Source: Cyanidiococcus yangmingshanensis
Lineage: Eukaryota; Rhodophyta; Bangiophyceae; Cyanidiales; Cyanidiaceae
Length of the DNA: 64,000 nt
Direction: 5' to 3'
Assembly: GCA_013995675.1 (NCBI GenBank)
Contig: VWRR01000020.1
Coordinates: 186,001-250,000, forward strand
The translations under genes were made by a program, and so were the position numbers. Positions 1-64,000 of the stretch are shown here, piece by piece (the first letter of the stretch is position 1; the number at the start of each line of letters is the position of its first letter). Under the pieces are notes generated by a model. It was not told the origin of the DNA. It made no database searches and saw only the letters and a program-made list of their open reading frames with translations.

Positions 1-612
1 TCGCGTTCGCACCTCCACGGAGAGCTTTAGCTGGACCTACAGGCGCAACCTAGGCCCAGTTCAACTCTTGCGAGAAAAGGGCGCTCGTTTTCGTGAGCTA
101 CTACGTATAAAGCTGTCAGAATCCCTTGCCCAGCCTTCCAGAGAGGCGAATCCCTCTTTCGAGTGCTAGGCCACGCGAAGTCTAGGTTTCCAGTCGGGCG
201 AGACAAGCCTTGAGTTGTCCCGAGCTTCAAGGATCGCTAGGAGAAAGCTCACGTTGTCCCCTAAGAGACCGATTAAGTTCCAATCACGTGAACAGAAACG
301 GAGCCATGTCCCCGAAAGAGCGCGGCTTCCTAACGCATCTACACGATGCCCGCGTCAGCGTAACTAAGAAGAGATTTATCCAACGCAAACGACCCGCCCA
401 ATTCGAAGCGAGTCGGAGCGCATTGGTCGCACTACCGCACATCTGCGACCTTTGATGATATCAGTCGATATGGAATCATGGTCTGCCGTTACTTGCGAGC
501 CTCGTTCTGGCTGCTTGACTCTCAAGAGCGAGACGCCGCTGCCTGGCACCAAGTTAAGGAAGTGTTGATGGTATTGCTCTGTTCTCCCCGTCGTCCTGCG
601 GTAGTGCAGTGA
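1..612. other. intergenic, no gene recognised
   Basis: No stretch here encodes a recognisable protein. The two short open frames (27-230 minus, 210-455 plus) are arginine- and serine-rich and look like chance ORFs. The region presumably holds the promoter and 5' UTR of the Y-family polymerase that starts at 613, but no specific element could be assigned. Confidence 0.4.
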
Positions 613-2613
613 ATGTTGAGTCCAGATTGTTCAAAAGTGGTGGCTGTCTTTGACGCAGACTACTTTTACTGCCAGATCGAGTTGAACGAGAGCGGAGACG
701 AGACGCTGCGCGCTAAGCCCGTCGCGGTTTTTCAGAAGCACGTGGTCGTTACCTGTAACTATGAGGCTCGTGGGTTTGGCATTCGAAAGCTCATGAGCCT
801 GACTGAGGCGAAGCGTCTCTGTCCTGAGCTTGTCCTTTTCTGTGGTGAAGATCTTACCCCATACAGGGCTGCTCAGGAAAGAATCTGCGAAGCTCTCGAA
901 GAAGAGCTCCAACGACTCTCAGGTACCTCGACGGTGCAGCGCTGTGAGACAATCGGCCTTGATGAATATATCGTAGATCTGACGGGCATTGTTGAGCACC
1001 GTCTAAGTCTCGAAGAGCCCGCTGTCATTGAGTATTGTCGAACTCCAAAATATGTGGGTGCCGTTTTTCCCCGAGATTTCGGTTTCGCTGCTATCGGTAA
1101 TGACCGTTGTCTTATCCGTCGACTCGATGAACATCGCTTGGCGATGGGGTCGGATATCGTTTGCTATCTGCGCCGAAAAATCTTCGATCGCACAAAGGTA
1201 ACCGTCTCAGGTGGAGTTGCGTTCAACAAGATGTTGGCCAAGCTCGCGGCTAACATGAGGAAACCGGATGGGCAAACGTGTTTCGTACCTTCCACAGCAG
1301 CAGACGCATGGCTGCGAACGCTCGACCTCCGTGTCCTTCCCTGTGTGGGACGTCGTTTAGAGCGTCTGTTTTCCGAATCATTCAACATTCGAACAGTTGA
1401 TGAGTTAAGATGTCGTTTCCACTCACCAGATGCATTGGAAATGGCTATGCGAGATGCTTTCGGTCCATACGCTTCGATATTCTGCAAGCACGCATCCACC
1501 TTGTGGTTCGCAGCCCACGGCAATTTCAATCAGGCGGTTCGTCCACGTGCTTTGCCCCGGAGTATCCATATAGAAGAATCATCGCGAGGCTGGAAGCTCC
1601 CGTCCACGGAGCTGCTCGAAAAGCTGCATGCTGTGGCCTTGGGTTGTGCGATGAGGGTCAAACATGAAGCCTGGATGCACTTTCGAATTCCCCGGAAAAT
1701 TGCCGTTTATTGGCGCGAGGGAAAAGATGCTCGTCGCTCGCGCAGCACGGCAATTTGCGCGAGGCCTTGGTCGCATCTTCGGAAAATGGCCGTGGCTGCG
1801 AGCCCAAATTTTGATGCAGAGTGCGGCAGAATCTTATTCGCACATGCCCGAGAGATTTTTCTGAAAAATACTGAGCAACATTCTGATAATCTTTGCACTC
1901 TGATTGGCGTTGGCGTGTCAAACTTTGTAGAGCTAGATCGGTCGTGGCTTGCGCGACACTGGGAGTACCCGAACGGCTCCGAAAGAGATGGCACGGGCAA
2001 TAATTCCAATACTGGGCAGTCTAACTCCTTGGACTCAATGATGAAGTCCGACGAAAGGTGTCACCTTCCCTCTAACCAATCTTGGAATGAGTGTCCGCCT
2101 TGTGATGATGCAGGCTCCACGACGGTGCATCATCAAGCGGACAAGGCCCCGCAGGTCGCGTCTGGTATTCTAACGCCTGCCGCCTCACACACGCCAAATG
2201 TGGGTCATGATGCGTGTCCACGCTCCCGTGCCGTTACCGAGAATGATCATGTCCTGAATTCGACCTTTCTAGAAATCGAACAAACACTAGGGAAACGAGA
2301 GCACGCTCCGGAAGTTTCCAGCCTCGCTCTCGTTCGCGCCAGTTCGCCTCTCCGTGAGGGACACGCTGTGAAGAATTTTCGTGTTGATCATCGTATGACA
2401 GTTGGGGTGGGCCGCAATCAAAAACTGGCGCCTGCGTCAGATATTCGTCGATGGACTCGTGCGAAAAGTTCATCGGGAACTCCATCGACCCTCGGGCCTC
2501 GTGCTTTAGCTGCTAACAAACGAGGAACAGGGCAGAGAAGATCTTTTCTGGACCGATGGCTTGCATCTGGTCCGGCGGCATCAGGAAAGAATGCTCTAGG
2601 GCTGAACCATTGA
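613..2613 (+). CDS. Y-family translesion DNA polymerase, Pol iota-like
   Basis: This gene encodes a 666-residue translesion polymerase that would copy past damaged bases in the nucleus. The ATG at 613 opens directly into the catalytic core. The first metal-binding motif is FDADYFYCQIE (residues 13-23, D14 and D16), and the palm acidic pair is in GLDEYIVDLT (D117, E118). NYEARGFGIRKLM (49-61) and GEDLTPYR (78-85) are typical of the family. The SGGVAFNKMLAKLAANMRKP stretch near residues 200-220 is the thumb-side NK/AKLA signature. The spacing and the words RGFGIRKLM, GEDLT-YR and DLT-IVE-RL resemble Pol iota more than Pol eta or Pol kappa. The C-terminal third (after about residue 450) is low complexity. 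It ends in GQRRSFLDRWL, which could be a degenerate PCNA-binding motif (inference). The frame is unbroken. Y-family membership is secure; the iota subtype is likely but needs a tree. Confidence 0.85.
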   Translation: MLSPDCSKVVAVFDADYFYCQIELNESGDETLRAKPVAVFQKHVVVTCNYEARGFGIRKLMSLTEAKRLCPELVLFCGEDLTPYRAAQERICEALEEELQRLSGTSTVQRCETIGLDEYIVDLTGIVEHRLSLEEPAVIEYCRTPKYVGAVFPRDFGFAAIGNDRCLIRRLDEHRLAMGSDIVCYLRRKIFDRTKVTVSGGVAFNKMLAKLAANMRKPDGQTCFVPSTAADAWLRTLDLRVLPCVGRRLERLFSESFNIRTVDELRCRFHSPDALEMAMRDAFGPYASIFCKHASTLWFAAHGNFNQAVRPRALPRSIHIEESSRGWKLPSTELLEKLHAVALGCAMRVKHEAWMHFRIPRKIAVYWREGKDARRSRSTAICARPWSHLRKMAVAASPNFDAECGRILFAHAREIFLKNTEQHSDNLCTLIGVGVSNFVELDRSWLARHWEYPNGSERDGTGNNSNTGQSNSLDSMMKSDERCHLPSNQSWNECPPCDDAGSTTVHHQADKAPQVASGILTPAASHTPNVGHDACPRSRAVTENDHVLNSTFLEIEQTLGKREHAPEVSSLALVRASSPLREGHAVKNFRVDHRMTVGVGRNQKLAPASDIRRWTRAKSSSGTPSTLGPRALAANKRGTGQRRSFLDRWLASGPAASGKNALGLNH

Positions 2614-3962
2614 ACAGCATGCATAACTGCAGTGAAAGCAGCAGTTGTGATCGCGCCTATGGCTGTAAAACGCGGGAACTAAATACTCTTTGTGAGATAT
2701 GCTTGATTCCTTGGCCTGCTCTCGCTGAACAGAACCTCGGTCGGAATCATTTCATATGGCGACAGAGATGCCCTCCACTGGTTTGGTCTAGGCTGGGTCC
2801 CCAGAGACTCTGTTTCGTCGCTTGACAACAAGGATGGCTCTGAATCGATTTGATTTGATTCGCGGTTCCGGCTTCTTTTACAAACATCGCCAAGTCTTGC
2901 TCAGCTTTGCCCCGCCTCAAATGCAGGGACGCGGGTGCCCTTATGTGGAAATTCATCATGTTCCCGACTTTTTCCCTCTCGAGATGGAATTGGATTGTAA
3001 ATGCTCCCGATCTAAACGCATAGAAGTTGTTCAAATATGAACAGCTCCGGATCACGTAGGACAAACAATGGGCGTACTCAAGCGGCCCCTCCCTATACTA
3101 TGTGATCGAATTCCGTTTTGCAGCCGTGTTGCCCTCGATGCCGAAGGACCTCCCTCGTGTATTTCAGCTTGACCGTTCATACACGATCCACTTCGGTGAA
3201 ATGAGTCCTCGGATGCCCGTCTCTCATAGGAAGTCATGGAGAGACTGCAGGTACCTATCAAGTCATACGACTCGGTGCCGGCGAAGGCACGAGGGACTCT
3301 GAACTGGTGTGAATGCGCTACTTTCTCTATTTTGTCTCCCATCAGAGACCCAATACTGCCATAGACACAATGTTGCCGCGTTTATACGTATTTTGGCAGA
3401 TAGCTCTCGAGAGCTCGAGAGCAAATTTTGAAAATTAGTCAGCCTAGCTGAGAAGATAGGTGTCACAAAAGAAGCATTCCGCAGCATGTTCGTAACTGAA
3501 ACAGGCTTTGACCGGTGGGGGCTCTTTACTTTCACATGACCCGAACGGACCCTCTTCAACGCAGTCGCTCCAGGTCAGCCGCACTAGAACTTGCCCATGG
3601 AGGAGGCGCTCGATCTGTCGACCCGGCATCCGCAGGAAACGCGAGGGTCAGCTCGATCCTGCGGTGTTTCCAGAAACGTCGCCATCGCGCCGTCGCCTTG
3701 CGCAGACGCGTTTCCGCCGCCGCCCCGTGAAGCAAAAAATTGTCACAATTGAGACGAATTTAGATGTTCGGAATGGCTGGGCACCAAGCGCTGGGGTCAC
3801 CGGCGGCAATTCGTCAGATAGTGCCATCATGTGTGTTCTTACTGCGAATACTGCATATTGCGGAAGCAAAGCGTATAGTCTCAGAAGGTGAAGCTTCTGG
3901 TGAAGATTCAGCTCTGTGTTCGAGTTTGGCCCCAAACTTCTGATTTGTTCTATCCTAAAAGA
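2614..3962. other. intergenic, weak ORF only
   Basis: About 1.35 kb separates the polymerase from HSP90. The only slightly protein-like stretch is an ATG-initiated plus-strand frame at 2834-3040 (68 codons, rich in aromatics and cysteine near its end). I cannot assign it and it may be chance. A GTG-initiated upstream extension of the HSP90 frame begins at 3888, but the first ATG is at 3963. No repeats or RNA genes were seen. Confidence 0.35.
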
Positions 3963-6309
3963 ATGCGTACACTTCATAGGCCAGTGTCTGGCGCTGCTTT
4001 CGTTTCAGGTTGCAACTTGTTGCAGCGAAATATTCGAGCAAATCCCGGGTTTCGTTGCAATCAACTGCAGAGAAACTCGTTCGTTGGACGGACCATGTTT
4101 GTCCCGAGTCGTGCAGTTGCATCAGTTGCCCCGAGACTTGTTTTCAGTGAGTTTTCGTTACGAATGAGCGCTGTAGACACCGCGGAGACCTATGAGTTTC
4201 AAGCAGAAGTCTCTCGAGTTATGGATATAATCGTGAATTCGCTGTACTCAAACACGGACATATTCCTACGCGAGCTTGTTTCAAATGCCTCGGATGCGTG
4301 CGACAAGAAACGTTTTCTGAAACTGACTGCCAAAACAGGTAGCGAAGGTTCGCTTTCAGACACGGAAGAGCTCGCCATCCGCGTCAGGTGCGACGACAAA
4401 AATCGGACCATAACGATTATAGACAATGGAATAGGAATGACCAAGTCGGAACTCATCAATAACCTCGGTAAGATCGCAGCTTCGGGCACATCTAAGTTTG
4501 TAGAGGCCCTGAAGGACGGTGCTGCAGATTTGAGTCTGATTGGCCGCTTTGGAGTGGGCTTCTATTCTGCATTCCTTGTGGCGGATCGGGTGACGGTTCT
4601 TACCAAGTCTCCGAATGACCAGAAGGCGTGGCGCTGGGAGTCAGAGCAAACCAAGAATTTCACCGTTACGGAGGAGCCGGACGCTTCAACGTTCTTGCCG
4701 GAGAACGCTTCGAGTGGCACCTCAGTGACTTTGCACGTCAAGGAAGGCATGGAAAAGTATCTCAATGACTATAAGCTTCGTCAGCTGCTTGAGCTCTACT
4801 CAGAGTTCGTATCCTTCCCGATCTACCTGTGGATGAGCAAAATCGAGTACGACAAGGTCAAAGAGAAAGACGAAAAGACCGGAGAAGAAAAGGAAAAGAG
4901 CGTTCCACGAACAACGTACGAATGGGAACTGGTGAATAAGACCAAGCCCATTTGGATGCGCAAACCCTCCGAAGTCACAGATGATGAATACAATGAGTTC
5001 TACAAGTCGATCAGCCGTGATTTTGAGAATCCTTTGACCCGCACGCATTTTTCAGCTGAGGGAGAGGTTGAGTTTCGCTCTATCCTGTATACCCCTCGGC
5101 GCCTTCCATTTGAGCTGGCCCAGAACATGTTTAGCGATGCAGCGCGCCCCCTCAAGCTGTACGTGAAGCGAGTCTTTATATCCGACAAGTTCGATGAACT
5201 TATTCCGCGTTGGCTAGCCTTTATTCGGGGCGTGGTTGACAGCGAAGATTTGCCATTGAATGTTTCGCGCGAAATTCTGCAGCAGAGCAAAGTTGCTCGC
5301 GTCATCGGGCGCCGTGTTACTCGCAAAGCGATCGATATGTTTCGGGAGATTGCCGAACGCAGCGACCCGAAAGATTACGAGGGATTTTGGGAGAATTTCG
5401 GTCGATATCTGAAAGTCGGTGCGTTTGAAGACGAGGAGTGGTCCAAAGACCTGCGGCCGCTGCTCCGTTTCCACTCATCAAAGAGCGGGAGAGAAATGGG
5501 TAAGTTTCGACGAGTACATCGGACGGATGAAAGAGTCGCAGAGCAAACGCATTTTTTACCTAGCCGCAGATAACCGTTTAGCAGCGATGAATTCTCCTTT
5601 ACTGGAGCGACTCAGAAAGAAAGACTACGAGGTTATCTTCTTACTGGAGCCTGTTGACGAATTAGTATTCCAACAAATGAACGGCAAATATGGAGATGGT
5701 TACACTCTTGTGGACGTTGCGAAGGCGGATCTCGAGTTGGACTCGGAGAAGGACGAAAAGACGGACGAAAGCAGCGAGCACCCTGCGCTCTCTGAAGCAG
5801 AGCTTGAGCCCCTGTGTAAGTGGATTGGCGAGCTTTTCGCCGAAAGTGTCGAAAAAGTGAAGATTTCGAAACGGCTGACGGACTCGCCAATGGCGATCTC
5901 ACAGGGTACCTATGGGGTGTCGCCTACTTTGGAACGATTCATGCGCACCCAGGCAGCTATGCTGAAGGAAGAGATTCCTCCTGGATTCCAGCAGAAAAAG
6001 ATCATTGAATTGAACCCGGCTCATCCAATCATCCATCAGTTGACCGCGCAGATAAGAGACACCGGCAATGCCGACAAGGAAGCAGCAACTTTGCTTTATG
6101 AGACCGCCCTATTGCAGAGTGGTTATGGTATCAGTGATTTCGGAGGTTTCGCTCAGCGCGTGAACAAGTACCTACACAGTTCATTGTCAGCTAGTGCCGG
6201 AACGAGCAGTCCAGGGAACAGGATAGACGCGAATGGGGGCTCGACAAGTGCTAGTGCCACACCTGAGCCCGTTGAGGCGGAGGTCGTGAGCGACGCCAGT
6301 AATTCATAA
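3963..6309 (+). CDS. plastid-type HSP90 (HSP90C), one frame break
   Basis: This is an ATP-dependent chaperone, probably in the plastid stroma. From the ATG at 3963 there is a roughly 65-residue serine/arginine-rich, transit-peptide-like leader. The GHKL ATPase domain follows, with YEFQAEVSRVMDIIVNSLYS, FLRELVSNASDA, DNGIGMT, GRFGVGFYSAF and GTSVTLHVKEG. The middle domain contains FENPLTRTHFSAEGEVEFR and the C-terminal dimerisation region contains DSPMAISQGTYGVSPTLERFMR. The EVSRVMDIIVNSLYS wording matches plastid HSP90 rather than cytosolic or ER forms, and there is no MEEVD or KDEL end. The reading frame changes once: frame 1 ends at 5573, and the conserved VSFDEYIGRMKE segment is read in the +1 frame, which runs to 6309. 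Ignoring one G of the GGG at 5498-5500 joins SKSGREM to VSFDEYIG exactly. The joined length is about 781 residues, matching plastid HSP90s of about 780. The break is probably an assembly indel. Confidence 0.88.
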
Positions 6310-7199
6310 AGGCAGAACAGTGTAGCCATTCTGAGCGACGACTCAAGCTTAGCAATGCTGTTTATAAATTTGGGTGTCTTTGAGGAAAACATGACGGCAT
6401 CTATGATCTGAAGTCCAGGAACCACAATCCCCCGCTCTTGAAGCCTTTGTCTTGCTGCTGGCTGCAAGAATGTGAGTCAGATAATCAGGCTTGCGTGAGA
6501 ATCGCTTGAGCTATTCCGTGGGCAGAAAGAATCATTGTTGTACAGTTCGTCTCTGGGCGCTGCACGCTGTGTTCACGAAATCACTCCATTGAGACTGAAT
6601 GAATATCACACAAAGCGGCCACCACGACTAGACTGGCCACGAATATTTCCTGCCAATCTTTTCCTATTCCAGAAAAATCCCTGATCAATGGACGCAATTC
6701 AGAGAGAAAAGGATGAATATTTATCAGAGAACTGGACGCAATCGAACAATCTGCTCTCGGTGGAAAGATCTGACGACGCTCTCCATACCGCGCGGAGCTC
6801 AGGCCCCAAGACTCTGTGACGACATACTAGGATCCAGCTTTCCCTGTTGTTAGCAAACTGACTCGGGTTTTCGCTTGATGATCTCTATGATCTATTGAAG
6901 AAAGGGTTGGAAACACTCTAGTGCAACCTCTGTAGTGCCCAGGTTTTATGCGCCGCTCGTTGCGCCCCAGCATGTATTTCGTTTCGTAGAGAACCTGTCG
7001 AGTTGAATCCTTGGTGTGGCGCACAGATGTTTCCGGGCTGCCGAAGGAGTTAAGTTTGTATATGAGTGAACGTGAGACAAGTGAATCTAATTCTCTAGAA
7101 AAGAGAAGTCATCGATTTCAACTTCGAGAAGCTCTGGCAACCCGTAGCCGAAGCACCGAAAGGAGCGAGCGTGAAGCCGACACTTCCGCGAGACAGGTT
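6310..7199. other. intergenic between convergent HSP90 and CAP-G2
   Basis: About 890 bases lie between the stop codons of two convergent genes, so this should be 3' UTR and terminator sequence for both. No ORF here has protein-like composition and no repeat or RNA gene was recognised. Confidence 0.4.
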
Positions 7200-10100
7200 T
7201 CAACTGTCGCTAGTTTCTCGACGCTGAGGCCGCCAATGTGCAGCGCAAGCGCACAGGACCTGTAAACGGGTAACAACCTCGCACGGATTGGAAACGATAA
7301 GTTTTGCTCGGCAGGGATCCTTGAGTTCGAGCAATATCTCAGCAACGGCGTCAGCAGCAAGAGTAACAACCTCCTGTGAGCACTGTTCCAGACATGGGTA
7401 GAGCAAGTTGCGGTTTCGCTCGAACAGAACTTTGAGAGTGCTTCCATAGCGGGGGACCTCCCAGATCGATTCGAGAGGCACCACAGTACCATGGTCGCAC
7501 TCGGCCGTGTACTGTTCTCGAAGCACGTTGATCCAGCGGGGAATGAGAATGGTGATGAACAAATACCTTCGCTTCACGAATAATTGCCGCAGCAAACGCA
7601 GTATTGACCTTCTCATCAGCATCTGTTCTCCATTCAAGTTTTCTGCGGGGTTTTCTGGGGAGACATGGGTTTCAGACAAGAACCCTCTATCGACAACATC
7701 CATTACGAGGTTGACGACACCTCTGAGAAGTTCCTCTGTTGCAAAGCCTGCGCTGATATTCGGATCGTGATTGCCGCGGCAATGCAATAAATACCATGCG
7801 ATTCGACATGAGAAGATTGCCGATGAATCTCTTAAAAATTCTAACAAGTGAGCTGTAAACGTTTCATCCAATACCCCTGCCTGCATAGAACAGAGCGTGA
7901 TGGCCTCACTAATGTAGGCAGCTCCTTGCTCTCTCAACAGAGGCAGCGCATGATCGTCGGTAACACTGGACAGGGCCCACCTATATGTATCCAACAGAAC
8001 CCGAACTGTCTCGGAGCCAACGTGATACGTACCGGCACAAGATTCCAGGTTATGCGCATCCATTCCATGACATTTTGGCCTGATCTTACTCAATGCGGAG
8101 TCTTCCATCAGGCCGATGAAAAGTAGCACGCGCGCCAATAGATCCGCAGCAGCGACCCGCACTGGATCGCGGATGCTTTCGTTCGCATCCAAGAAACGTG
8201 TGAGCAATGTCTGCAACGCTCGGCAACTGCGCATTGCACGGCTATCCCCTGCTATACTACGGCCCAGTGCAGGCTGGAAAAAAATCCACTCACACAGTGT
8301 GGCGATAGAGCTCATGCACGAAACGCATTCCTCTGAATCGATTTGTGCCTCCAAAAGCTCAGATAATCGTTGGCATACAATACGAGATCCGAGTAGTTCG
8401 GCGCTGTGACCCCATCGAACGAGTGCCTCCACAGCGGGGATGACACGATCACATGGCGCCCGCGACCGCAGTGCTTCTGACACACTTCTAAGGCAATCCT
8501 CGGAGAGGTCATCAACCAGGGGTCTCGGCACAGAAGAAAGAAGCTTCCACAAGTGCGTCACTGCCTTGCTCTCGATCATGTCACTATGAAGAGCTCCGGA
8601 CTCTGCAGCTGGAAGTGCATCGACCAAAGCGAAAAGGTATGCACTGGGAGCAGTCTCTCCAAATAGCTCCGACAATCCTCGTTTTCGCCATTGTACACGA
8701 CGGGGGCTATCCCTCTGTAGGTATCGCAGAGGATCACGAAAAGTGGCGCTGCGAGCTCTCTCGCATAAGTCACCCCTGCATCAGATTCGATCGGCTCTCC
8801 GGATTCATCCCGGAAATCTTCATCGAGCTCGACCAACCCGTTTCCCAAGATAACGATGAATTTGCAGATAGATCGCAAGCAGGGAACTCGTAGAGATGGA
8901 AACTTCGAAGCCCATAATGGGAGGTGCGTTGAGAGTGATCCCAGAGAAGCGTAGAAATTCGAAGCAGCCTCAGCATGAACACGAACAAATTCCAAGCAGC
9001 GAGCCAGGACGCCTGCATAGCGCGGAGGATCCAATTCTCCATCCAAGTCCGCATCCAAGCCCGAGAAGAAGCTTGGGAGGAGTAGGCATGTCAGACGACC
9101 ATCCATTGTATCACCAGCAGCCAAGTAAGGCAGCAAATCCTCTTGCAGGGAGACGACATCGTACCAACGGAGGTCAGGTGCCCTACTCACAGCCAAGACC
9201 AGTTCGGCTGCGGCATGCCGGACATTGCGATTTCGGTCATGCAAACAGGGTCGAAGGCGAGCGAGGATCCCTGCTCGCAGCGTTGGATGGGCCAGCGTTT
9301 GTGTCTCCAGGAGGCCGCGGATACTCTTGCAGACGCTTTCTCGAACCGCTGATGAGCACATATCGAACGCGAGCTCACCAGTGAGGAGTTGCAGAAGCTG
9401 CGTTCTCATGACTGGAGGGAAAAGTTCCCAAAACACGCTCAGAAGACGGCATGTCCCTTCAACTGATATCTTTCGAACCTTCGGCGAGCTATCCAGGAGC
9501 ATACGCGGAAGCAAGGAAAACTGGCGAGCGAGCTGTGTATCAATATCTTCTGTGGCTTCAGCTTCTTCAATGGCGTTTGCTGAGAGGGCAGTTGGATCCC
9601 CATCATGTTCCGCATCAATGTTTTGAGGTCCTGAGGCTCGCGTGTTCGGTGACGTCGATGACCCGTCCTCCCGGAGAATAGGAAAGGCCTCGAAAAAGAG
9701 ATGGCATGCGTTGCGTCTGACAGCAGGGTTTGTAGATCGCAACATCGCGCGATAAATGATTGGTTCATAACAGCATGCGAGCGCATGGTCAACTCCGGGC
9801 AAACGTTTCTGAGCATGAAATGCTGTGAGGATTCGCCGACAGATACGCACCAGTCGCGGCGAGGTCGTTAGAATGCTTTTTTCTGCAAAATCTTGCAGAC
9901 AGACTCGCTCAAAGTGCAGCTTGCTACGAATATAAATCTCGCCCTCTTTGGCGGCAGCATTTGCAATACACCATGCTCGGAAATACATCTCAGCGTAGTG
10001 CTGCATGATTCGCTTGCCCTGCAAATGGAAAATGAGCCTCTCTTTGAAACTAGTATGAAGCGCGTCCGTCAAACTTTCAGAAACGACTCCGCTTAGGCAT

Positions 10101-11317
10101 AAGGCAAGCCACTTGCGTCCATATACATTCTGGACTACGAATAGGTCCTCGAAGGCGGAAACAAAATCTGATATGAGAGACGTCTCCGATGGTTCCGTAA
10201 GGCAGCAGCCCTGGTCTTCACCATCGATCTCCGAAAGGCTGCCAGTTGTCTGGTCTACCGGCAGACAGAAAAAAGCATGACGCACCTCGTAGAGACGCCG
10301 CAGAGCGTCTTCGCGGAGACTTGCGTGCCTCAGACGCCATGTGCGGCCATTGCCAGAGCCTTGATTGTGTGTTTCCATAACAGCGAGTTCCTTATCCGCT
10401 ACGACTGCTGGTGGGATATCGATATCCCCATACTTCCCGAGTGCAAGGTGCAGCAGAAATATTATCATGTGTGGCGCGATTAGGTGGCGGTCTACCCAGT
10501 TGTGCTTCCAAAACGATTCGCACATTTCTGCAATGGAATCCTGGATCACAAGCACTTCAGCTAAGCCGAGATCTCCTGAGTCTCTCGCACCCATCGTTTC
10601 ACCAACTGGGTCTGTTTCAGCGAGCGCGGGTATTGACTCATGATAGGGCGCCTCGTGCGAGACGAGTTCATGCGGATCAGGCATACGTTGAACTTTCGCA
10701 GAAACCGGCTTCGTTTCTTTAGCATATGGAAGCTCATTCTCATACTCTAATTCTCCGGAGGCGTTGGAAGCGGTCAGCTTGGGAAGAACAAGCATCAAAT
10801 CGTGGAGTATCTGTACTGTCTGAAGCAGGGCAGGGGGCGTGTCCGTGCCATTCCCGTTCAGTTCAGCACACACGCCCAAAAGTGCAGTCGACAAGTGAGC
10901 TATCGCACCGAGACAGAGCACGGAAGTTGCTCGTAACCTTTTCATGTTTTGATGGTCTTCGTCTTCGACACTATACAAGCAAGTACAGGCATCAGCGAGG
11001 GCGTCAAGTAAACACTCGCAAACAGCGTCAAAGCCCCGGTTGGCAGCCAGTTTCCTCAAAGTCTCCGCGCTGAGGCTAGGAGGCAGCTCGACCATCCGTC
11101 CGACAGCATCAATTAGGCGTCTCATTTGGGAGATAGCCGTTCGGTTGTCCTTAGAGGGCGTTTCTTCCCTGTTCGAGAATAGTGCCTCGTCGAGGAGACT
11201 CAGGAAAAATCTGGATTCCTCAAGCGTGTGGGCACCCTTATCTGGGTCCGGCCAACAAGAGCTCTTACTGGACTCAGACGACACATGTCTATTATCGATA
11301 CACAGGTTTCTACTCAT
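7200..11317 (-). CDS. condensin II subunit CAP-G2 (NCAPG2-like), one frame break
   Basis: This is the HEAT-repeat subunit of condensin II, which compacts mitotic chromosomes in the nucleus. It starts at the first in-frame ATG (11317). The diagnostic block in the middle reads LLDSSPKVRKISVEGTCRLL, then FWELFPPVMRTQLLQLLTGE, then a segment ending LHDRNRNVRHAAAELVLAV. This follows the NCAPG2 order of paired HEAT repeats closely. The first frame runs to 8576; the remaining 490 codons (helical, leucine-rich) continue in another frame down to 7200. The switch lies between about 8795 and 8675, where both frames are open. Unlike the other breaks in this window, one base appears to be missing; C/G runs at about 8772-8775 and 8701-8705 are candidates. 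The joined product is about 1,372 residues, which fits plant and algal CAP-G2. Family assignment is firm; the exact junction is not. Confidence 0.83.
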
Positions 11318-13276
11318 GGACACAAGAACTGTTTCCAAAACCCCTCAAAGAGTTCAGAAGGCTAGCGTACTGGGTCACAAGCCTGAGGGCGCCTTTCTGC
11401 GGCGCCGCAAACGCGGCTGACCCGATTCCACTCGCCGTTTCAAATTCCCCTGGATGGTGCTGCCTGGCGCCCCTTGCAAAGGTCACCCCCACATTCATCA
11501 CGAGAACTTGCGCATATTTGCTCTGTTGTTGCAGCATCACAAGTTCCAATATAGATACCTTCTGATGATGAAAGCTTTGATGGTTCGATTGATGATTGAC
11601 CTTTCTGGCTTGATGACGATGGCCTTTGGGAGGCGCCTCGAAGTTAACGACTGGGATCGGAGAGTCACTCGAAGTGCTCCCGATCCCGCATCGCCACACT
11701 GATTGTAGTGCGGCAGAGGCCAAAGCAAGCTACGTAAGCAACTTCAGTCCGCTTCGCAGTATAATGTCCTTTTGTGGACTCGGATGGCGCAGACCATCCT
11801 GCTGAAGAACTGATGCATAGAAGAGCAAGCAGGGAATCGCGAGCAGTGAACAGGAAAACTTGTTCAGACGCAGGAGTGATCAAATCATGGTTCCTGCGGG
11901 AGGGCCACCGCTGGGAACAGCAGTCTGCCTCTTTGGTTTGTACTAAGCTTGTAGGGTCGCGATTACACATGAGGACATGCGTGGCGACATGCTGGGAAAT
12001 TTTGAGGTTATCCGCTTTCGAAAGTCCCAGGAGCCGAGTCAGTCTGGAGGCAGACAGGTTATTTTCTGCAGAGTTTCCGCTGGGGGGTTTCTCTTAGATT
12101 CTGAACATATCTCCGGGAGCAGTGCACTCTTAGATGTGATATTCCAAACATATTCATCACTTTCTGTATTCTGGAGGCTCCTGGACAGTTTTTGGAAGAG
12201 CGACCTCGAGCTTTTGCATCACCAAACAAATGGATATTTCATTCTACAAGTACGTCTCTGTGATTAGAGGTATTATTCAAAAGCCTCCTAAAATTCAAAG
12301 CCTCGTACACGTTTGTCATCGCCAAGAATCTCATCCAGACTTAAGCCAGGCACGTGTTAGGGTAGAGCGCTTGCTTTCTTGCTCGAGCTAGTTGAACTTG
12401 TGTTGTCCCCGAACATGCTATTCCTCCGAATTCTGCCTCATCGTCAGCTAAAAAGTTCGAGTAGAATCAGATACCTTTTCCTTCAGCGCAATTTAGCACC
12501 TCTGTGAAAGTCTCGTTCCAGCGAAAGACATGAATGCGCCTTGAGCCCAGCGAACAGACAGGCGCAGATACATAGCTCGCAAATATCTCAAGAGACGAAT
12601 ATCGATTCTCGGATGTGTCGCCGAAACGCTCCACATTTTATTCCAGTATCCACATTCAGCTAGTAGCGGAGCGCCTGTGCAAAGCGTCCCTCTAATTCTG
12701 CGGATATTTAGATAAGTGTCGAACTATCTGCCCCGCAAAGCTCCAGTGATTCTAGTCTACGCTTCCTGTCGTGCATCCGCACATCACCGCTGCGTAGCGA
12801 AGATAAAACGCTGTTTGAGACGATCTGTATATGTTTGCATCGCTTTCGAATCATATCCTCATACCTGATTGACGGAGACGATGCGGATTCTGTTACTGAC
12901 GCAATTACAGCTGCGAAAATCTACAGCGTTGCTCTACGAACCCCCGCTCTAAAGCTATCTATAAAAAGAAAAAGGAGTGACCATAGAAATCATCTTTCGT
13001 ACCAGTGGATTAAAAGGCTATGATCTGAATTTCAGAACATGTGCTTTCCGCTTGAATGAGCCTTTACACTTTATGGAATACGTCGGCTGGAACAGTGCGC
13101 ATCGTTCTAATCTTTTTGACTGGATGCTATTCGGTTCGCAAACCGCGTCAATGGCCGCGATGTCCCAGGGGCTACATCCGACCTCCGAACAACTCTATCG
13201 CTGTTCAAGCTTTCATCCCTGTTCGTCGACTCGTGCGAGCTCTCCCATCAAACTTGAGAGAGGGAACGAGAGCGCC
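11318..13276. other. intergenic between divergent genes, no gene recognised
   Basis: This 1.96 kb region separates CAP-G2 (minus) from NDUFA8 (plus), so it should contain two promoters. Open frames such as 11977-12267 plus and 11310-11723 minus lack conserved features. The NDUFA8 frame is open upstream to 12977, but without protein-like content before the ATG at 13277. No tRNA-like T-arm, repeat or mobile element was recognised. Confidence 0.35.
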
Positions 13277-13648
13277 ATGACCGATTCTAGACAGAATCAT
13301 GGGTTAGGCGGACCAAAGACAGCCACAAGCTCAGCGGTGCTGTACGCAGCAGCGAAAGAAATTGGTACCCAGTGCCGGGAACAGAATCGAAGCTTTCTCC
13401 AGTGTAAAGCAACGGAGCCGGACCCTGCAAACTGCCTAGACAAGGGGCGCTCCGTTCAAAGATGTGTCCTGGAGCTTTTGATGAGTTTGAACGCAACGTG
13501 CCCAAGCCAGTTCGAGGCTTACGCTCGGTGCCTCGGTGAGCAGAGTGCAGCCTCGTACGCATTCGAGCGCTGCCGCCGACTGGAGACAGCACTGGTCGAG
13601 TGTCGTCAGGCCCAGAGTAGTCAGCGGTCTCGTCCAGACTCTGAGTGA
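13277..13648 (+). CDS. mitochondrial complex I subunit NDUFA8 (twin CX9C)
   Basis: This encodes a 123-residue accessory subunit of NADH:ubiquinone oxidoreductase in the mitochondrial intermembrane space. Four perfect CX9C motifs are visible: CREQNRSFLQC, CLDKGRSVQRC, CPSQFEAYARC and CRRLETALVEC. This double twin-CX9C layout is the NDUFA8/PGIV arrangement, and the preceding SSAVLYAAAKEIGTQC matches the family's N-terminal word pattern. Such proteins are imported through the MIA40 disulfide relay and carry no cleavable presequence, consistent with the short N-terminus. The ATG at 13277 gives the expected family length; the open frame continues upstream but with no conserved content. Confidence 0.9.
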   Translation: MTDSRQNHGLGGPKTATSSAVLYAAAKEIGTQCREQNRSFLQCKATEPDPANCLDKGRSVQRCVLELLMSLNATCPSQFEAYARCLGEQSAASYAFERCRRLETALVECRQAQSSQRSRPDSE

Positions 13649-14504
13649 TCTCTCTGAAACGGAACGACAAAGCTTTTGGCGTGCAGCTACGTGTAGAGCT
13701 TCTATGGGTTGGTGCGTGTTTTCAAATGCGCCTCTTCGGTGATCCGCAAGAAGAAGAGAGAGAGTTTCTCTTCCCAGAAGCGTGCGCGTTTAGAGCATAG
13801 GACTGCTCTCGAACCATGAAAGCGAAGCTTCGGATGGACACTTCAACAGAATTTTATGCCTGGTCGAAACCCATGCCGTTGCAGACAAGACGAACGACTC
13901 ATATAGACACCTCATGCGGCGTCGTTCGCATCCTCTGCGAAACGAATGCTGTTCATCAAATAAATCGTGCTTACACGGAAGTTTCTGAGGTTTTTGGGAT
14001 TTTTGCGAGAAAAAGCACGAGAATGAGCGAGCGAGCGCAATGCCCCTGTCGCTACCTTAAGGCGAGCTTGTTCCAGAAATCGCTCGTGATGCGGTGGAGA
14101 AGGGAAACACAGAAAGCAAGCAACACTTTTACAGCAGCCCTCGCGCTCATGCTCCGGTACATATATCCACGCACGACAGTCGATCTGCAAGAATCAAGAA
14201 AACAACCTTGTCAATTGACTGAAGCGTGCACGCGGAATGCCTCCGCGCAGTCCGTATTCGACCCCAGATATGTTTACAAGATGGTTCTTCTTGTGCACTC
14301 TCTGCCATATATCTGCTCTCTTCAATTGTCCATGCTCTGCGAGTGTCGTGGCGCACTTTCAAAGCTGCTCGATTTGGAAGCTGAGACTGCTTCGATGAGA
14401 ATCTGTCAATGACGGGGCGCTATGTTTCGGAAATCCCTTTGAGTGCACTGCGGGACCGCAAAGAGGTTTGGCATGCAAGCAGCATTTCCAGAAAGTAGCG
14501 ATGA
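13649..14504. other. intergenic between convergent genes
   Basis: About 850 bases lie between the NDUFA8 stop and the MED15-like stop. A plus-strand ATG frame at 13816-14412 (198 codons) is open but has no domain-like pattern, and I treat it as chance. No repeats or RNA genes were seen. Confidence 0.35.
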
Positions 14505-17435
14505 TCAATTTGTCCCATTTGCAGCCTCCCATTGTTGGCAAACAGCGTCAACCAGTGACTTTGGCGCTTGGCGTTGCCAGTGCTCTTCGTCCCTCATTTC
14601 AGGGGTCTCTGAGGCTAGCATGGTCCTCTGCATGTACGAATCAGGGCTGTGAGCATCATTTGAGAGAGAGGGCGCCGCAGCACGAAACTCCTCTTCAGCA
14701 GAGGGACTAGCACCCACCGTTGGCTGCGAGCCGCTTTCAGACATGGCTCGATCTCTGATCGGTGCGAATGCGTAAATACTCTGGATCCAGTGGCGGGCCA
14801 TATCGTAAACCGATATATTCGCATACAAGAGCAAGACCCGAAGACGCAGTACTCTGCAGTCGAACGTCCGATCAATTTTGCGGGCTTCTTCCGGCGCACA
14901 AAAGTCTCTGATGATCGTAAGGAATCTGCTGCAGCTCCGGAACGCCCATTCGTCGCCATCCGTGGGTGACAACAACGAACGGAACGTAATCGCAATCCCG
15001 CGACATTGCCGTTCCAAGTAACGCGGTGATGGGTATGCCATCAGAAGAATCGGAAAATGCAAAAAGACTACGTTCGATCCCAGCGCAGGCGACGTAGTCG
15101 GGGCGACACTTACATTAAGACGAATGACTGGCCCCCCAAGCTCCCAATCCAAAGTGCGCTCCAGTTTCATGGATTCGTCTGTCGGCAGAAAATCTGCCGT
15201 GGCAGATTCGAGCTCCTTGCCAACAATTTCAATGAAGTGAGCTCGCGGGGAATTAGAATCAGATTGTTCTGTTGAGACAGAGGATGGATGATCGCCCTCG
15301 TCAACAGTGATCTTCTCATTCGTCTTTTGCGAAGAGTTCCTTGCGCTTTGAGTTCCGGCCTCGTTATCCGCGTTGACAACTTTTGTCGGAGACACATTTG
15401 TGGGTAAGGTGACACATGTACCATTCTCGTCCACCACAGTCACAAGGCTAGGGACCATCACGGGAATTTGAGTGGGCGAATGGCTCGCTGCAACGGTCTC
15501 GGTACCGAAATTGGGTACCATCGACTGATAGTCTCCGCGCGAGGCCCTAGAACTGGGTGCCGCAAACGCAGATCCATCCAGTTTCGGAATCGCGACTTCA
15601 TTTGAGGGAGCTGTTCCCGATGGATATGGCGGTCTCGACACTACATTCGTATCCATTGAAGCAGCTGTGGGTTGATCCCGTCCGGCTACTTCTGCATGGC
15701 TTGTCAACCGAAAGTCCGTTGGGGTGCGTGTTCGCGAAGTATGCCATCTATTCGAGTCAACCATATCCGCCGCCGTCGCCGCCGCCGGCGGTGAGCTGCT
15801 CAAGCCAGATGTTTGGGCCAATAAATTTCTTTCCATTGACGTCGGCATCGACGTGGACACTGGTATATCCGGCGGAATGCGCATTCCAGGAGATAATCCC
15901 ATCGTGTTCAAGTTTTGCATATCGGCGTTTTCGCGCACGTGGGCATTTATCTGCCCCATGTTCGGTGATGAGGTTCCGGCTTCTCCGCGCTTCAAGGCGT
16001 TGGTTGCATTCCGACCCCGCCCTGCAACATCATGAAGAAGCGCCAACCACCGGCGCACGTAATTGCGGGCTTTCTGAATATCAGTAAGGGTTGGACAGCG
16101 CACGCCACCCAAATTGCTCGGATTCATTTGAATCAAATTCAGGATACCTTGGATATTTTCCAAGTGTTTTTCTCGAAGGAATGGATCAGTCTGCCTCTGC
16201 AGTGCAGTCCGGATGACTCCGAATGCAGCCCGAAAAGCTTGCCCTTCTCGAGCTTGAAAATCCGCCAATTCTGCAAACACTCGGGTCGGTGACTCGTGCG
16301 GCCCGCATTCCATCGCATGCGTCGATACGGAACGCATGATCTTGGGGCTCGCAGGGAGACCGCTTTCCTGCATACTCAGTGAAGCCGAGCGTCTCAGACT
16401 GGGGCTTGCGACTTGGGCGGACATGCTCGCCGCGGCCATGGACAGCGATTTCGATATCGCGTAGCGTGCAGCGGCTTCCCGTGCAGCATTGAGGGCGGCC
16501 ACAAAACGCATGTAGACAACTTCTCGTTGAGCAGGACCAACAGCCATTGCAGCCGCAAACGCCGCGAAAACGATGGGATCGTTCGGAAATACTTGCGCCA
16601 GTCTCTCGATCACATGCGGCGGTAGCGCGCCGAAACCATGGACGCGGAGATCCTCCGGCATCTCATGATATGCGTCCAAAACCGTCCTGATGACCTCCTT
16701 CTGTTGCGCACTGAACAGCTGCTGCGACAGCGGCGTACTCGTTCGTTTGAACGGAGCCGCAGCTCCACTCATCCTCTCATTCGTCGGCACATTACCGAGC
16801 TGTTGCACCTCGGCTGGAGATGGGTGCGTGACATATGGAGCGCGGGTGCCATCCACAGCCGATGACACCGAGAATGAGTTTGGCGATCGTTCGTGCTCCC
16901 CCGCGAGCGTTGCCTGCACCATCTGCTTTCGATACTCCCTGTCGACTGGGATGCTTGTCATGCTGTATGCACGGGACGGGCGTGTTTCTGTTTGATTCAG
17001 CGCCAACGAGTTCGAGCAAGCACTCCTTGAGCGTTTGCGCTGCTCGTCAAGTTGGGCGTGCAGTGCATCATCCGCGCTGACGCGCCATCCATTCATTCGT
17101 TCCGGCTGCGGGGCCATGAGGAGCGGATTCGGTGCTTTCGGAGACTGCTGCTGTCTATGCGGTGGCATCCCTAATGGCTGTCGAGCCGTGTCGCTCCGGT
17201 GGCCAACAGCACGTTCCGCATTCTGTAGCCCAGCAGCGATCCGATGCAGATACTCTTCCTGAGAAGACGCTCGCATGAACTCACGTTCCTCGAAAGTTAC
17301 CGAGCGTGCCCATAGATCCTGCTCAGAGACGCCCTGAACAAGCGCAGCTAGCCGCGTAAAGATGTGTTTTTGGACGCTTGCGCGCTGCTGAGACGTCAGC
17401 GTTTCCCGCCAACTCCGTGAAGCCTCCGCAGCCAT
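14505..17435 (-). CDS. Mediator subunit MED15-like protein with KIX domain
   Basis: This 976-residue nuclear protein starts at the ATG at 17435. Its first 70 residues form a KIX-type three-helix domain: SWRETLTSQQRASVQKHIF, then RLAALVQGVSEQDLWARSV, then TFEEREFMRASSQEEYLHRI. In plant and fungal MED15 this domain binds activators and links them to the Mediator tail; the FEE--YxxASSQxEYL--I pattern is typical of MED15 rather than CBP/p300. The long middle is rich in serine, proline, methionine and alanine, as in MED15. The last 250 residues become ordered again, including FAPIRDRA and a WDLG/LNVSV-type segment that may be the Mediator-association region (inference). It is less glutamine-rich than animal or yeast MED15. 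The frame is unbroken over 2.9 kb. The KIX call is strong; the MED15 identity is likely. Confidence 0.75.
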   Translation of the reverse strand: MAAEASRSWRETLTSQQRASVQKHIFTRLAALVQGVSEQDLWARSVTFEEREFMRASSQEEYLHRIAAGLQNAERAVGHRSDTARQPLGMPPHRQQQSPKAPNPLLMAPQPERMNGWRVSADDALHAQLDEQRKRSRSACSNSLALNQTETRPSRAYSMTSIPVDREYRKQMVQATLAGEHERSPNSFSVSSAVDGTRAPYVTHPSPAEVQQLGNVPTNERMSGAAAPFKRTSTPLSQQLFSAQQKEVIRTVLDAYHEMPEDLRVHGFGALPPHVIERLAQVFPNDPIVFAAFAAAMAVGPAQREVVYMRFVAALNAAREAAARYAISKSLSMAAASMSAQVASPSLRRSASLSMQESGLPASPKIMRSVSTHAMECGPHESPTRVFAELADFQAREGQAFRAAFGVIRTALQRQTDPFLREKHLENIQGILNLIQMNPSNLGGVRCPTLTDIQKARNYVRRWLALLHDVAGRGRNATNALKRGEAGTSSPNMGQINAHVRENADMQNLNTMGLSPGMRIPPDIPVSTSMPTSMERNLLAQTSGLSSSPPAAATAADMVDSNRWHTSRTRTPTDFRLTSHAEVAGRDQPTAASMDTNVVSRPPYPSGTAPSNEVAIPKLDGSAFAAPSSRASRGDYQSMVPNFGTETVAASHSPTQIPVMVPSLVTVVDENGTCVTLPTNVSPTKVVNADNEAGTQSARNSSQKTNEKITVDEGDHPSSVSTEQSDSNSPRAHFIEIVGKELESATADFLPTDESMKLERTLDWELGGPVIRLNVSVAPTTSPALGSNVVFLHFPILLMAYPSPRYLERQCRGIAITFRSLLSPTDGDEWAFRSCSRFLTIIRDFCAPEEARKIDRTFDCRVLRLRVLLLYANISVYDMARHWIQSIYAFAPIRDRAMSESGSQPTVGASPSAEEEFRAAAPSLSNDAHSPDSYMQRTMLASETPEMRDEEHWQRQAPKSLVDAVCQQWEAANGTN

Positions 17436-19313
17436 CGCACTCGAATATCAAGCAGCTCAAGTCCAGAGCTCAGCTCACAAAGAAATCAAGCCTATCGCCA
17501 CCTCTTCTAAGTTTCGTTTCTTCTCCTCTAGAAAGGTTTACAGCCCACCTATTCAGAACCCAAAGCCCAACCTTTCCCAACAATCGAGACTAGATCCCTT
17601 GGCAGGCGTCGGCAAGAACCTTGGCGCAAGCCTTTGACAACCGAATTTGAGAAAGCACACCACAACGCCCGAGAGCACAGACCTCAGTCCGTTGTCCCCA
17701 GCGATCAAGTTCGAGCCAATCACGTTCGTTGCTCCCTCGAGTCGGCAGTGCAGCGGGTCGAACGTTTGGGCCACGCAACAATGTTGCTGCAGTCGTCCGT
17801 GCACCTGTGCGTTGACGCTGGACTCGCGCGGTGCTGCAGCGCCACGACGACGATCGTGACTCGAGTCGGCGCGCCAGCACCAGGCTGGAGAGATCGCACG
17901 ATCGGTCACGAGCCGATCAGTCCGAGACGGACGGGATTCTGTCTGCCGCATGCGTGCGTTCAACTCGATCCGCGTGCGGCCCTATCTGGGCGAGCACATC
18001 CCGCTACATCTGAACGAGGGCCTTGCTTTTTTTTCTCGTGGATCGTGTGCCTCGTTCACTGTCCATAGATCCTTAAGTATCGATATTGAGTGGATGCTCT
18101 CTTTCGAGATGTGATCATACATCGTTGGCTAGCGGTCAAAGAGTGTTTGCATCCGTTGATTGTTGCGTGAAGCAGTTGTCAAGTGCATGCTGTTTCGATC
18201 CGTTTGGACTTCTACTGTTCGGGCTTTCACGAGCTATATGGTGGGTTTTTCGACAAAGCTAGTCAAGCGTTGAGGATTCGATCTCGTCCGTGACCATGGT
18301 GACCCCAAAAATGTATTCGTGAAATTCGAGATTTTTGTGTGTTGCATCTGCTCTTCAAGAGGCGTCGTCATCAGCCATGGCCGAGGTGTGCTCGATTTGG
18401 GAATCGCATCGGTCCATGAGGACCCGATTCGAGCTTCAGAAGCATGCCTGCACGCATCGATCGCATGCATGGTCTCAATGGATTCGACAGTCGAGCCGAT
18501 CCTTGCATCCGATTTTCGTTTTACGGTGATTCTCACTTGTTCGGATCCGAGGTTGTCAAAGCAGCCTTGACTATGCCTAGCCATGGTGATGGCAAGCACC
18601 GCCAGAGACCGAATCTACGTCAGTTTGCAGTGAGCGCCAGAGATCACGGTTTCGAAAGACGGTCTTTTCGTATCGATTTGGAACCTGTCCGAGACCTGAA
18701 GAGGAACCATTGAATCAAGTCGTTTTCTCAGAAAATACGAGTCCATGCAAGGCCGGCCCGTCTAGGGCGCCCATCTCTCTTCCTCGGCCAACAATCTCAG
18801 GCAAGCATGACGACGTTCGACCCATCTGACTTGGGACGGATCTCCAGATATGACCCATACAGGTTCCTCCTCGGCCAGCAATCTCAGGCAAGCATGATGC
18901 CATTCGATCCATCTGACTGGAGACGGATATCTAGATATGACCGATAAAGTTTCATGGAAGCTGGCGCTCAATCAAGAGACCACCTGCAATCAGCGTCGCC
19001 AGAGAACGACGCCAAGGCCCGCGTTTGGTGTCGGGCCGCGAGGCGCAATGACCAGTGCCTGTCACACTTTGGCGATGTCACAGCGCACCTGATCGGATGG
19101 CCCACGCGGCAGCCACGGCGGGCACTTGAATTGCGAACAATCGCGCCCTTTTGATGCGTGCAGACGCTTTTCCGGATAACTGTGTGCGTGTTGTTTCTGT
19201 TTTTGGACCGCTGTGTTTGACTTAAAGAGAACGCAGACTAAACGGTCTCTCTGAGTGGTCTTTGTTGAGATCAGGGATCACTTGGCGATCCTCCAGAGGC
19301 TGGTCTTGGGTTT
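17436..19313. other. intergenic between divergent genes, with a tandem duplication
   Basis: This 1.88 kb region holds the presumed divergent promoters of the MED15-like gene and the BLM helicase. It contains an 87-bp imperfect tandem duplication (18781-18951), annotated separately. The open frames here are arginine- and serine-rich and not protein-like. Confidence 0.4.
18781..18951. repeat. two-copy imperfect 87-bp tandem repeat
   Basis: Copy 1 starts at 18781 and copy 2 at 18868. Both begin TCCTCGGCCA and share AATCTCAGGCAAGCATGA, CCATCTGACT and AGATATGACC in the same order, with scattered substitutions. The period is 87 bases. It lies in noncoding DNA about 360-530 bases upstream of the helicase gene. 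No transposon ends flank it. Confidence 0.8.
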
Positions 19314-22300
19314 ATGTCGGCTGTGCCTGCCTTTCGAGTGATTTTCAGCGGGGAGACAACGGTTCGTAGTATGGAGGCACTGCGAGCCTATCTCCGAGAA
19401 CGCAGGCGAGTCGCTTTGTACAGTGGCTTAGATCAAATGGGATCAAGCTCTGAATCTACTCAGAGAATAGAGGCACCAGCCTCGGACGTGGATGAAAAAC
19501 AGGGGAACGTTCTTCCGGAGCCGTCGCTCACCTCGGACAGACTGGGGTTGGAAACGTATCGACAGGGCGATTTCCAAGCTCCAGAGACCAAAGACCAACT
19601 TCTAACTAGCTCGTGTTCTTTTTATCCAAATAACAGCGAGAATAATGCCTTGCGAGCTGGACAGGTGAAATCTGCTGCCGTCTATGTGGGACAGCCTAGA
19701 CTGGAGGCGCCTTTCACAGCCCATCAGAGGTGCAGTCTGCCTGAGGGCGACCAGACTAGTGTCTCAGCTTCAAACGCAAACAGTCATGATCAGACATTTG
19801 GAAAATTTTCAAAGCATGGACGGGAGGATCGAGCCGACGACAAGGAGTTGTGGCTCATTTCGGAGCAACCGGCAGCTGAGATTGCACTGCAATCGTGCAC
19901 GGTAAAGTTCTCACAGTCGCAGGAGTCGAGTAATCCTGTAGATCGAACGGAGGCCAAGTCGGAGCCGTCATCGGAAGCAACTGTTACTGAAGCACCAACC
20001 ATTGATGTGGAATGGGTTTGTGACCGCCAAACGAATGCAACGGGCACACGGCTCAGTCGCAACTCATGTGACCAGCTGGCCGCAATAACGAGGGATGCAA
20101 ATCGCATCCTTGCGCAGGAACCACCAACGCGTTTAGCAGACACTCGGAGAACGATGGCGCTGCCCACTGATGAGAGTGACTCTGAGATGGAGATTTACGA
20201 ATCAATCCTTGGAGCAAATCGTCTTTACACATTTTCTATTCCAAAACGCGCTCGCATTCGTTGCGTAGGGACGCCTGACACAGATGAGATATGTTGCACA
20301 TTAGATGCAAACGACCCAAAAGGCTCAGAAAAAGAGAATGTTTGCCAACTGCTGGCTCCAGCTGCACTGAATTCAGATGCCAGCGAAGATTCGTACCATA
20401 ACAAAGATCGAGTTTCAAGCGGAGGGTCGGATGAAACTCACGCACTCCGAGCATCTACCGCTCGCCGAGAAGATGCACCATTGAAGTCAGATCTCCATAC
20501 TCCGCCGGCGCAACAACCCGAGATTGTCGTGACGCCCAACCCACATGCCAAGTTTTCGGAAGCATCATCCTGCATCTCGCCCGTGACCGCCCCCAAAAGA
20601 CATACAGGGAAGAGAAACACGATATCAACTGAAACAGAGCCCGATGTTGGCGTCTCAATCAGGCATTCAGAGCTCGCAGCGAGCCGGACTGACAAGAGCT
20701 CATCACTGCCCAGTGATCTTGACCCGGAGACGGCAAAGGAGATGTGCTTCGAGAAGCTCAACCGCGAGTTCCCGCAACCAAAGCAGGTTGCTCTGTTGAC
20801 TAACACCGAATCAATGCATCCAACAGCGAGTCGTAGCTGTGGCGAAACATGGGGCAGCACCCTGCCGCGCGAGCTCATGCTAAAAAAGAGGCTTGTCGCT
20901 GTCGAACGACTGGTTCGATTAGAGGATGAGTTTCTGGAAAGCGCTGACGCGGAGAACATGGAGCGCCTCCACCACCTCATTGAGCGAACGAAATCTATCA
21001 TACAGAATATTGATCGGAGCCTCGGGGCCCAACCCCAGGTGGTGCGTGCACCAACCCGTGCACCCCAAGGCAGTGCTCAGCCGCCGGGAACAAGCATGCC
21101 TGCGAATCCAGGAGAAGGGACAAATGGCACCTCTGAGGGCGCTCATGATGCAGACAAAAGGCAGCATCATATCTTCTCTCAGAGCGAGTATGAATTGCTG
21201 AAGAGTACAGCTGCGGGAATTGACACCGCTTTCGATGCAAACGGCAACTCGCACTCAGAGCAGTCCCTAGGGTATGTCGTTTCACCGAACGTTGCGTCTG
21301 AAAGCGTGACGCTAACTGCTGCAAATGTAAGCACTTCTGGGCCCTTGGACAATGATGATTTCGAGGCACTGATTGCAGCCGCTGCGGAAGAACCTGGATA
21401 TGAGTCGCCCGTCTGTTCAGCAGAAACATTTGTCGGCTGGGCCTGCGGGACCCGATTCGGGGGATCTCGCCCCTGTCAATGAACTGGAAAACACCGATGC
21501 AGTGGACCTGGACGAAGCATTCGAGCTGGCTTGTGCGCGGGCGTCCGCTGAATTCGCCGGTGACGGGTACCCCTGGTCGGAGCAATTACATCGCAATAAC
21601 CGCGTCCAGTTCGGAAATGAAGGGTTTCGAACGAACCAAAAGGAGGCAATTAATGCGGCCATGAGCGGAAGGGATGTGTTTGTGCTCATGCCAACCGGTG
21701 GCGGCAAGTCACTCGTCTATCAGCTAGCAGCAACGCTTACGGAAGCCTCTCGAGCTAGTGTCACGATCGTCGTTTCGCCTTTGAAATCGCTGATAATGGA
21801 CCAAGTCACCCGTTTGCAGTCGTTGCAAATACCGTGTGGTGCACTATGTGGAGCCACTTCAGAGAGTGAGTCGCGGGAGCTTATCAGAGATCTGAGGAGC
21901 CTGAATCCCAGGACGCGAATCCTCTATGTCACCCCAGAGAAAATAAGCCTGTCTGGATCGTTCCAGTCCATACTCGACTGGCTCGCTTCGCGTGGGCTCC
22001 TGGCCCGTTTCGTTATCGATGAAGCCCACTGCGTGAGTCAATGGGGTCACGACTTTCGCCCGGACTACAAGCGGTTAAGCCTGTGCAAGCAACGTTATCC
22101 TAACGTACCTCTCATGGCACTGACGGCGACGGCGACACGAGAAGTCCGGGAAGACGTGAAAGTTCAGTTAGGCATCCCTCAATGTGTAACCTTCAAGCAA
22201 AGTTTTAATCGCCCGAATATATCATATGAGGTTTACATGAAGGGTGCGCGTTCGAAGACGGTCCAGTGGATCGCCGATTTCATTCATCGAGAAATGCCTC

Positions 22301-24078
22301 GCGGTGCCTCCGGCATCATATATTGTTTAAGCAAACAGGAGTGTGAAGATGTAGCCAAGGCGTTGCGGCGTCAACATCGGGTCGCGGCAGAGCACTATCA
22401 CGCGGGCCTCACCGACGAGAGCCGCATTGCTGTGCAGCGGCGGTGGATGCAGCATGCCACGCAAGTTATCGTCGCCACCATCGCGTTCGGCATGGGCATC
22501 GATAAGTCTGACGTGCGCTTTGTCATTCATTATACCATGCCCAAGAATGTGGAAGGCTTCTATCAAGAGAGTGGACGCGCCGGGCGAGACGGCATGCCGG
22601 CACGGTCCATCGTACTTTTTTCGCACGGAGATCAAAGACGGCTCATAAGCATGATCGATAAGAACTCAAATGGACTGACGAGAGCAGCCCTTTCGCTGCA
22701 GAAGGATGCCGTGAAACGCATGGCCGCTTGGTGTCTCGATGACGTAAGCTGTCGGCGAGTCACTGTGCTCGCTCACTTTGGAGAACGCTTCGACCGTCGA
22801 GCTTGCGACCCTCCGTGTGATAACTGCCGAAATGAGGCTCCGTGCGAGCTCGAGGACTGGAGCGATGCCGCTCGAGGAGCCTATTTACTCGCCCAATGGA
22901 TGCAGGATGTGCGTCGCGTTACACCAACGTCGGCGCGCATCGCAGCAGGACTACGAGGTTTCGAGTCCTTCCGAACCATCGTCGGAGCGACTCCTGATGT
23001 GGTCATACCTGGATTCGGGAGTGCGCCACCCGGTGCGAACGACAATGATATCTTTCGTCTCCTGGCAGAGATGGAGCGGCTTCACGTACTTCATGAGGAG
23101 GTGTATCATAACGAGGTTCATGGCGGCGTCTGTGGTTGCTTACGTCCGGTGCCGGCGACTCAGTCCCCGGTGGTGCACGCGTTGCTACACGGCACTCAGC
23201 GGCACATATACCTGCTGGTTCGACGCGGCAAGCACGGTTTACCTGCTATGCGCTTGTCATCTGAAGCGGAGAGGACTGCTCCGGGGCGCCCGCATGCAGG
23301 CGCTTCTAAAGGAGCTAGGTCAGGAACTCGCGGCGCGGATCCCTCAGTTGATACGAGAGGTGTTTCTTCCCCTGGCGGGCCATTGCATAGTCGCCTGCTC
23401 TCGTTGCGACGCCAGTGGTGTGCGCAGCACAAGGGATTACGACCCGAATCGGCGCTCTCGTCTGCAGAGATAGAACGTATCACCAAGCAGATGCCCCGTG
23501 ATCTGGTGGAGCTAGGTTTGCTCCGGCGCAAGTCCCGCACTCCCTCCAAGCAGGTTCCAGACGCACTCATTTGGCAGTCGATTCAAAGTTTTCAACAGGA
23601 GGGACAAACAGGCGCCAAAATCGTCGAAGAAAAGTTCAGCCGACAAGCCCCTAACACGAAGGACAAGAGCGAGCGTGGGACGAGTGCGGGACTCGCCGAG
23701 CTTCTCGCCGATAGTGACGCAATCGATTCCGAAGATATTGACGATAGGGAGGATAGCGCGGAAGCCTGGGCAGCAACCGCAGCCGTGGCAACGAACGGTC
23801 CGACCGGAAGAACGACCCAGCGCAGCGCTGAACGTCCACGAACTCGCCGAACCGCCTCCCACGCCAGATCAACGCTCTCGCGCAGTACTGGGCGACGCCG
23901 TCCGGGAACAAACACTCAACGATCCACTGGAGCCAAACACAACGACACTGTCACGAAGAGACGGGTGCAACAAGAAGGCCGCACGAGCTGTACCAAGAAC
24001 GCTCGCCGGGGATGGACGCTTCCCAACGAGCGCTCGCCCACAGTCCCGTGGTTAGGAAACGAAGCCATGCCGATATGA
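19314..24078 (+). CDS. BLM/Sgs1-type RecQ DNA helicase, frame break between N-terminal region and helicase core
   Basis: This is a 3'-5' DNA helicase for recombination and replication-fork repair in the nucleus. The ATG at 19314 opens a long acidic, serine-rich N-terminal region of about 700 residues. The helicase core follows: Q-motif FRTNQKEAI, Walker [10 protein letters not shown] (about 21688), [17 protein letters not shown] (about 22018), [20 protein letters not shown] and [10 protein letters not shown] (about 22564). The RecQ-Ct zinc cysteines come next (CDPPCDNC), then a winged-helix-like region. A degenerate HRDC-like segment ends [13 protein letters not shown], and the tail is basic. 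The N-terminal frame stops at 21482 and the helicase frame is open only after a TGA at 21370-21372, so the switch lies between. Ignoring one G of the GGGGG at 21459-21463 fuses them. The joined length of about 1,587 residues fits BLM/Sgs1. A second suspicious stretch lies at 23127-23190 (see findings). Confidence 0.87.
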
Positions 24079-25032
24079 ATTTGTCTCGGTATCTCAGATG
24101 AATATCCTTTGTAGATAGGCGTTGTTGTGTCGGCAACTCCAACCGCGCAAAGTCTTACGCACTAGGAAAGAATATGTATCTATGAACTCTACGTAGAGTA
24201 CGCTTCTCCTCTTTTCAAGCAGGTTCGCCAGCTTCGCAGAGCACCGCTGCGAGCTAAACAAGCGTCCCTCTCCTCTCCAGGTTTATTGACTGTCTAGATA
24301 CATTCCGTCCAATACCCATTGCTTGCATAAACCGATCCCCTTTATGTGTACACGCACAAAACTGGTTGCTTGCTCTCCAACGAGACACGCATGGCAGATT
24401 GGCCACATGCGTGCACGGAACCATCAGCCGCTCACGCTGTCGCCCGGGTGTCCATCCTCGCACACCACGGATGGACGCCGGAATCCCCAGATCCCTCTTC
24501 GAAAGAGTTCCGCCAATGGATCCCTCCATCAAGTATGCCTTTCATCGCATCGCCAATGATTTCATATTCCATCCATCCATCCATCCATCCATGGAATGAG
24601 TTCCGCCAATGGATCCCTCCATCAAGTATGTCTTTCATCGCTTCGTCAATGATTTCGTATTCCGTCCATCCATCCATGAATACTTTCATCGATCGATCCA
24701 TGATTTCATATTCATGCCCTTGGTCTCTTCGTCAATGAATGGATTTCCCTTCATGGATCTCTCGAGCTCCGCGGATCGATTGCCAACCGTGCAGGCGACT
24801 CCACGGGCGCCGTGTGTGTGTGTCGATCACGCCGCTGCTCGCCAAGGAACGCCATCGCCACGCGCGCGCGATGAAGAACGGCACGCGCCGCCCCGATCGA
24901 TCGCGCGCGCTGCAGCGCCGCTGGCCCGAAAGCGATCCTCGATCAACAACAATACCGTTTAGTCTTCGACAAGAACTTGCCGTTGGTGGTCTCTTTTTCT
25001 CTGTTCTGAGACGGTGGTTCAAGGCTGCAACC
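24079..25032. other. intergenic with minisatellite repeats
   Basis: This stretch holds a 93-bp tandem repeat and a (CCAT)n microsatellite at 24505-24690, then the 5' region of the MADS-box gene. The MADS frame is open upstream to 24739, but the extra residues are low-complexity and arginine-rich, so I do not include them in the CDS. Confidence 0.5.
24505..24690. repeat. 93-bp tandem repeat with embedded (CCAT)6
   Basis: Copy 1 begins at 24505 and copy 2 at 24598, both starting GAGTTCCGCCAATGGATCCC and differing by a few substitutions. Copy 1 ends in six CCAT units at 24569-24592; copy 2 has fewer. A third, degenerate and shortened copy continues to about 24718 (TTTCATCG...GATTTCATATTC). The copy-number difference in CCAT suggests replication slippage. 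It sits about 340-530 bases upstream of the MADS-box ATG. Confidence 0.85.
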
Positions 25033-26565
25033 ATGACTCGTGGGCGAGTAACATTGGAACTCTTGAAAGACGAAAAGGCGAGAAATACGACTTTCTCGAA
25101 ACGGAAGAATGGTTTATTTAAGAAAGTTCTCGAACTGAGTATTCTCTGTGACTGCGAGATTGGCATTGTGATCTTTAACCACAACGGTAAACTCGTGGAG
25201 TATAGCAGTAAAGGTTCGGAGAGCCTTTTGGAACTGATTCGGCGCTGGGGCGCGTACACGGGCTCAGTGGAGTCCAAAAGCAACGTGACTGCGCTTCAGC
25301 CGTCGGCTGGGCGCTACGAACAACGGTGTCCGCGTTGGACAGTGCAGCCAGTGCCGCCGGCAAGTGAGCCTGCGCGTGTTCGTCAAAATCAAGGGTCACC
25401 ACGGGCACCAGGTTTGATACGGCGGTCGTCTGCTCGTACTACTGCAACGAGTGCAGCGGCAGAGTTGAGTCAGCGCTCGAGCTCGCTCAGCCTGACCCAG
25501 GATCCAATATTGGGTCGCGAGCTCGGCGATGATCAGCTCTCTGACTATGAGACACTACGCAAGATGTGCGCTGAGGCGGAAATGATGCAGGATATACGAC
25601 GTCAATATGAGCTCTATCGGGAGCGGGTATTGCGTTGGTCTGGGAAACGACAGAAAAGTGCTTTCCGGGCACTGCAGTCCTCCTCTGGCAGTAAGCGCGA
25701 GCGGCTAGACAGCGAGGGCGACGAGTCGTCCAGTACTCCATCCGGGAACTTGGCGGATTTTCTAAAGAGTGACGATGCTCGGCGGTCGGATGAGTTGGGG
25801 ACGGAGGCTACATCCCCGGGTGCTCGACGGAAGCGTTTTCGACCGGAGGCACTCTCGATTGATGTGGATCCCCTCACGGTAAGCCTGGTAGGCCAAAATA
25901 GCGATAAGTTATCGACTGCGGCCTGGGAACCTACCGTAGGTCGGCCGAGTCTCTTCACGGGAGAGGACGCCTTTCGGAATGGTACGCCCTCCGCAAACTT
26001 TCCTGAAGCGAGCTCAAGCGGGCGCATCTATGGTGCAGAGGCGTCGCCAGCACCAAACGCGTACAGTTCGACGGCTGTTGGAACGCAACTCTCACCCCGG
26101 CTGGCATATCGCTCGCTTATGGCATCGTACCCGATGTTGGTGTCGTCATCGCCGGCAACTGGAGTCGGCATGAGCGGCGTCATCATGCCAACTCCAACAG
26201 GTGCCACTGGAAGAAACATCGCCAACATGGTTCACGGCGCGAGCGGTGCTGGCAGTGCAGCGGATGCGAGCGGCGTCTCGGCGGCCTTGGGTCCGTTGAC
26301 GCAATCACGAACACAGCCGGCAATGCTGAGCCCCACCGCCCTTATTTACGAACAGATTGGGTTGTCCACCCCCCGTGAAGCTGGCTCTTGGAGCGGATAC
26401 AGTGGTGCCTGGCTCTCATTCGTGGGCACGGGCTCGACCCCTCGAATGGGCACATATGCAGAGCGGGGTAACACTCCGGGGAATGCAGTCGTCCCGTCAC
26501 AACCTTCGCTCTCAGCACCGAGCGAGGCCGAGACCAACGCTCTCGACAGTCCCGCCGGCACATAG
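25033..26565 (+). CDS. MADS-box transcription factor, MEF2-like (type II)
   Basis: This 510-residue DNA-binding nuclear factor has its MADS domain at the very N-terminus. I chose the ATG at 25033 because it gives the canonical start MTRGRVTLELLKDEKARN. The domain continues with TTFSKRKNGLFKKVLELSIL and CDCEIGIVIFNHNGKLVEYS (residues about 1-60). The LCDCEIGIVIF wording and the lack of an SRF-type N-terminal extension favour the MEF2/type II class. A short helical segment near residue 170-200 (DYETLRKMCAEAEMMQDIRR) may be a dimerisation helix. The rest is serine/glycine-rich and probably disordered or transactivating. No plant-style keratin-like K domain is evident. The frame is unbroken. MADS-domain identity is certain; targets are unknown. 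Confidence 0.9.
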   Translation: MTRGRVTLELLKDEKARNTTFSKRKNGLFKKVLELSILCDCEIGIVIFNHNGKLVEYSSKGSESLLELIRRWGAYTGSVESKSNVTALQPSAGRYEQRCPRWTVQPVPPASEPARVRQNQGSPRAPGLIRRSSARTTATSAAAELSQRSSSLSLTQDPILGRELGDDQLSDYETLRKMCAEAEMMQDIRRQYELYRERVLRWSGKRQKSAFRALQSSSGSKRERLDSEGDESSSTPSGNLADFLKSDDARRSDELGTEATSPGARRKRFRPEALSIDVDPLTVSLVGQNSDKLSTAAWEPTVGRPSLFTGEDAFRNGTPSANFPEASSSGRIYGAEASPAPNAYSSTAVGTQLSPRLAYRSLMASYPMLVSSSPATGVGMSGVIMPTPTGATGRNIANMVHGASGAGSAADASGVSAALGPLTQSRTQPAMLSPTALIYEQIGLSTPREAGSWSGYSGAWLSFVGTGSTPRMGTYAERGNTPGNAVVPSQPSLSAPSEAETNALDSPAGT

Positions 26566-26761
26566 TACGGACTGCCCACTGCGGATCTGTCGAGCATCTT
26601 CAGGTTGGGTGTGATACTGCAAGGGTTTCACGTCATTCGGGAAGCTCATTCGTTTGCAGATGTCGTAGCCTGGTTACAAAGCGCTCGATACGTGCTTCAT
26701 CTGTTCATTGATTCATGAAATTCGTTGGGAATCGTTGGATCGAGAGAGGGGGGGTATCGCA

Positions 26762-27508
26762 ATGGTTCATTCGCAGCTCGTCGATAATGATTCTGAGATA
26801 GATCGCCACTGCGGTTGCAGCTGCATCGCCAAGTCGTAGCTGGCGAGCAACGAGCTCTCCAACTGCGACGGTCATGCTCAGAGCCGTTCATTGTCCTGCA
26901 GGGAAGAACGCGCGAGGATTTTGAGCGCAGTGCATCTCGCTGGTGCGCATTGAACGAAACCTCATCTGGTGGCATTCTTTTTCTTGGCATCACCGAATAT
27001 GAGGACGCGATGGCAAGCCTCCATCCTCTCCTAAAACTGGTCAGCAATGAGTACACTGTACGATCCGAGACTGGTTGCAGACAGCCAGAAAGACGCGGTT
27101 GCGTGCCAGTAGGACAGCACCTTTAACGCAGCGAAGCAGCATGGCATCATACTGAGGTGTCTCGTCGCCTCTGCCTGCCCTGTTCTGACGCTTTGATGGG
27201 TGCGGTTTACGCATACAGGATACTGCATGGATGGAGACAATGCTGGACATCCTGCATCCTGCATAGCTGCGCCACATGCGCGAAACACTGCAGAAATTTC
27301 TCCGGTTTCTCGCAGCACTGCTCGATGAGAGATCAGAGAGACGACCCAAGAAGATACTCTGGCTGCGAGACGGGTCCCTGCTGTTCAGCGGACAAGAACA
27401 GCGAAGCAAGATGCCGACGTGTTGATTCGACATACGGGTCTCCGCCCGCTCATAACGTTGCCGCAAACCGTTAAAGTATCTGCTTTGGTAACGATTGTGC
27501 ATGCCTGA
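26762..27508 (+). CDS. probable fragmented gene of unknown function
   Basis: Several short plus-strand stretches have protein-like composition but lie in different frames. They are about 26815-27090 (with ETSSGGILFLGITEYEDAM), 27267-27425 (LRHMRETLQKFLRFLAALLD, then KKILWLRDGSLLFSGQEQ) and about 27413-27508 (DVLIRHTGLRPLITLPQTV). Each successive piece needs a +1 shift, as in the recognised genes of this window. An ATG at 26762 could be the start. I do not recognise the protein. The longer antisense frame at 27041-27559 is arginine/serine-rich and looks like a shadow. This may be one small gene with several indels or a decayed gene. Confidence 0.3.
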
Positions 27509-28660
27509 GGCCCGATTCTGTTCTGGCTGAGCACCATGCTCCGTGATGCCGCGCCCCAAACGGATGCTCAGCGCACTTTATGGTCGTTTGGTGAACTTTG
27601 CCTCTACCAGCAAAGTGGAGCCAGTCATTGGTCACACGTTTATAAAAGCATGGAGTGTCATTGTAAGGAATGAGCAATGATCATGCGTATCGATGGTCCA
27701 AACTAGGTATCTGGAGCTCGCAATGGGTATCGGTTCGCGCCACTGGGATCGGACCAGCAATCTCGAAAGCTTTCCGCGGCCTCAGACGCTATCAAAGTGC
27801 CTCATTGCCCTGAATGTGTGTCAGGAGAGTGACTCGAGGGTGCTCGAATTGGATCCGTCGACTACTCTAGCATGGAATGCTGCGGCCGACACCCATAAAA
27901 CGTCGAGAGAGCAAGAGAAACCCCGTGTCATACAGCGTCAAACCCTGTAGAGATTCCTACCCAGACATCGACGAGCCACCAGGCCAGTCCGAGACCACCG
28001 ACATGGATTCTGTCTAATCTTCGACTTTTGGTTGACTGCCAGGACCGTTCTGAAACGGTGGCGCGCTACATATCTATTCACTGGAACCCAGGATCAAGAC
28101 CGTAGTCGAAATTGGAACTGTCGAATGGAACGTAGCCAATAGCATCAACGATTCAGTGCCGTTCCATGTCACCAGACTTTTGTGGAACGCCTTGATGAGG
28201 GCGGTCCTCGAACAATCCCGGAAACGGTCACGACGCAGCAGCAGAGACCGAGGCGCCAGTCGCCTGGAAGCAGCGACTCTGTTACGTAAACAGAGACCCT
28301 TGTCCGAGCCGAGCCAATCAAATGGTCTGTGGTCGCTCAATCATTCCACGTCATACGGTTGTCCAGTTTCGATGAATGGGGAGAACCTGCTTTCTACGCA
28401 ATCTGTTGCCCCGATCTATTGTTGGAGTTGCCCTGAAGTTTATCATTCCATGGCAGAAAAGCACAGGAAATCTCCATGAGGTTTGCATCATCATCATCAT
28501 CATCATTCCAGGCTTGGTACTGGAATCGAGTTCCGGAGATCGTATGCTTGTCGCGCCAACTCGACGTCAATGTTCATGAATTGGGCACCCCATCCATGTC
28601 GAGGTCTTCGCTGCTGGTACAGCGGCAGGTTCGCGGCCAGCAACCTTTTGACCCTCTCTG
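27509..28660. other. intergenic, (CAT)7 microsatellite, no gene recognised
   Basis: This holds 1.15 kb without a recognisable gene. It contains a (CAT)7 microsatellite at 28486-28506. Small open frames on both strands (for example 28156-28479 plus and 28074-28340 minus) show no conserved features. It includes the 3' flank of the deoxyhypusine synthase gene. Confidence 0.35.
28486..28506. repeat. (CAT)7 microsatellite
   Basis: Seven uninterrupted CAT triplets are read directly at this position in noncoding DNA. Confidence 0.9.
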
Positions 28661-29776
28661 CTAGCTTTGCTCATCACTCAGAAGAGGCCTATTTTTTCGA
28701 GAAACTCGACAAAAAGTCTGTGACACCAACAGGGGAAATAGAATCGAGGCATCTCCAAAGACTTTGATGGGCTCTGCGGAGCTGCGAATCTTGCCCCAGC
28801 TGACTGCCTCGTCGGGAGCAGCGCCACTATCACTACCATCATACTCATGTCCAGTATTGATGTAGACAGCATAGTCTGCTCCATTACGCATCAAGTTCGC
28901 ATTACAAGTGTGGTGTTTGGCAACGCCTCCTCCAAGGATAATCATGGCCGTACATTTGGCATGGATGGCAATGCGATTCAGTCGACGAATATCACCGACA
29001 ACGTCCAGAACCATTGGTGACTCCGCCCGATAGGTATGATAGAAGAGCATATCACCGAGGGAGCCATCTGTGATCGCTGGACAGAAGTAAGGAATGCGGT
29101 TCCTCGCTGCCCAGGAGGCAATGCATCGCTCATCATTCATCTCTTGGCCCAGACGATGGGTCAGCTGGCTGGGAGTCCACAGCGTTCGTTCTGTCACCAT
29201 TTTATCGAGTACGGGCATGAGCCAGTCCTCAAACTGGCAGTAGTTTGCATTCGGAACAAGCAAGTTGCCAATGCGATTCAAACCATGCTCCCGAAGCAGC
29301 TTCCCTGGTAGACTAAAGTCTCCGATCAGCGTCGGGGCCAGAACCTTGATCAGGTCTTCCTCGACACCACCCGCAGTCGTGACGAGCACATCCACGAATC
29401 GGTGTTGGACCAAGTAGCGGATAACGTCTCGGACGCCGCTACTGACAAGATTAGAGGTGTAGGCGAGAAAGATGACGCAACCGCGATCATCGGTGAGCAT
29501 CTGTTGAACCGTGGCGATCGCTCGAGCGAACTGTGTAGCCTGAAACCCTATGGTCGCAAACGATTGCATGACTTCATCGGCCGAACTGGCAAAGTTAAAG
29601 TCAGGCCCTTGGACCGACGCTGCTTGCGGTAGCATGGCCAAGTCGCGACTGGGTCGGAGGATACTCGCTCGCCAGGCTTCCTGTTCCTGTTCCTCAGCGG
29701 TCCGCTCCGGTTTGGTAGCAGCCTCTGATGCCCCGTTAAGATCCTCTGCTTGTTTGTCATTGACAGATGGCATCAT
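28661..29776 (-). CDS. DHS: deoxyhypusine synthase
   Basis: This cytosolic enzyme moves the aminobutyl group of spermidine onto a lysine of eIF5A, the first step of hypusine formation. The pattern is clear: [19 protein letters not shown] (NAD site), [35 protein letters not shown] and [31 protein letters not shown] follows, and the catalytic lysine is in EAVSWGKIR. The end [16 protein letters not shown] matches the family C-terminus. The ATG at 29776 gives 371 residues, close to the usual 360-370; an open extension upstream begins only at a non-ATG codon. The frame is unbroken. It lies downstream of the DUF3326 gene on the same strand, separated by about 540 bases. Confidence 0.95.
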
Positions 29777-30320
29777 ATTGTCGTTGATGCTGCTATTGCC
29801 AGGTCGTCTGGGAAGCAGTGGCGAGCTAAAGTGGTTTGTCGAGTGCTGCCAGCCGACCGAGCATACTCGTGGCAATGCGCTAGCGTCGTTCTGTCGCTCG
29901 CCTGACTGCAACGTTCTCGTTGGGTCAATGTCCAAATATGTGTGTGTGTGTCTTGGACGATCAGAAATTGATAGAGGAAACCCACGGACTCGTGGTCAGT
30001 GCATCCTTGGATTGCTGATGAGTGTGGGCGAGAAAGCCGCTGCAGGCACTCTGTCTGAGCGAGTATATTTAAGGCAAGATATCAACGAATAAAGCGTTTG
30101 GCATTCATCCCAGAGACTTTTGTTCTGTTTGATAGCGAGCTAGAATCGCTCAACTTGCTGACTCCGATGGCAAAAAGAACCCTTCAGGTCGAATGATCTT
30201 CCCTGCTGAGGCAAACCGGCGCAACACAATCGTCCAAGGAACGTTCGTAGTCAACGGGGAACGATCCATCAACGGCATCGCGAATACCGAAAGCTGTACA
30301 AGCAACGTTGCCGAACACTG
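29777..30320. other. intergenic between DUF3326 and DHS genes
   Basis: This 544-base spacer lies between two minus-strand genes and should hold the DHS promoter. A short TG run occurs at about 29939-29949. Nothing else was recognised. Confidence 0.4.
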
Positions 30321-31580
30321 TTATCGAACATCGGCAGCAGGCTCCGTTGGCCATGCCGGTATGCAGGGCGACTGTCCAGCGGGTCGCTCTACGACAGGCA
30401 GAGGTTTCGTAGAGACTTGCCGTATTGGCGGGACCGACGGGCTCAGCGTATCAAATAAGAGACCCTCTCGATGGGCTACAAGATACCCAGCGGCTTCGGC
30501 ATAGCTGCGCACCCACAGGATCCAAGGAGTTTGAGCACGAGCGTCGCGCTCATGTTGGATGAAGCGTCCGTCCGGGCCAATCTCGAGCACATTCACCGGC
30601 AACTGCAGTGGTGTGGCATTCAAGCAGGTCACGTTTTCTCGAACAGCAATGACCAGGGCTCTGTGTTTCAACATGGCCTGAACAGCGGGTCCGTTCAAGG
30701 CGTTCCCTGGGGCCACCAACGCAGCGACGTCTTCAACCCAGTGCGTTCGCAGGTTCGGATGCCGGGATCGTTCTCCATGCGGAACGAGCCGTGGCGCCTG
30801 CGCTAAGCCTGCAAGAACACAAGGCAGGAAAGTGAAACCGAGTTCCTCGGCTGCCGACTTGGGGTTGCTTCTTTCGAAAGAGTTCAGCGATTCATCAAGT
30901 GCGGGCGCGTGGGCGCATGGCACACCAAGTGCTGCCGTTACGGCATGAGAGAGTGCGGCTTCGGCACCTCCGATCGGATCAACGCCTTTTCCTTGACGAT
31001 AGCTTTGAAGCATCTCACTTGCATGCTCGAACATGGTCGTGGGGAAGTAGCAGACCACCGCAAGTGCATCACAATCATGAGGCGGTTCGAGCAGCGATGC
31101 AGCTGCCTCAATCAGCTCGTTTGGTGACTCGACGATGCCGTAACTCGAGCCGTCTTCACGGATACCACAACGAAAGACAACTGGTTGGCGAGTTGCAGTG
31201 TAAGCGACCACCTGGATACCCAATGTCGCTCGAACCGCGTCACAGACCTGGAGATGACGTTCTCGCAGCCGAGGTGGAATAGCGGCATCAAACACGACTC
31301 CAAGGCGGTTCTGCGGACGGTCGCGAGGTTCAAGCCCCCAGATACCTTCACAGAATCGGTCCAAGGCATGTCCTTCGACATAAAGGGCGTTCGGAATGGG
31401 CCAATAGAGCATGGCACCGTTGAGGACGTTTGGATGCGTGATCAGAGTGTCACAGACGCTTGCCAGAAGGCGAGCAGCTGGGAGCGCATCCCCCGCGTAT
31501 CCTCCGACAGAAGCAGCAGTGCCTGTTGGTACGATCATGACAGCCGTGTAGTTCCCTGATACACGGCTCTGTAGGGTCAT
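30321..31580 (-). CDS. DUF3326-family protein of cyanobacterial type
   Basis: This encodes a 419-residue protein of a family found in cyanobacteria and in algae and plants; its function is unknown. Near the start are YTAVMIVPTGTAASVGGYAG and DALPAARLLASVCDTLITHP. NVLNGAMLYWPIPNALYVEG, LDRFCEGIWGL and NRLGVVFDAAIPPRLRERHL follow, then GIREDGSSYGIVESPNELIE and DPIGGAEAALSH. The middle and end are also family-like (NALNGPAVQAMLKHRALVIA and LPVNVLEIG). The ATG at 31580 places the conserved domain at residue 10, so any plastid transit peptide would have to lie upstream. The frame is open to an ATG at 32030 (569 residues), but that extension is not leader-like. A different, more protein-like frame ends exactly at this ATG (see next feature). 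Plastid location is inference. Confidence 0.82.
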   Translation of the reverse strand: MTLQSRVSGNYTAVMIVPTGTAASVGGYAGDALPAARLLASVCDTLITHPNVLNGAMLYWPIPNALYVEGHALDRFCEGIWGLEPRDRPQNRLGVVFDAAIPPRLRERHLQVCDAVRATLGIQVVAYTATRQPVVFRCGIREDGSSYGIVESPNELIEAAASLLEPPHDCDALAVVCYFPTTMFEHASEMLQSYRQGKGVDPIGGAEAALSHAVTAALGVPCAHAPALDESLNSFERSNPKSAAEELGFTFLPCVLAGLAQAPRLVPHGERSRHPNLRTHWVEDVAALVAPGNALNGPAVQAMLKHRALVIAVRENVTCLNATPLQLPVNVLEIGPDGRFIQHERDARAQTPWILWVRSYAEAAGYLVAHREGLLFDTLSPSVPPIRQVSTKPLPVVERPAGQSPCIPAWPTEPAADVR

Positions 31581-31825
31581 TCGCCGCCCTTTGGATGGCA
31601 AGCACCCAACTCGTCGAGGCCGCCATTTTGGTTTTGCATAAAGCACTGGTCGTTGACCGTTACCACTTGGTTGATCGACAAGTCCGTCGAGTACACAAGG
31701 TCCTTGGTTTCCTCGGCGTTGCAGAAAACCACGAAGAGGTCTCGAGTCGGCCGCGGCTGAAGAGACGCCCACTGCTGAGCGACCATGCAAGGCCAGTTGG
31801 GCGTAGCAGTGTCGATTTCGGCCAC
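31577..31825 (-). CDS. short ORF overlapping the DUF3326 start (ATGA)
   Basis: This 82-codon minus-strand frame ends at a TGA at 31577-31579. That TGA overlaps the DUF3326 ATG as ATGA. Its composition is protein-like (DLFVVFCNAEETKDLVYSTD, then CFMQNQNGGLDELGACHP), unlike the arginine-rich frame that extends DUF3326 upstream. It starts at a non-ATG codon and a stop lies just upstream. It could be the 3' part of another gene, the true N-terminal exon of DUF3326 displaced by an indel, or chance. I do not recognise it. Confidence 0.3.
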   Translation of the reverse strand: MAEIDTATPNWPCMVAQQWASLQPRPTRDLFVVFCNAEETKDLVYSTDLSINQVVTVNDQCFMQNQNGGLDELGACHPKGGE

Positions 31826-32126
31826 TCGTGTCTACACAGAAGCCCAGCGTCGACTGCGTCCCATGGCGATGAATAGCAGACCGCCAGTACAGACTCCATT
31901 TCGGACCGTTGATCGTCTCTATGCCGAAACCCTCAGAAAGGGAAACGCTGAAGCGTAGGCGCCTCTTTCGCGACATGTGAACAACGCTGACATGATCTTT
32001 GCTGTCTCGAGCCAAATATAACCTTTCCATGACATGTGCCTGTCAATGACGTTGCCGATGGTTTGTTTATTCACGGACAAGAGCGTTTACAGTACTTCGC
32101 ATCGGTCCCTGTTTCTAGGACAACGT

Positions 32127-32414
32127 TCAGGTACCGAGTCCGGCTTCTTTGAAAAACGTTACAAGCGCTGGTTCGTTTACTGTTTCGGATCGTGCAAAGC
32201 GCTGACGATGACCCAAAACGCGCTCGGGTGTTGACCAAGTCGCACGTCTAGCATCTTCATGTGCTAAGAGTGTCATCCGTTTCAATGCTTGTGGGAAGGT
32301 GTATCCGTACCTGGGCCCTCTGACAAGGCAGTAGACCAGCGCGCCTTGGTCAGAGAATTTCAGTCTCTCAACGTTGTCGCTCGAGGCATCCTTCCTGGCC
32401 ATTGCTGTGGTCAT
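32127..32414 (-). CDS. small hypothetical protein
   Basis: This is an ATG-initiated 95-codon frame of ordinary amino-acid composition (for example QALKRMTLLAHEDARRATW). No domain, signal peptide or membrane segment is visible. It lies between two other minus-strand frames. It could be a real small gene, part of a longer gene interrupted by an indel, or chance. Confidence 0.25.
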   Translation of the reverse strand: MTTAMARKDASSDNVERLKFSDQGALVYCLVRGPRYGYTFPQALKRMTLLAHEDARRATWSTPERVLGHRQRFARSETVNEPALVTFFKEAGLGT

Positions 32415-32507
32415 TCAGGTTCTCATGTTCCTTCTATTTTCGTAGGGCGTCGCTTTTTTTCGTCCCCATTTTGCTTCTTTGAGCAACGAGCCTGAGAAGC
32501 GCTTTCC

Positions 32508-32903
32508 CTATTGCACAAAGACGGCAAAGCTTTGATCACCTAGCTGCAGGAGGACTCGACCACCACGCTCGCGAACTTGCTCTGGCCAGTCGGCACCAGC
32601 CTGCTGCAGCCAAGCTTTTCCACATAGGTAGACCCGACGACTCTGCCACTGCTCGCATGGATACAGACGGTCTAGGATACCACCACGGGTCGTCTCAAGT
32701 ACTCGCTTTCCACCACGGGTCTCAATAACCGGAGTTCGACGCAACGCATACTCACAGAGTGCACGTCGAATGACGTGATGCAGCTCGTACGGAAAACAGA
32801 GAAAGCCGGAGGGATAGTAAACAACGAGTGTCTGCTCGGGGTTGTCTCTCTCCTGTCGTCTCGCACCGGAGGAGACCCGACGAGGTCTCTGCGCTCGGGC
32901 CAT
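32508..32903 (-). CDS. hypothetical protein, possibly C-terminal part of a longer broken gene
   Basis: From the ATG at 32903 this gives 131 residues with a basic N-terminus. An ordered-looking body follows (TLVVYYPSGFLCFPYELHHV, then CEQWQSRRVYLCGKAWLQQ) and it ends LLQLGDQSFAVFVQ. I do not recognise the family. Upstream on the same strand, other frames between 32938 and 33259 also look protein-like (DWERSQLLAFGFSTL, then SVDTIRCVLVRWESACRHF). The gene may therefore begin near 33259 and be interrupted by single-base shifts like its neighbours. Confidence 0.4.
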   Translation of the reverse strand: MARAQRPRRVSSGARRQERDNPEQTLVVYYPSGFLCFPYELHHVIRRALCEYALRRTPVIETRGGKRVLETTRGGILDRLYPCEQWQSRRVYLCGKAWLQQAGADWPEQVRERGGRVLLQLGDQSFAVFVQ

Positions 32904-33496
32904 AGCGTCCAACGTCTCTTGCGTTTCCCGTACCTGTCTAGACGCTGAAGAACGACGACAACAAGAGGAGATGCAGCCGGCGTACTGGAGGTTCCAAGGT
33001 CTCTCTCACGCGGATCCCGAGCTTGTCGCCGCCGTGAACGCAAGCAGTCGCCAAGCTGCCCCAGGAAAAAGCCCTGAAAGTGTCTACAAGCGCTTTCCCA
33101 GCGCACCAGAACACACCTGATTGTATCAACGCTCGCAAGAAGTTGCAGTTTGATGGGAGAACCAACCGAGAGACGGTTTTGAAGCGTGCTGAAACCAAAC
33201 GCGAGTAGCTGCGACCTCTCCCAGTCACGTGGTTCCCTGTTCGTCGAGGATCTTGTCAACGGGTCAACTCTAGAATGAACCCAAGTTCCGCCTCTGGCAC
33301 CAGGACACCCACTTGGTGACTTTCCTCAAGTTTTTCGTCCAAGCTCGTCGCAAGCAACCCAATCGACACGAGGTTTCTAAAAGCGCCTCATGGGACCGCA
33401 CGAGAACGGCGTTCCGGTCTGGCTTCGTTCTGGCGTTCTGGCCGTCCGCGGACTCGTGTCCTCTTGAGGGCGTTCTGCACGAGCGCTATCAACGTG
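32904..33496. other. region between divergent ORFs, possible upstream part of the 32.5-kb gene
   Basis: About 590 bases lie between the hypothetical gene (minus) and MOB1 (plus). Minus-strand frames at 32938-33259 look partly coding (see previous entry). The rest should hold the MOB1 promoter. No repeats were seen. Confidence 0.3.
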
Positions 33497-34165
33497 ATGC
33501 TCTCCTTTTTAGACTGGGGTTCGAGTTTCCGCTCCAGAAAGGTGTCGAATAAGGAAAAGGATGGAGATACAGGTTGGCCTCCGAGTTTTCCTCAGTCGCA
33601 GTTGGCCTACGTTTTGGCAGCGGGTCCAGCGCGGGAACGTCTGGGAGCGTTGCTGCTTGACCAGGAGCGGCTGCAGCTGGCGACGCGTCTCCCCGAGAGC
33701 GAGAACCTAGACGACTGGATAGTGTTGCACTGTATCGACTTTTTGAATCTATTGAACCTGCTGTATGGTTTGGTTTATGAACACGCTTGTACGTCCGAGT
33801 CCTGTCCGCGAATGACAGCAGGACCAGCGTACGAGTTTCTCTGGCAGTGCGCTGATAGACGCGGTGCGGAAAGTCTTCCAGCGTCCAGGTATATTGAGCT
33901 CGTGCTTGCCTGGGCCGAACAGGAACTTGGGTCTCTTACAAACGGGGCGACAAATCGAAAACTTTGTCGCAAGCTGACGCAACGTTTTCACCGGATTTTT
34001 GCACACCTCTATCACCATCACCTGGCGGAGCTGCTGGAGATGGGTGCGTTGCCACATCTCAACACATCCTATCTTCATTTTTACTTCTTTGTCAAAGAGT
34101 TTCAGCTGGTTCATAGCAAGGACTTGGAGCCTATGCGAGATCTTATTCAGCTCTTGCTCGCTTGA
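33497..34165 (+). CDS. MOB1-family kinase activator
   Basis: This encodes a 222-residue MOB protein, the coactivator that binds NDR/LATS kinases in mitotic exit and Hippo-type signalling. MLSFLDWGSSFRSRKV resembles the MOB1 N-terminus, so I chose the ATG at 33497. The core contains LPESENLDDWIVLHCIDFLN, LLYGLVYEHACTSESCPRMT and AGPAYEFLW. RYIELVLAWAEQELGS follows, then FHRIFAHLYHHHLAELLEMG and LNTSYLHFYFFVKEFQLVHS. The zinc ligands are present as the CTSESC cysteines and the AHLYHHH histidines. The length matches the family's usual 210-220 residues. Insertions and substitutions relative to animal MOB1 are modest. Confidence 0.92.
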   Translation: MLSFLDWGSSFRSRKVSNKEKDGDTGWPPSFPQSQLAYVLAAGPARERLGALLLDQERLQLATRLPESENLDDWIVLHCIDFLNLLNLLYGLVYEHACTSESCPRMTAGPAYEFLWQCADRRGAESLPASRYIELVLAWAEQELGSLTNGATNRKLCRKLTQRFHRIFAHLYHHHLAELLEMGALPHLNTSYLHFYFFVKEFQLVHSKDLEPMRDLIQLLLA

Positions 34166-35358
34166 GAGCATGTTCGAGCGCCGACATGCTGCTGTATCGA
34201 AGCGACCAAGCGTCTTCCTTTCCCGAACAGAAAACGTCTGCTGTATCTGTCCTTGCCGAGTGATTGGAACGGTCCAAGTAGTTGGTCGTGCTGAGCGACG
34301 CTACGTCTGGACGTCTGAACGAGTCGCTAGCCCTAAACCGATCTCGATCATCAAGCGACTCATTCCGTGAAATAGGGATCATGTTCTGCGGGGGGCGTTG
34401 GCCCCAGGGTGTACATCTGCAGAATCCCCAGACAACATTTCCTAGACGCCTTTGATATGCGAGAGAGTTACGTCTGAGACAAGTTTCCTGGATATGCTGG
34501 CTGAAGCTTATCTCCACCATCGGTCACGTTTTCGTGTCGTTCAGTCCCACTGCTTGGCCAACGTTTGCACGCGCTTCGGTGCTGTCCATATGGCGCTGTT
34601 GTCGTACAGCATTCCAGCCTTGGATCAAAAACGTCCGTTGTACGCTTTGTTCGAGTCCTGTCCAACGCCATGCAACAGCTGCGTTCTGTTGTTCGCTCCC
34701 GAGTCCCCCGTCTAAGCTGTGGAGAGCGTACGCTTGCGTGAGGCAGCAGTCATTCTCAGCGGGTGCACAGCGCTTGTTGCCTCAATGATGAGGTGCTCGG
34801 CGAGACTTTTCCGAACCTTGCCCGTCCTGTTCAGACAGATGCCTTGCTCTACTGTGGCGAATAGTCGGAAGATTAGGTTAACATTTTTGAACGGAACCCT
34901 CAGGTCAAGCAGAGTGCAGGTCGTTTTTACAGGACTCGCCGGTACCCAGTCGGTCGATCACGATTCCCTGGCACGTTTTGCGGAGCGCTCCTCGTCTCCA
35001 AAGCCATCAATTTTCTATACGAAATCATAGAGTAATCTAGGTCCTTAGACATGACGTGAACTGGTAAACCAGACTCGACAAGAGTTAACGTTGCAACAAA
35101 GACTGCCGGCGTTCGTGAGCGACGCAACGCCAGCCTCTCCTTGTTGGCCCTCGAGATACCAAGACTTACGTTGCTGGGGCTGCATAGCCGAACGAACCTC
35201 GCTTTCGGCGAAGCGAGTTCAGGTATATAGACTGAACTCGTCTTCTTCTTTGCCCCGGGAACAGGGACAGCGGCTTGCTTGCTGTCCTCTCGAGGCGACT
35301 CGGGTGAACGATCGATAGAGGCTCCTGTTGAGACGCTGGGAACGATTTGACTGCGGAA
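34166..35358. other. intergenic, no gene recognised
   Basis: This 1.19 kb region lies between MOB1 and the kinase gene on the same strand. Small frames on both strands (for example 34143-34520 minus and 34534-34788 plus) have no conserved pattern. The region presumably contains the kinase promoter; no specific element was recognised. Confidence 0.35.
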
Positions 35359-37599
35359 ATGCTGCCTACCGAACAGGGCGTCGCCTTGACAAAGAACTTA
35401 TCGGGTTTGGTGATGGACTACGTCTTCCAGCTGGCGGGAGAGGCTCTGACAGCGAATCCAGCAGTTCCGCTGCATCGCTATGTGCTCGCTGCACAACGTT
35501 TATTGATTGAGGCCGACCGTCAAGGTGCCTCTGGTGACCTCCTGAAGCGCTCGGTGTTGCTGGTGCGCTTTGTTCGTCTGGTGACGAAGACGCTTCCTCA
35601 ACATCCGGCTTGGTCGCTGGAGTCCAATCGAGCACTTCGGGACGGTCTTCGGGACGACGCGAAACGAGTGCTTGCGGACCTGGAGCAACTCCGAGTCGAC
35701 CTGGCAGCGCAGTGGAGCGCCAACGCGGAGGTGCAGTCGAGTACAGCGGGTGACTCGTCCGACGTCATCGGTTCAGCTAGCCTCATCGACAGCATGTCCC
35801 AGCGGCAAGACCCTGAACAGGAACCAAACCGAAATAGAGATGCTCCCCATGCAACGACGGTGCGCCCACCCAAAGACGTTTTTGAACGGTCGACACAACC
35901 GTTGTTGCTACCAGAACACTCTGTGAACCATCCGGGGCAGGATTCGCGTGTACATCAGCCTGCCATGGCCCAAAATGTGAATTGGTTGGAGTCACCAGCT
36001 GGACAAGCATATATCGAGGAGTGTCTACGCGGTCTGATGGCCGGTTCCCGATTCATTCGTGACATGTTCTGTGAGACCTGGCATTCGGACCCATCGGAGC
36101 GAAAGCGACGCATGGTCCTGTATTTGCTGGAGCACGCGAACATCCCAGTGCATCGAGCGACACTAGCCGTTGCAGACCTGGTACTCAACGAATACCTGCT
36201 CATCTCGGGCCAAGAGTCGACGCTAGGAGGCGAGGAGGCATCGCAGGCACCTGAATGTGCTGATCAACCATGCCCGTTGGCATCGGGTACCAGGGCCGTG
36301 CCGGCAGACCAGCAGCAACCAAATCGACCTCGCATGCCAGCTGTATCGGCCATGCCTGGGGTTGAACTGCCAAAGGAGCGTCGGCTGCTCCAACCCGATG
36401 CCAAGCAATCGATAGAGCGTACGCTGCGTTCCTTGCAGAAGATGGAGCTCATGACTGACGCTGATGGGCCAGAACAAGCCACATCCTCGGATGATGGGGA
36501 CTTTGGTGCAGCCTGGCACAGTCAATGGTGTGTTGATTTTCAGACGCTGATCATTGGACCGAAAATCGGCTCTGGTGGATACGGAGAAGTGTTTGTAGGC
36601 CGGTTTCGTGACCAACTTGTAGCCATCAAACACTTGCAACCTGTGGACGGTGTCTACTCGCCGGAGATGTTGCGTTCCTTCCGAGACGAGATGATGCTGA
36701 TGAGCAGGCTATCGCATCCCAATATCGTTCGCTTCATCGGTGCATGTATCAATCCACCGAACTTGTGTATTCTCAGCGAGTATGTTCACGGGGGCACGTT
36801 GTATCGTTTGCTTCAGAAACGAAGACGGAAACGATTGGATCCGAGTACTGGGGAACCCACCGGGGAGATGGTGGTCACCGAGCACCTCCCCTGGTGTGGA
36901 GTTCTGCGTATTGCGCTTGGTATTGCCCGTGGGATGCGTTATCTCCATGCTCAGAAACCGATCGTGGTCCATCGTGATCTCAAGTCACCGAATTGTCTTG
37001 TGTTCTCGGCTTCCAGTCCGGTTTTGGATGACATCTCCGTCGAGCATAGCGTCGATGCTCAACCATCGCCTCGTGCAGGCAGTCTACCGCAGTACGGGGG
37101 TCCAATCCGAGCCAATGAGGACTTTTCCGAAGCGGATGCCAAACTTATTGACTTTGGCTTGAGTAGGACACAGCTCAAGTCGTATATCTCGACAGGAATT
37201 GCTGGCACGCCGGAATGGATGGCTCCCGAAGTCATCCGTCAAGACAAGGTCAGCGAGAGTGCAGATGTCTTCTCTTTTGGTGTGATCCTCTGGGAACTGG
37301 TGACTGGTCGCAAGCCCTGGGAGCATCTGACCCAGACGCAGGTCGTCTATCGAGTGGGCTACCTCGAGGAAGTGCTCCAGCTGCCTCCGGAGGCTCATCC
37401 AAGGCTACGAGCACTCAACACCGCAGCATGTCAGATGAACCCGATGCGACGGCCCAAGTTCGCCGATATCGTGATTGAGCTGGAGCATCTCTGTCGAGAG
37501 AGTGGCGTGAGCACCGAAACCGGCGAAGCGCTGGTGGGCTGTCGTCACGAACAACAGACGAGAACTGGATACCACGAAAGCGCAGCTGCAGGGCCCTAG
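35359..37599 (+). CDS. TKL/Raf-like protein kinase with N-terminal USP8/AMSH-like helical domain
   Basis: This 746-residue protein starts at the ATG at 35359. Residues about 10-90 read like the USP8_dimer/MIT-like helical domain of AMSH and USP8: RYVLAAQRLLIEADRQGASG, then KRSVLLVRFVRLVTKTLPQH (compare plant AMSH3 wording FSSLVTETIPCH). A second conserved-looking segment, ESPAGQAYIEECLRGLMAGS and following, lies near residue 215. The kinase domain (about residues 398-715) is complete. It has a glycine loop IGSGGYGEVFVG, VAIK, VVHRDLKSPN, LIDFGLSR, GTPEWMAPEV and DVFSFGVILWELVTGRKPWE. TPEWMAPEV and MRRPKFADIV are typical of plant and algal Raf-like (TKL) kinases. A hydrophilic insert follows the catalytic loop (about residues 545-590). 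The frame is unbroken. Kinase activity is expected; the pathway is unknown, and the N-terminal domain suggests ESCRT/endosome association (inference). Confidence 0.88.
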   Translation: MLPTEQGVALTKNLSGLVMDYVFQLAGEALTANPAVPLHRYVLAAQRLLIEADRQGASGDLLKRSVLLVRFVRLVTKTLPQHPAWSLESNRALRDGLRDDAKRVLADLEQLRVDLAAQWSANAEVQSSTAGDSSDVIGSASLIDSMSQRQDPEQEPNRNRDAPHATTVRPPKDVFERSTQPLLLPEHSVNHPGQDSRVHQPAMAQNVNWLESPAGQAYIEECLRGLMAGSRFIRDMFCETWHSDPSERKRRMVLYLLEHANIPVHRATLAVADLVLNEYLLISGQESTLGGEEASQAPECADQPCPLASGTRAVPADQQQPNRPRMPAVSAMPGVELPKERRLLQPDAKQSIERTLRSLQKMELMTDADGPEQATSSDDGDFGAAWHSQWCVDFQTLIIGPKIGSGGYGEVFVGRFRDQLVAIKHLQPVDGVYSPEMLRSFRDEMMLMSRLSHPNIVRFIGACINPPNLCILSEYVHGGTLYRLLQKRRRKRLDPSTGEPTGEMVVTEHLPWCGVLRIALGIARGMRYLHAQKPIVVHRDLKSPNCLVFSASSPVLDDISVEHSVDAQPSPRAGSLPQYGGPIRANEDFSEADAKLIDFGLSRTQLKSYISTGIAGTPEWMAPEVIRQDKVSESADVFSFGVILWELVTGRKPWEHLTQTQVVYRVGYLEEVLQLPPEAHPRLRALNTAACQMNPMRRPKFADIVIELEHLCRESGVSTETGEALVGCRHEQQTRTGYHESAAAGP

Positions 37600-39212
37600 T
37601 TCAAGGTTTGTATCCAGGCCTGGAGCGCGTTTTGGCGGATCACCATGGCTCGCGACCAGATGATATCATCGTGGCGGTCGTTACGAGGTAGAACCTCGCT
37701 TTAGAAGGGCGAATGGCATTCTATGGGCCTCTCAATGCGCATTCAGGTTGAATGCTTCGCCTTTTGGCCAAAGGGACTTGAGTAGGATGCCTCAGCGCAG
37801 TCTTCTACGATGCCCTGCTGGCTCAGCTTGTCGGGTGCTGATGAGGCACCTTGCCTGTCGCATGGGCGCCCAGCGTATCATTCGAGTCTCGGCTGAGCCG
37901 GTCAGACGCATGTGCAATGACTCGAGGCCCTCAACATGTTGTGTCGTTCACGCAGGCACTAGCCTTGCCAGGGTGACTGGCAACATGGATTCAAACTGGC
38001 GAAACCCGTGGTTCTCGTCGATGTCATGACTCGCATGGAGAGATATCCGTTTAGGGGCAAGCCACATGAGCAGTTTGTTGCAAATCGCTTCATGCTGGAA
38101 ACGCCTCGCATGGTCGACCAAGGAGACCGCTCAGAATCTCGTGGAATGGGCAGACGCTCGGGAATATGAGTGTGCGTAATCGCTCCGATTCCGTAGACTC
38201 TTTTTAGCATGCGTAGACGTGGAAGCGTTCATGCTCATTCAAAAACATTCCAACAGCTGTCTACATGGCTCGAGATGAAATATCTTGCCGAGTACCTATC
38301 CGAGCAGCGGTCCCATGATGGAGTTTGTCTGGCCAGGGGCACTTGTCGGGGCCGTCGACTCGGTCGTCGACATATCCATTGACGAGCACCCTGCTCCTAC
38401 GATTTCTTCACTAGCCGTGGTTGTTGTCGTTATGGTTGTTGACCTGATTCAACGGATGATGGCCAATGTGCAATCGCATGGACTCGTTCTGAAGTGTGAA
38501 GAGAGACACTCGCCACTGTTGATGCTTCGTCCCAGCGTATGAGACTTGAGCCACAACCGGGGTGAACTCACCCTGTAGCAATGGATGAGGAATCGCATCG
38601 CTGGTCACTGCTATGGAAAATATGGGATTCCTCAAGGTCGTTCTCTCGTTTGGCTCATCATTGGACACTTTTTCTAAAGGTTGTTCCGAACTAGTGTGTA
38701 AGACATGTACGGCGATCAATATCCTTGAAGGAACTCTGGTGAAGCAGTGATCTCGCCGAGAGCCTCGGCAGTCTCGATCATCATGATACGGTTCTGGAGC
38801 TGGAAGCGAATTTTGTCGACGACTTTTGAAGCAGTTCAGGTAGCGTTCACGACCAGTAACTCGATCGATCGACTTTTTTCCGGGACGATCCAGCGATCGG
38901 TCACTGTCGAGCTCAATGCACTTGTCGCGAATGTTGTATCTCTCCGGATCTCTTTGTAGATGGTGTCATTCAAGAGAGCGCTTGGGGAGAGCGAACCATC
39001 CTATCATGGCTTCTTTGGGGATGGACAAGGCGACCGCTTTGACCGATAGGCTCGAGAAAGGTTCGCATGTGTTCGGCCTCCGTTGCCCTCGACTGCATAG
39101 CTACAGGGGCGGGTAGTCGTTGGCAACCGGCGAGGACAGGCTGACCTAGTCGTGCTTAGGCGTGACAAAGAAGCTGCTTCGTATACATCGAACTGGCAGC
39201 AGTACCCGCTCG
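37600..39212. other. intergenic, no gene recognised
   Basis: This 1.6 kb region lies between the kinase and the EamA transporter. Short open frames (for example 38285-38542 plus, 38411-38719 minus) lack conserved content. No repeats, tRNA-like structures or mobile elements were recognised. Confidence 0.35.
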
Positions 39213-40697
39213 ATGATTGAACGACACCGCCTCCGAACGAGGAGGTTGCCTGATGCTCCTTCGTCTGTTTCCGAGTCGATCGCTTTTGCGGGTGCAGCGA
39301 TAAGGTTTCCTAGAGACCAGTCTCTTTGCCTCGTCACGACTCTAGGCCCTTTTTCTGTAAGTACGAGCGCACTGGTGGGTGAGGGAAGCACCCGAGGCCG
39401 TCGTTTTGCGAGAACAGACCTCAAGCCAGCCTTGAGTCGATGGAGCAGTTTCGATGGACGCTTCTCAGTGGCGTGCTCCCGGACACCAACTTGTGGACGA
39501 GAAGTGACACCAAGAGGATGCTTCGCTCGTCCAAAGCAGGGCATTGGTTTGATGAGATGTTGTGAAGATGCGGCTGAGGGCGCCGTCGAACTGGAGACGA
39601 CCGAGGAGTCCTCGACGGGCTCTCGGTCCGCAACCCAGCAGCCTGCACAGGAGTCACACCTCACCCGTGGACGAAGCTCGTCGCAGTTAGCACTTGCACG
39701 TATGGCCTTGGTGGGCACCACGATCGTCTGGGCAGCGAACAACATCTTGGTGAAGAAGCTCTACGCGCTGGGACTGCAACCAGGTCTGGTGACTGCTGCT
39801 CGGTTCTCTTTATCGGCACTAGTCTTATCGCCGTTTGCGACTTGGCGAGCGCTGGGACCAGCGCTGTCTCTTTCTTTGACATCCTTTGCAGGTAACGCAT
39901 CTCTGGCGCTTTCATTGCGTTTCACGACCGCGGGAAGAGCATCCTTCTTTGCGGCCATGTCTGTGGCAGTGACGCCTTTTCTTGAGTTCCTGCTCTATGG
40001 AAAGCCACTGCGACCGGCCTTTCTTATCGCTTCAGTGCTCTGTGTCACTGGTGTTTTCTTCATGTCTCGAGAGAGTCTCATGGCTGTTCGCATGGAGCAT
40101 CTGAATGCGATCTCTGTGGGAAACAGGACGGACCTGCGTCTTTGGGCCATGGTACGAGGTGATGTACTTGCGCTCCTCGCTGCTTTCTGGTTCGCGCTCT
40201 ACACAGTTCGACTGAGTCGAGAGGCACCGAAACATCGTACCGAGGCCTTGAGTTCATCCTTACGCGTCTGGACTGCTTGTCTGGCCACCATCTGGGCCTC
40301 TATCGAATCTTGGATGACCGGGCGTGCCGCTCCAGTGGCTGAGACGGTCGCTCCGAGTCCGCCAACAATGCTCCATGGGCTCAGCACAACCTTTCAACAA
40401 ATGCTAACGTCTCTGGTCACGCGACTCAATCGTGGCGGAGTCGCAGCCTACGCTGGACTCGGTTTACTTGCTGTGCTGGTGATTGTTGGTGCTTATTGTC
40501 AAGTCTACGGACAGCAACGAGTGTCTAGCGAGGAGGCCGCTGTGCTCTACACCCTGAATCCCATCTGGGCAGGAATCGCTGGTTACCTATTTCTCGCTGA
40601 AACATTCACTTTGGAGCAAGCTTTTGGTGGTGTCTGCATTCTGCTCGGTTGCATCTATGCTCGACACCAACAGCAACGACGTGTGTCAACCAAGTGA
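39213..40697 (+). CDS. EamA/DMT-family membrane transporter, probably plastid-targeted
   Basis: This 494-residue protein starts at the ATG at 39213. About 160 N-terminal residues are rich in Arg, Ser and Thr and could include a plastid transit peptide. The membrane part begins near residue 165 and shows the two EamA halves. The first has TTIVWAANNILVKKLYALGL, AARFSLSALVLSPFATWRAL and AGRASFFAAMSVAVTPFLEF. After a loop come LALLAAFWFALYTVRLSREA, YAGLGLLAVLVIVGAYCQVY and YTLNPIWAGIAGYLFLAETF. The closing segment is FGGVCILLGCIYA. About ten membrane helices are expected. The ALYTLNPIWAGIAGYLFLGE wording is common in drug/metabolite transporters of algae and plant plastids. The substrate cannot be read from sequence. 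The frame is unbroken. Confidence 0.82.
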   Translation: MIERHRLRTRRLPDAPSSVSESIAFAGAAIRFPRDQSLCLVTTLGPFSVSTSALVGEGSTRGRRFARTDLKPALSRWSSFDGRFSVACSRTPTCGREVTPRGCFARPKQGIGLMRCCEDAAEGAVELETTEESSTGSRSATQQPAQESHLTRGRSSSQLALARMALVGTTIVWAANNILVKKLYALGLQPGLVTAARFSLSALVLSPFATWRALGPALSLSLTSFAGNASLALSLRFTTAGRASFFAAMSVAVTPFLEFLLYGKPLRPAFLIASVLCVTGVFFMSRESLMAVRMEHLNAISVGNRTDLRLWAMVRGDVLALLAAFWFALYTVRLSREAPKHRTEALSSSLRVWTACLATIWASIESWMTGRAAPVAETVAPSPPTMLHGLSTTFQQMLTSLVTRLNRGGVAAYAGLGLLAVLVIVGAYCQVYGQQRVSSEEAAVLYTLNPIWAGIAGYLFLAETFTLEQAFGGVCILLGCIYARHQQQRRVSTK

Positions 40698-41245
40698 GCT
40701 GATCGAAACAGCGCGTCGCTGTCTCCGAACGGACAGCTAGGCGAACAAGCCCACAGCGCTATACCGAGTCGACGTGGTCATACTGCTCGTCATGGTGATG
40801 GTGTGCTCATCCATGAATAACCATCGACGTTGCTCTCGTGTCATTATTACCGACAAATCCAATGGAACACTCCTTTCAGCTGACGAGTGGCTCGCCACCG
40901 CCAAGGATCCGATAGAAAGGTTCGTCCGAAACTGTTTCGACTCGAGCGGGTTCCAGCGTTGATCGTATCGTCACCTTCCTGGTATGGCGACTGGGCCTCG
41001 AGTCCTGTTCACTCGTCAGCATCCATACAGCTTGGTTGGATTGGCTTCCGCTTCGATCTCAGAGAACGAGAATTACTATCGATGAACAAGGCTGATTCGG
41101 AACGGGCCAACCGATGCTCTGAAACACACCTGTTTCGACGTGGATAGAGAATTCTGTTTAGGATCCTTTATTCGAGATCATAAAGGAATTCGAGGAGCGT
41201 TTGGAGACGTACACGTTCCGAAGCTGCCGTTTCAAACAGTTTCCT
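40698..41245. other. intergenic between convergent genes
   Basis: About 550 bases lie between the EamA transporter stop and the GH31 stop. This should be 3' flank for both. No conserved ORF, repeat or RNA gene was recognised. Confidence 0.4.
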
Positions 41246-44020
41246 TCAAAGCTGCGGTATACGGATGCTCGATAGCTGGTGCGATGGTGCAGACTCCTCG
41301 GCACTCTGGGAGCGGTAGAGTCGCGCGCTACGCTCCAGCGACGGCGCTTTCTCAACTGGACTGGAGGATGGTTTGATTAGTGGTTGCTTTTCTCCCCGAT
41401 CTTGTAGAGGAGCTTCCATCGATGACGCTGTGCTGGTCGGGCTCGCTGAGCACGTCATACCCGGCTGCAGCCGACGATACAGCAGGAGTTCGTTCAGAGG
41501 CACCTGCTCTTCGATTAGACACGGCCCCTGCAATGCCTTGTTTGCGTCGTACTCAGGACTAGAACCTGGTCGCCAACGGCACCACTGGCCACTTGGTAGA
41601 TAGACCGTGCGTCGTCGCTGACCAAACGATAACACTGGTGCTACCAGCAGCTCGCTGCCTACTAGGAACTCGTCATCAACCTGAGCTGCTCGTTCTCGAA
41701 GCGGATGGTTCCCATCGAGGCACTCCTCCCAGCAGACGGGTCGAAGAATAGGTTCGTCGGTGTCGATTCGTGATTGAAGTATCGGTAACAGATGACGTTC
41801 ACGAAAGCGCAGGTATCGACGGACTAGGTCGACAACTGTTTCGCCCAGTTCCGGATGCATCGGCAGCTGATTATCGAAAGCATTCGGCAATAAGGAGAAC
41901 TGCACACACGGCATAGCAATGCTGGCCTGAAGCCAACGAACATACAGCTCTCGCATCTGCTCAGCATCGGTTTCGAGTGCGACTTCGTCAGTGTTTCCAT
42001 ACGCATTGCCACCAATCATATCTGGCATGATGATCTGGGCTCCCAACAAACTCATGGTCAAGGCCCCAGTAACCACGCTCTTCAGGCCGTTGTCGGTGCC
42101 CCATTTGGAGGACTTGTCGAACAGTCGAACAACCATGGGCTCGAAGAGGGCGTCAAACCAGCTCGTGCGCACTTCGGCGATAGGAAACGTGGCTGCCATG
42201 GCGACAGTAGTGACGGGTGTAGTCGTTCTGGCTGGTTGCCGGATCATCGCAGAGACCTGCTTGGATGATGAACTCGCTTGGTACAAAGGCCCCCTCCCCG
42301 GCGTCAAATTTGAAACCGTCGACACCGGTCTCATGCTGCAACTGGTGGAGTTTGTCTAGCCACCAGGTGCGGGCATCAGGGCGATAGACGTTTAGCAAAT
42401 GGCCTCGGCCTTGCCACCAATCCACCGGCATTTGGCCGTTACCCAGGAGCAAGCCGCAGGTCGCGCGCCTCCGCGAAATTTGCGCTCTCCTCAGTGATAA
42501 AGGGTGGAATCCAGAGCGTAACCAAGAAGCCTCGCGCATGAAGCGTATCGACCAGTCGTTTTGGTTCGGGAAACTTGTCCGAATCGAAGTGGGTATCTCC
42601 ATAGTGGCGTTGCCACTTGTCGTCGATCTCGATGATGCCGCCAGGCAAGTCGAGAGATCGCAAGCGATCCGCCATTTCGAGAACCTTCGCTGTATTTACA
42701 TCGGCTTTCATCTCCGCCCAAGTGGACCAGATGATGCGTTCAACCAGGGCCTTGTTAGCCAGTCGACGTCGCGGGACGCCCAAACACTCGCGAAACTGAT
42801 TTTGCACCAGCTGCAGGCGTGGTTCCGGCGCCACCAACAACATCATCACAAGTCGATTCGTCTGCACTGTCCAGGCGCAGAAGTGGCCATCACCGCAAGT
42901 TTTGCCTGGCTGCAGTGCTGGCGGGCATTGCGCATGCGGACGTTGTCTACCGCGCACGGTCTCGGGGTCCAAAACCGATGAGTATATTGGGATATAGGTG
43001 TCTGTGGTAAAGGTCTCGTACTGCACAACAGGCTCCGTTTGCGCATTCGAAGAGATGTGCAGATCATTCGGTGGCTGTGGAATCAGCACCGCCACGCCCG
43101 CCGAGGACAGGAGCACCGGTGAGAGTACCGAGCCAATGCCACTCGGCGCGTTGTCCCACGTTACGAAAGGCGTCGGTGAGAGCATCGCTTTGGATAATGG
43201 CCACAGCTGGTTGAGCATTTCACCGAGGCCGTAGACCGACTGACGTCGCGGCTCTCCCAGTGCGTACGCCCAGCCAAGCTGACGCACGCGCTTACGTGAG
43301 ACACCGTCCCCCGCATCGGCGAGGCGTTCTACCGCGAGGCAGACGCTGCATCCTCGGTTGCGAGCGATTGAGACAGTGACCTGTAGGCCATCTGTAGTGG
43401 CGTCTGTATCGTGATAGCGAAGGAGAACGCCACCACCATGCTCAGCGTCGTACGCCTGGCTCTGCGCACAGACCAGTCTTCGCGGTTGAAAACGAACCGC
43501 CTCAGCGTCGTCCCTCCAGAGCAACGACCCAGCCGCACACACTTCACTGGCTCGATAGACACGATACGCCGCCAGTGCCTCGAACACCTGAACCGTGAGT
43601 TCGAACGGTTCTCGCACTCGAACAAACCATTCACCTTCGCGTCGTATCACCCAAACCTGTGCTCTTTCCAAAAACAACCACTTCCTGCCGTTGTGGTAAC
43701 GAAACAGCACGCGTCGCCTGCGAGATTACTGCAGCAGCACCGACCGCCGAACTGAGCGTCTGTGCGAGCACTGTGCCGCCTGCAAACGCGATCGCTACGT
43801 TTGCAGCCAGCGTCTCCGCCTGCTTCGACAAGGACCCGTCAGCAATACTACTTACATCATTTGATGATTTCTTACTGTCTAGTTCATCTCTAATTGGTGG
43901 AGAACGTGCTGATTGAACGCCTTGATTCCAAGTCATTGCACAAGTGCCGAACAAAAGAACATTTACAGCATATTCATTTTTCCGTGAATCCTTCGGCGGC
44001 GCTCGTGGCGTGCCGCCCAT
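41246..44020 (-). CDS. GH31 glycosidase, MYORG-like, three frame breaks
   Basis: This is a glycoside hydrolase family 31 enzyme, most like animal MYORG. From the ATG at 44020 there is a hydrophilic leader and a hydrophobic stretch (ANVAIAFAGGTVLAQTLSSA), possibly a signal anchor. A beta-rich domain follows. The barrel has IIEIDDKWQRHYGDTHFDSD, ARGFLVTLWIPPFITEES and VDGFKFDAGEGAFVPSEF; the nucleophile should be D in KFDAGE. SSKWGTDNGLKSVV supplies the acid/base D, followed by SLLGAQIIMPDMIGGNAYG. The order and wording (DMxGGNA, FKFDAGE, WGxDxGL) follow MYORG rather than acid alpha-glucosidase. Four pieces in successive frames make up the gene, with switches near 43702, 42451 and 42200-42206. 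At each one, ignoring a single base restores the frame, giving about 923 residues. Human MYORG lies in the ER/nuclear envelope. Confidence 0.83.
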
Positions 44021-44832
44021 CTAGAAGGAAATTCGCCGATCGAACGAGATGGAAACTTGTCGATCATGCAAGAAGGACATGGATCGATTTCTCATGGAAT
44101 ACTGAGATGGAGGTCATTCTTTCTGAAAGATAGGAATTGATCAATGATTGAATTCAAAAAGCTCATATGGATCTCCAATGGAATACTGAGATGCAGGTCA
44201 TTCTTTCTGATCAACAGTCATCAATCAACGATTGCGTTCAAAAAGCTCGTATCGATTTCTCATGGAATTCATCGAGCAGAAAAGGGGTTTCGAAAAAACA
44301 ATCGGCGATGGCCCCAGAAGCGCCGCAATGCCCGACCAGATGCATGCATCAGTACAAATAGAAACATCAATGGACATGATGGACAGAACGAGGGCTGCAC
44401 CACAGCGACCGCTTTTCGATGCCGATGCAACGAGCCTTCTCTTGGCTCGGTTTCGCGTAGCGCTGCCATCATCCCTCATCATTGTTCGTTTGGGAGACGT
44501 TGCGGTCGCACATGACGGCGACTTGGTTTATATCGGTTCTAGACAACTGGTGAAGTGGGTTTGTAAGAGTGGTGTACCCGTCCGAATATGACGGATGATG
44601 CTCGGGTCTGGCGCTCGTTCTACGCTTCGTGCAGTGTCCAGGCGAGCAGCGACCACTGAACGGTGGCGAAGCATCTCTATGAGCCATAAGTTGCGTGCCA
44701 GAAAAAAGTCCGCTGGTTGTGACTAGCCAGTACGTGCCTGCCGGTTTCCAGCGAGACTATGGTTGAGCGTATACAAGCGCTGACAGGCGTTTGTTTCGGA
44801 CGAGGCAACCCGTGCTCTGTACTCGAGCGGAT
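44021..44832. other. intergenic with short direct repeats
   Basis: This 810-base stretch lies between two minus-strand genes. It holds the imperfect repeats described at 44081-44270 and nothing that looks coding. Confidence 0.45.
44081..44270. repeat. imperfect direct repeats, period about 80-88 bp
   Basis: Related units start near 44081, 44169 and 44249. Shared words are TGGAATACTGAGATG, AGGTCATTCTTTCTGA, TTCAAAAAGCTC and ATCGATTTCTCATGGAAT, in the same order. The third copy is cut short. The units lie just upstream of the GH31 ATG (minus strand), so they could contain promoter elements (inference). Confidence 0.75.
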
Positions 44833-46744
44833 TCATCGCGTGGACGTTGATGATGTCGTTACGCTGGCGATCTGGAGACACGACCGACTAGAGAGCCGTT
44901 CCTTATGAGTACGTGCCGGGTGTCTTTCGCGTGCAATGGCCTCAATGTCCGCGACTTGCAGCGGAATAGACGACGAGAGTACTTCGGCTTCGGCGCCGCT
45001 CGCGCGAATCACCACATCGTCCTCGATCCGCATGCCAAGGCCACGGAACCCTGCTGGTGCGTCAGGATCCTCAGCTGGGACGTAGATCCCAGGGCTCGAC
45101 GGTAATCACCATACCTGCTTGGAAAGGGATCGATTTGCTCAGTTGATGCGTGTCATGTGTGTCCATGCCCAAATAATGTCCTAGTGCGTGAGGGAAATAG
45201 CGGGTGTAGAGGCCACGTTGAATGATTTCTTCGACAGTATACTTGCGTTGGAAAAATCCGAATTCGAACAGGCCCTCTGCAATCAGGCGGACGCTGACCC
45301 GCTGAAGGTACTCGAGACTCTTGGATTCCTCCGCGTTTCGGTTCGGCTCATCCGAGGTCGCAGCAGAGGGCTTGCTTTCGCGGGCCATATCCACACAAGA
45401 TCGGTGAACGCTCAGGAGCCATTCATAGAGGGTCTTGGCTGCGTCGTCGAAACGGCCATCGGTCGGCCACGTGCGGGACACATCACTGCAATAGCCGTGC
45501 AGTTCGACGCCGGCATCGACCATGATCAACTGCTGGTTCTGTAACAACGCCGCATTGTCGATGTAATGTAGAGTGCAGGCACGCGGCCCTGATGCCGCCA
45601 CAATGGGAAACGCGAGTCGCGCATTCGGGCCGCCTCGCGAGTGCATGGTATATGCGATCCGAGCGGCAACTTGCCACTCTCCAAGTCCCGGCTGTGTCAT
45701 CTGCATGGCATCCAGAAAGGCATCTGTCGTCACAGCTGCAGCTCGGCGCATCAGCGATAGCTCATTCGGTGACTTGAAGAGTCGCAGTGGCTGAACCAGT
45801 GGCACGGGCGAATGCAGCTGCGAGATGAAGGCATGCCATGCCGCAGGCAACGACTCGGTCGTTTTGCTTGGTGCAAGAGCGTTGCAGAGACGTTGAGCAA
45901 TCTCTGGGTTCACTCGAGCGTCGAAAAACAGCATGGGTGCCGTCCCTGATTCAGCATGAACGAGTTCTGCCACCACCCGGCCGATGCTATCAATCGGACG
46001 CACGTCCGCAATGCCAAACATGGCAGAGGCGTCCTCAAGACCGATCATGGGACCGTCCCAGAGCTCCCGTGCAGCATCCCTCGGTCGCATGAAAAGCAGA
46101 AACGTTGTCCGTTTCGTTGGCGACGGGGTGTGCTTGCCATCTGTTTGACTCGTCGTTGTGTGCTCGCTCGAGCTGGAATTGTAGACGACCAAGGCAGCGT
46201 TTGGTTCCATGCAGCCAGTAAAATAGAGGAAATCCGTATGTTGACGGAATCTATGCGGCACATCCATTGAGTAAAACTGTTCTGTCGCGGCTGGCAGGAT
46301 CAAGAGCGAGTGAGGTGGCATCAACTCCGCGAGTGCAGATCGTCGAGCGAGGTACTCGACCAGGGGGATCCCCGGAGTAACCTGGTCGACACTCATCAGA
46401 TGCGGGTGAGTGTGACCAGTCGCCTGCGAGAGCCGTCTCGTTAGGCGAGCTCTTTGCTCTTGTATGAGCAGGTGCTCCCGTTCGTGCTCTGGTGAAGCCC
46501 TTGTTGTGCTCGTGCTCCCAAGTCGGCACGGATTTCCTCGAGGACCAACTTGTCGCGGGGTGTTCGAGCCCACAAGTGCAAGTCGCGAGGAACAACGCCC
46601 ATGGAGACGGAGTACGTCTCTCGTTCCGCAGCCTGTGGGTGCTGCTCCGAGAGCGGTCCAGAGGTGGCGTTGCCTGGTCCAGCAACCGAGTCGCTGTGAA
46701 GCTGCTATTGAAGACCGAAACGCTCTCGACAAGATCTCCTCCAT
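44833..46744 (-). CDS. Xaa-Pro aminopeptidase (aminopeptidase P, XPNPEP3/Icp55-like), one frame break
   Basis: This is a metallopeptidase that removes an N-terminal residue before proline, or trims imported mitochondrial proteins as Icp55 does. The ATG at 46744 opens an Arg/Ser-rich leader of about 70 residues typical of mitochondrial import. HPHLMSVDQVTPGIPLVEYL and FRQHTDFLYFTGCMEPNAAL are the N-terminal AMP_N domain. The pita-bread domain has LTLHYIDN-like CTLHYIDNAALLQNQQLIMV, then DAGVELHGYCSDVSRTWPTD (metal ligands in DAG and SDVSRT). FPHALGHYLGMDTHDTHQLS follows, then AGMVITVEP. The frame then breaks: GIYVP and, later, GMRIEDDVVI (last metal ligand E) lie in the next frame, which stops at 44833. 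Ignoring one base of the GGG at 45092-45094 (plus strand) restores VEPGIYVPAEDPDAPAGFRG. The joined length is about 636 residues. Confidence 0.9.
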
Positions 46745-47151
46745 TTTGCTCTGCCTCTTTTTTCTATTTTCACAACGCGCTATCGACTGGAATCACTCCT
46801 GAAACCGACCCAAGAAACGAAGCGTTCGCAGTCACAACGCCCTTGCGAGTGCAACGACGACCCAGTCGTTTCCTCACCCTCGTTCTTGATGAAGGGCCCT
46901 GATCCTGCAGGTCGCGTACGATACCGTCGCACAGAGTTCCGAAAAAGCCTCACCAGGTCGCTACTCGAAATCGTGCAACGCTGATCATACGTTGAGAAGG
47001 GACGAGTGGTTCAGACGGCTGGATGCCCAGCAGCGACTCGCCGGGGCAATGACCAGCGCTTTTACTCTCGCTGCCGTTCACATTTCGTTGTCGCAGGACG
47101 GTTTTCTCGCTCACGTCAGTAGTGACCACTTGGGATACCAAACTAGGTTCG
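46745..47151. other. divergent promoter region / leader
   Basis: About 400 bases lie between the aminopeptidase P gene (minus) and the DUF3598 gene (plus). A plus-strand frame from the ATG at 47049 (MTSAFTLAAVHISLSQDGF) resembles a transit peptide and is one frame away from the DUF3598 frame. It may therefore be the true N-terminus (see next entry). Confidence 0.35.
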
Positions 47152-48126
47152 ATGTTCGTTCCGGGTGTATACAAAACTCAGAAGAAGAGCCTGCATCAGC
47201 TCTGTGCAGTTGTTCCTGCAGAACAGTGGGAAAGACTCTGTCGCAACGAGGGGGTCTTTCGAGGAAAGCTCTGGCGCTACGAGCCAACGAGTGTCTCCTT
47301 GGTGGCGACGCCGCAACCCACCGAACTGCACATTACGCCTAGAGCGGGAGAGAGAGACTCAACTTGGGTTATTCTGCGCAAACCTGGTGATCGTGACGCG
47401 ACTCAGTTCTACTCTCGGGCGCTCGATGCTGCTGTGCTGGCTCAGCGTGGGATGGTCTACGCTGAAGACGGCTCGTTCTGTTCGGGCAGTGTCCAAGCCC
47501 GAACTGGGGATCACGGACTAAGTGCCCTGATTGTAGAGCAAAATATAAACCATTGGGAAGCTGGAAACATCGCTGGTCGAAGACGCGTGGTGGTCCACTA
47601 CCAAGGGCAGGCGCTTTCAGGTCTGTCGCTCTATCGCGAAATCGACCAGAGCGATCATACGGAAGAGCGACCCCGAGCCGTCGATTTTGTCCGGCTCATA
47701 GAGACTAGGTCTGGTTTCTGGCTCGGACGAGCAGAGTACATCCGTATTCGAGACCAGCAGGGCAGTGTTTGGCTCGATACGGAAGCCTCGCTGCGGTTCA
47801 GCGAGCAAGTTTCCGACCATGGTGCCATCGCGGTCGAAACGCGTGTCGCAGTGCCAGGCTTTGAACGTATCTCCCACGGACGTCTATATCCAGATCAGAA
47901 CAAGATCGTCTTCGAGCCGATTCATCCACATTTACAATATGTGATGCATCTGTTAGGGAGAGACTGCACGGTACTAGCGCCGAGCGCTGTGCCAACGGGT
48001 CTCGCTTTCTTCGTAGAGTTTACCTGGCTCGTTCGACCTGGTCTTCGCCGACGAATCGTGCGTCAGTATGATTCCGATGGTGCTTACGAAGGTTCCGTGT
48101 TCATCACGGAATCAAAAACGAACTAG
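47152..48126 (+). CDS. DUF3598-family protein, cyanobacterial type (lipocalin-like fold)
   Basis: From the ATG at 47152 this encodes 324 residues. GVFRGKLWRYEP near the start, and a C-terminal block of LYPDQNKIVFEPIHPHLQYV, PTGLAFFVEFTWLVRP and GLRRRIVRQYDSDGAYEGSV, match the layout of DUF3598. That family is common in cyanobacteria and plastid-bearing eukaryotes and is related to the CpcS/CpeS-like beta-barrel group. Its function is unknown; some relatives bind bilins. A likely transit-peptide leader starts at 47049 in the neighbouring frame (MTSAFTLAAVHISLSQDGF). The complete gene may thus be 47049-48126 with one surplus base before about 47160. Plastid location is inference from the family's origin. 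Confidence 0.68.
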   Translation: MFVPGVYKTQKKSLHQLCAVVPAEQWERLCRNEGVFRGKLWRYEPTSVSLVATPQPTELHITPRAGERDSTWVILRKPGDRDATQFYSRALDAAVLAQRGMVYAEDGSFCSGSVQARTGDHGLSALIVEQNINHWEAGNIAGRRRVVVHYQGQALSGLSLYREIDQSDHTEERPRAVDFVRLIETRSGFWLGRAEYIRIRDQQGSVWLDTEASLRFSEQVSDHGAIAVETRVAVPGFERISHGRLYPDQNKIVFEPIHPHLQYVMHLLGRDCTVLAPSAVPTGLAFFVEFTWLVRPGLRRRIVRQYDSDGAYEGSVFITESKTN

Positions 48127-48460
48127 CATCCGGAGTCGTATGCTCATCAGCGCATGTTCTGATGACCACTCCTGTTGGTAACCTGTCGCGTTCTTTGAGG
48201 TCGCACACCGGAAACGGTTTCGCGGAGCGATACTGGCTCCTATGTCCAGGACGATCGATGAAATGGTCCGGTAATAACTGACCCGCAGTGACTTTCTGGA
48301 TACGCATGGACAATCCATAGCCGGAGCGAGACACTGAAACCTCGTCTGGGCCGGAAGGAGATGGAAGCGGAGCAAACTCAGACAGCCTTGGTGTGGATGG
48401 CTTAGATAAGACTCCGAGGTAGCATGTCTGTTTGCGGCCGAAACACTTGTCAGTTGGCAT
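48104..48460 (-). CDS. hypothetical ORF overlapping the DUF3598 3' end
   Basis: This ATG-initiated 118-codon minus-strand frame has a plausible composition (GYGLSMRIQKVTAGQLLPDH, then FPVCDLKERDRLPTGVVIRT). It overlaps the last 23 bases of the convergent DUF3598 gene. Other minus-strand frames up to 48633 could be upstream parts. I do not recognise it, and it may be a chance frame. Confidence 0.25.
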   Translation of the reverse strand: MPTDKCFGRKQTCYLGVLSKPSTPRLSEFAPLPSPSGPDEVSVSRSGYGLSMRIQKVTAGQLLPDHFIDRPGHRSQYRSAKPFPVCDLKERDRLPTGVVIRTCADEHTTPDASSFLIP

Positions 48461-49906
48461 ACCAAAATGATAGACATGGGCATGCGACCTAGAGGACACC
48501 GTTCGTCTTCCGCAGACGGGTCGCGACGGAAACACTTGCTAGTATCGCGCATCGTAACTACAAAGCGTGCACATTGCGTCCTGACATGTTCGGAATCGTC
48601 ATCAGATACAGCGCTTGAGCGTGGATAAGACAACTTGCATTCTTTTCGTTTGGCAGGCTTGATGTCGATGCGAATGTTGATGAGCCGTGACCAGACGACC
48701 CGGCAACGGCTGCATCATCAATAGTTCTCAATGCGATCGACCACGGATGCAGAGACTCAATGGGGTTGAAATAACCTTGTCATCGAAAAGTCTCCTTCTT
48801 CTGATGACTTTTGGGATCCACCTTTCTCTCACCAGTGGTTCAACGCCATGATTTTCGGCCTGGTTGCCAAAATTCAACGTTGTTGCGTTTCCCGAAAACA
48901 CATGCCCTTCGTTCAGCGGGCTAGTTGCGATGACCTTTATCAACATTCAGCGATTCATGAGCTGTGACGATCTTTCCAGCTTCGTTGGCGGTCGTTCTCA
49001 TGACCATACGGCTTCATCGCATTGCTACAAGCATTCTAGACTCGTCCATCTGCCGACTGCGTACAAGCGAGCGGGGTACGTAGTCAACCAGCAGCCAGCG
49101 CAAATGCAAACTCCGTACTCAGTGCGATCGTAAACGGTCGGCTTGCGATGAGGATCTCCTGCTCAGTGGTTTCAGTGCGACAAAGCCTCAGGACCTAAGC
49201 AAAACAAACGCTGATGTCTTTCCATCGCACTCTTTGAACCAAAGCTGCCAGAGGACTACCCTCTTCGGCGTCTGTCTAGTCTGTGCCTCTTGGTGTAAGG
49301 ACAGGATCGAAGTTGCGTCTCGATTTGCATGTTTGGAGCAAGTCCTAGAATCGCAACGCTCTTTTGACGTCGATAGACCTATCTCTACTCTTGCGGACTT
49401 GGTCGAGTAGCGGTAAGGGTGTCGATATCGAGGAGCCGTTCTACTGGGGTGCACCGGAGCGCTCAGCCTGCCCATCACCTGGCAGCTATGTGTACTGAAA
49501 CCGTCATTTTCGCCACTGCACAAGGAAATCCCGTAGCGATCGGTCATTCATTCCAATCTCACGAAAAGTGTCGGACGTTCACGCTCACTTTTGAAGCAAG
49601 CCAATCATAGCCGCAGAGCAGTGGAGAGAAACGTCGGGGCTTGCTCCGGGACTCGGCATCGAGACGCGCTTATCCTACTCTTGGCCTCGTCTTTGTGCAA
49701 GCGTTTTCTCTTTCTTTTTAGCGCTGGTTGACCGAGTCTTTCTAGCACCGGATCAGAACTGATCACACGCAGCGCTTTGCTGCTTTCCGAGCGTTGAACG
49801 GTTATGAACGAAGAACTGTTCGCGTCTACAGACTTGGCGACTGGCTCGAACGGGTACGAGACTTGAAAGGAGTACAGCGGGTCGACGAGGCTTTGATTGT
49901 TCGTTC
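48461..49906. other. intergenic, no gene recognised
   Basis: About 1.45 kb precedes the AFG2-like gene. Frames at 49188-49547 minus and 49419-49610 plus are open but not recognisable. No repeats, tRNA or mobile element was seen. Confidence 0.35.
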
Positions 49907-52616
49907 ATGGAAGTGAAATCAGGCTTGACGGTGCATCAAAGCGTGCCTCTACGACTAGAACGAGTCTCGAATCCCCAGAGACGGAAGAAGGGCTTGCTCT
50001 CGGCGTTGTTTGCGAGCTCGCTCGGGAGACGTGGACTGTGTGTCGTCTCAACCCGAGGTGCGGTTCGTTCCTCAGCGCCGTTTCTTTCCAATGGTGCTGC
50101 AGTGTTGGTCCGATCAGTCGATGCGAACGATACAAGTGAAGCACTGGCGGTTGCGTGCGCTCAGTTAAGGATCGACGATAGTGTTCCAGAGCGGACTTTG
50201 TCGCATTCCAGTAAACGCTTGGTTTCGAGTCTGGTCTGGTTCGACGAAAAGGTCGCCCCAGACTCGGTGGTTGTCGATGACGAGACGTATCGCCTACTGG
50301 GTGCTCCATCTATGGAAGAAGCAAAGAAAAAACCTCCCATGGCGCGGCTGGTCTATTTGGATACGCTCGGTGAGAAGCCAGAGTCGAGCGAAACGTTGAA
50401 TAACGAGTTTCCCCCAGCGGCTTGTGCCATGCGATGCAGCCTCGATGATGACACCAAGTCCCTCTTGGGGCGAATACAAGGACCAGAAATCGATGCAGAG
50501 GAGGAACTGTATCAGCATATACGTTGGTCGGCTGCTGGACGTCTGCTCTGCGTGGGTGCTTGTCTCGTTGGGGTCCCCTTTCTGGGCCTGCGCCTGAACT
50601 TGTGGATAACAGATGCATCGCTCTCTACTGGAATTTCACCATCATCATTGCCAGCGGCAGCAAAAGAAATGCGTCTGGGACCTAGAGGTAGCCATGTTTT
50701 CGTGCTCGGAGCCCAAACGCGCATCGTGGTGAGGGAGACATCCACACATCTGACGTTATCAGGGAGCGCTACAGGACCTCACGAGCAGGATGGGGTACCT
50801 CACAAACGAGTGTCTGAATCATCGTCCTCAGGACTGGGACCGTGCTTATGCCAACGCTATCAGCTGGGATGTGGTGGCAGGCCACTCGTCAGCAAAAACT
50901 GCACTGCTTCAGGTGGCTCGAGAGACCCTGAACGCACAGGAAATTTGCCCGTCAAAGAGCATTCAAGGAGTCATCCTGAGTGGTCCCAGTGGAAGCGGCA
51001 AATCGAGCTTGGGTCGAGCGCTCGCAGCCAAGCTGCAAGCACATCTCGAATATGTGCCTTGTGCAACGTTGCTGGGCTCGAGCATTCGCAAGCTCCAACA
51101 CGCCCTGGGTGATGTCGTGGAAGCCGCAATTATGGAGGCACCAAGCGTCCTCCTGTTCGATGATCTCGATGCGTTGCTCACCGATCGGATCGACACACAA
51201 ACCGAGGAGGATTCTGAACGCGTCCGAGCAGCCATGTTGACGTTCTTCACGAAACTAAGCCGAAGAGGAGCAGCGGTAAGCCATTTGAACGTCAGCGGCA
51301 TTGCAACAGTTTTGGTGATTGCCACTACTCGGCAGCGTCGTATCGTGGATGATGTGCTGGGAGCTAGCGGGTTTTTCGATAGAGAAATTGCCCTGGAAAT
51401 GCCGAACACCGCGGAGCGACTCGCTGTGCTGGAGACGCTGGTCACGGCCACGGACCCGTCGAGTCAGTCGGTACTCACTACGGTTGCCGAGCAGACGCGT
51501 GGCTTTTCTCCAGCCGATCTGACTGCGCTCTGGCGACGGGCCACACTCGCTGCCTATGAACGGCAACGTATCCAGTCATCAGTGAACGAAACTTCCAGCG
51601 AGCCTGTTCTTTCGCAACCAGAACTCAGCTGCATGGACTGGCGAGAAGCGCTCGCGATTGTGCGTCCGAGTTCGTTACCGGACTGGACCCTGGAGAGACC
51701 TCGTACTCGCTGGTCAGATATCGGTGGCCAGGAGCAGGCGAAAAGGATCCTGATGGAGACGCTGGTCCTGATGCAGCAGCATACAGCCGAGCTGGAACGC
51801 CTCGGCTTTCGGGTTCCACGAGGCATTCTGCTCTATGGGCCGCCAGGTTGCAGCAAAACCTTACTTGCTCGTGCTGCGGCTGCAGAAAGTGGTCTACTAA
51901 TGCTCATGGTCCGAGGCCCCGAACTATTTAACAAATACGTTGGCGAGAGCGAAAAGGCGGTGCAGCGCGTTTTCCAGCGGGCTCGAGCCGCTGCGCCCTC
52001 GCTGCTCTTCTTCGATGAAATTGATGCACTGGCCACGAATCGATCCCGAACCTCATCGGATGGAGCCGCAGGCGCCGAAGAACGTGTACTTGCACAGCTC
52101 TTGACGGAGTTGGATGGGGTTGAACCACTCCGAGATGTTGTTGTCGTTGCGGCAACCAATCGGCCGGATCTTCTGGATGCAGCCCTACTCCGTCCGGGCC
52201 GTTTCGACCGGCTGGTCTATGTCGGCTTACCCGATACCAATGAGAGACGAAATATTCTACGCATTCACCTCCGAAACGTTCCGTTGGCGGCGTCGTGTTC
52301 CAGGGACCAGACCAATGTCTCGCCAGAGGCTGAAACGCTGAAGGATGGGTTAGAGAGCGCGTGCTCTTCGGACTCAGCTTTCCGCGAAACTCTGTATGCA
52401 CGACTCGCTGCCGCCACCCAAGGTTTTACTGGAGCCGAAATCGCTGCCTGTGTTCGAGAAGCGTGCTTGCTTGCCATGGAGCAAGATCCTGCCGGAGCTG
52501 CTTGGGTCTATCCGCAGCACTTGGAAGCGGCATTGCAGCGCGTCCGGCCAAGGACCGATGCGAGCCTCTTGCGGCTGTACAAGCAGTTTGGGGCAAGTTT
52601 GCGAACGTGTCCGTAA
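49907..52616 (+). CDS. AFG2/SPATA5-type double AAA+ ATPase, one frame break
   Basis: This is a tandem AAA+ ATPase of the Cdc48 superfamily; Afg2/SPATA5 releases factors from pre-60S ribosomal particles. The ATG at 49907 opens a roughly 290-residue N-domain. The first ATPase module has GVILSGPSGSGKSSLGRALA and Walker B LLFDDLDALL. The second has WSDIGGQEQAKRILMETLVL, GPPGCSKTLLARAAA, RGPELFNKYVGESEKAVQRV and LLFFDEIDALA. ATNRPDLLDAALLRPGRFDR follows. The Walker A variant GPPGCSKT is a hallmark of AFG2/CIP111. Walker B of the first module is DDLD rather than DEID, hinting at weak hydrolysis there (inference). The frame shifts between about 50760 and 50860: the N-terminal frame continues as non-family sequence to 51112. 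Ignoring one G of the GGGG at 50792-50795 joins the parts into about 902 residues, the SPATA5 length. Confidence 0.88.
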
Positions 52617-53964
52617 AGGCCACGAGATGGTCTCTGGTGGATTGGTCTCCTGCTGCATTTTACTCGCGTGCGCATTGATGCTGTGGCTCAGGAGGCTAGT
52701 GATCTACGCCATGCTGATACCGTGGGTATATTCGAGAGTAGTGGCTCCGAAAAACCGGACCTTGTGAATGATCATCGATGAGTGTTCAAAACCCCTTTCC
52801 GATCGCTCGGAGCGAAGGCAACACTGCGCCCATTGCGATCAACCGTCCTCGGCACTGGAAGAATTGCAAGCATTCCAGCAACCTCCGAACGCCTCCTCCT
52901 GTTTGATGATTCCCCTTTGGACGAGTCGTTTCTTTTCGTATACTGGCGATCCAACTTCATGGCAAGTGCAAGGCCGTGAGGAACAGTTGGGTTCGTTCTG
53001 CCACAAGAACGAACTCTACGAAACGTGAGCATGGCTCTTGACGTGAGACCCCATCCGTGCCAGAGATGTACTGAGAGCGCGCGTTCATCATGACAAGCTC
53101 GCTGACGCACTGCTCTCGAGTCTGGCGCACGACCAACCGATGGATCAAGTCGTCGTCTGGCCATTGAAATATATCGACCAGAGTCTCGAAGATGATTCCA
53201 GACCTATCATATCGCTCAAGCGAACCACTGCACCAGAAAATTGGTCAAAGCAGGTCGATCACACCCTAGCATGGGCACCTGGATGTTATTGCCGGCACGC
53301 GCAAGCGCTGTTGCGCGTCGTGTTCTAGTGAACCCTGCTTGAGCACTCGAGTTGCCTCGATAAAGTCTACGATCGACTACCTCGAACTCAAGTACGTGTC
53401 CACCGTCAACAATGACCATCGGTTACGGAATGAACAAATTCAGTTGTTTGGTCGCTTGCTTGGCAACGCGTCAACTTCCTATGGCATAAAAATTCTTTTC
53501 AAGACACCCTATCAGAAATCAATCATTATTCGCGTGGCGACACCCGACACAAACACTTTTTGATCTAGTAGAACCCTCTGCCATACTGTAAGCACCGATC
53601 AACCATAATAACGTTATGGTTACGGTATGGAAACCCATCACGTCCCAGCAAACCCGTCCATGTTGGTCGTGTTGTTCCCAGAGCTCTCCAGTATAGCCCT
53701 GCTGCCACTGCTTTGCAACCAAGCGCGGAATTGATGGACCCAGCCTTGAGATGAGACGAAACTACACTTATATACTCTTCATGAAAACATATGGTATAGG
53801 AATGTATTTTTAGGGATCATCCAGACGATCGGCGACGTCCCCGGGCGTCGCCGCCTCTGCAGGCCTGCACATCGTCCGTGGCAACCCTTGAGCGGCTCGT
53901 ACAGGCCTGCAACCCGTTGTAGAGAGCAACCGATCAGGTTTTTGTGAACCAGGAACGGGTGAAT
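52617..53964. other. region between AFG2-like gene and eS24, with fragments of a possible gene
   Basis: This 1.35 kb region contains the protein-like pieces at 52782-53563, listed separately. The last 400 bases before eS24 are AT-richer, then GC-rich just upstream of the ATG (paired CAGGCCTGCA-type words near 53860 and 53903), and probably hold its promoter. Confidence 0.35.
52782..53563 (+). CDS. possible fragmented gene of unknown function
   Basis: Protein-like stretches follow one another in shifting frames on the plus strand. 52782-52979 opens with ATG and reads MFKTPFRSLGAKATLRPLRS, leader-like, then SERLLLFDDSPLDESFLFV. About 53047-53328 contains KLADALLSSLAHDQPMDQVV and YIDQSLEDDSRPIISLKRTT. 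53339-53563 contains IDYLELKYVSTVNNDHRLRN. Moving from one to the next requires single-base shifts, as elsewhere in the window. The product is not recognised. It could be one small organelle-targeted protein or a decayed gene. Confidence 0.27.
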
Positions 53965-54354
53965 ATGGAGAAGGCAGCGGTGACGATTCGCACGCGCAAG
54001 TTCATGCGCAATCCGCTACTACGCCGTCGGCAGTTTGTGGTGGAAATCCTTCATCCAGGTCGAGCGTGCGTCACGAAGAACGAGGCGGCGGAGCGCATCG
54101 CTCAAATGTATAACTGCGATCCTCAGAACGTTGTTTTGTTCGGGTTTCGTTACGCATTCGGTGGTGGGCGCACCACTGGTTTTGGTCTCATCTACGATGA
54201 TATGGACTCTTTGCTTTCGATCGAGCCGCGATACCGCGTCGTCCGGAAAGGCCTTGCCAAGGCACGTGAGGGGAGTCGCAAGCAGCGCAAAGAGCGAAAG
54301 AACCGGGCACTACGAGCTAGAGGAAAGGTCAGGGCGAAAATACTTTATGCTTGA
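53965..54354 (+). CDS. RPS24: cytosolic 40S ribosomal protein eS24
   Basis: This 129-residue protein is a component of the small subunit of the cytosolic ribosome. MEKAAVTIRTRKFMRNPLLR at the ATG (53965) is the standard eS24 start. RRQFVVEILHPGRACVTKNE, NVVLFGFRYAFGGGRTTGFG, then LIYDDMDSLLSIEPRYRVVR follow, with a lysine/arginine-rich tail (RKQRKERKNR). The length matches the family's usual 130-135. An in-frame GTG lies seven codons upstream, but the ATG fits the family. The frame is unbroken. Confidence 0.96.
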   Translation: MEKAAVTIRTRKFMRNPLLRRRQFVVEILHPGRACVTKNEAAERIAQMYNCDPQNVVLFGFRYAFGGGRTTGFGLIYDDMDSLLSIEPRYRVVRKGLAKAREGSRKQRKERKNRALRARGKVRAKILYA

Positions 54355-54496
54355 TGAGGCTGACTGCGCAGGTTCTCGCGACACGTTGCTGTGTTGGCTG
54401 CGTGCCGGTCTCGCTCGACGAACATAGCGCAAGTGAGCGGCAGATGGCCCAGCACCCCTCGAGAGGCTAGTGCTCGTGCCTTCGTCGCCGAAGCGT

Positions 54497-54829
54497 TCAA
54501 GGACGAACCCCCGCTTCATACAGTTGTATGGCGAACTTGCCGGTGATTCCGGCGGCAGCGACGGCCACCAGTCCACTCGGTATAAACTTTTTGCTCCGCA
54601 CGTATCGGCTCAGCATGCTCACCGTGAGCACCACAGAGAGTACCGCCGCGACGACTGGTTTCTGCGGTTGCCAGTTGGCGGCAACAGCGATTCCAGCTCC
54701 AAGACCAACTCCTGCAACCAGTGATGGTGTCGATCGCTTGCGAACATAGCCCGTGACACCTGCAAGCGCCACCGCTAGACCGAAACCTGTCGCTGTCTTG
54801 TCGAGCTTGTCCCAGTTCATGTGATTCAT
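54497..54829 (-). CDS. TMEM14-family (UPF0136) small membrane protein
   Basis: This 110-residue protein has four predicted membrane helices: ATGFGLAVALAGVTGYVRKR, STPSLVAGVGLGAGIAVAAN, KPVVAAVLSVVLTVSMLSRY, then FIPSGLVAVAAAGITGKFAI. The glycine-rich helices and the GYxRKRSTPSLVAG and RSKKFIPSGLVA loops are typical of TMEM14/UPF0136. Plant members (FAX proteins) export fatty acids from plastids; animal TMEM14C acts in mitochondrial porphyrin transport. With no long transit peptide, the target membrane is uncertain here. Two ATGs occur at the start (54829 and 54820). It converges with eS24, 140 bases away. Confidence 0.85.
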   Translation of the reverse strand: MNHMNWDKLDKTATGFGLAVALAGVTGYVRKRSTPSLVAGVGLGAGIAVAANWQPQKPVVAAVLSVVLTVSMLSRYVRSKKFIPSGLVAVAAAGITGKFAIQLYEAGVRP

Positions 54830-55097
54830 CGAAGAAAAACAAGTTGATGTGGTTGAGAAGGAGCCTCTGAAACCAATGAAGTAACGCCTGCTTCCTCTCT
54901 ATACTGATCGTTCCGCGTTGTGTCCGTCAGAGCGATATGGTCACCGGACCAGACGCCAAGCGGACTGGTGTCTGCGGCTCGGCACCGCCCCGCCCGTCGA
55001 GTGTGCTTTTCGCAGGAGCGCTTCTGTCCCAGAGAGGGGTTGCTCGCGACAATGCGTCGAGTAGTTGCTCGTTTTGAATCAGGTAGTTTGTAGTCTG

Positions 55098-57229
55098 ATG
55101 AGATCCAAACGATCCAAGCGATCGCACCAGCGAGAGCTGGGACGTAAAGCGGTTTCGTTTTCGGGAGCAAACGGCGACGGTGAGACAGTGCCAGCGGCTG
55201 GTCTTCTCGCTCCGAGAAGTAGCGATGCGCGTTCCTCGCTTGGCCACTGGTGGATGAGTGTCTGGAAAACACTCTGGAAAGATATACGAATGGATCGCTC
55301 TCACGAGAGTCTATGGCGTGAACTGCAGCTCCTGCTTAAGATCGCTCACGAGGAGCGTCTGTGGGAGTGCATCTCCGTCGACGCTTGGTATGCAGGCTGC
55401 TGACTGGCTATCGCTTTTGGAGCACCTGTTTCGATCCTCGAAACCAGTTCCGCGGGCCGTTTACGCTGCGTTGAGTTCTTGGTTCTTTTACAGAGCAAAC
55501 ACGGCGTCTGTAGGTGATCGGGACCCGTGGAGTGCCCTCTGCCAAATGTTGGTCCATCAAGCGAGTACAAACAATGACGCTCTGACGCCGCTGCTTGCAT
55601 ACGTTGCCGCAGGGATGGACCGCAGAAGATGAGTCCTGGTTGCGAAAGGAGCTCGATGAGCGCACTTGGGCACTTTTGATAGCAGATGAGACCGAAATGC
55701 GTGGTCGCGAGCTTGCGATGACCGGCCAACTACTTCTGGCGAAGGGTTGTCTCCAGCTTACTCTAGAGCGGGCCCTGGAATCGGTTCATCAGCTGGAAAA
55801 AGAGGCCGCCACTTGGGTCTTTGGTGCATCTAATGAGCGTGAGGGTCATACAATGTTGACCAAGGGACCTCTGCAGACGACAGAGACCCTTATCGACAAA
55901 CATCGGGCACTCTGTACGCTGATCGTGCGCTTGCTTCGCGATTCGACCGTTGCATCAACAGGTCCGCTACGATTGCCTGTCCAGCTGTTCACCTTTCAGT
56001 CCATCACTTGGAACCAGATTGATTTCTATGGAGAGGCGTTGGACTCGTCTCCGATACCGCCGATGCTCTGGCTTCATGTCCTGCCGTCGTGGCATCGCGA
56101 TATCCTACAGGTTTGGGATGCCTGTATCAAGCGTTTTGGAATAGCAACGTTGCCAGTCGTGACAAAGTGGCTAGACCAGGCGGTACGTAGCGGTCCGTGT
56201 AACACGATGCTTCACAGGCTGTTGTGGCGAGCGTGTCGAACTGTCGGCATTGCAGCTGCATCGTCCGTTGAGCGTTGTCTCCGAGCACACTTGGATGAGG
56301 CGATGTCGGATGGAGGTTTTGATCAAGGTGCGGATATCGCCTGGCTTGAACTCATGACCAGTGCATATCAGTCGCCGGCAGCGTGGTCTCTCATGGAATC
56401 AGGTATGACGGGACTAGTGACGGAAAAGCTTGCTCGCCTCTTTGTATTCGGCGAGTGCGCTGTAGAGAAGCGCACGCGTATTGCCCAAGTGATCGCTGCA
56501 GTTTCCTATGCGGCCCGCGACGCACACGCCCTCGAATGGCTAGCACGACATATTGAACACGACGAGAGCATTCGTAATGTCCTTGGGCCTCTTCTGGAAG
56601 CGCTCGCCCATCCGCGAGGATTCGCCTTGGAGTGTTTCACGCCGTCTGATGCCGCTCGCTCGGGACGCAAGTCCGATTTGGAGTACAGACCATCGCTGAA
56701 TCGTCCGAGTCATGAGATATCCGCGACCATGATGAATTGCTCGAACTGCGAACCGATGACCACCAAGACGCCAGGCCACTTGGTTGCAGATCCAGATGAT
56801 CGACCAATGGCTACTGATGACGCAGCTCACGTGAGCGATCCATGTCGGCAGGGCGTGGACGCAAATGCAGGTGCAGTGGGGGAGCCTCGGGCCCTGCACC
56901 ATCACTCGCCAGTCGAAGCGCTGGCTTCCGTGGAATACACGCCATACCAATCGGATCGAATACCAGCAAGCGTTTCAACGGGCCCAAAACCGCCTCTGTG
57001 GACGCCAACCCTGCAACCAAATAGCGCACCGCTGACGAACCCAGACACTGCATGTGTATCCGCGGAGTGGCCTGAGCAGCGTCGAGTATCGGTCGATGAT
57101 GCGTCGGAAGCATCCGTTGAGGCGCTTCTTGACCAGGTCCTCGAGGTGACCCCGTCACCGGAGCCTATCGAGCATCCATCAGGCAGCGAATTCGATCCTC
57201 AAACGAGAACGATGGATGGAAATGAATGA
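55098..57229 (+). CDS. large helical protein of unknown function, two frame breaks
   Basis: Three frames in succession encode one plausible protein of about 709 residues. The first (ATG 55098 to 55403) ends near ERLWECISVDAWY. The second carries ADWLSLLEHLFRSSKPVPRA to 55632. The third (to 57229) begins GWTAEDESWLRKELDERTWA and continues as leucine-rich helices up to about 56640, then a disordered acidic, Pro/Ser-rich tail. The switches lie at about 55370-55403 and at the GGG of 55612-55614; each is resolved by ignoring one base. The helical part looks like ARM/HEAT-type repeats. A weak resemblance to Rix1/PELP1-like ribosome-biogenesis scaffolds is possible, but I do not claim it. No catalytic motif or membrane segment is visible. 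Confidence 0.6.
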
Positions 57230-58572
57230 CGCCGAATGGGTCTGTCTCGTTGGAGGGTATACCCAGCGACTTGAGGATACTTTCGGAGAACCATTCATGT
57301 CGCAACATCGCTGAAGACGAGGCGAGATATCTCGATGAAAGTGATCGTTCATCAATATCGATGCAATCACCCGACGTGAAATTCAAGGCAGCGTTCCCAT
57401 GAACAGTGATTCCCTGTCACGGGAGAATCTACTCTAAACGCTCTCGACTTTGGGTATATTCGCTGCAATGTTCGATAACCTCCTCTGCTCGTCGTGGACA
57501 AATACGAAGAGCAGCATTCCAGAGGCCGCGGCCTCGAGCCATGGCATGGCGACTTGTGCGAGTTTCACGCAAACAGCCGGACAATTTCGGTGATTCAAAC
57601 CGAGTTTCATGGACAGGCGCTAGTCTGGTATGAAACGTGTCAGCGTATGAGCATACGTAGTTCCGCGACTCGGAATGCGTTCCATCTCCTCAGGCGGACC
57701 TGCAAAATAATCCCTTGCAGGCACTATCTAGGTCGAAGACCAGGCTGCTGGCGTAAACCCGAGCACGACTCGAGCGTATCAGTGAGTTCGCGTGCTCACG
57801 AAATCTGTCTGGCCGATGACTCGAGGCGTTTTGCGAAACGGAGTACCAGATATAACCGGTGCTGGGCTTTCAACGCCCCTCTCGATGCATTCGTGTTGGT
57901 ATGCACCAAGTTGCGATCTCCAGCAATGGATCAGAGACGTCTCGCGACCCGCTGTTTTTGGGTATGCTCTTGAACGTATCTGGACGAGCGGATCGTCTGC
58001 GCTGCGGAAAGGTTTGTGTCCTGATCATTGATATAGGGGGCGCCAACGAGTCCGTTTTGAACCGACACTTACTGGAGCGTCAATCCTTCCAGAGCGGCTC
58101 CTCAGCATATGCACGAATTCGGTGCTGCTAGAGCCACCTTTGTGGAGCGTCACGCTTCGCCGACGTCTGAAGCAACCCCTGGCATGGACGTTGGCATCTC
58201 GAGAATGCATCCATAGACGCGATCAGCACTCCCTGATCAATGCCTGGATCTGTGAGATCATCGAACGCATATGCTTCTGCAAATCAGAAAGATCATTCAC
58301 TAGTAGTCTTGAAGGCTCTCGTGTCCTGAATTGAACCCATTATCATCCCACAATCGAATATCTCAAGGAAAAAAATGTTCCGCTCATCAGCGTAGCGACG
58401 TTTTCTCGATACTCGACAAAAGTTGTCGCCTATCATTCGATCTTTTATGGAGCTGATCAACTCGATGGAAGGCTCTGTATTTAGCGTAGGCTTGATACGC
58501 GAAAGGTAGGACTTGGAGCTCGAGTCGCCCTACTCACCTGAGGTTCGTCGCCGGTCTGGGCTGCGCTCAGGG
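57230..58572. other. intergenic, no gene recognised
   Basis: This 1.34 kb region has several open frames on both strands (largest 57494-57973 plus) without recognisable features. It presumably contains the promoter of the following coiled-coil gene. A gene broken by indels could be hidden here, but I could not assemble a convincing one. Confidence 0.3.
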
Positions 58573-60709
58573 ATGCAGCATGAAATCGTGGCAGCGTGCC
58601 GAGTCCCATTTGCATTCTTTATGACAGTATTGTCGCAAGTGTTTCTTCGGATGCTTCTACTGCTGGATTGCCGTTCTCTTCCGAGAGACCAAGGACTGCC
58701 GTTGTCATCACGAGTGCCGACTTGGTTTGAACGTAAAAACATCGTTTGGCCGCGCTCAGTGTGTCAGGAATCTATCTTAGTTTCAGTTGCTGGACTTTTC
58801 TTGAGCGGCTTTGAGGTCTGCGCGCTGGTCACGGACGGTGGCGGCCCGCAGCGAGAGGTCTCGGTGTGGGCATGGCGCTCGCCACCGGCCTCGATCGTCC
58901 TCTGGCAGGCGCTGGACTCGGATTTTCAAGTACGTCTTTCATCTTGGTTCAGTTCCAAAGACGGGCGTATTCTCAGAGGTATAGATACTCGTTTTCATGC
59001 ACGTTTGAGGTTCATTTTTGGCGCAGGTACCGGCGAAGGTATGTCTCGTTGGATTTTGCGTCGATGAAGATGACGAGCTTGCGAGGGCAATGCCCTTCCG
59101 GCGAAAGCCATTTTCAAACGTTTCAAAACCCAAAATATGCCTCGATCGCTGTTTTGCGTAATGATCAGGTACGAAACAGACCCAGTGGTCGCATCTGGAC
59201 GCCACAATACCTGCAGGGGCACTATCCGCGGTCTGCTCAGCGGTATGTTGCTGTGCTGCCGGTATTGGAGCCACTGCAGCGATGGCGTCTTGATCCATTG
59301 CTTTCGTTAGCTTTTTTGGGATTGGTTTGTTTGAATCTTTTGATTTGGTTCTGGAGAAGAATCGCTTTGATTAGACGGATAGAGGACACAGACGACCTCC
59401 GACTGGATACCAAGTTGCATTCAGTCTCATTGGGCGTAGGCGAACGACAGACCGGTGTCTGGAAAACACCTGGAGTCGATGAGCTGCGGCGCTCTATAGC
59501 GCGCCCTGAGCAACTCGATTCCAGGGTGACGGCTCAAAGCCAAGCAACGAGCGATCCCCTGACTTCAAACTGTATTCCAAACGTTGGGTTTGGAGAAACG
59601 GTGCGCCAACTCAGCAAGCGACTTCGAGACCTGGAGAAGCTGGTTGCTGAAAAGGAGGCACAGCAGGCGGCACTTGAGCGTGAACGACGCGAGCTAGAAC
59701 AAGTGCATTTGGCAACGAAAGCACAACTTCAGGCCTGTCAGCAACAGCTCACCCAGTTGAAACAGGTGCACAAGCAACAGGTGAAGGAATGGAATGAAAA
59801 ATGGGCTGTCTATCATGCAGAGACAGCTGATCAGGTTCAGCGGTTGAAGACTCAAGCCAGAGAGCGTTTTGCAGTCTCTACGATCACAGCTACAAACGAT
59901 GACGGAACAGGCCAAACGATGGCAAGCACGGGCTCAGGCGCTCTCTGCTCAGCTGGAGACGTTGCGCTCGGATCTAGAAACCGTTTCTCAACAGGAGCAG
60001 AAGCTTCGAGAAGAAGACTCGGAGCGCTCGCAACGATACAGTGCTCTGTTGCGTACCTGGAAAGAATTGCGCGCAGAATGTGAACAGAAGCAAAGTGTGT
60101 TAGATGCGCGAACGTTAGCGCTTGACAATGAACGGAAAGCGAGAATGCGTTTACAGCGTCAAAACGCACAGCTTCGACAGCAAATCCAGGCCTGGATAGA
60201 ACACTACCAGACGCAGGAGGCAGCGTCGGTTTCACCGATCGATTCCGAGGCAAAACCGACCCCAGTGAGTGAATCCGCTCCAGAGTCATCGACAGAGCCT
60301 GGAGAAGTTGCCGACATGGAACCAGGACCGACTGTACCTGAGCATGTTGCTTCGTCTGTTACGAAAACTGCATGGGACGATCTCGAGTCGCAAACGACGT
60401 ATCCAGCTCGATCAAGTGGATCACGTTCTAGAGGTGGGATTCTTTCGACAAGAGTTTGGAAACGCAGGGACCGAGGATGCAGCAAGAACGGCTCACGGCG
60501 CTCACAAGGACTCTGGAGCAATGACTGAAACGGACCGAACTGCGGCCACGACAGCAACAGGTACTGCTGCCAAAACAGCACATCCAACGACAACCGTTGG
60601 GCCGGCGCCATCTCCGACAAGCGAGAAGCAAACCGAGCAAGCGTCCGGCACTGATCTTTACCAGAGCAACAACAATCGTGGTACGAGCGATAACCATGAC
60701 CATCCCTAG
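58573..60709 (+). CDS. membrane-anchored coiled-coil protein, several frame breaks
   Basis: Pieces in successive frames suggest one protein of about 700 residues. The first (from about 58573 to 59067) has hydrophobic segments, including LVSVAGLFLSGFEVCALVTD, perhaps a signal peptide. The next has VCLVGFCVDEDDELAR-like sequence near 59040-59150. The third has a membrane helix, LSLAFLGLVCLNLLIWFWRR (about 59295-59360), then a heptad-rich coiled coil with ETVRQLSKRLRDLEKLVAEK. The coil continues after a shift at the TTTT of 59869-59872: dropping one T joins QARER directly to LQSLRSQLQTMTEQAKRWQA. A further shift near 60420-60528 leads to a Thr/Ala/Ser-rich end at 60709. The layout of lumenal domain, one helix and long cytosolic coil suggests a tether or scaffold at the ER or nuclear envelope (inference). 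The start codon is uncertain and I do not recognise the family. Confidence 0.55.
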
Positions 60710-61993
60710 ACGGCACCAAGTTTGAGCATTTCTTGTCCGCTGCAGCCCGCACTGAGTCACGCGGACGACATCTCAGAATGATCATCGAGTTGGCTGAGCG
60801 TCGATCCCATTCTTGGACTCAGACGAGTGAAGACTTGTGTTCTATCGAGCCGTCATCACAGCCGTGTAGATGGAGGAAAACCAGTCCTCTGGCTACATTC
60901 AAGCGATCGGAGGATTCCAGCCAGTTGTCGAGATGCGTTGACCGCAATGCTCACTTCTTTTTTCAAACGAATCGTTCACGAGTGTCACGCTTCTATTCAT
61001 TGAGAATAGAGTGCATGCGCTCTCGCTCGATGCTGCAGAGGCCAGCCAGAGAGACTCACCAATGAACATGGCCCAACACCAACCAGGGACTGATGGCTTC
61101 GTCTCAATGGTCATCACGAATCGGCTTGACCGCATCCAGCCTCTGGAGCTGAGAGCCGTCAATCATCGACATCTACGGGGCGAACGAGGCGGTCGCAAGG
61201 CTCGCTCGTCGATGTCGGTTGTTTCGGCCGAGTGGCTCCAGGTCGTTGCCCAGAATCAGGGATGCTCATGGGCATCGCTTGATGCAATGCCATGCCGAGA
61301 GCGTTGCTTTCGCTCAACGATCCAGTTGGTTGGCACCGATGATCTCGTAGGTGGTAGCAGTATCTGGTGTCGTGTTGGATCTGGTAAACAACAGCGTCCT
61401 TGGGTTTGTCGATTCACTCGAGAAGCCTCGACGCGAATGTCCCAGAAACATGCCAGACGAGTGACAACGCCAACAGACATTGGACAAGTGCGACGCTGGA
61501 CTCATACTGCTCCATTGAGTTCCTGTTGAGACAGAGCCAGCGGCGCGCCCCTATAAAATGAGATGCATCGATTCTGAGTGTGCTGGCCACAAACACCGTC
61601 TCAGCTGAGCAGAGTCGAGTTCGCGCAGACGATGTTACGGTCACGCTCCTGGTTGGTAAAGGCGTCGAGATGCACGTTGGCGCGCTTTCATCGTTGACGA
61701 CATGTGTTTCATTGATAGCTTCATGGCGCTCAGGCTCGTTCGATGCTCTTTGACGAATTCGACGGTTGCTCGAGAGCCAGTCTATACGACGTCGAGGGCA
61801 ATAAGGCATGCCGTAACCTCTATTCCTGCGGGCGTTGCGAATAGACATCTGCGGATCGCGAACGACTTCGATATCCGTAAAGCTTTCGATGCAACCAAGA
61901 GAGTCAACATTGATGAGAGAGGGAACTACCCAGCGCTGATCGGGGCATCGTTGCACTGCTTTGGGTGCTTGGCCCGCTTCTCCGTAAGAATGC
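60710..61993. other. intergenic between convergent genes, weak ORFs only
   Basis: This 1.28 kb region lies between the coiled-coil gene and the Siw14-like gene. Open frames at 61062-61529 plus and 61414-61956 minus overlap each other and neither is recognisable. No repeat or RNA gene was seen. Confidence 0.3.
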
Positions 61994-63384
61994 TCAGTTC
62001 ATCGAGTCCAAGGCCAGAGCCTGCAACGTGAGCGAGTATCCTGATCGAACCGAATCATGGCTACTCGTTCTAAAGATAAGATTTCGCCATCCTCGTGGTT
62101 CAGGTCTAGCTCGCCTGCTCGGCAGCTTCGAAGATGCTCTCACCGCGTGCTCACGGCGTTCGCCCTCCTCTAGGTCGCGATTCCAAGGACGCGGTAACCG
62201 AAGCAGTCTACGCAAGGACGCAGAATCGACAATATCCACAAACAAGTCCATTGAGCGATTGCCAAATACCAATCGGCTAAGGATCTGCTCCCACTCTGTG
62301 GTGCGAGGAGGCCATTGCGCCACTTTGGCGTGAGGCCAGGAGGAAGACTCTCCCACTGCCGTGACATGGTCGGACAAGCGGCTGTCGGGGCTCCTCTGCC
62401 GCATGGCCATCTCGCTTTGAGTGCTCGCTGGTGTCATTGCAGTCAGCAAGTCGGTGGTCCTAGACCATCCTGCATCTTGGACGGTGTCGCTATTCTGCTG
62501 GAGCGAGCTCATCTCAGCGACTGCTGCGATCAACGGCGCTCGATCAACAAGCGTACTTGAATCCATTCGGTGCTCATGGAGTTCATCGACGGTAGTCGTG
62601 CCGAGCGCCCCCGATACACTGATCACGGCACGTGCGTCTGCACCCTCACGACGATCATCGGTATCCTGTCTGTTCGTATCGGAACCAGTAGAGACGGCTG
62701 ACTGTTGCCGAGGAACTGTCGCGTCTCCCGGTGCAGACACTTTGACGACTTGCTTGGCCCCCGCGACAGCTCGTCCTTGTGAGGTAGCATCGCGCTGCAC
62801 CTCGGCGCCGTCTTTGGATGCCCCGTTCGAGTAACGTAGGCGCAGATACGGGTGTCGAGTGATACAGCGACCGCCCCAGAGCCATACTGGTCGATCAGCC
62901 GGCAGCGTAACTTCGCCTTTGAAGCTCTCTACGTACTGCGACTCGCTGAGTCGAATTTCGCCGCCTTTGACATATCGACAGAACTCCGAAAAGATCACGG
63001 AGAGATTCCAGTTTTGGAGCCGTCTCAAACACATGATCACAAGCCCAGTATTGTGACCGCCGTCTCGGCAGTGGATGAACAGAGGATGGTTCTGCACGTC
63101 CACAATACAGTGCAGGATCGTAGCAACTTTGCTACGCTGTCAACGTAGGAACATCCTCAAACTTTTCTGTCTGCCAGTGCCAAAGTCGAACTTGCTCGTT
63201 CCGACAAAAGTCACTCAGGTCTGCGGTCGGTGCCTTCCGCTGACAAGGTCACGATAGATCGCAGCTGAAGGCGCCGTAAAAAGCGCCAGTTCTTCAGCGT
63301 TGGGTATGCACCACGATAGAGGCCGTCTTCGACGATCCCAAACCGGAAAGGCGTCACCAACGCGGGCAGTTCCCAGTCCGGCAT
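61994..63384 (-). CDS. Siw14/OCA-family phosphatase-like protein, two frame breaks, catalytic Arg replaced
   Basis: This belongs to the plant/fungal atypical dual-specificity (Siw14/OCA, PFA-DSP) family; active members cleave inositol pyrophosphates. The ATG at 63384 begins MPDWELPALVTPFRFGIVED. GLYRGAYPTLKNWRFLRRLQ and LRSIVTLSAEG follow, which is the family's hallmark N-terminus. Next, in the following frame, come DLSDFCRNEQV and WHWQTEKFEDVP, and then in a third frame VDVQNHPLFIHCRDGGHNTG and GLVIMCLRRLQNWNLSVIFS. Two surplus bases (near 63210-63230 and 63145) explain the shifts. The signature loop reads HCRDGGHNTG where active enzymes have HCX5R; the arginine position is Asn, so this may be a pseudophosphatase like some yeast Oca proteins. 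An additional C-terminal region of about 230 residues is Ser/Thr/Asp-rich and ends in a basic stretch. Confidence 0.82.
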
Positions 63385-63489
63385 CTGCAACAGTCCGAGG
63401 GACGTCGCTTGCCAACGCGCCACCTGACCAGTACAACACCACTGAAAAGAGGCAGTCCAAGAGCGGTTCCTCGATCTATATTCAGCCTG

Positions 63490-63993
63490 TTACACCTTGA
63501 AGCCCGTAGACCTGTCGTCGAACAAAACGAAAACGTGTCGTGCTCGAGCGCCATAGCTCAGCCTGGCATAGGCAGGGTGCGTTCCTGGCCAGCGACCGCC
63601 CGGCACCTGGTGATAGCATGCCGAACAGGTGCCGCCTATCGTGTTAGGCCAGACCATGACCCTGTTTCTGGCTATGAACACTGGTTTTGGTACCGCACAA
63701 CGACCTCCCTTCATTAGCGTCGGGTTGTCGTTTAGCCCGAGATTCCAGTCATCTATGGAGCGGTGCAAACGCCGTATCGTGTCGAGGCAGGGAACGGATT
63801 GTGACGCGTTCGATCCTCCGTGGTGCAGGACCGCGCTTTCCATCACCTGCTTGCATGCGCTCCAAGTTGGGTGGACGCAAGCCTCTATGACCACGGTACC
63901 TCCGCGGGGTACATGTGCGGTAACCAGAACATGCCTCAGCTGAGTCGCATCAACAGAATCGTAGGCGACCCCCGACGCTGTACTCCAGAGCAT
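63490..63993 (-). CDS. hypothetical protein near window edge
   Basis: This ATG-initiated 167-codon minus-strand frame runs up to the right edge of the window, with only 7 bases beyond its start. It contains HVLVTAHVPRGGTVVIEACV and RSIDDWNLGLNDNPTLMKGG, which look protein-like, and two CxxC-like cysteines (TCSAC). I do not recognise it. Given the frequent indels here, it may be only part of a longer gene extending right. It lies upstream of the Siw14-like gene on the same strand. Confidence 0.38.
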   Translation of the reverse strand: MLWSTASGVAYDSVDATQLRHVLVTAHVPRGGTVVIEACVHPTWSACKQVMESAVLHHGGSNASQSVPCLDTIRRLHRSIDDWNLGLNDNPTLMKGGRCAVPKPVFIARNRVMVWPNTIGGTCSACYHQVPGGRWPGTHPAYARLSYGARARHVFVLFDDRSTGFKV

Positions 63994-64000
63994 TTATCTC

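Follow-up and report, generated by a model that had tools for sequence, protein, structure and literature searches.

Single-base insertions and deletions are a known hazard of long-read sequencing. In raw PacBio reads, insertions (8%) exceed deletions (3.2%) and substitutions (1.7%; PMC7671305), whereas false deletions predominate in a Nanopore assembly that has been examined in detail (PMC12007338). Frame changes may also be genuine. In Euplotes, an in-frame stop codon, mostly one that follows AAA, sets off a +1 shift (PMC10235951, PMC4759687), and in the mitochondria of Perkinsus, +1 and +2 switches occur at otherwise unused codons, in conserved positions (PMC9550989).

Here I analysed a window of 64,000 nucleotides (the whole stretch of DNA presented above; 54% G+C, with genes that lack evident introns) by comparing the open frames of the two strands, the protein families matched by each of them, alignments to solved structures and the DNA at the switches. 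Protein-family homology and a coding-statistics HMM together place 13 single-base frame switches in nine genes, 12 of them surplus bases and one a missing base. The window's coding sequence suggests that these are, with high probability, leftover single-base insertion errors in an insufficiently corrected assembly rather than a real biological feature.

Frame switches in nine genes

The nine genes and the intervals to which their switches can be confined are as follows, each switch being a surplus base except in CAP-G2:

3963..6309, + strand: HSP90 gene; one switch, within 5484-5497
7203..11344, - strand: CAP-G2 (condensin II) gene; one switch, a missing base near 8674, with 8578-8783 open in both frames
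19314..24078, + strand: BLM/RecQ helicase gene; one switch, weakly localised to about 21373-21480
41246..44020, - strand: GH31 glycosidase; three switches: a within 43633-43690, b within 42441-42465 and c within 42203-42213
44833..46744, - strand: aminopeptidase P (ICP55/XPNPEP3-like); one switch, within 45089-45096
49907..52616, + strand: AFG2/CDC48-like AAA ATPase; one switch, near 50775-50810
55065..57229, + strand: helical protein; two switches, within 55340-55400 (helical 1) and 55598-55617
58815..60528, + strand: coiled-coil protein; one switch, within 59857-59876 (a TTTT run)
61994..63489, - strand: Siw14-like phosphatase; two switches, within 63211-63243 (first) and 63130-63141 (second)

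Homology pins several of these switches closely. The HSP90 profile of Pfam is matched up to position 272 in the first frame and from position 264 in the next, and scores 320 and 214 bits in the two frames versus 551 bits when read through (profile 2-494 of 518); the segments SKSG and EKWVSFDEY are separated by one base too many. The GH31 enzyme is MYORG/GH31 alpha-galactosidase-like (match to PDB 7qqf), and its comparison with MYORG yields 67 bits (7qqh/7qqf) and 113 bits in separate frames versus 236 bits read through (7qqf). Its switch c, where there is no homopolymer, was placed by aligning WSRRYTEMA with YTRHYVAMA. In aminopeptidase P, the M24 match of 134 bits to position 187 of 208 becomes one of 161 bits to position 207 of 208 upon reading through.

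The Siw14-like protein has conserved sequence running through three successive frames. Its Y_phosphatase2 matches score 40 and 82 bits apart versus 148 bits read through, and the read-through version places 162 residues on profile positions 1-162 of 165 without a net gap, so two surplus bases are favoured over one missing base. A single -1 event was accordingly rejected, the middle frame holding a conserved stretch of its own. Just upstream, and in the same frame, lies a 167-codon open frame without a family match (63490-63993), which may be a separate gene, a chance occurrence or a broken N-terminal part.

CAP-G2 has a Pfam Condensin2nSMC match (E 2e-30), and the HMM calls its missing base with 16 nats. 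In BLM, the DEAD, Helicase_C and RecQ_Zn_bind domains of Pfam all fall in the downstream frame, and the HMM scores both frames as coding. The coding signal of the basic C-terminal tail of BLM (23788-24078) is ambiguous between frames; it may hold additional indels, for which there is no support. The AAA domains of AFG2 likewise lie in the downstream frame, to which the HMM call joins the upstream coding frame. The helical protein matches no Pfam family across 55065..57229, and its two switches are supported by open frames and by the HMM at a mild penalty. Finally, coiled-coil sequence carries on across frames in the coiled-coil protein, and the TTTT run at which the first-pass annotation had set the switch (59869) indeed falls within the interval obtained here.

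Sense and position of the switches

The HMM is a three-phase, two-strand model with equal penalties for surplus and missing bases. A coding model of order 4 overfitted the training genes and so order 2 with re-estimation on the window was used. The starting counts were drawn from parts of this window that are clean, which means that the model is not independent of the sequence, and direction was not built in. At a penalty of -7, the HMM calls surplus bases at 5507, 21395, 43638, 42451, 42206, 45086, 50797 and 59851 and a missing base at 8674, while a milder penalty adds surplus bases at 55368 and 55620 (helical protein) and at 63226 and 63134 (Siw14). Of the single-base errors implanted in clean genes as a control, it recovered 143 of 150 insertions and 144 of 150 deletions, with a median offset of about 10 nt. 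Since insertions and deletions were found equally well, the 12:1 bias toward surplus bases (two-sided p=0.0034) is not a bias of the method.

In clean genes, the HMM makes calls at the extreme ends only, and for this reason weak calls at 23788, 23951, 46493, 60400 and elsewhere, all near gene ends or without homology, were set aside. The run at -7 also gave a missing base at 46494, in the N-terminus of aminopeptidase P, but a stricter penalty does not retain it and no homology supports it.

These results agree with the first-pass annotation, which had been made from the letters alone: every gene that it named as broken contains a frame switch, its estimate of at least twelve events in the +1 sense matches the 12 surplus bases, and CAP-G2, which it singled out as going the other way, holds the sole missing base. 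Its observation that the events cluster right of 41 kb also stands. Ten of the 13 lie there on 14.1 kb of coding DNA (0.71 per kb), and the 24.7 kb of coding DNA on the other side holds the remaining three (0.12 per kb); the associated p=0.0034 is optimistic because the split point was taken from that annotation, after the data were seen. The polymerase, MED15, DHS and kinase genes, reported as clean, are intact here, and the BFA1, S24e and TMEM14 genes are clean though they stand among the broken genes on the right. The broken genes are functionally unrelated, and the changes seen are indels only, at about 0.33 per coding kb (about 1 per 3 kb).

Long repeats, which might betray misassembly, were looked for, and the search returned only three short tandem duplications (44083-44250, 24501-24677 and 18778-18951), with units of 84-87 nt and 80-93% identity, outside recognised genes. 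No clean copy of the locus was found among viral contigs, genome contigs or plasmids, and a search of Rfam gave no matches. As to the host, the intact gene at 47053-48126 combines DUF3598 with BFA1, a domain of chloroplast ATP synthase biogenesis, and marks a plastid-bearing organism, as DUF3326 at 30321-32042 may likewise indicate. Taken with the lack of evident introns and the 54% G+C, these plastid-related families suggest that the window is nuclear DNA of an intron-poor eukaryote, probably a cyanidialean red alga. A small protein at 12965-13648, possibly mitochondrial, matches CHCH/Cx9C weakly, with a score under the Pfam cut-off.

Origin of the surplus bases

Insertion-type assembly error, the cause preferred in the first-pass annotation, is also the best supported here: the affected genes are unrelated, the changes are indels only and predominantly of one sense, they share no motif, they cluster, and the codons concerned are read as normal triplets elsewhere. 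If so, the organism's own genes would most likely be intact and read normally, the surplus bases would be absent from the real DNA, and a long-read technology with an excess of insertions would be their source. Read depth or polishing would presumably be poorer right of about 41 kb, where the density of errors is higher. Given the published insertion excess of PacBio and the false deletions of Nanopore, the sense of the events fits PacBio-like better than Nanopore-like data. Overcalls in pyrosequencing are another possible source of surplus bases. If about 0.33 indels per coding kb held genome-wide, a large part of all genes of average length would be broken, which I infer the cell could not afford unless they were specially read.

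Three points stand against assembly error: the sense of the events is more uniform than many error profiles give, one event is a missing base, and the switches are not placed in homopolymers more often than chance. On this last point, the first-pass annotation had many of the switches sitting in runs of 3-5 identical bases, and runs of at least three bases do occur in 10 of the 13 switch intervals (GH31 c and both Siw14 intervals have none), but random coding intervals of equal length have them about as often, and the argument from runs was dropped as evidence.

Recently decayed pseudogenes, or a contig that mixes strains with real indels, would be a very improbable source. Young pseudogenes do start from single-base indels, but the downstream frames here retain normal coding statistics and conserved residues, and decay would have had to strike core genes, HSP90 and AFG2 among them, all at the same time and in a single sense.

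Could the genes instead work as written, with the ribosome skipping one base by programmed or code-like frameshifting? That 12 of the 13 events have the same +1 sense speaks for it, as does a homotriplet codon (GGG, CCC or TTT) at several sites, which would permit a +1 slip, and an old-frame stop at or near the switch in one to six sites. However, the same quadruplets are read in-frame and unshifted elsewhere in the window (GGGA 21 times, GGGG 23, CCCT 18 and TTTG 50), as are most of the switch hexamers (GGGAGA once, GGGATG 3 times, CCCTGG twice and TTTGCA 5 times), and thus a fixed four-base reading is disfavoured. The codons themselves are in regular use, with GGG, CCC, TTT and GCG found in-frame 86, 82, 135 and 213 times in clean stretches. 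The known +1 motifs TAGGY, TCCCCT and CTTAGGC are absent from all 12 surplus intervals, as is AAA-TAA/TAG, in keeping with the earlier statement that no shift motif is shared.

The companion statement, that no stop codon lies at the switches, survives in part. HSP90, GH31 c, aminopeptidase P, AFG2 and the coiled-coil protein clearly shift without one, 16-300 nt before any old-frame stop. On the other hand, the second Siw14 switch falls on an old-frame TAG; no other pinned switch coincides with a stop codon, and one such case among thirteen events is not surprising; and the intervals of GH31 a and b, helical 1, the first Siw14 switch and BLM extend to an old-frame stop, such that a stop-triggered shift may be compatible with their localisation.

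Altered decoding is further opposed by the grouping of the events by DNA position and not by gene class, by the opposite sense of the CAP-G2 event, and by a literature search on programmed frameshifting with red algae or Cyanidioschyzon, in which none of the papers listed was relevant. It is therefore extremely unlikely that ribosomes skip bases in these genes, and I give just as little credence to the specific proposal that a plastid-bearing, probably red-algal nuclear genome tolerates frequent single surplus bases and reads through them by a +1 shift with neither a stop nor a fixed motif. Were the surplus bases real, nontriplet decoding would extend to one more nuclear lineage, where its mechanism would differ from the one in Euplotes.

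Small spliceosomal introns with a length of 3n+1 would yield a net +1 frame change, and GTAAGT occurs directly after the HSP90 switch. Such introns are scarcely probable given the 27-44 introns per genome in Cyanidiales (PMC9812998) and the long open frames of the remaining genes in the window, and they do not account for the homology-pinned sites, where read-through gives full-length collinear matches with nothing left over. In HSP90, aminopeptidase P and Siw14 and at GH31 c, the matched residues follow one another without any to spare, which is almost the case at GH31 b too, and no removable stretch was found between the protein segments at the first four, the alignments leaving one base.

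Returning to assembly error, gene models taken from this record are to be treated with caution as truncated or split, especially right of 41 kb, and the broken ones are not to be taken for pseudogenes or for evidence of frameshifting.

Comparison with known systems

The likeness to Euplotes is that a +1 shift is called for in many nuclear genes that are unrelated to one another. In contrast to Euplotes, at least five switches here occur without a stop and AAA-TAR is found in 0 of 12 surplus intervals; as the five sites shift well ahead of any stop, a rule of the Euplotes type is disfavoured. Perkinsus mitochondria resemble the window in having multiple +1 switches inside genes. Here, however, the genes are nuclear and the switch codons are in common use, and because the switch-site quadruplets and most hexamers serve as plain triplets elsewhere, an unused-codon rule of the Perkinsus type is disfavoured as well.

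Compared with long-read assembly errors (PMC12007338, PMC7671305), the present events differ in that an association with homopolymers could not be demonstrated, and the insertion excess seen here is stronger than in most reports on such errors. In other respects the likeness is close: as in those assemblies, single-base indels fall in unrelated genes and unevenly along the contig, and, as in PacBio raw reads (PMC7671305), it is insertions that are in excess.
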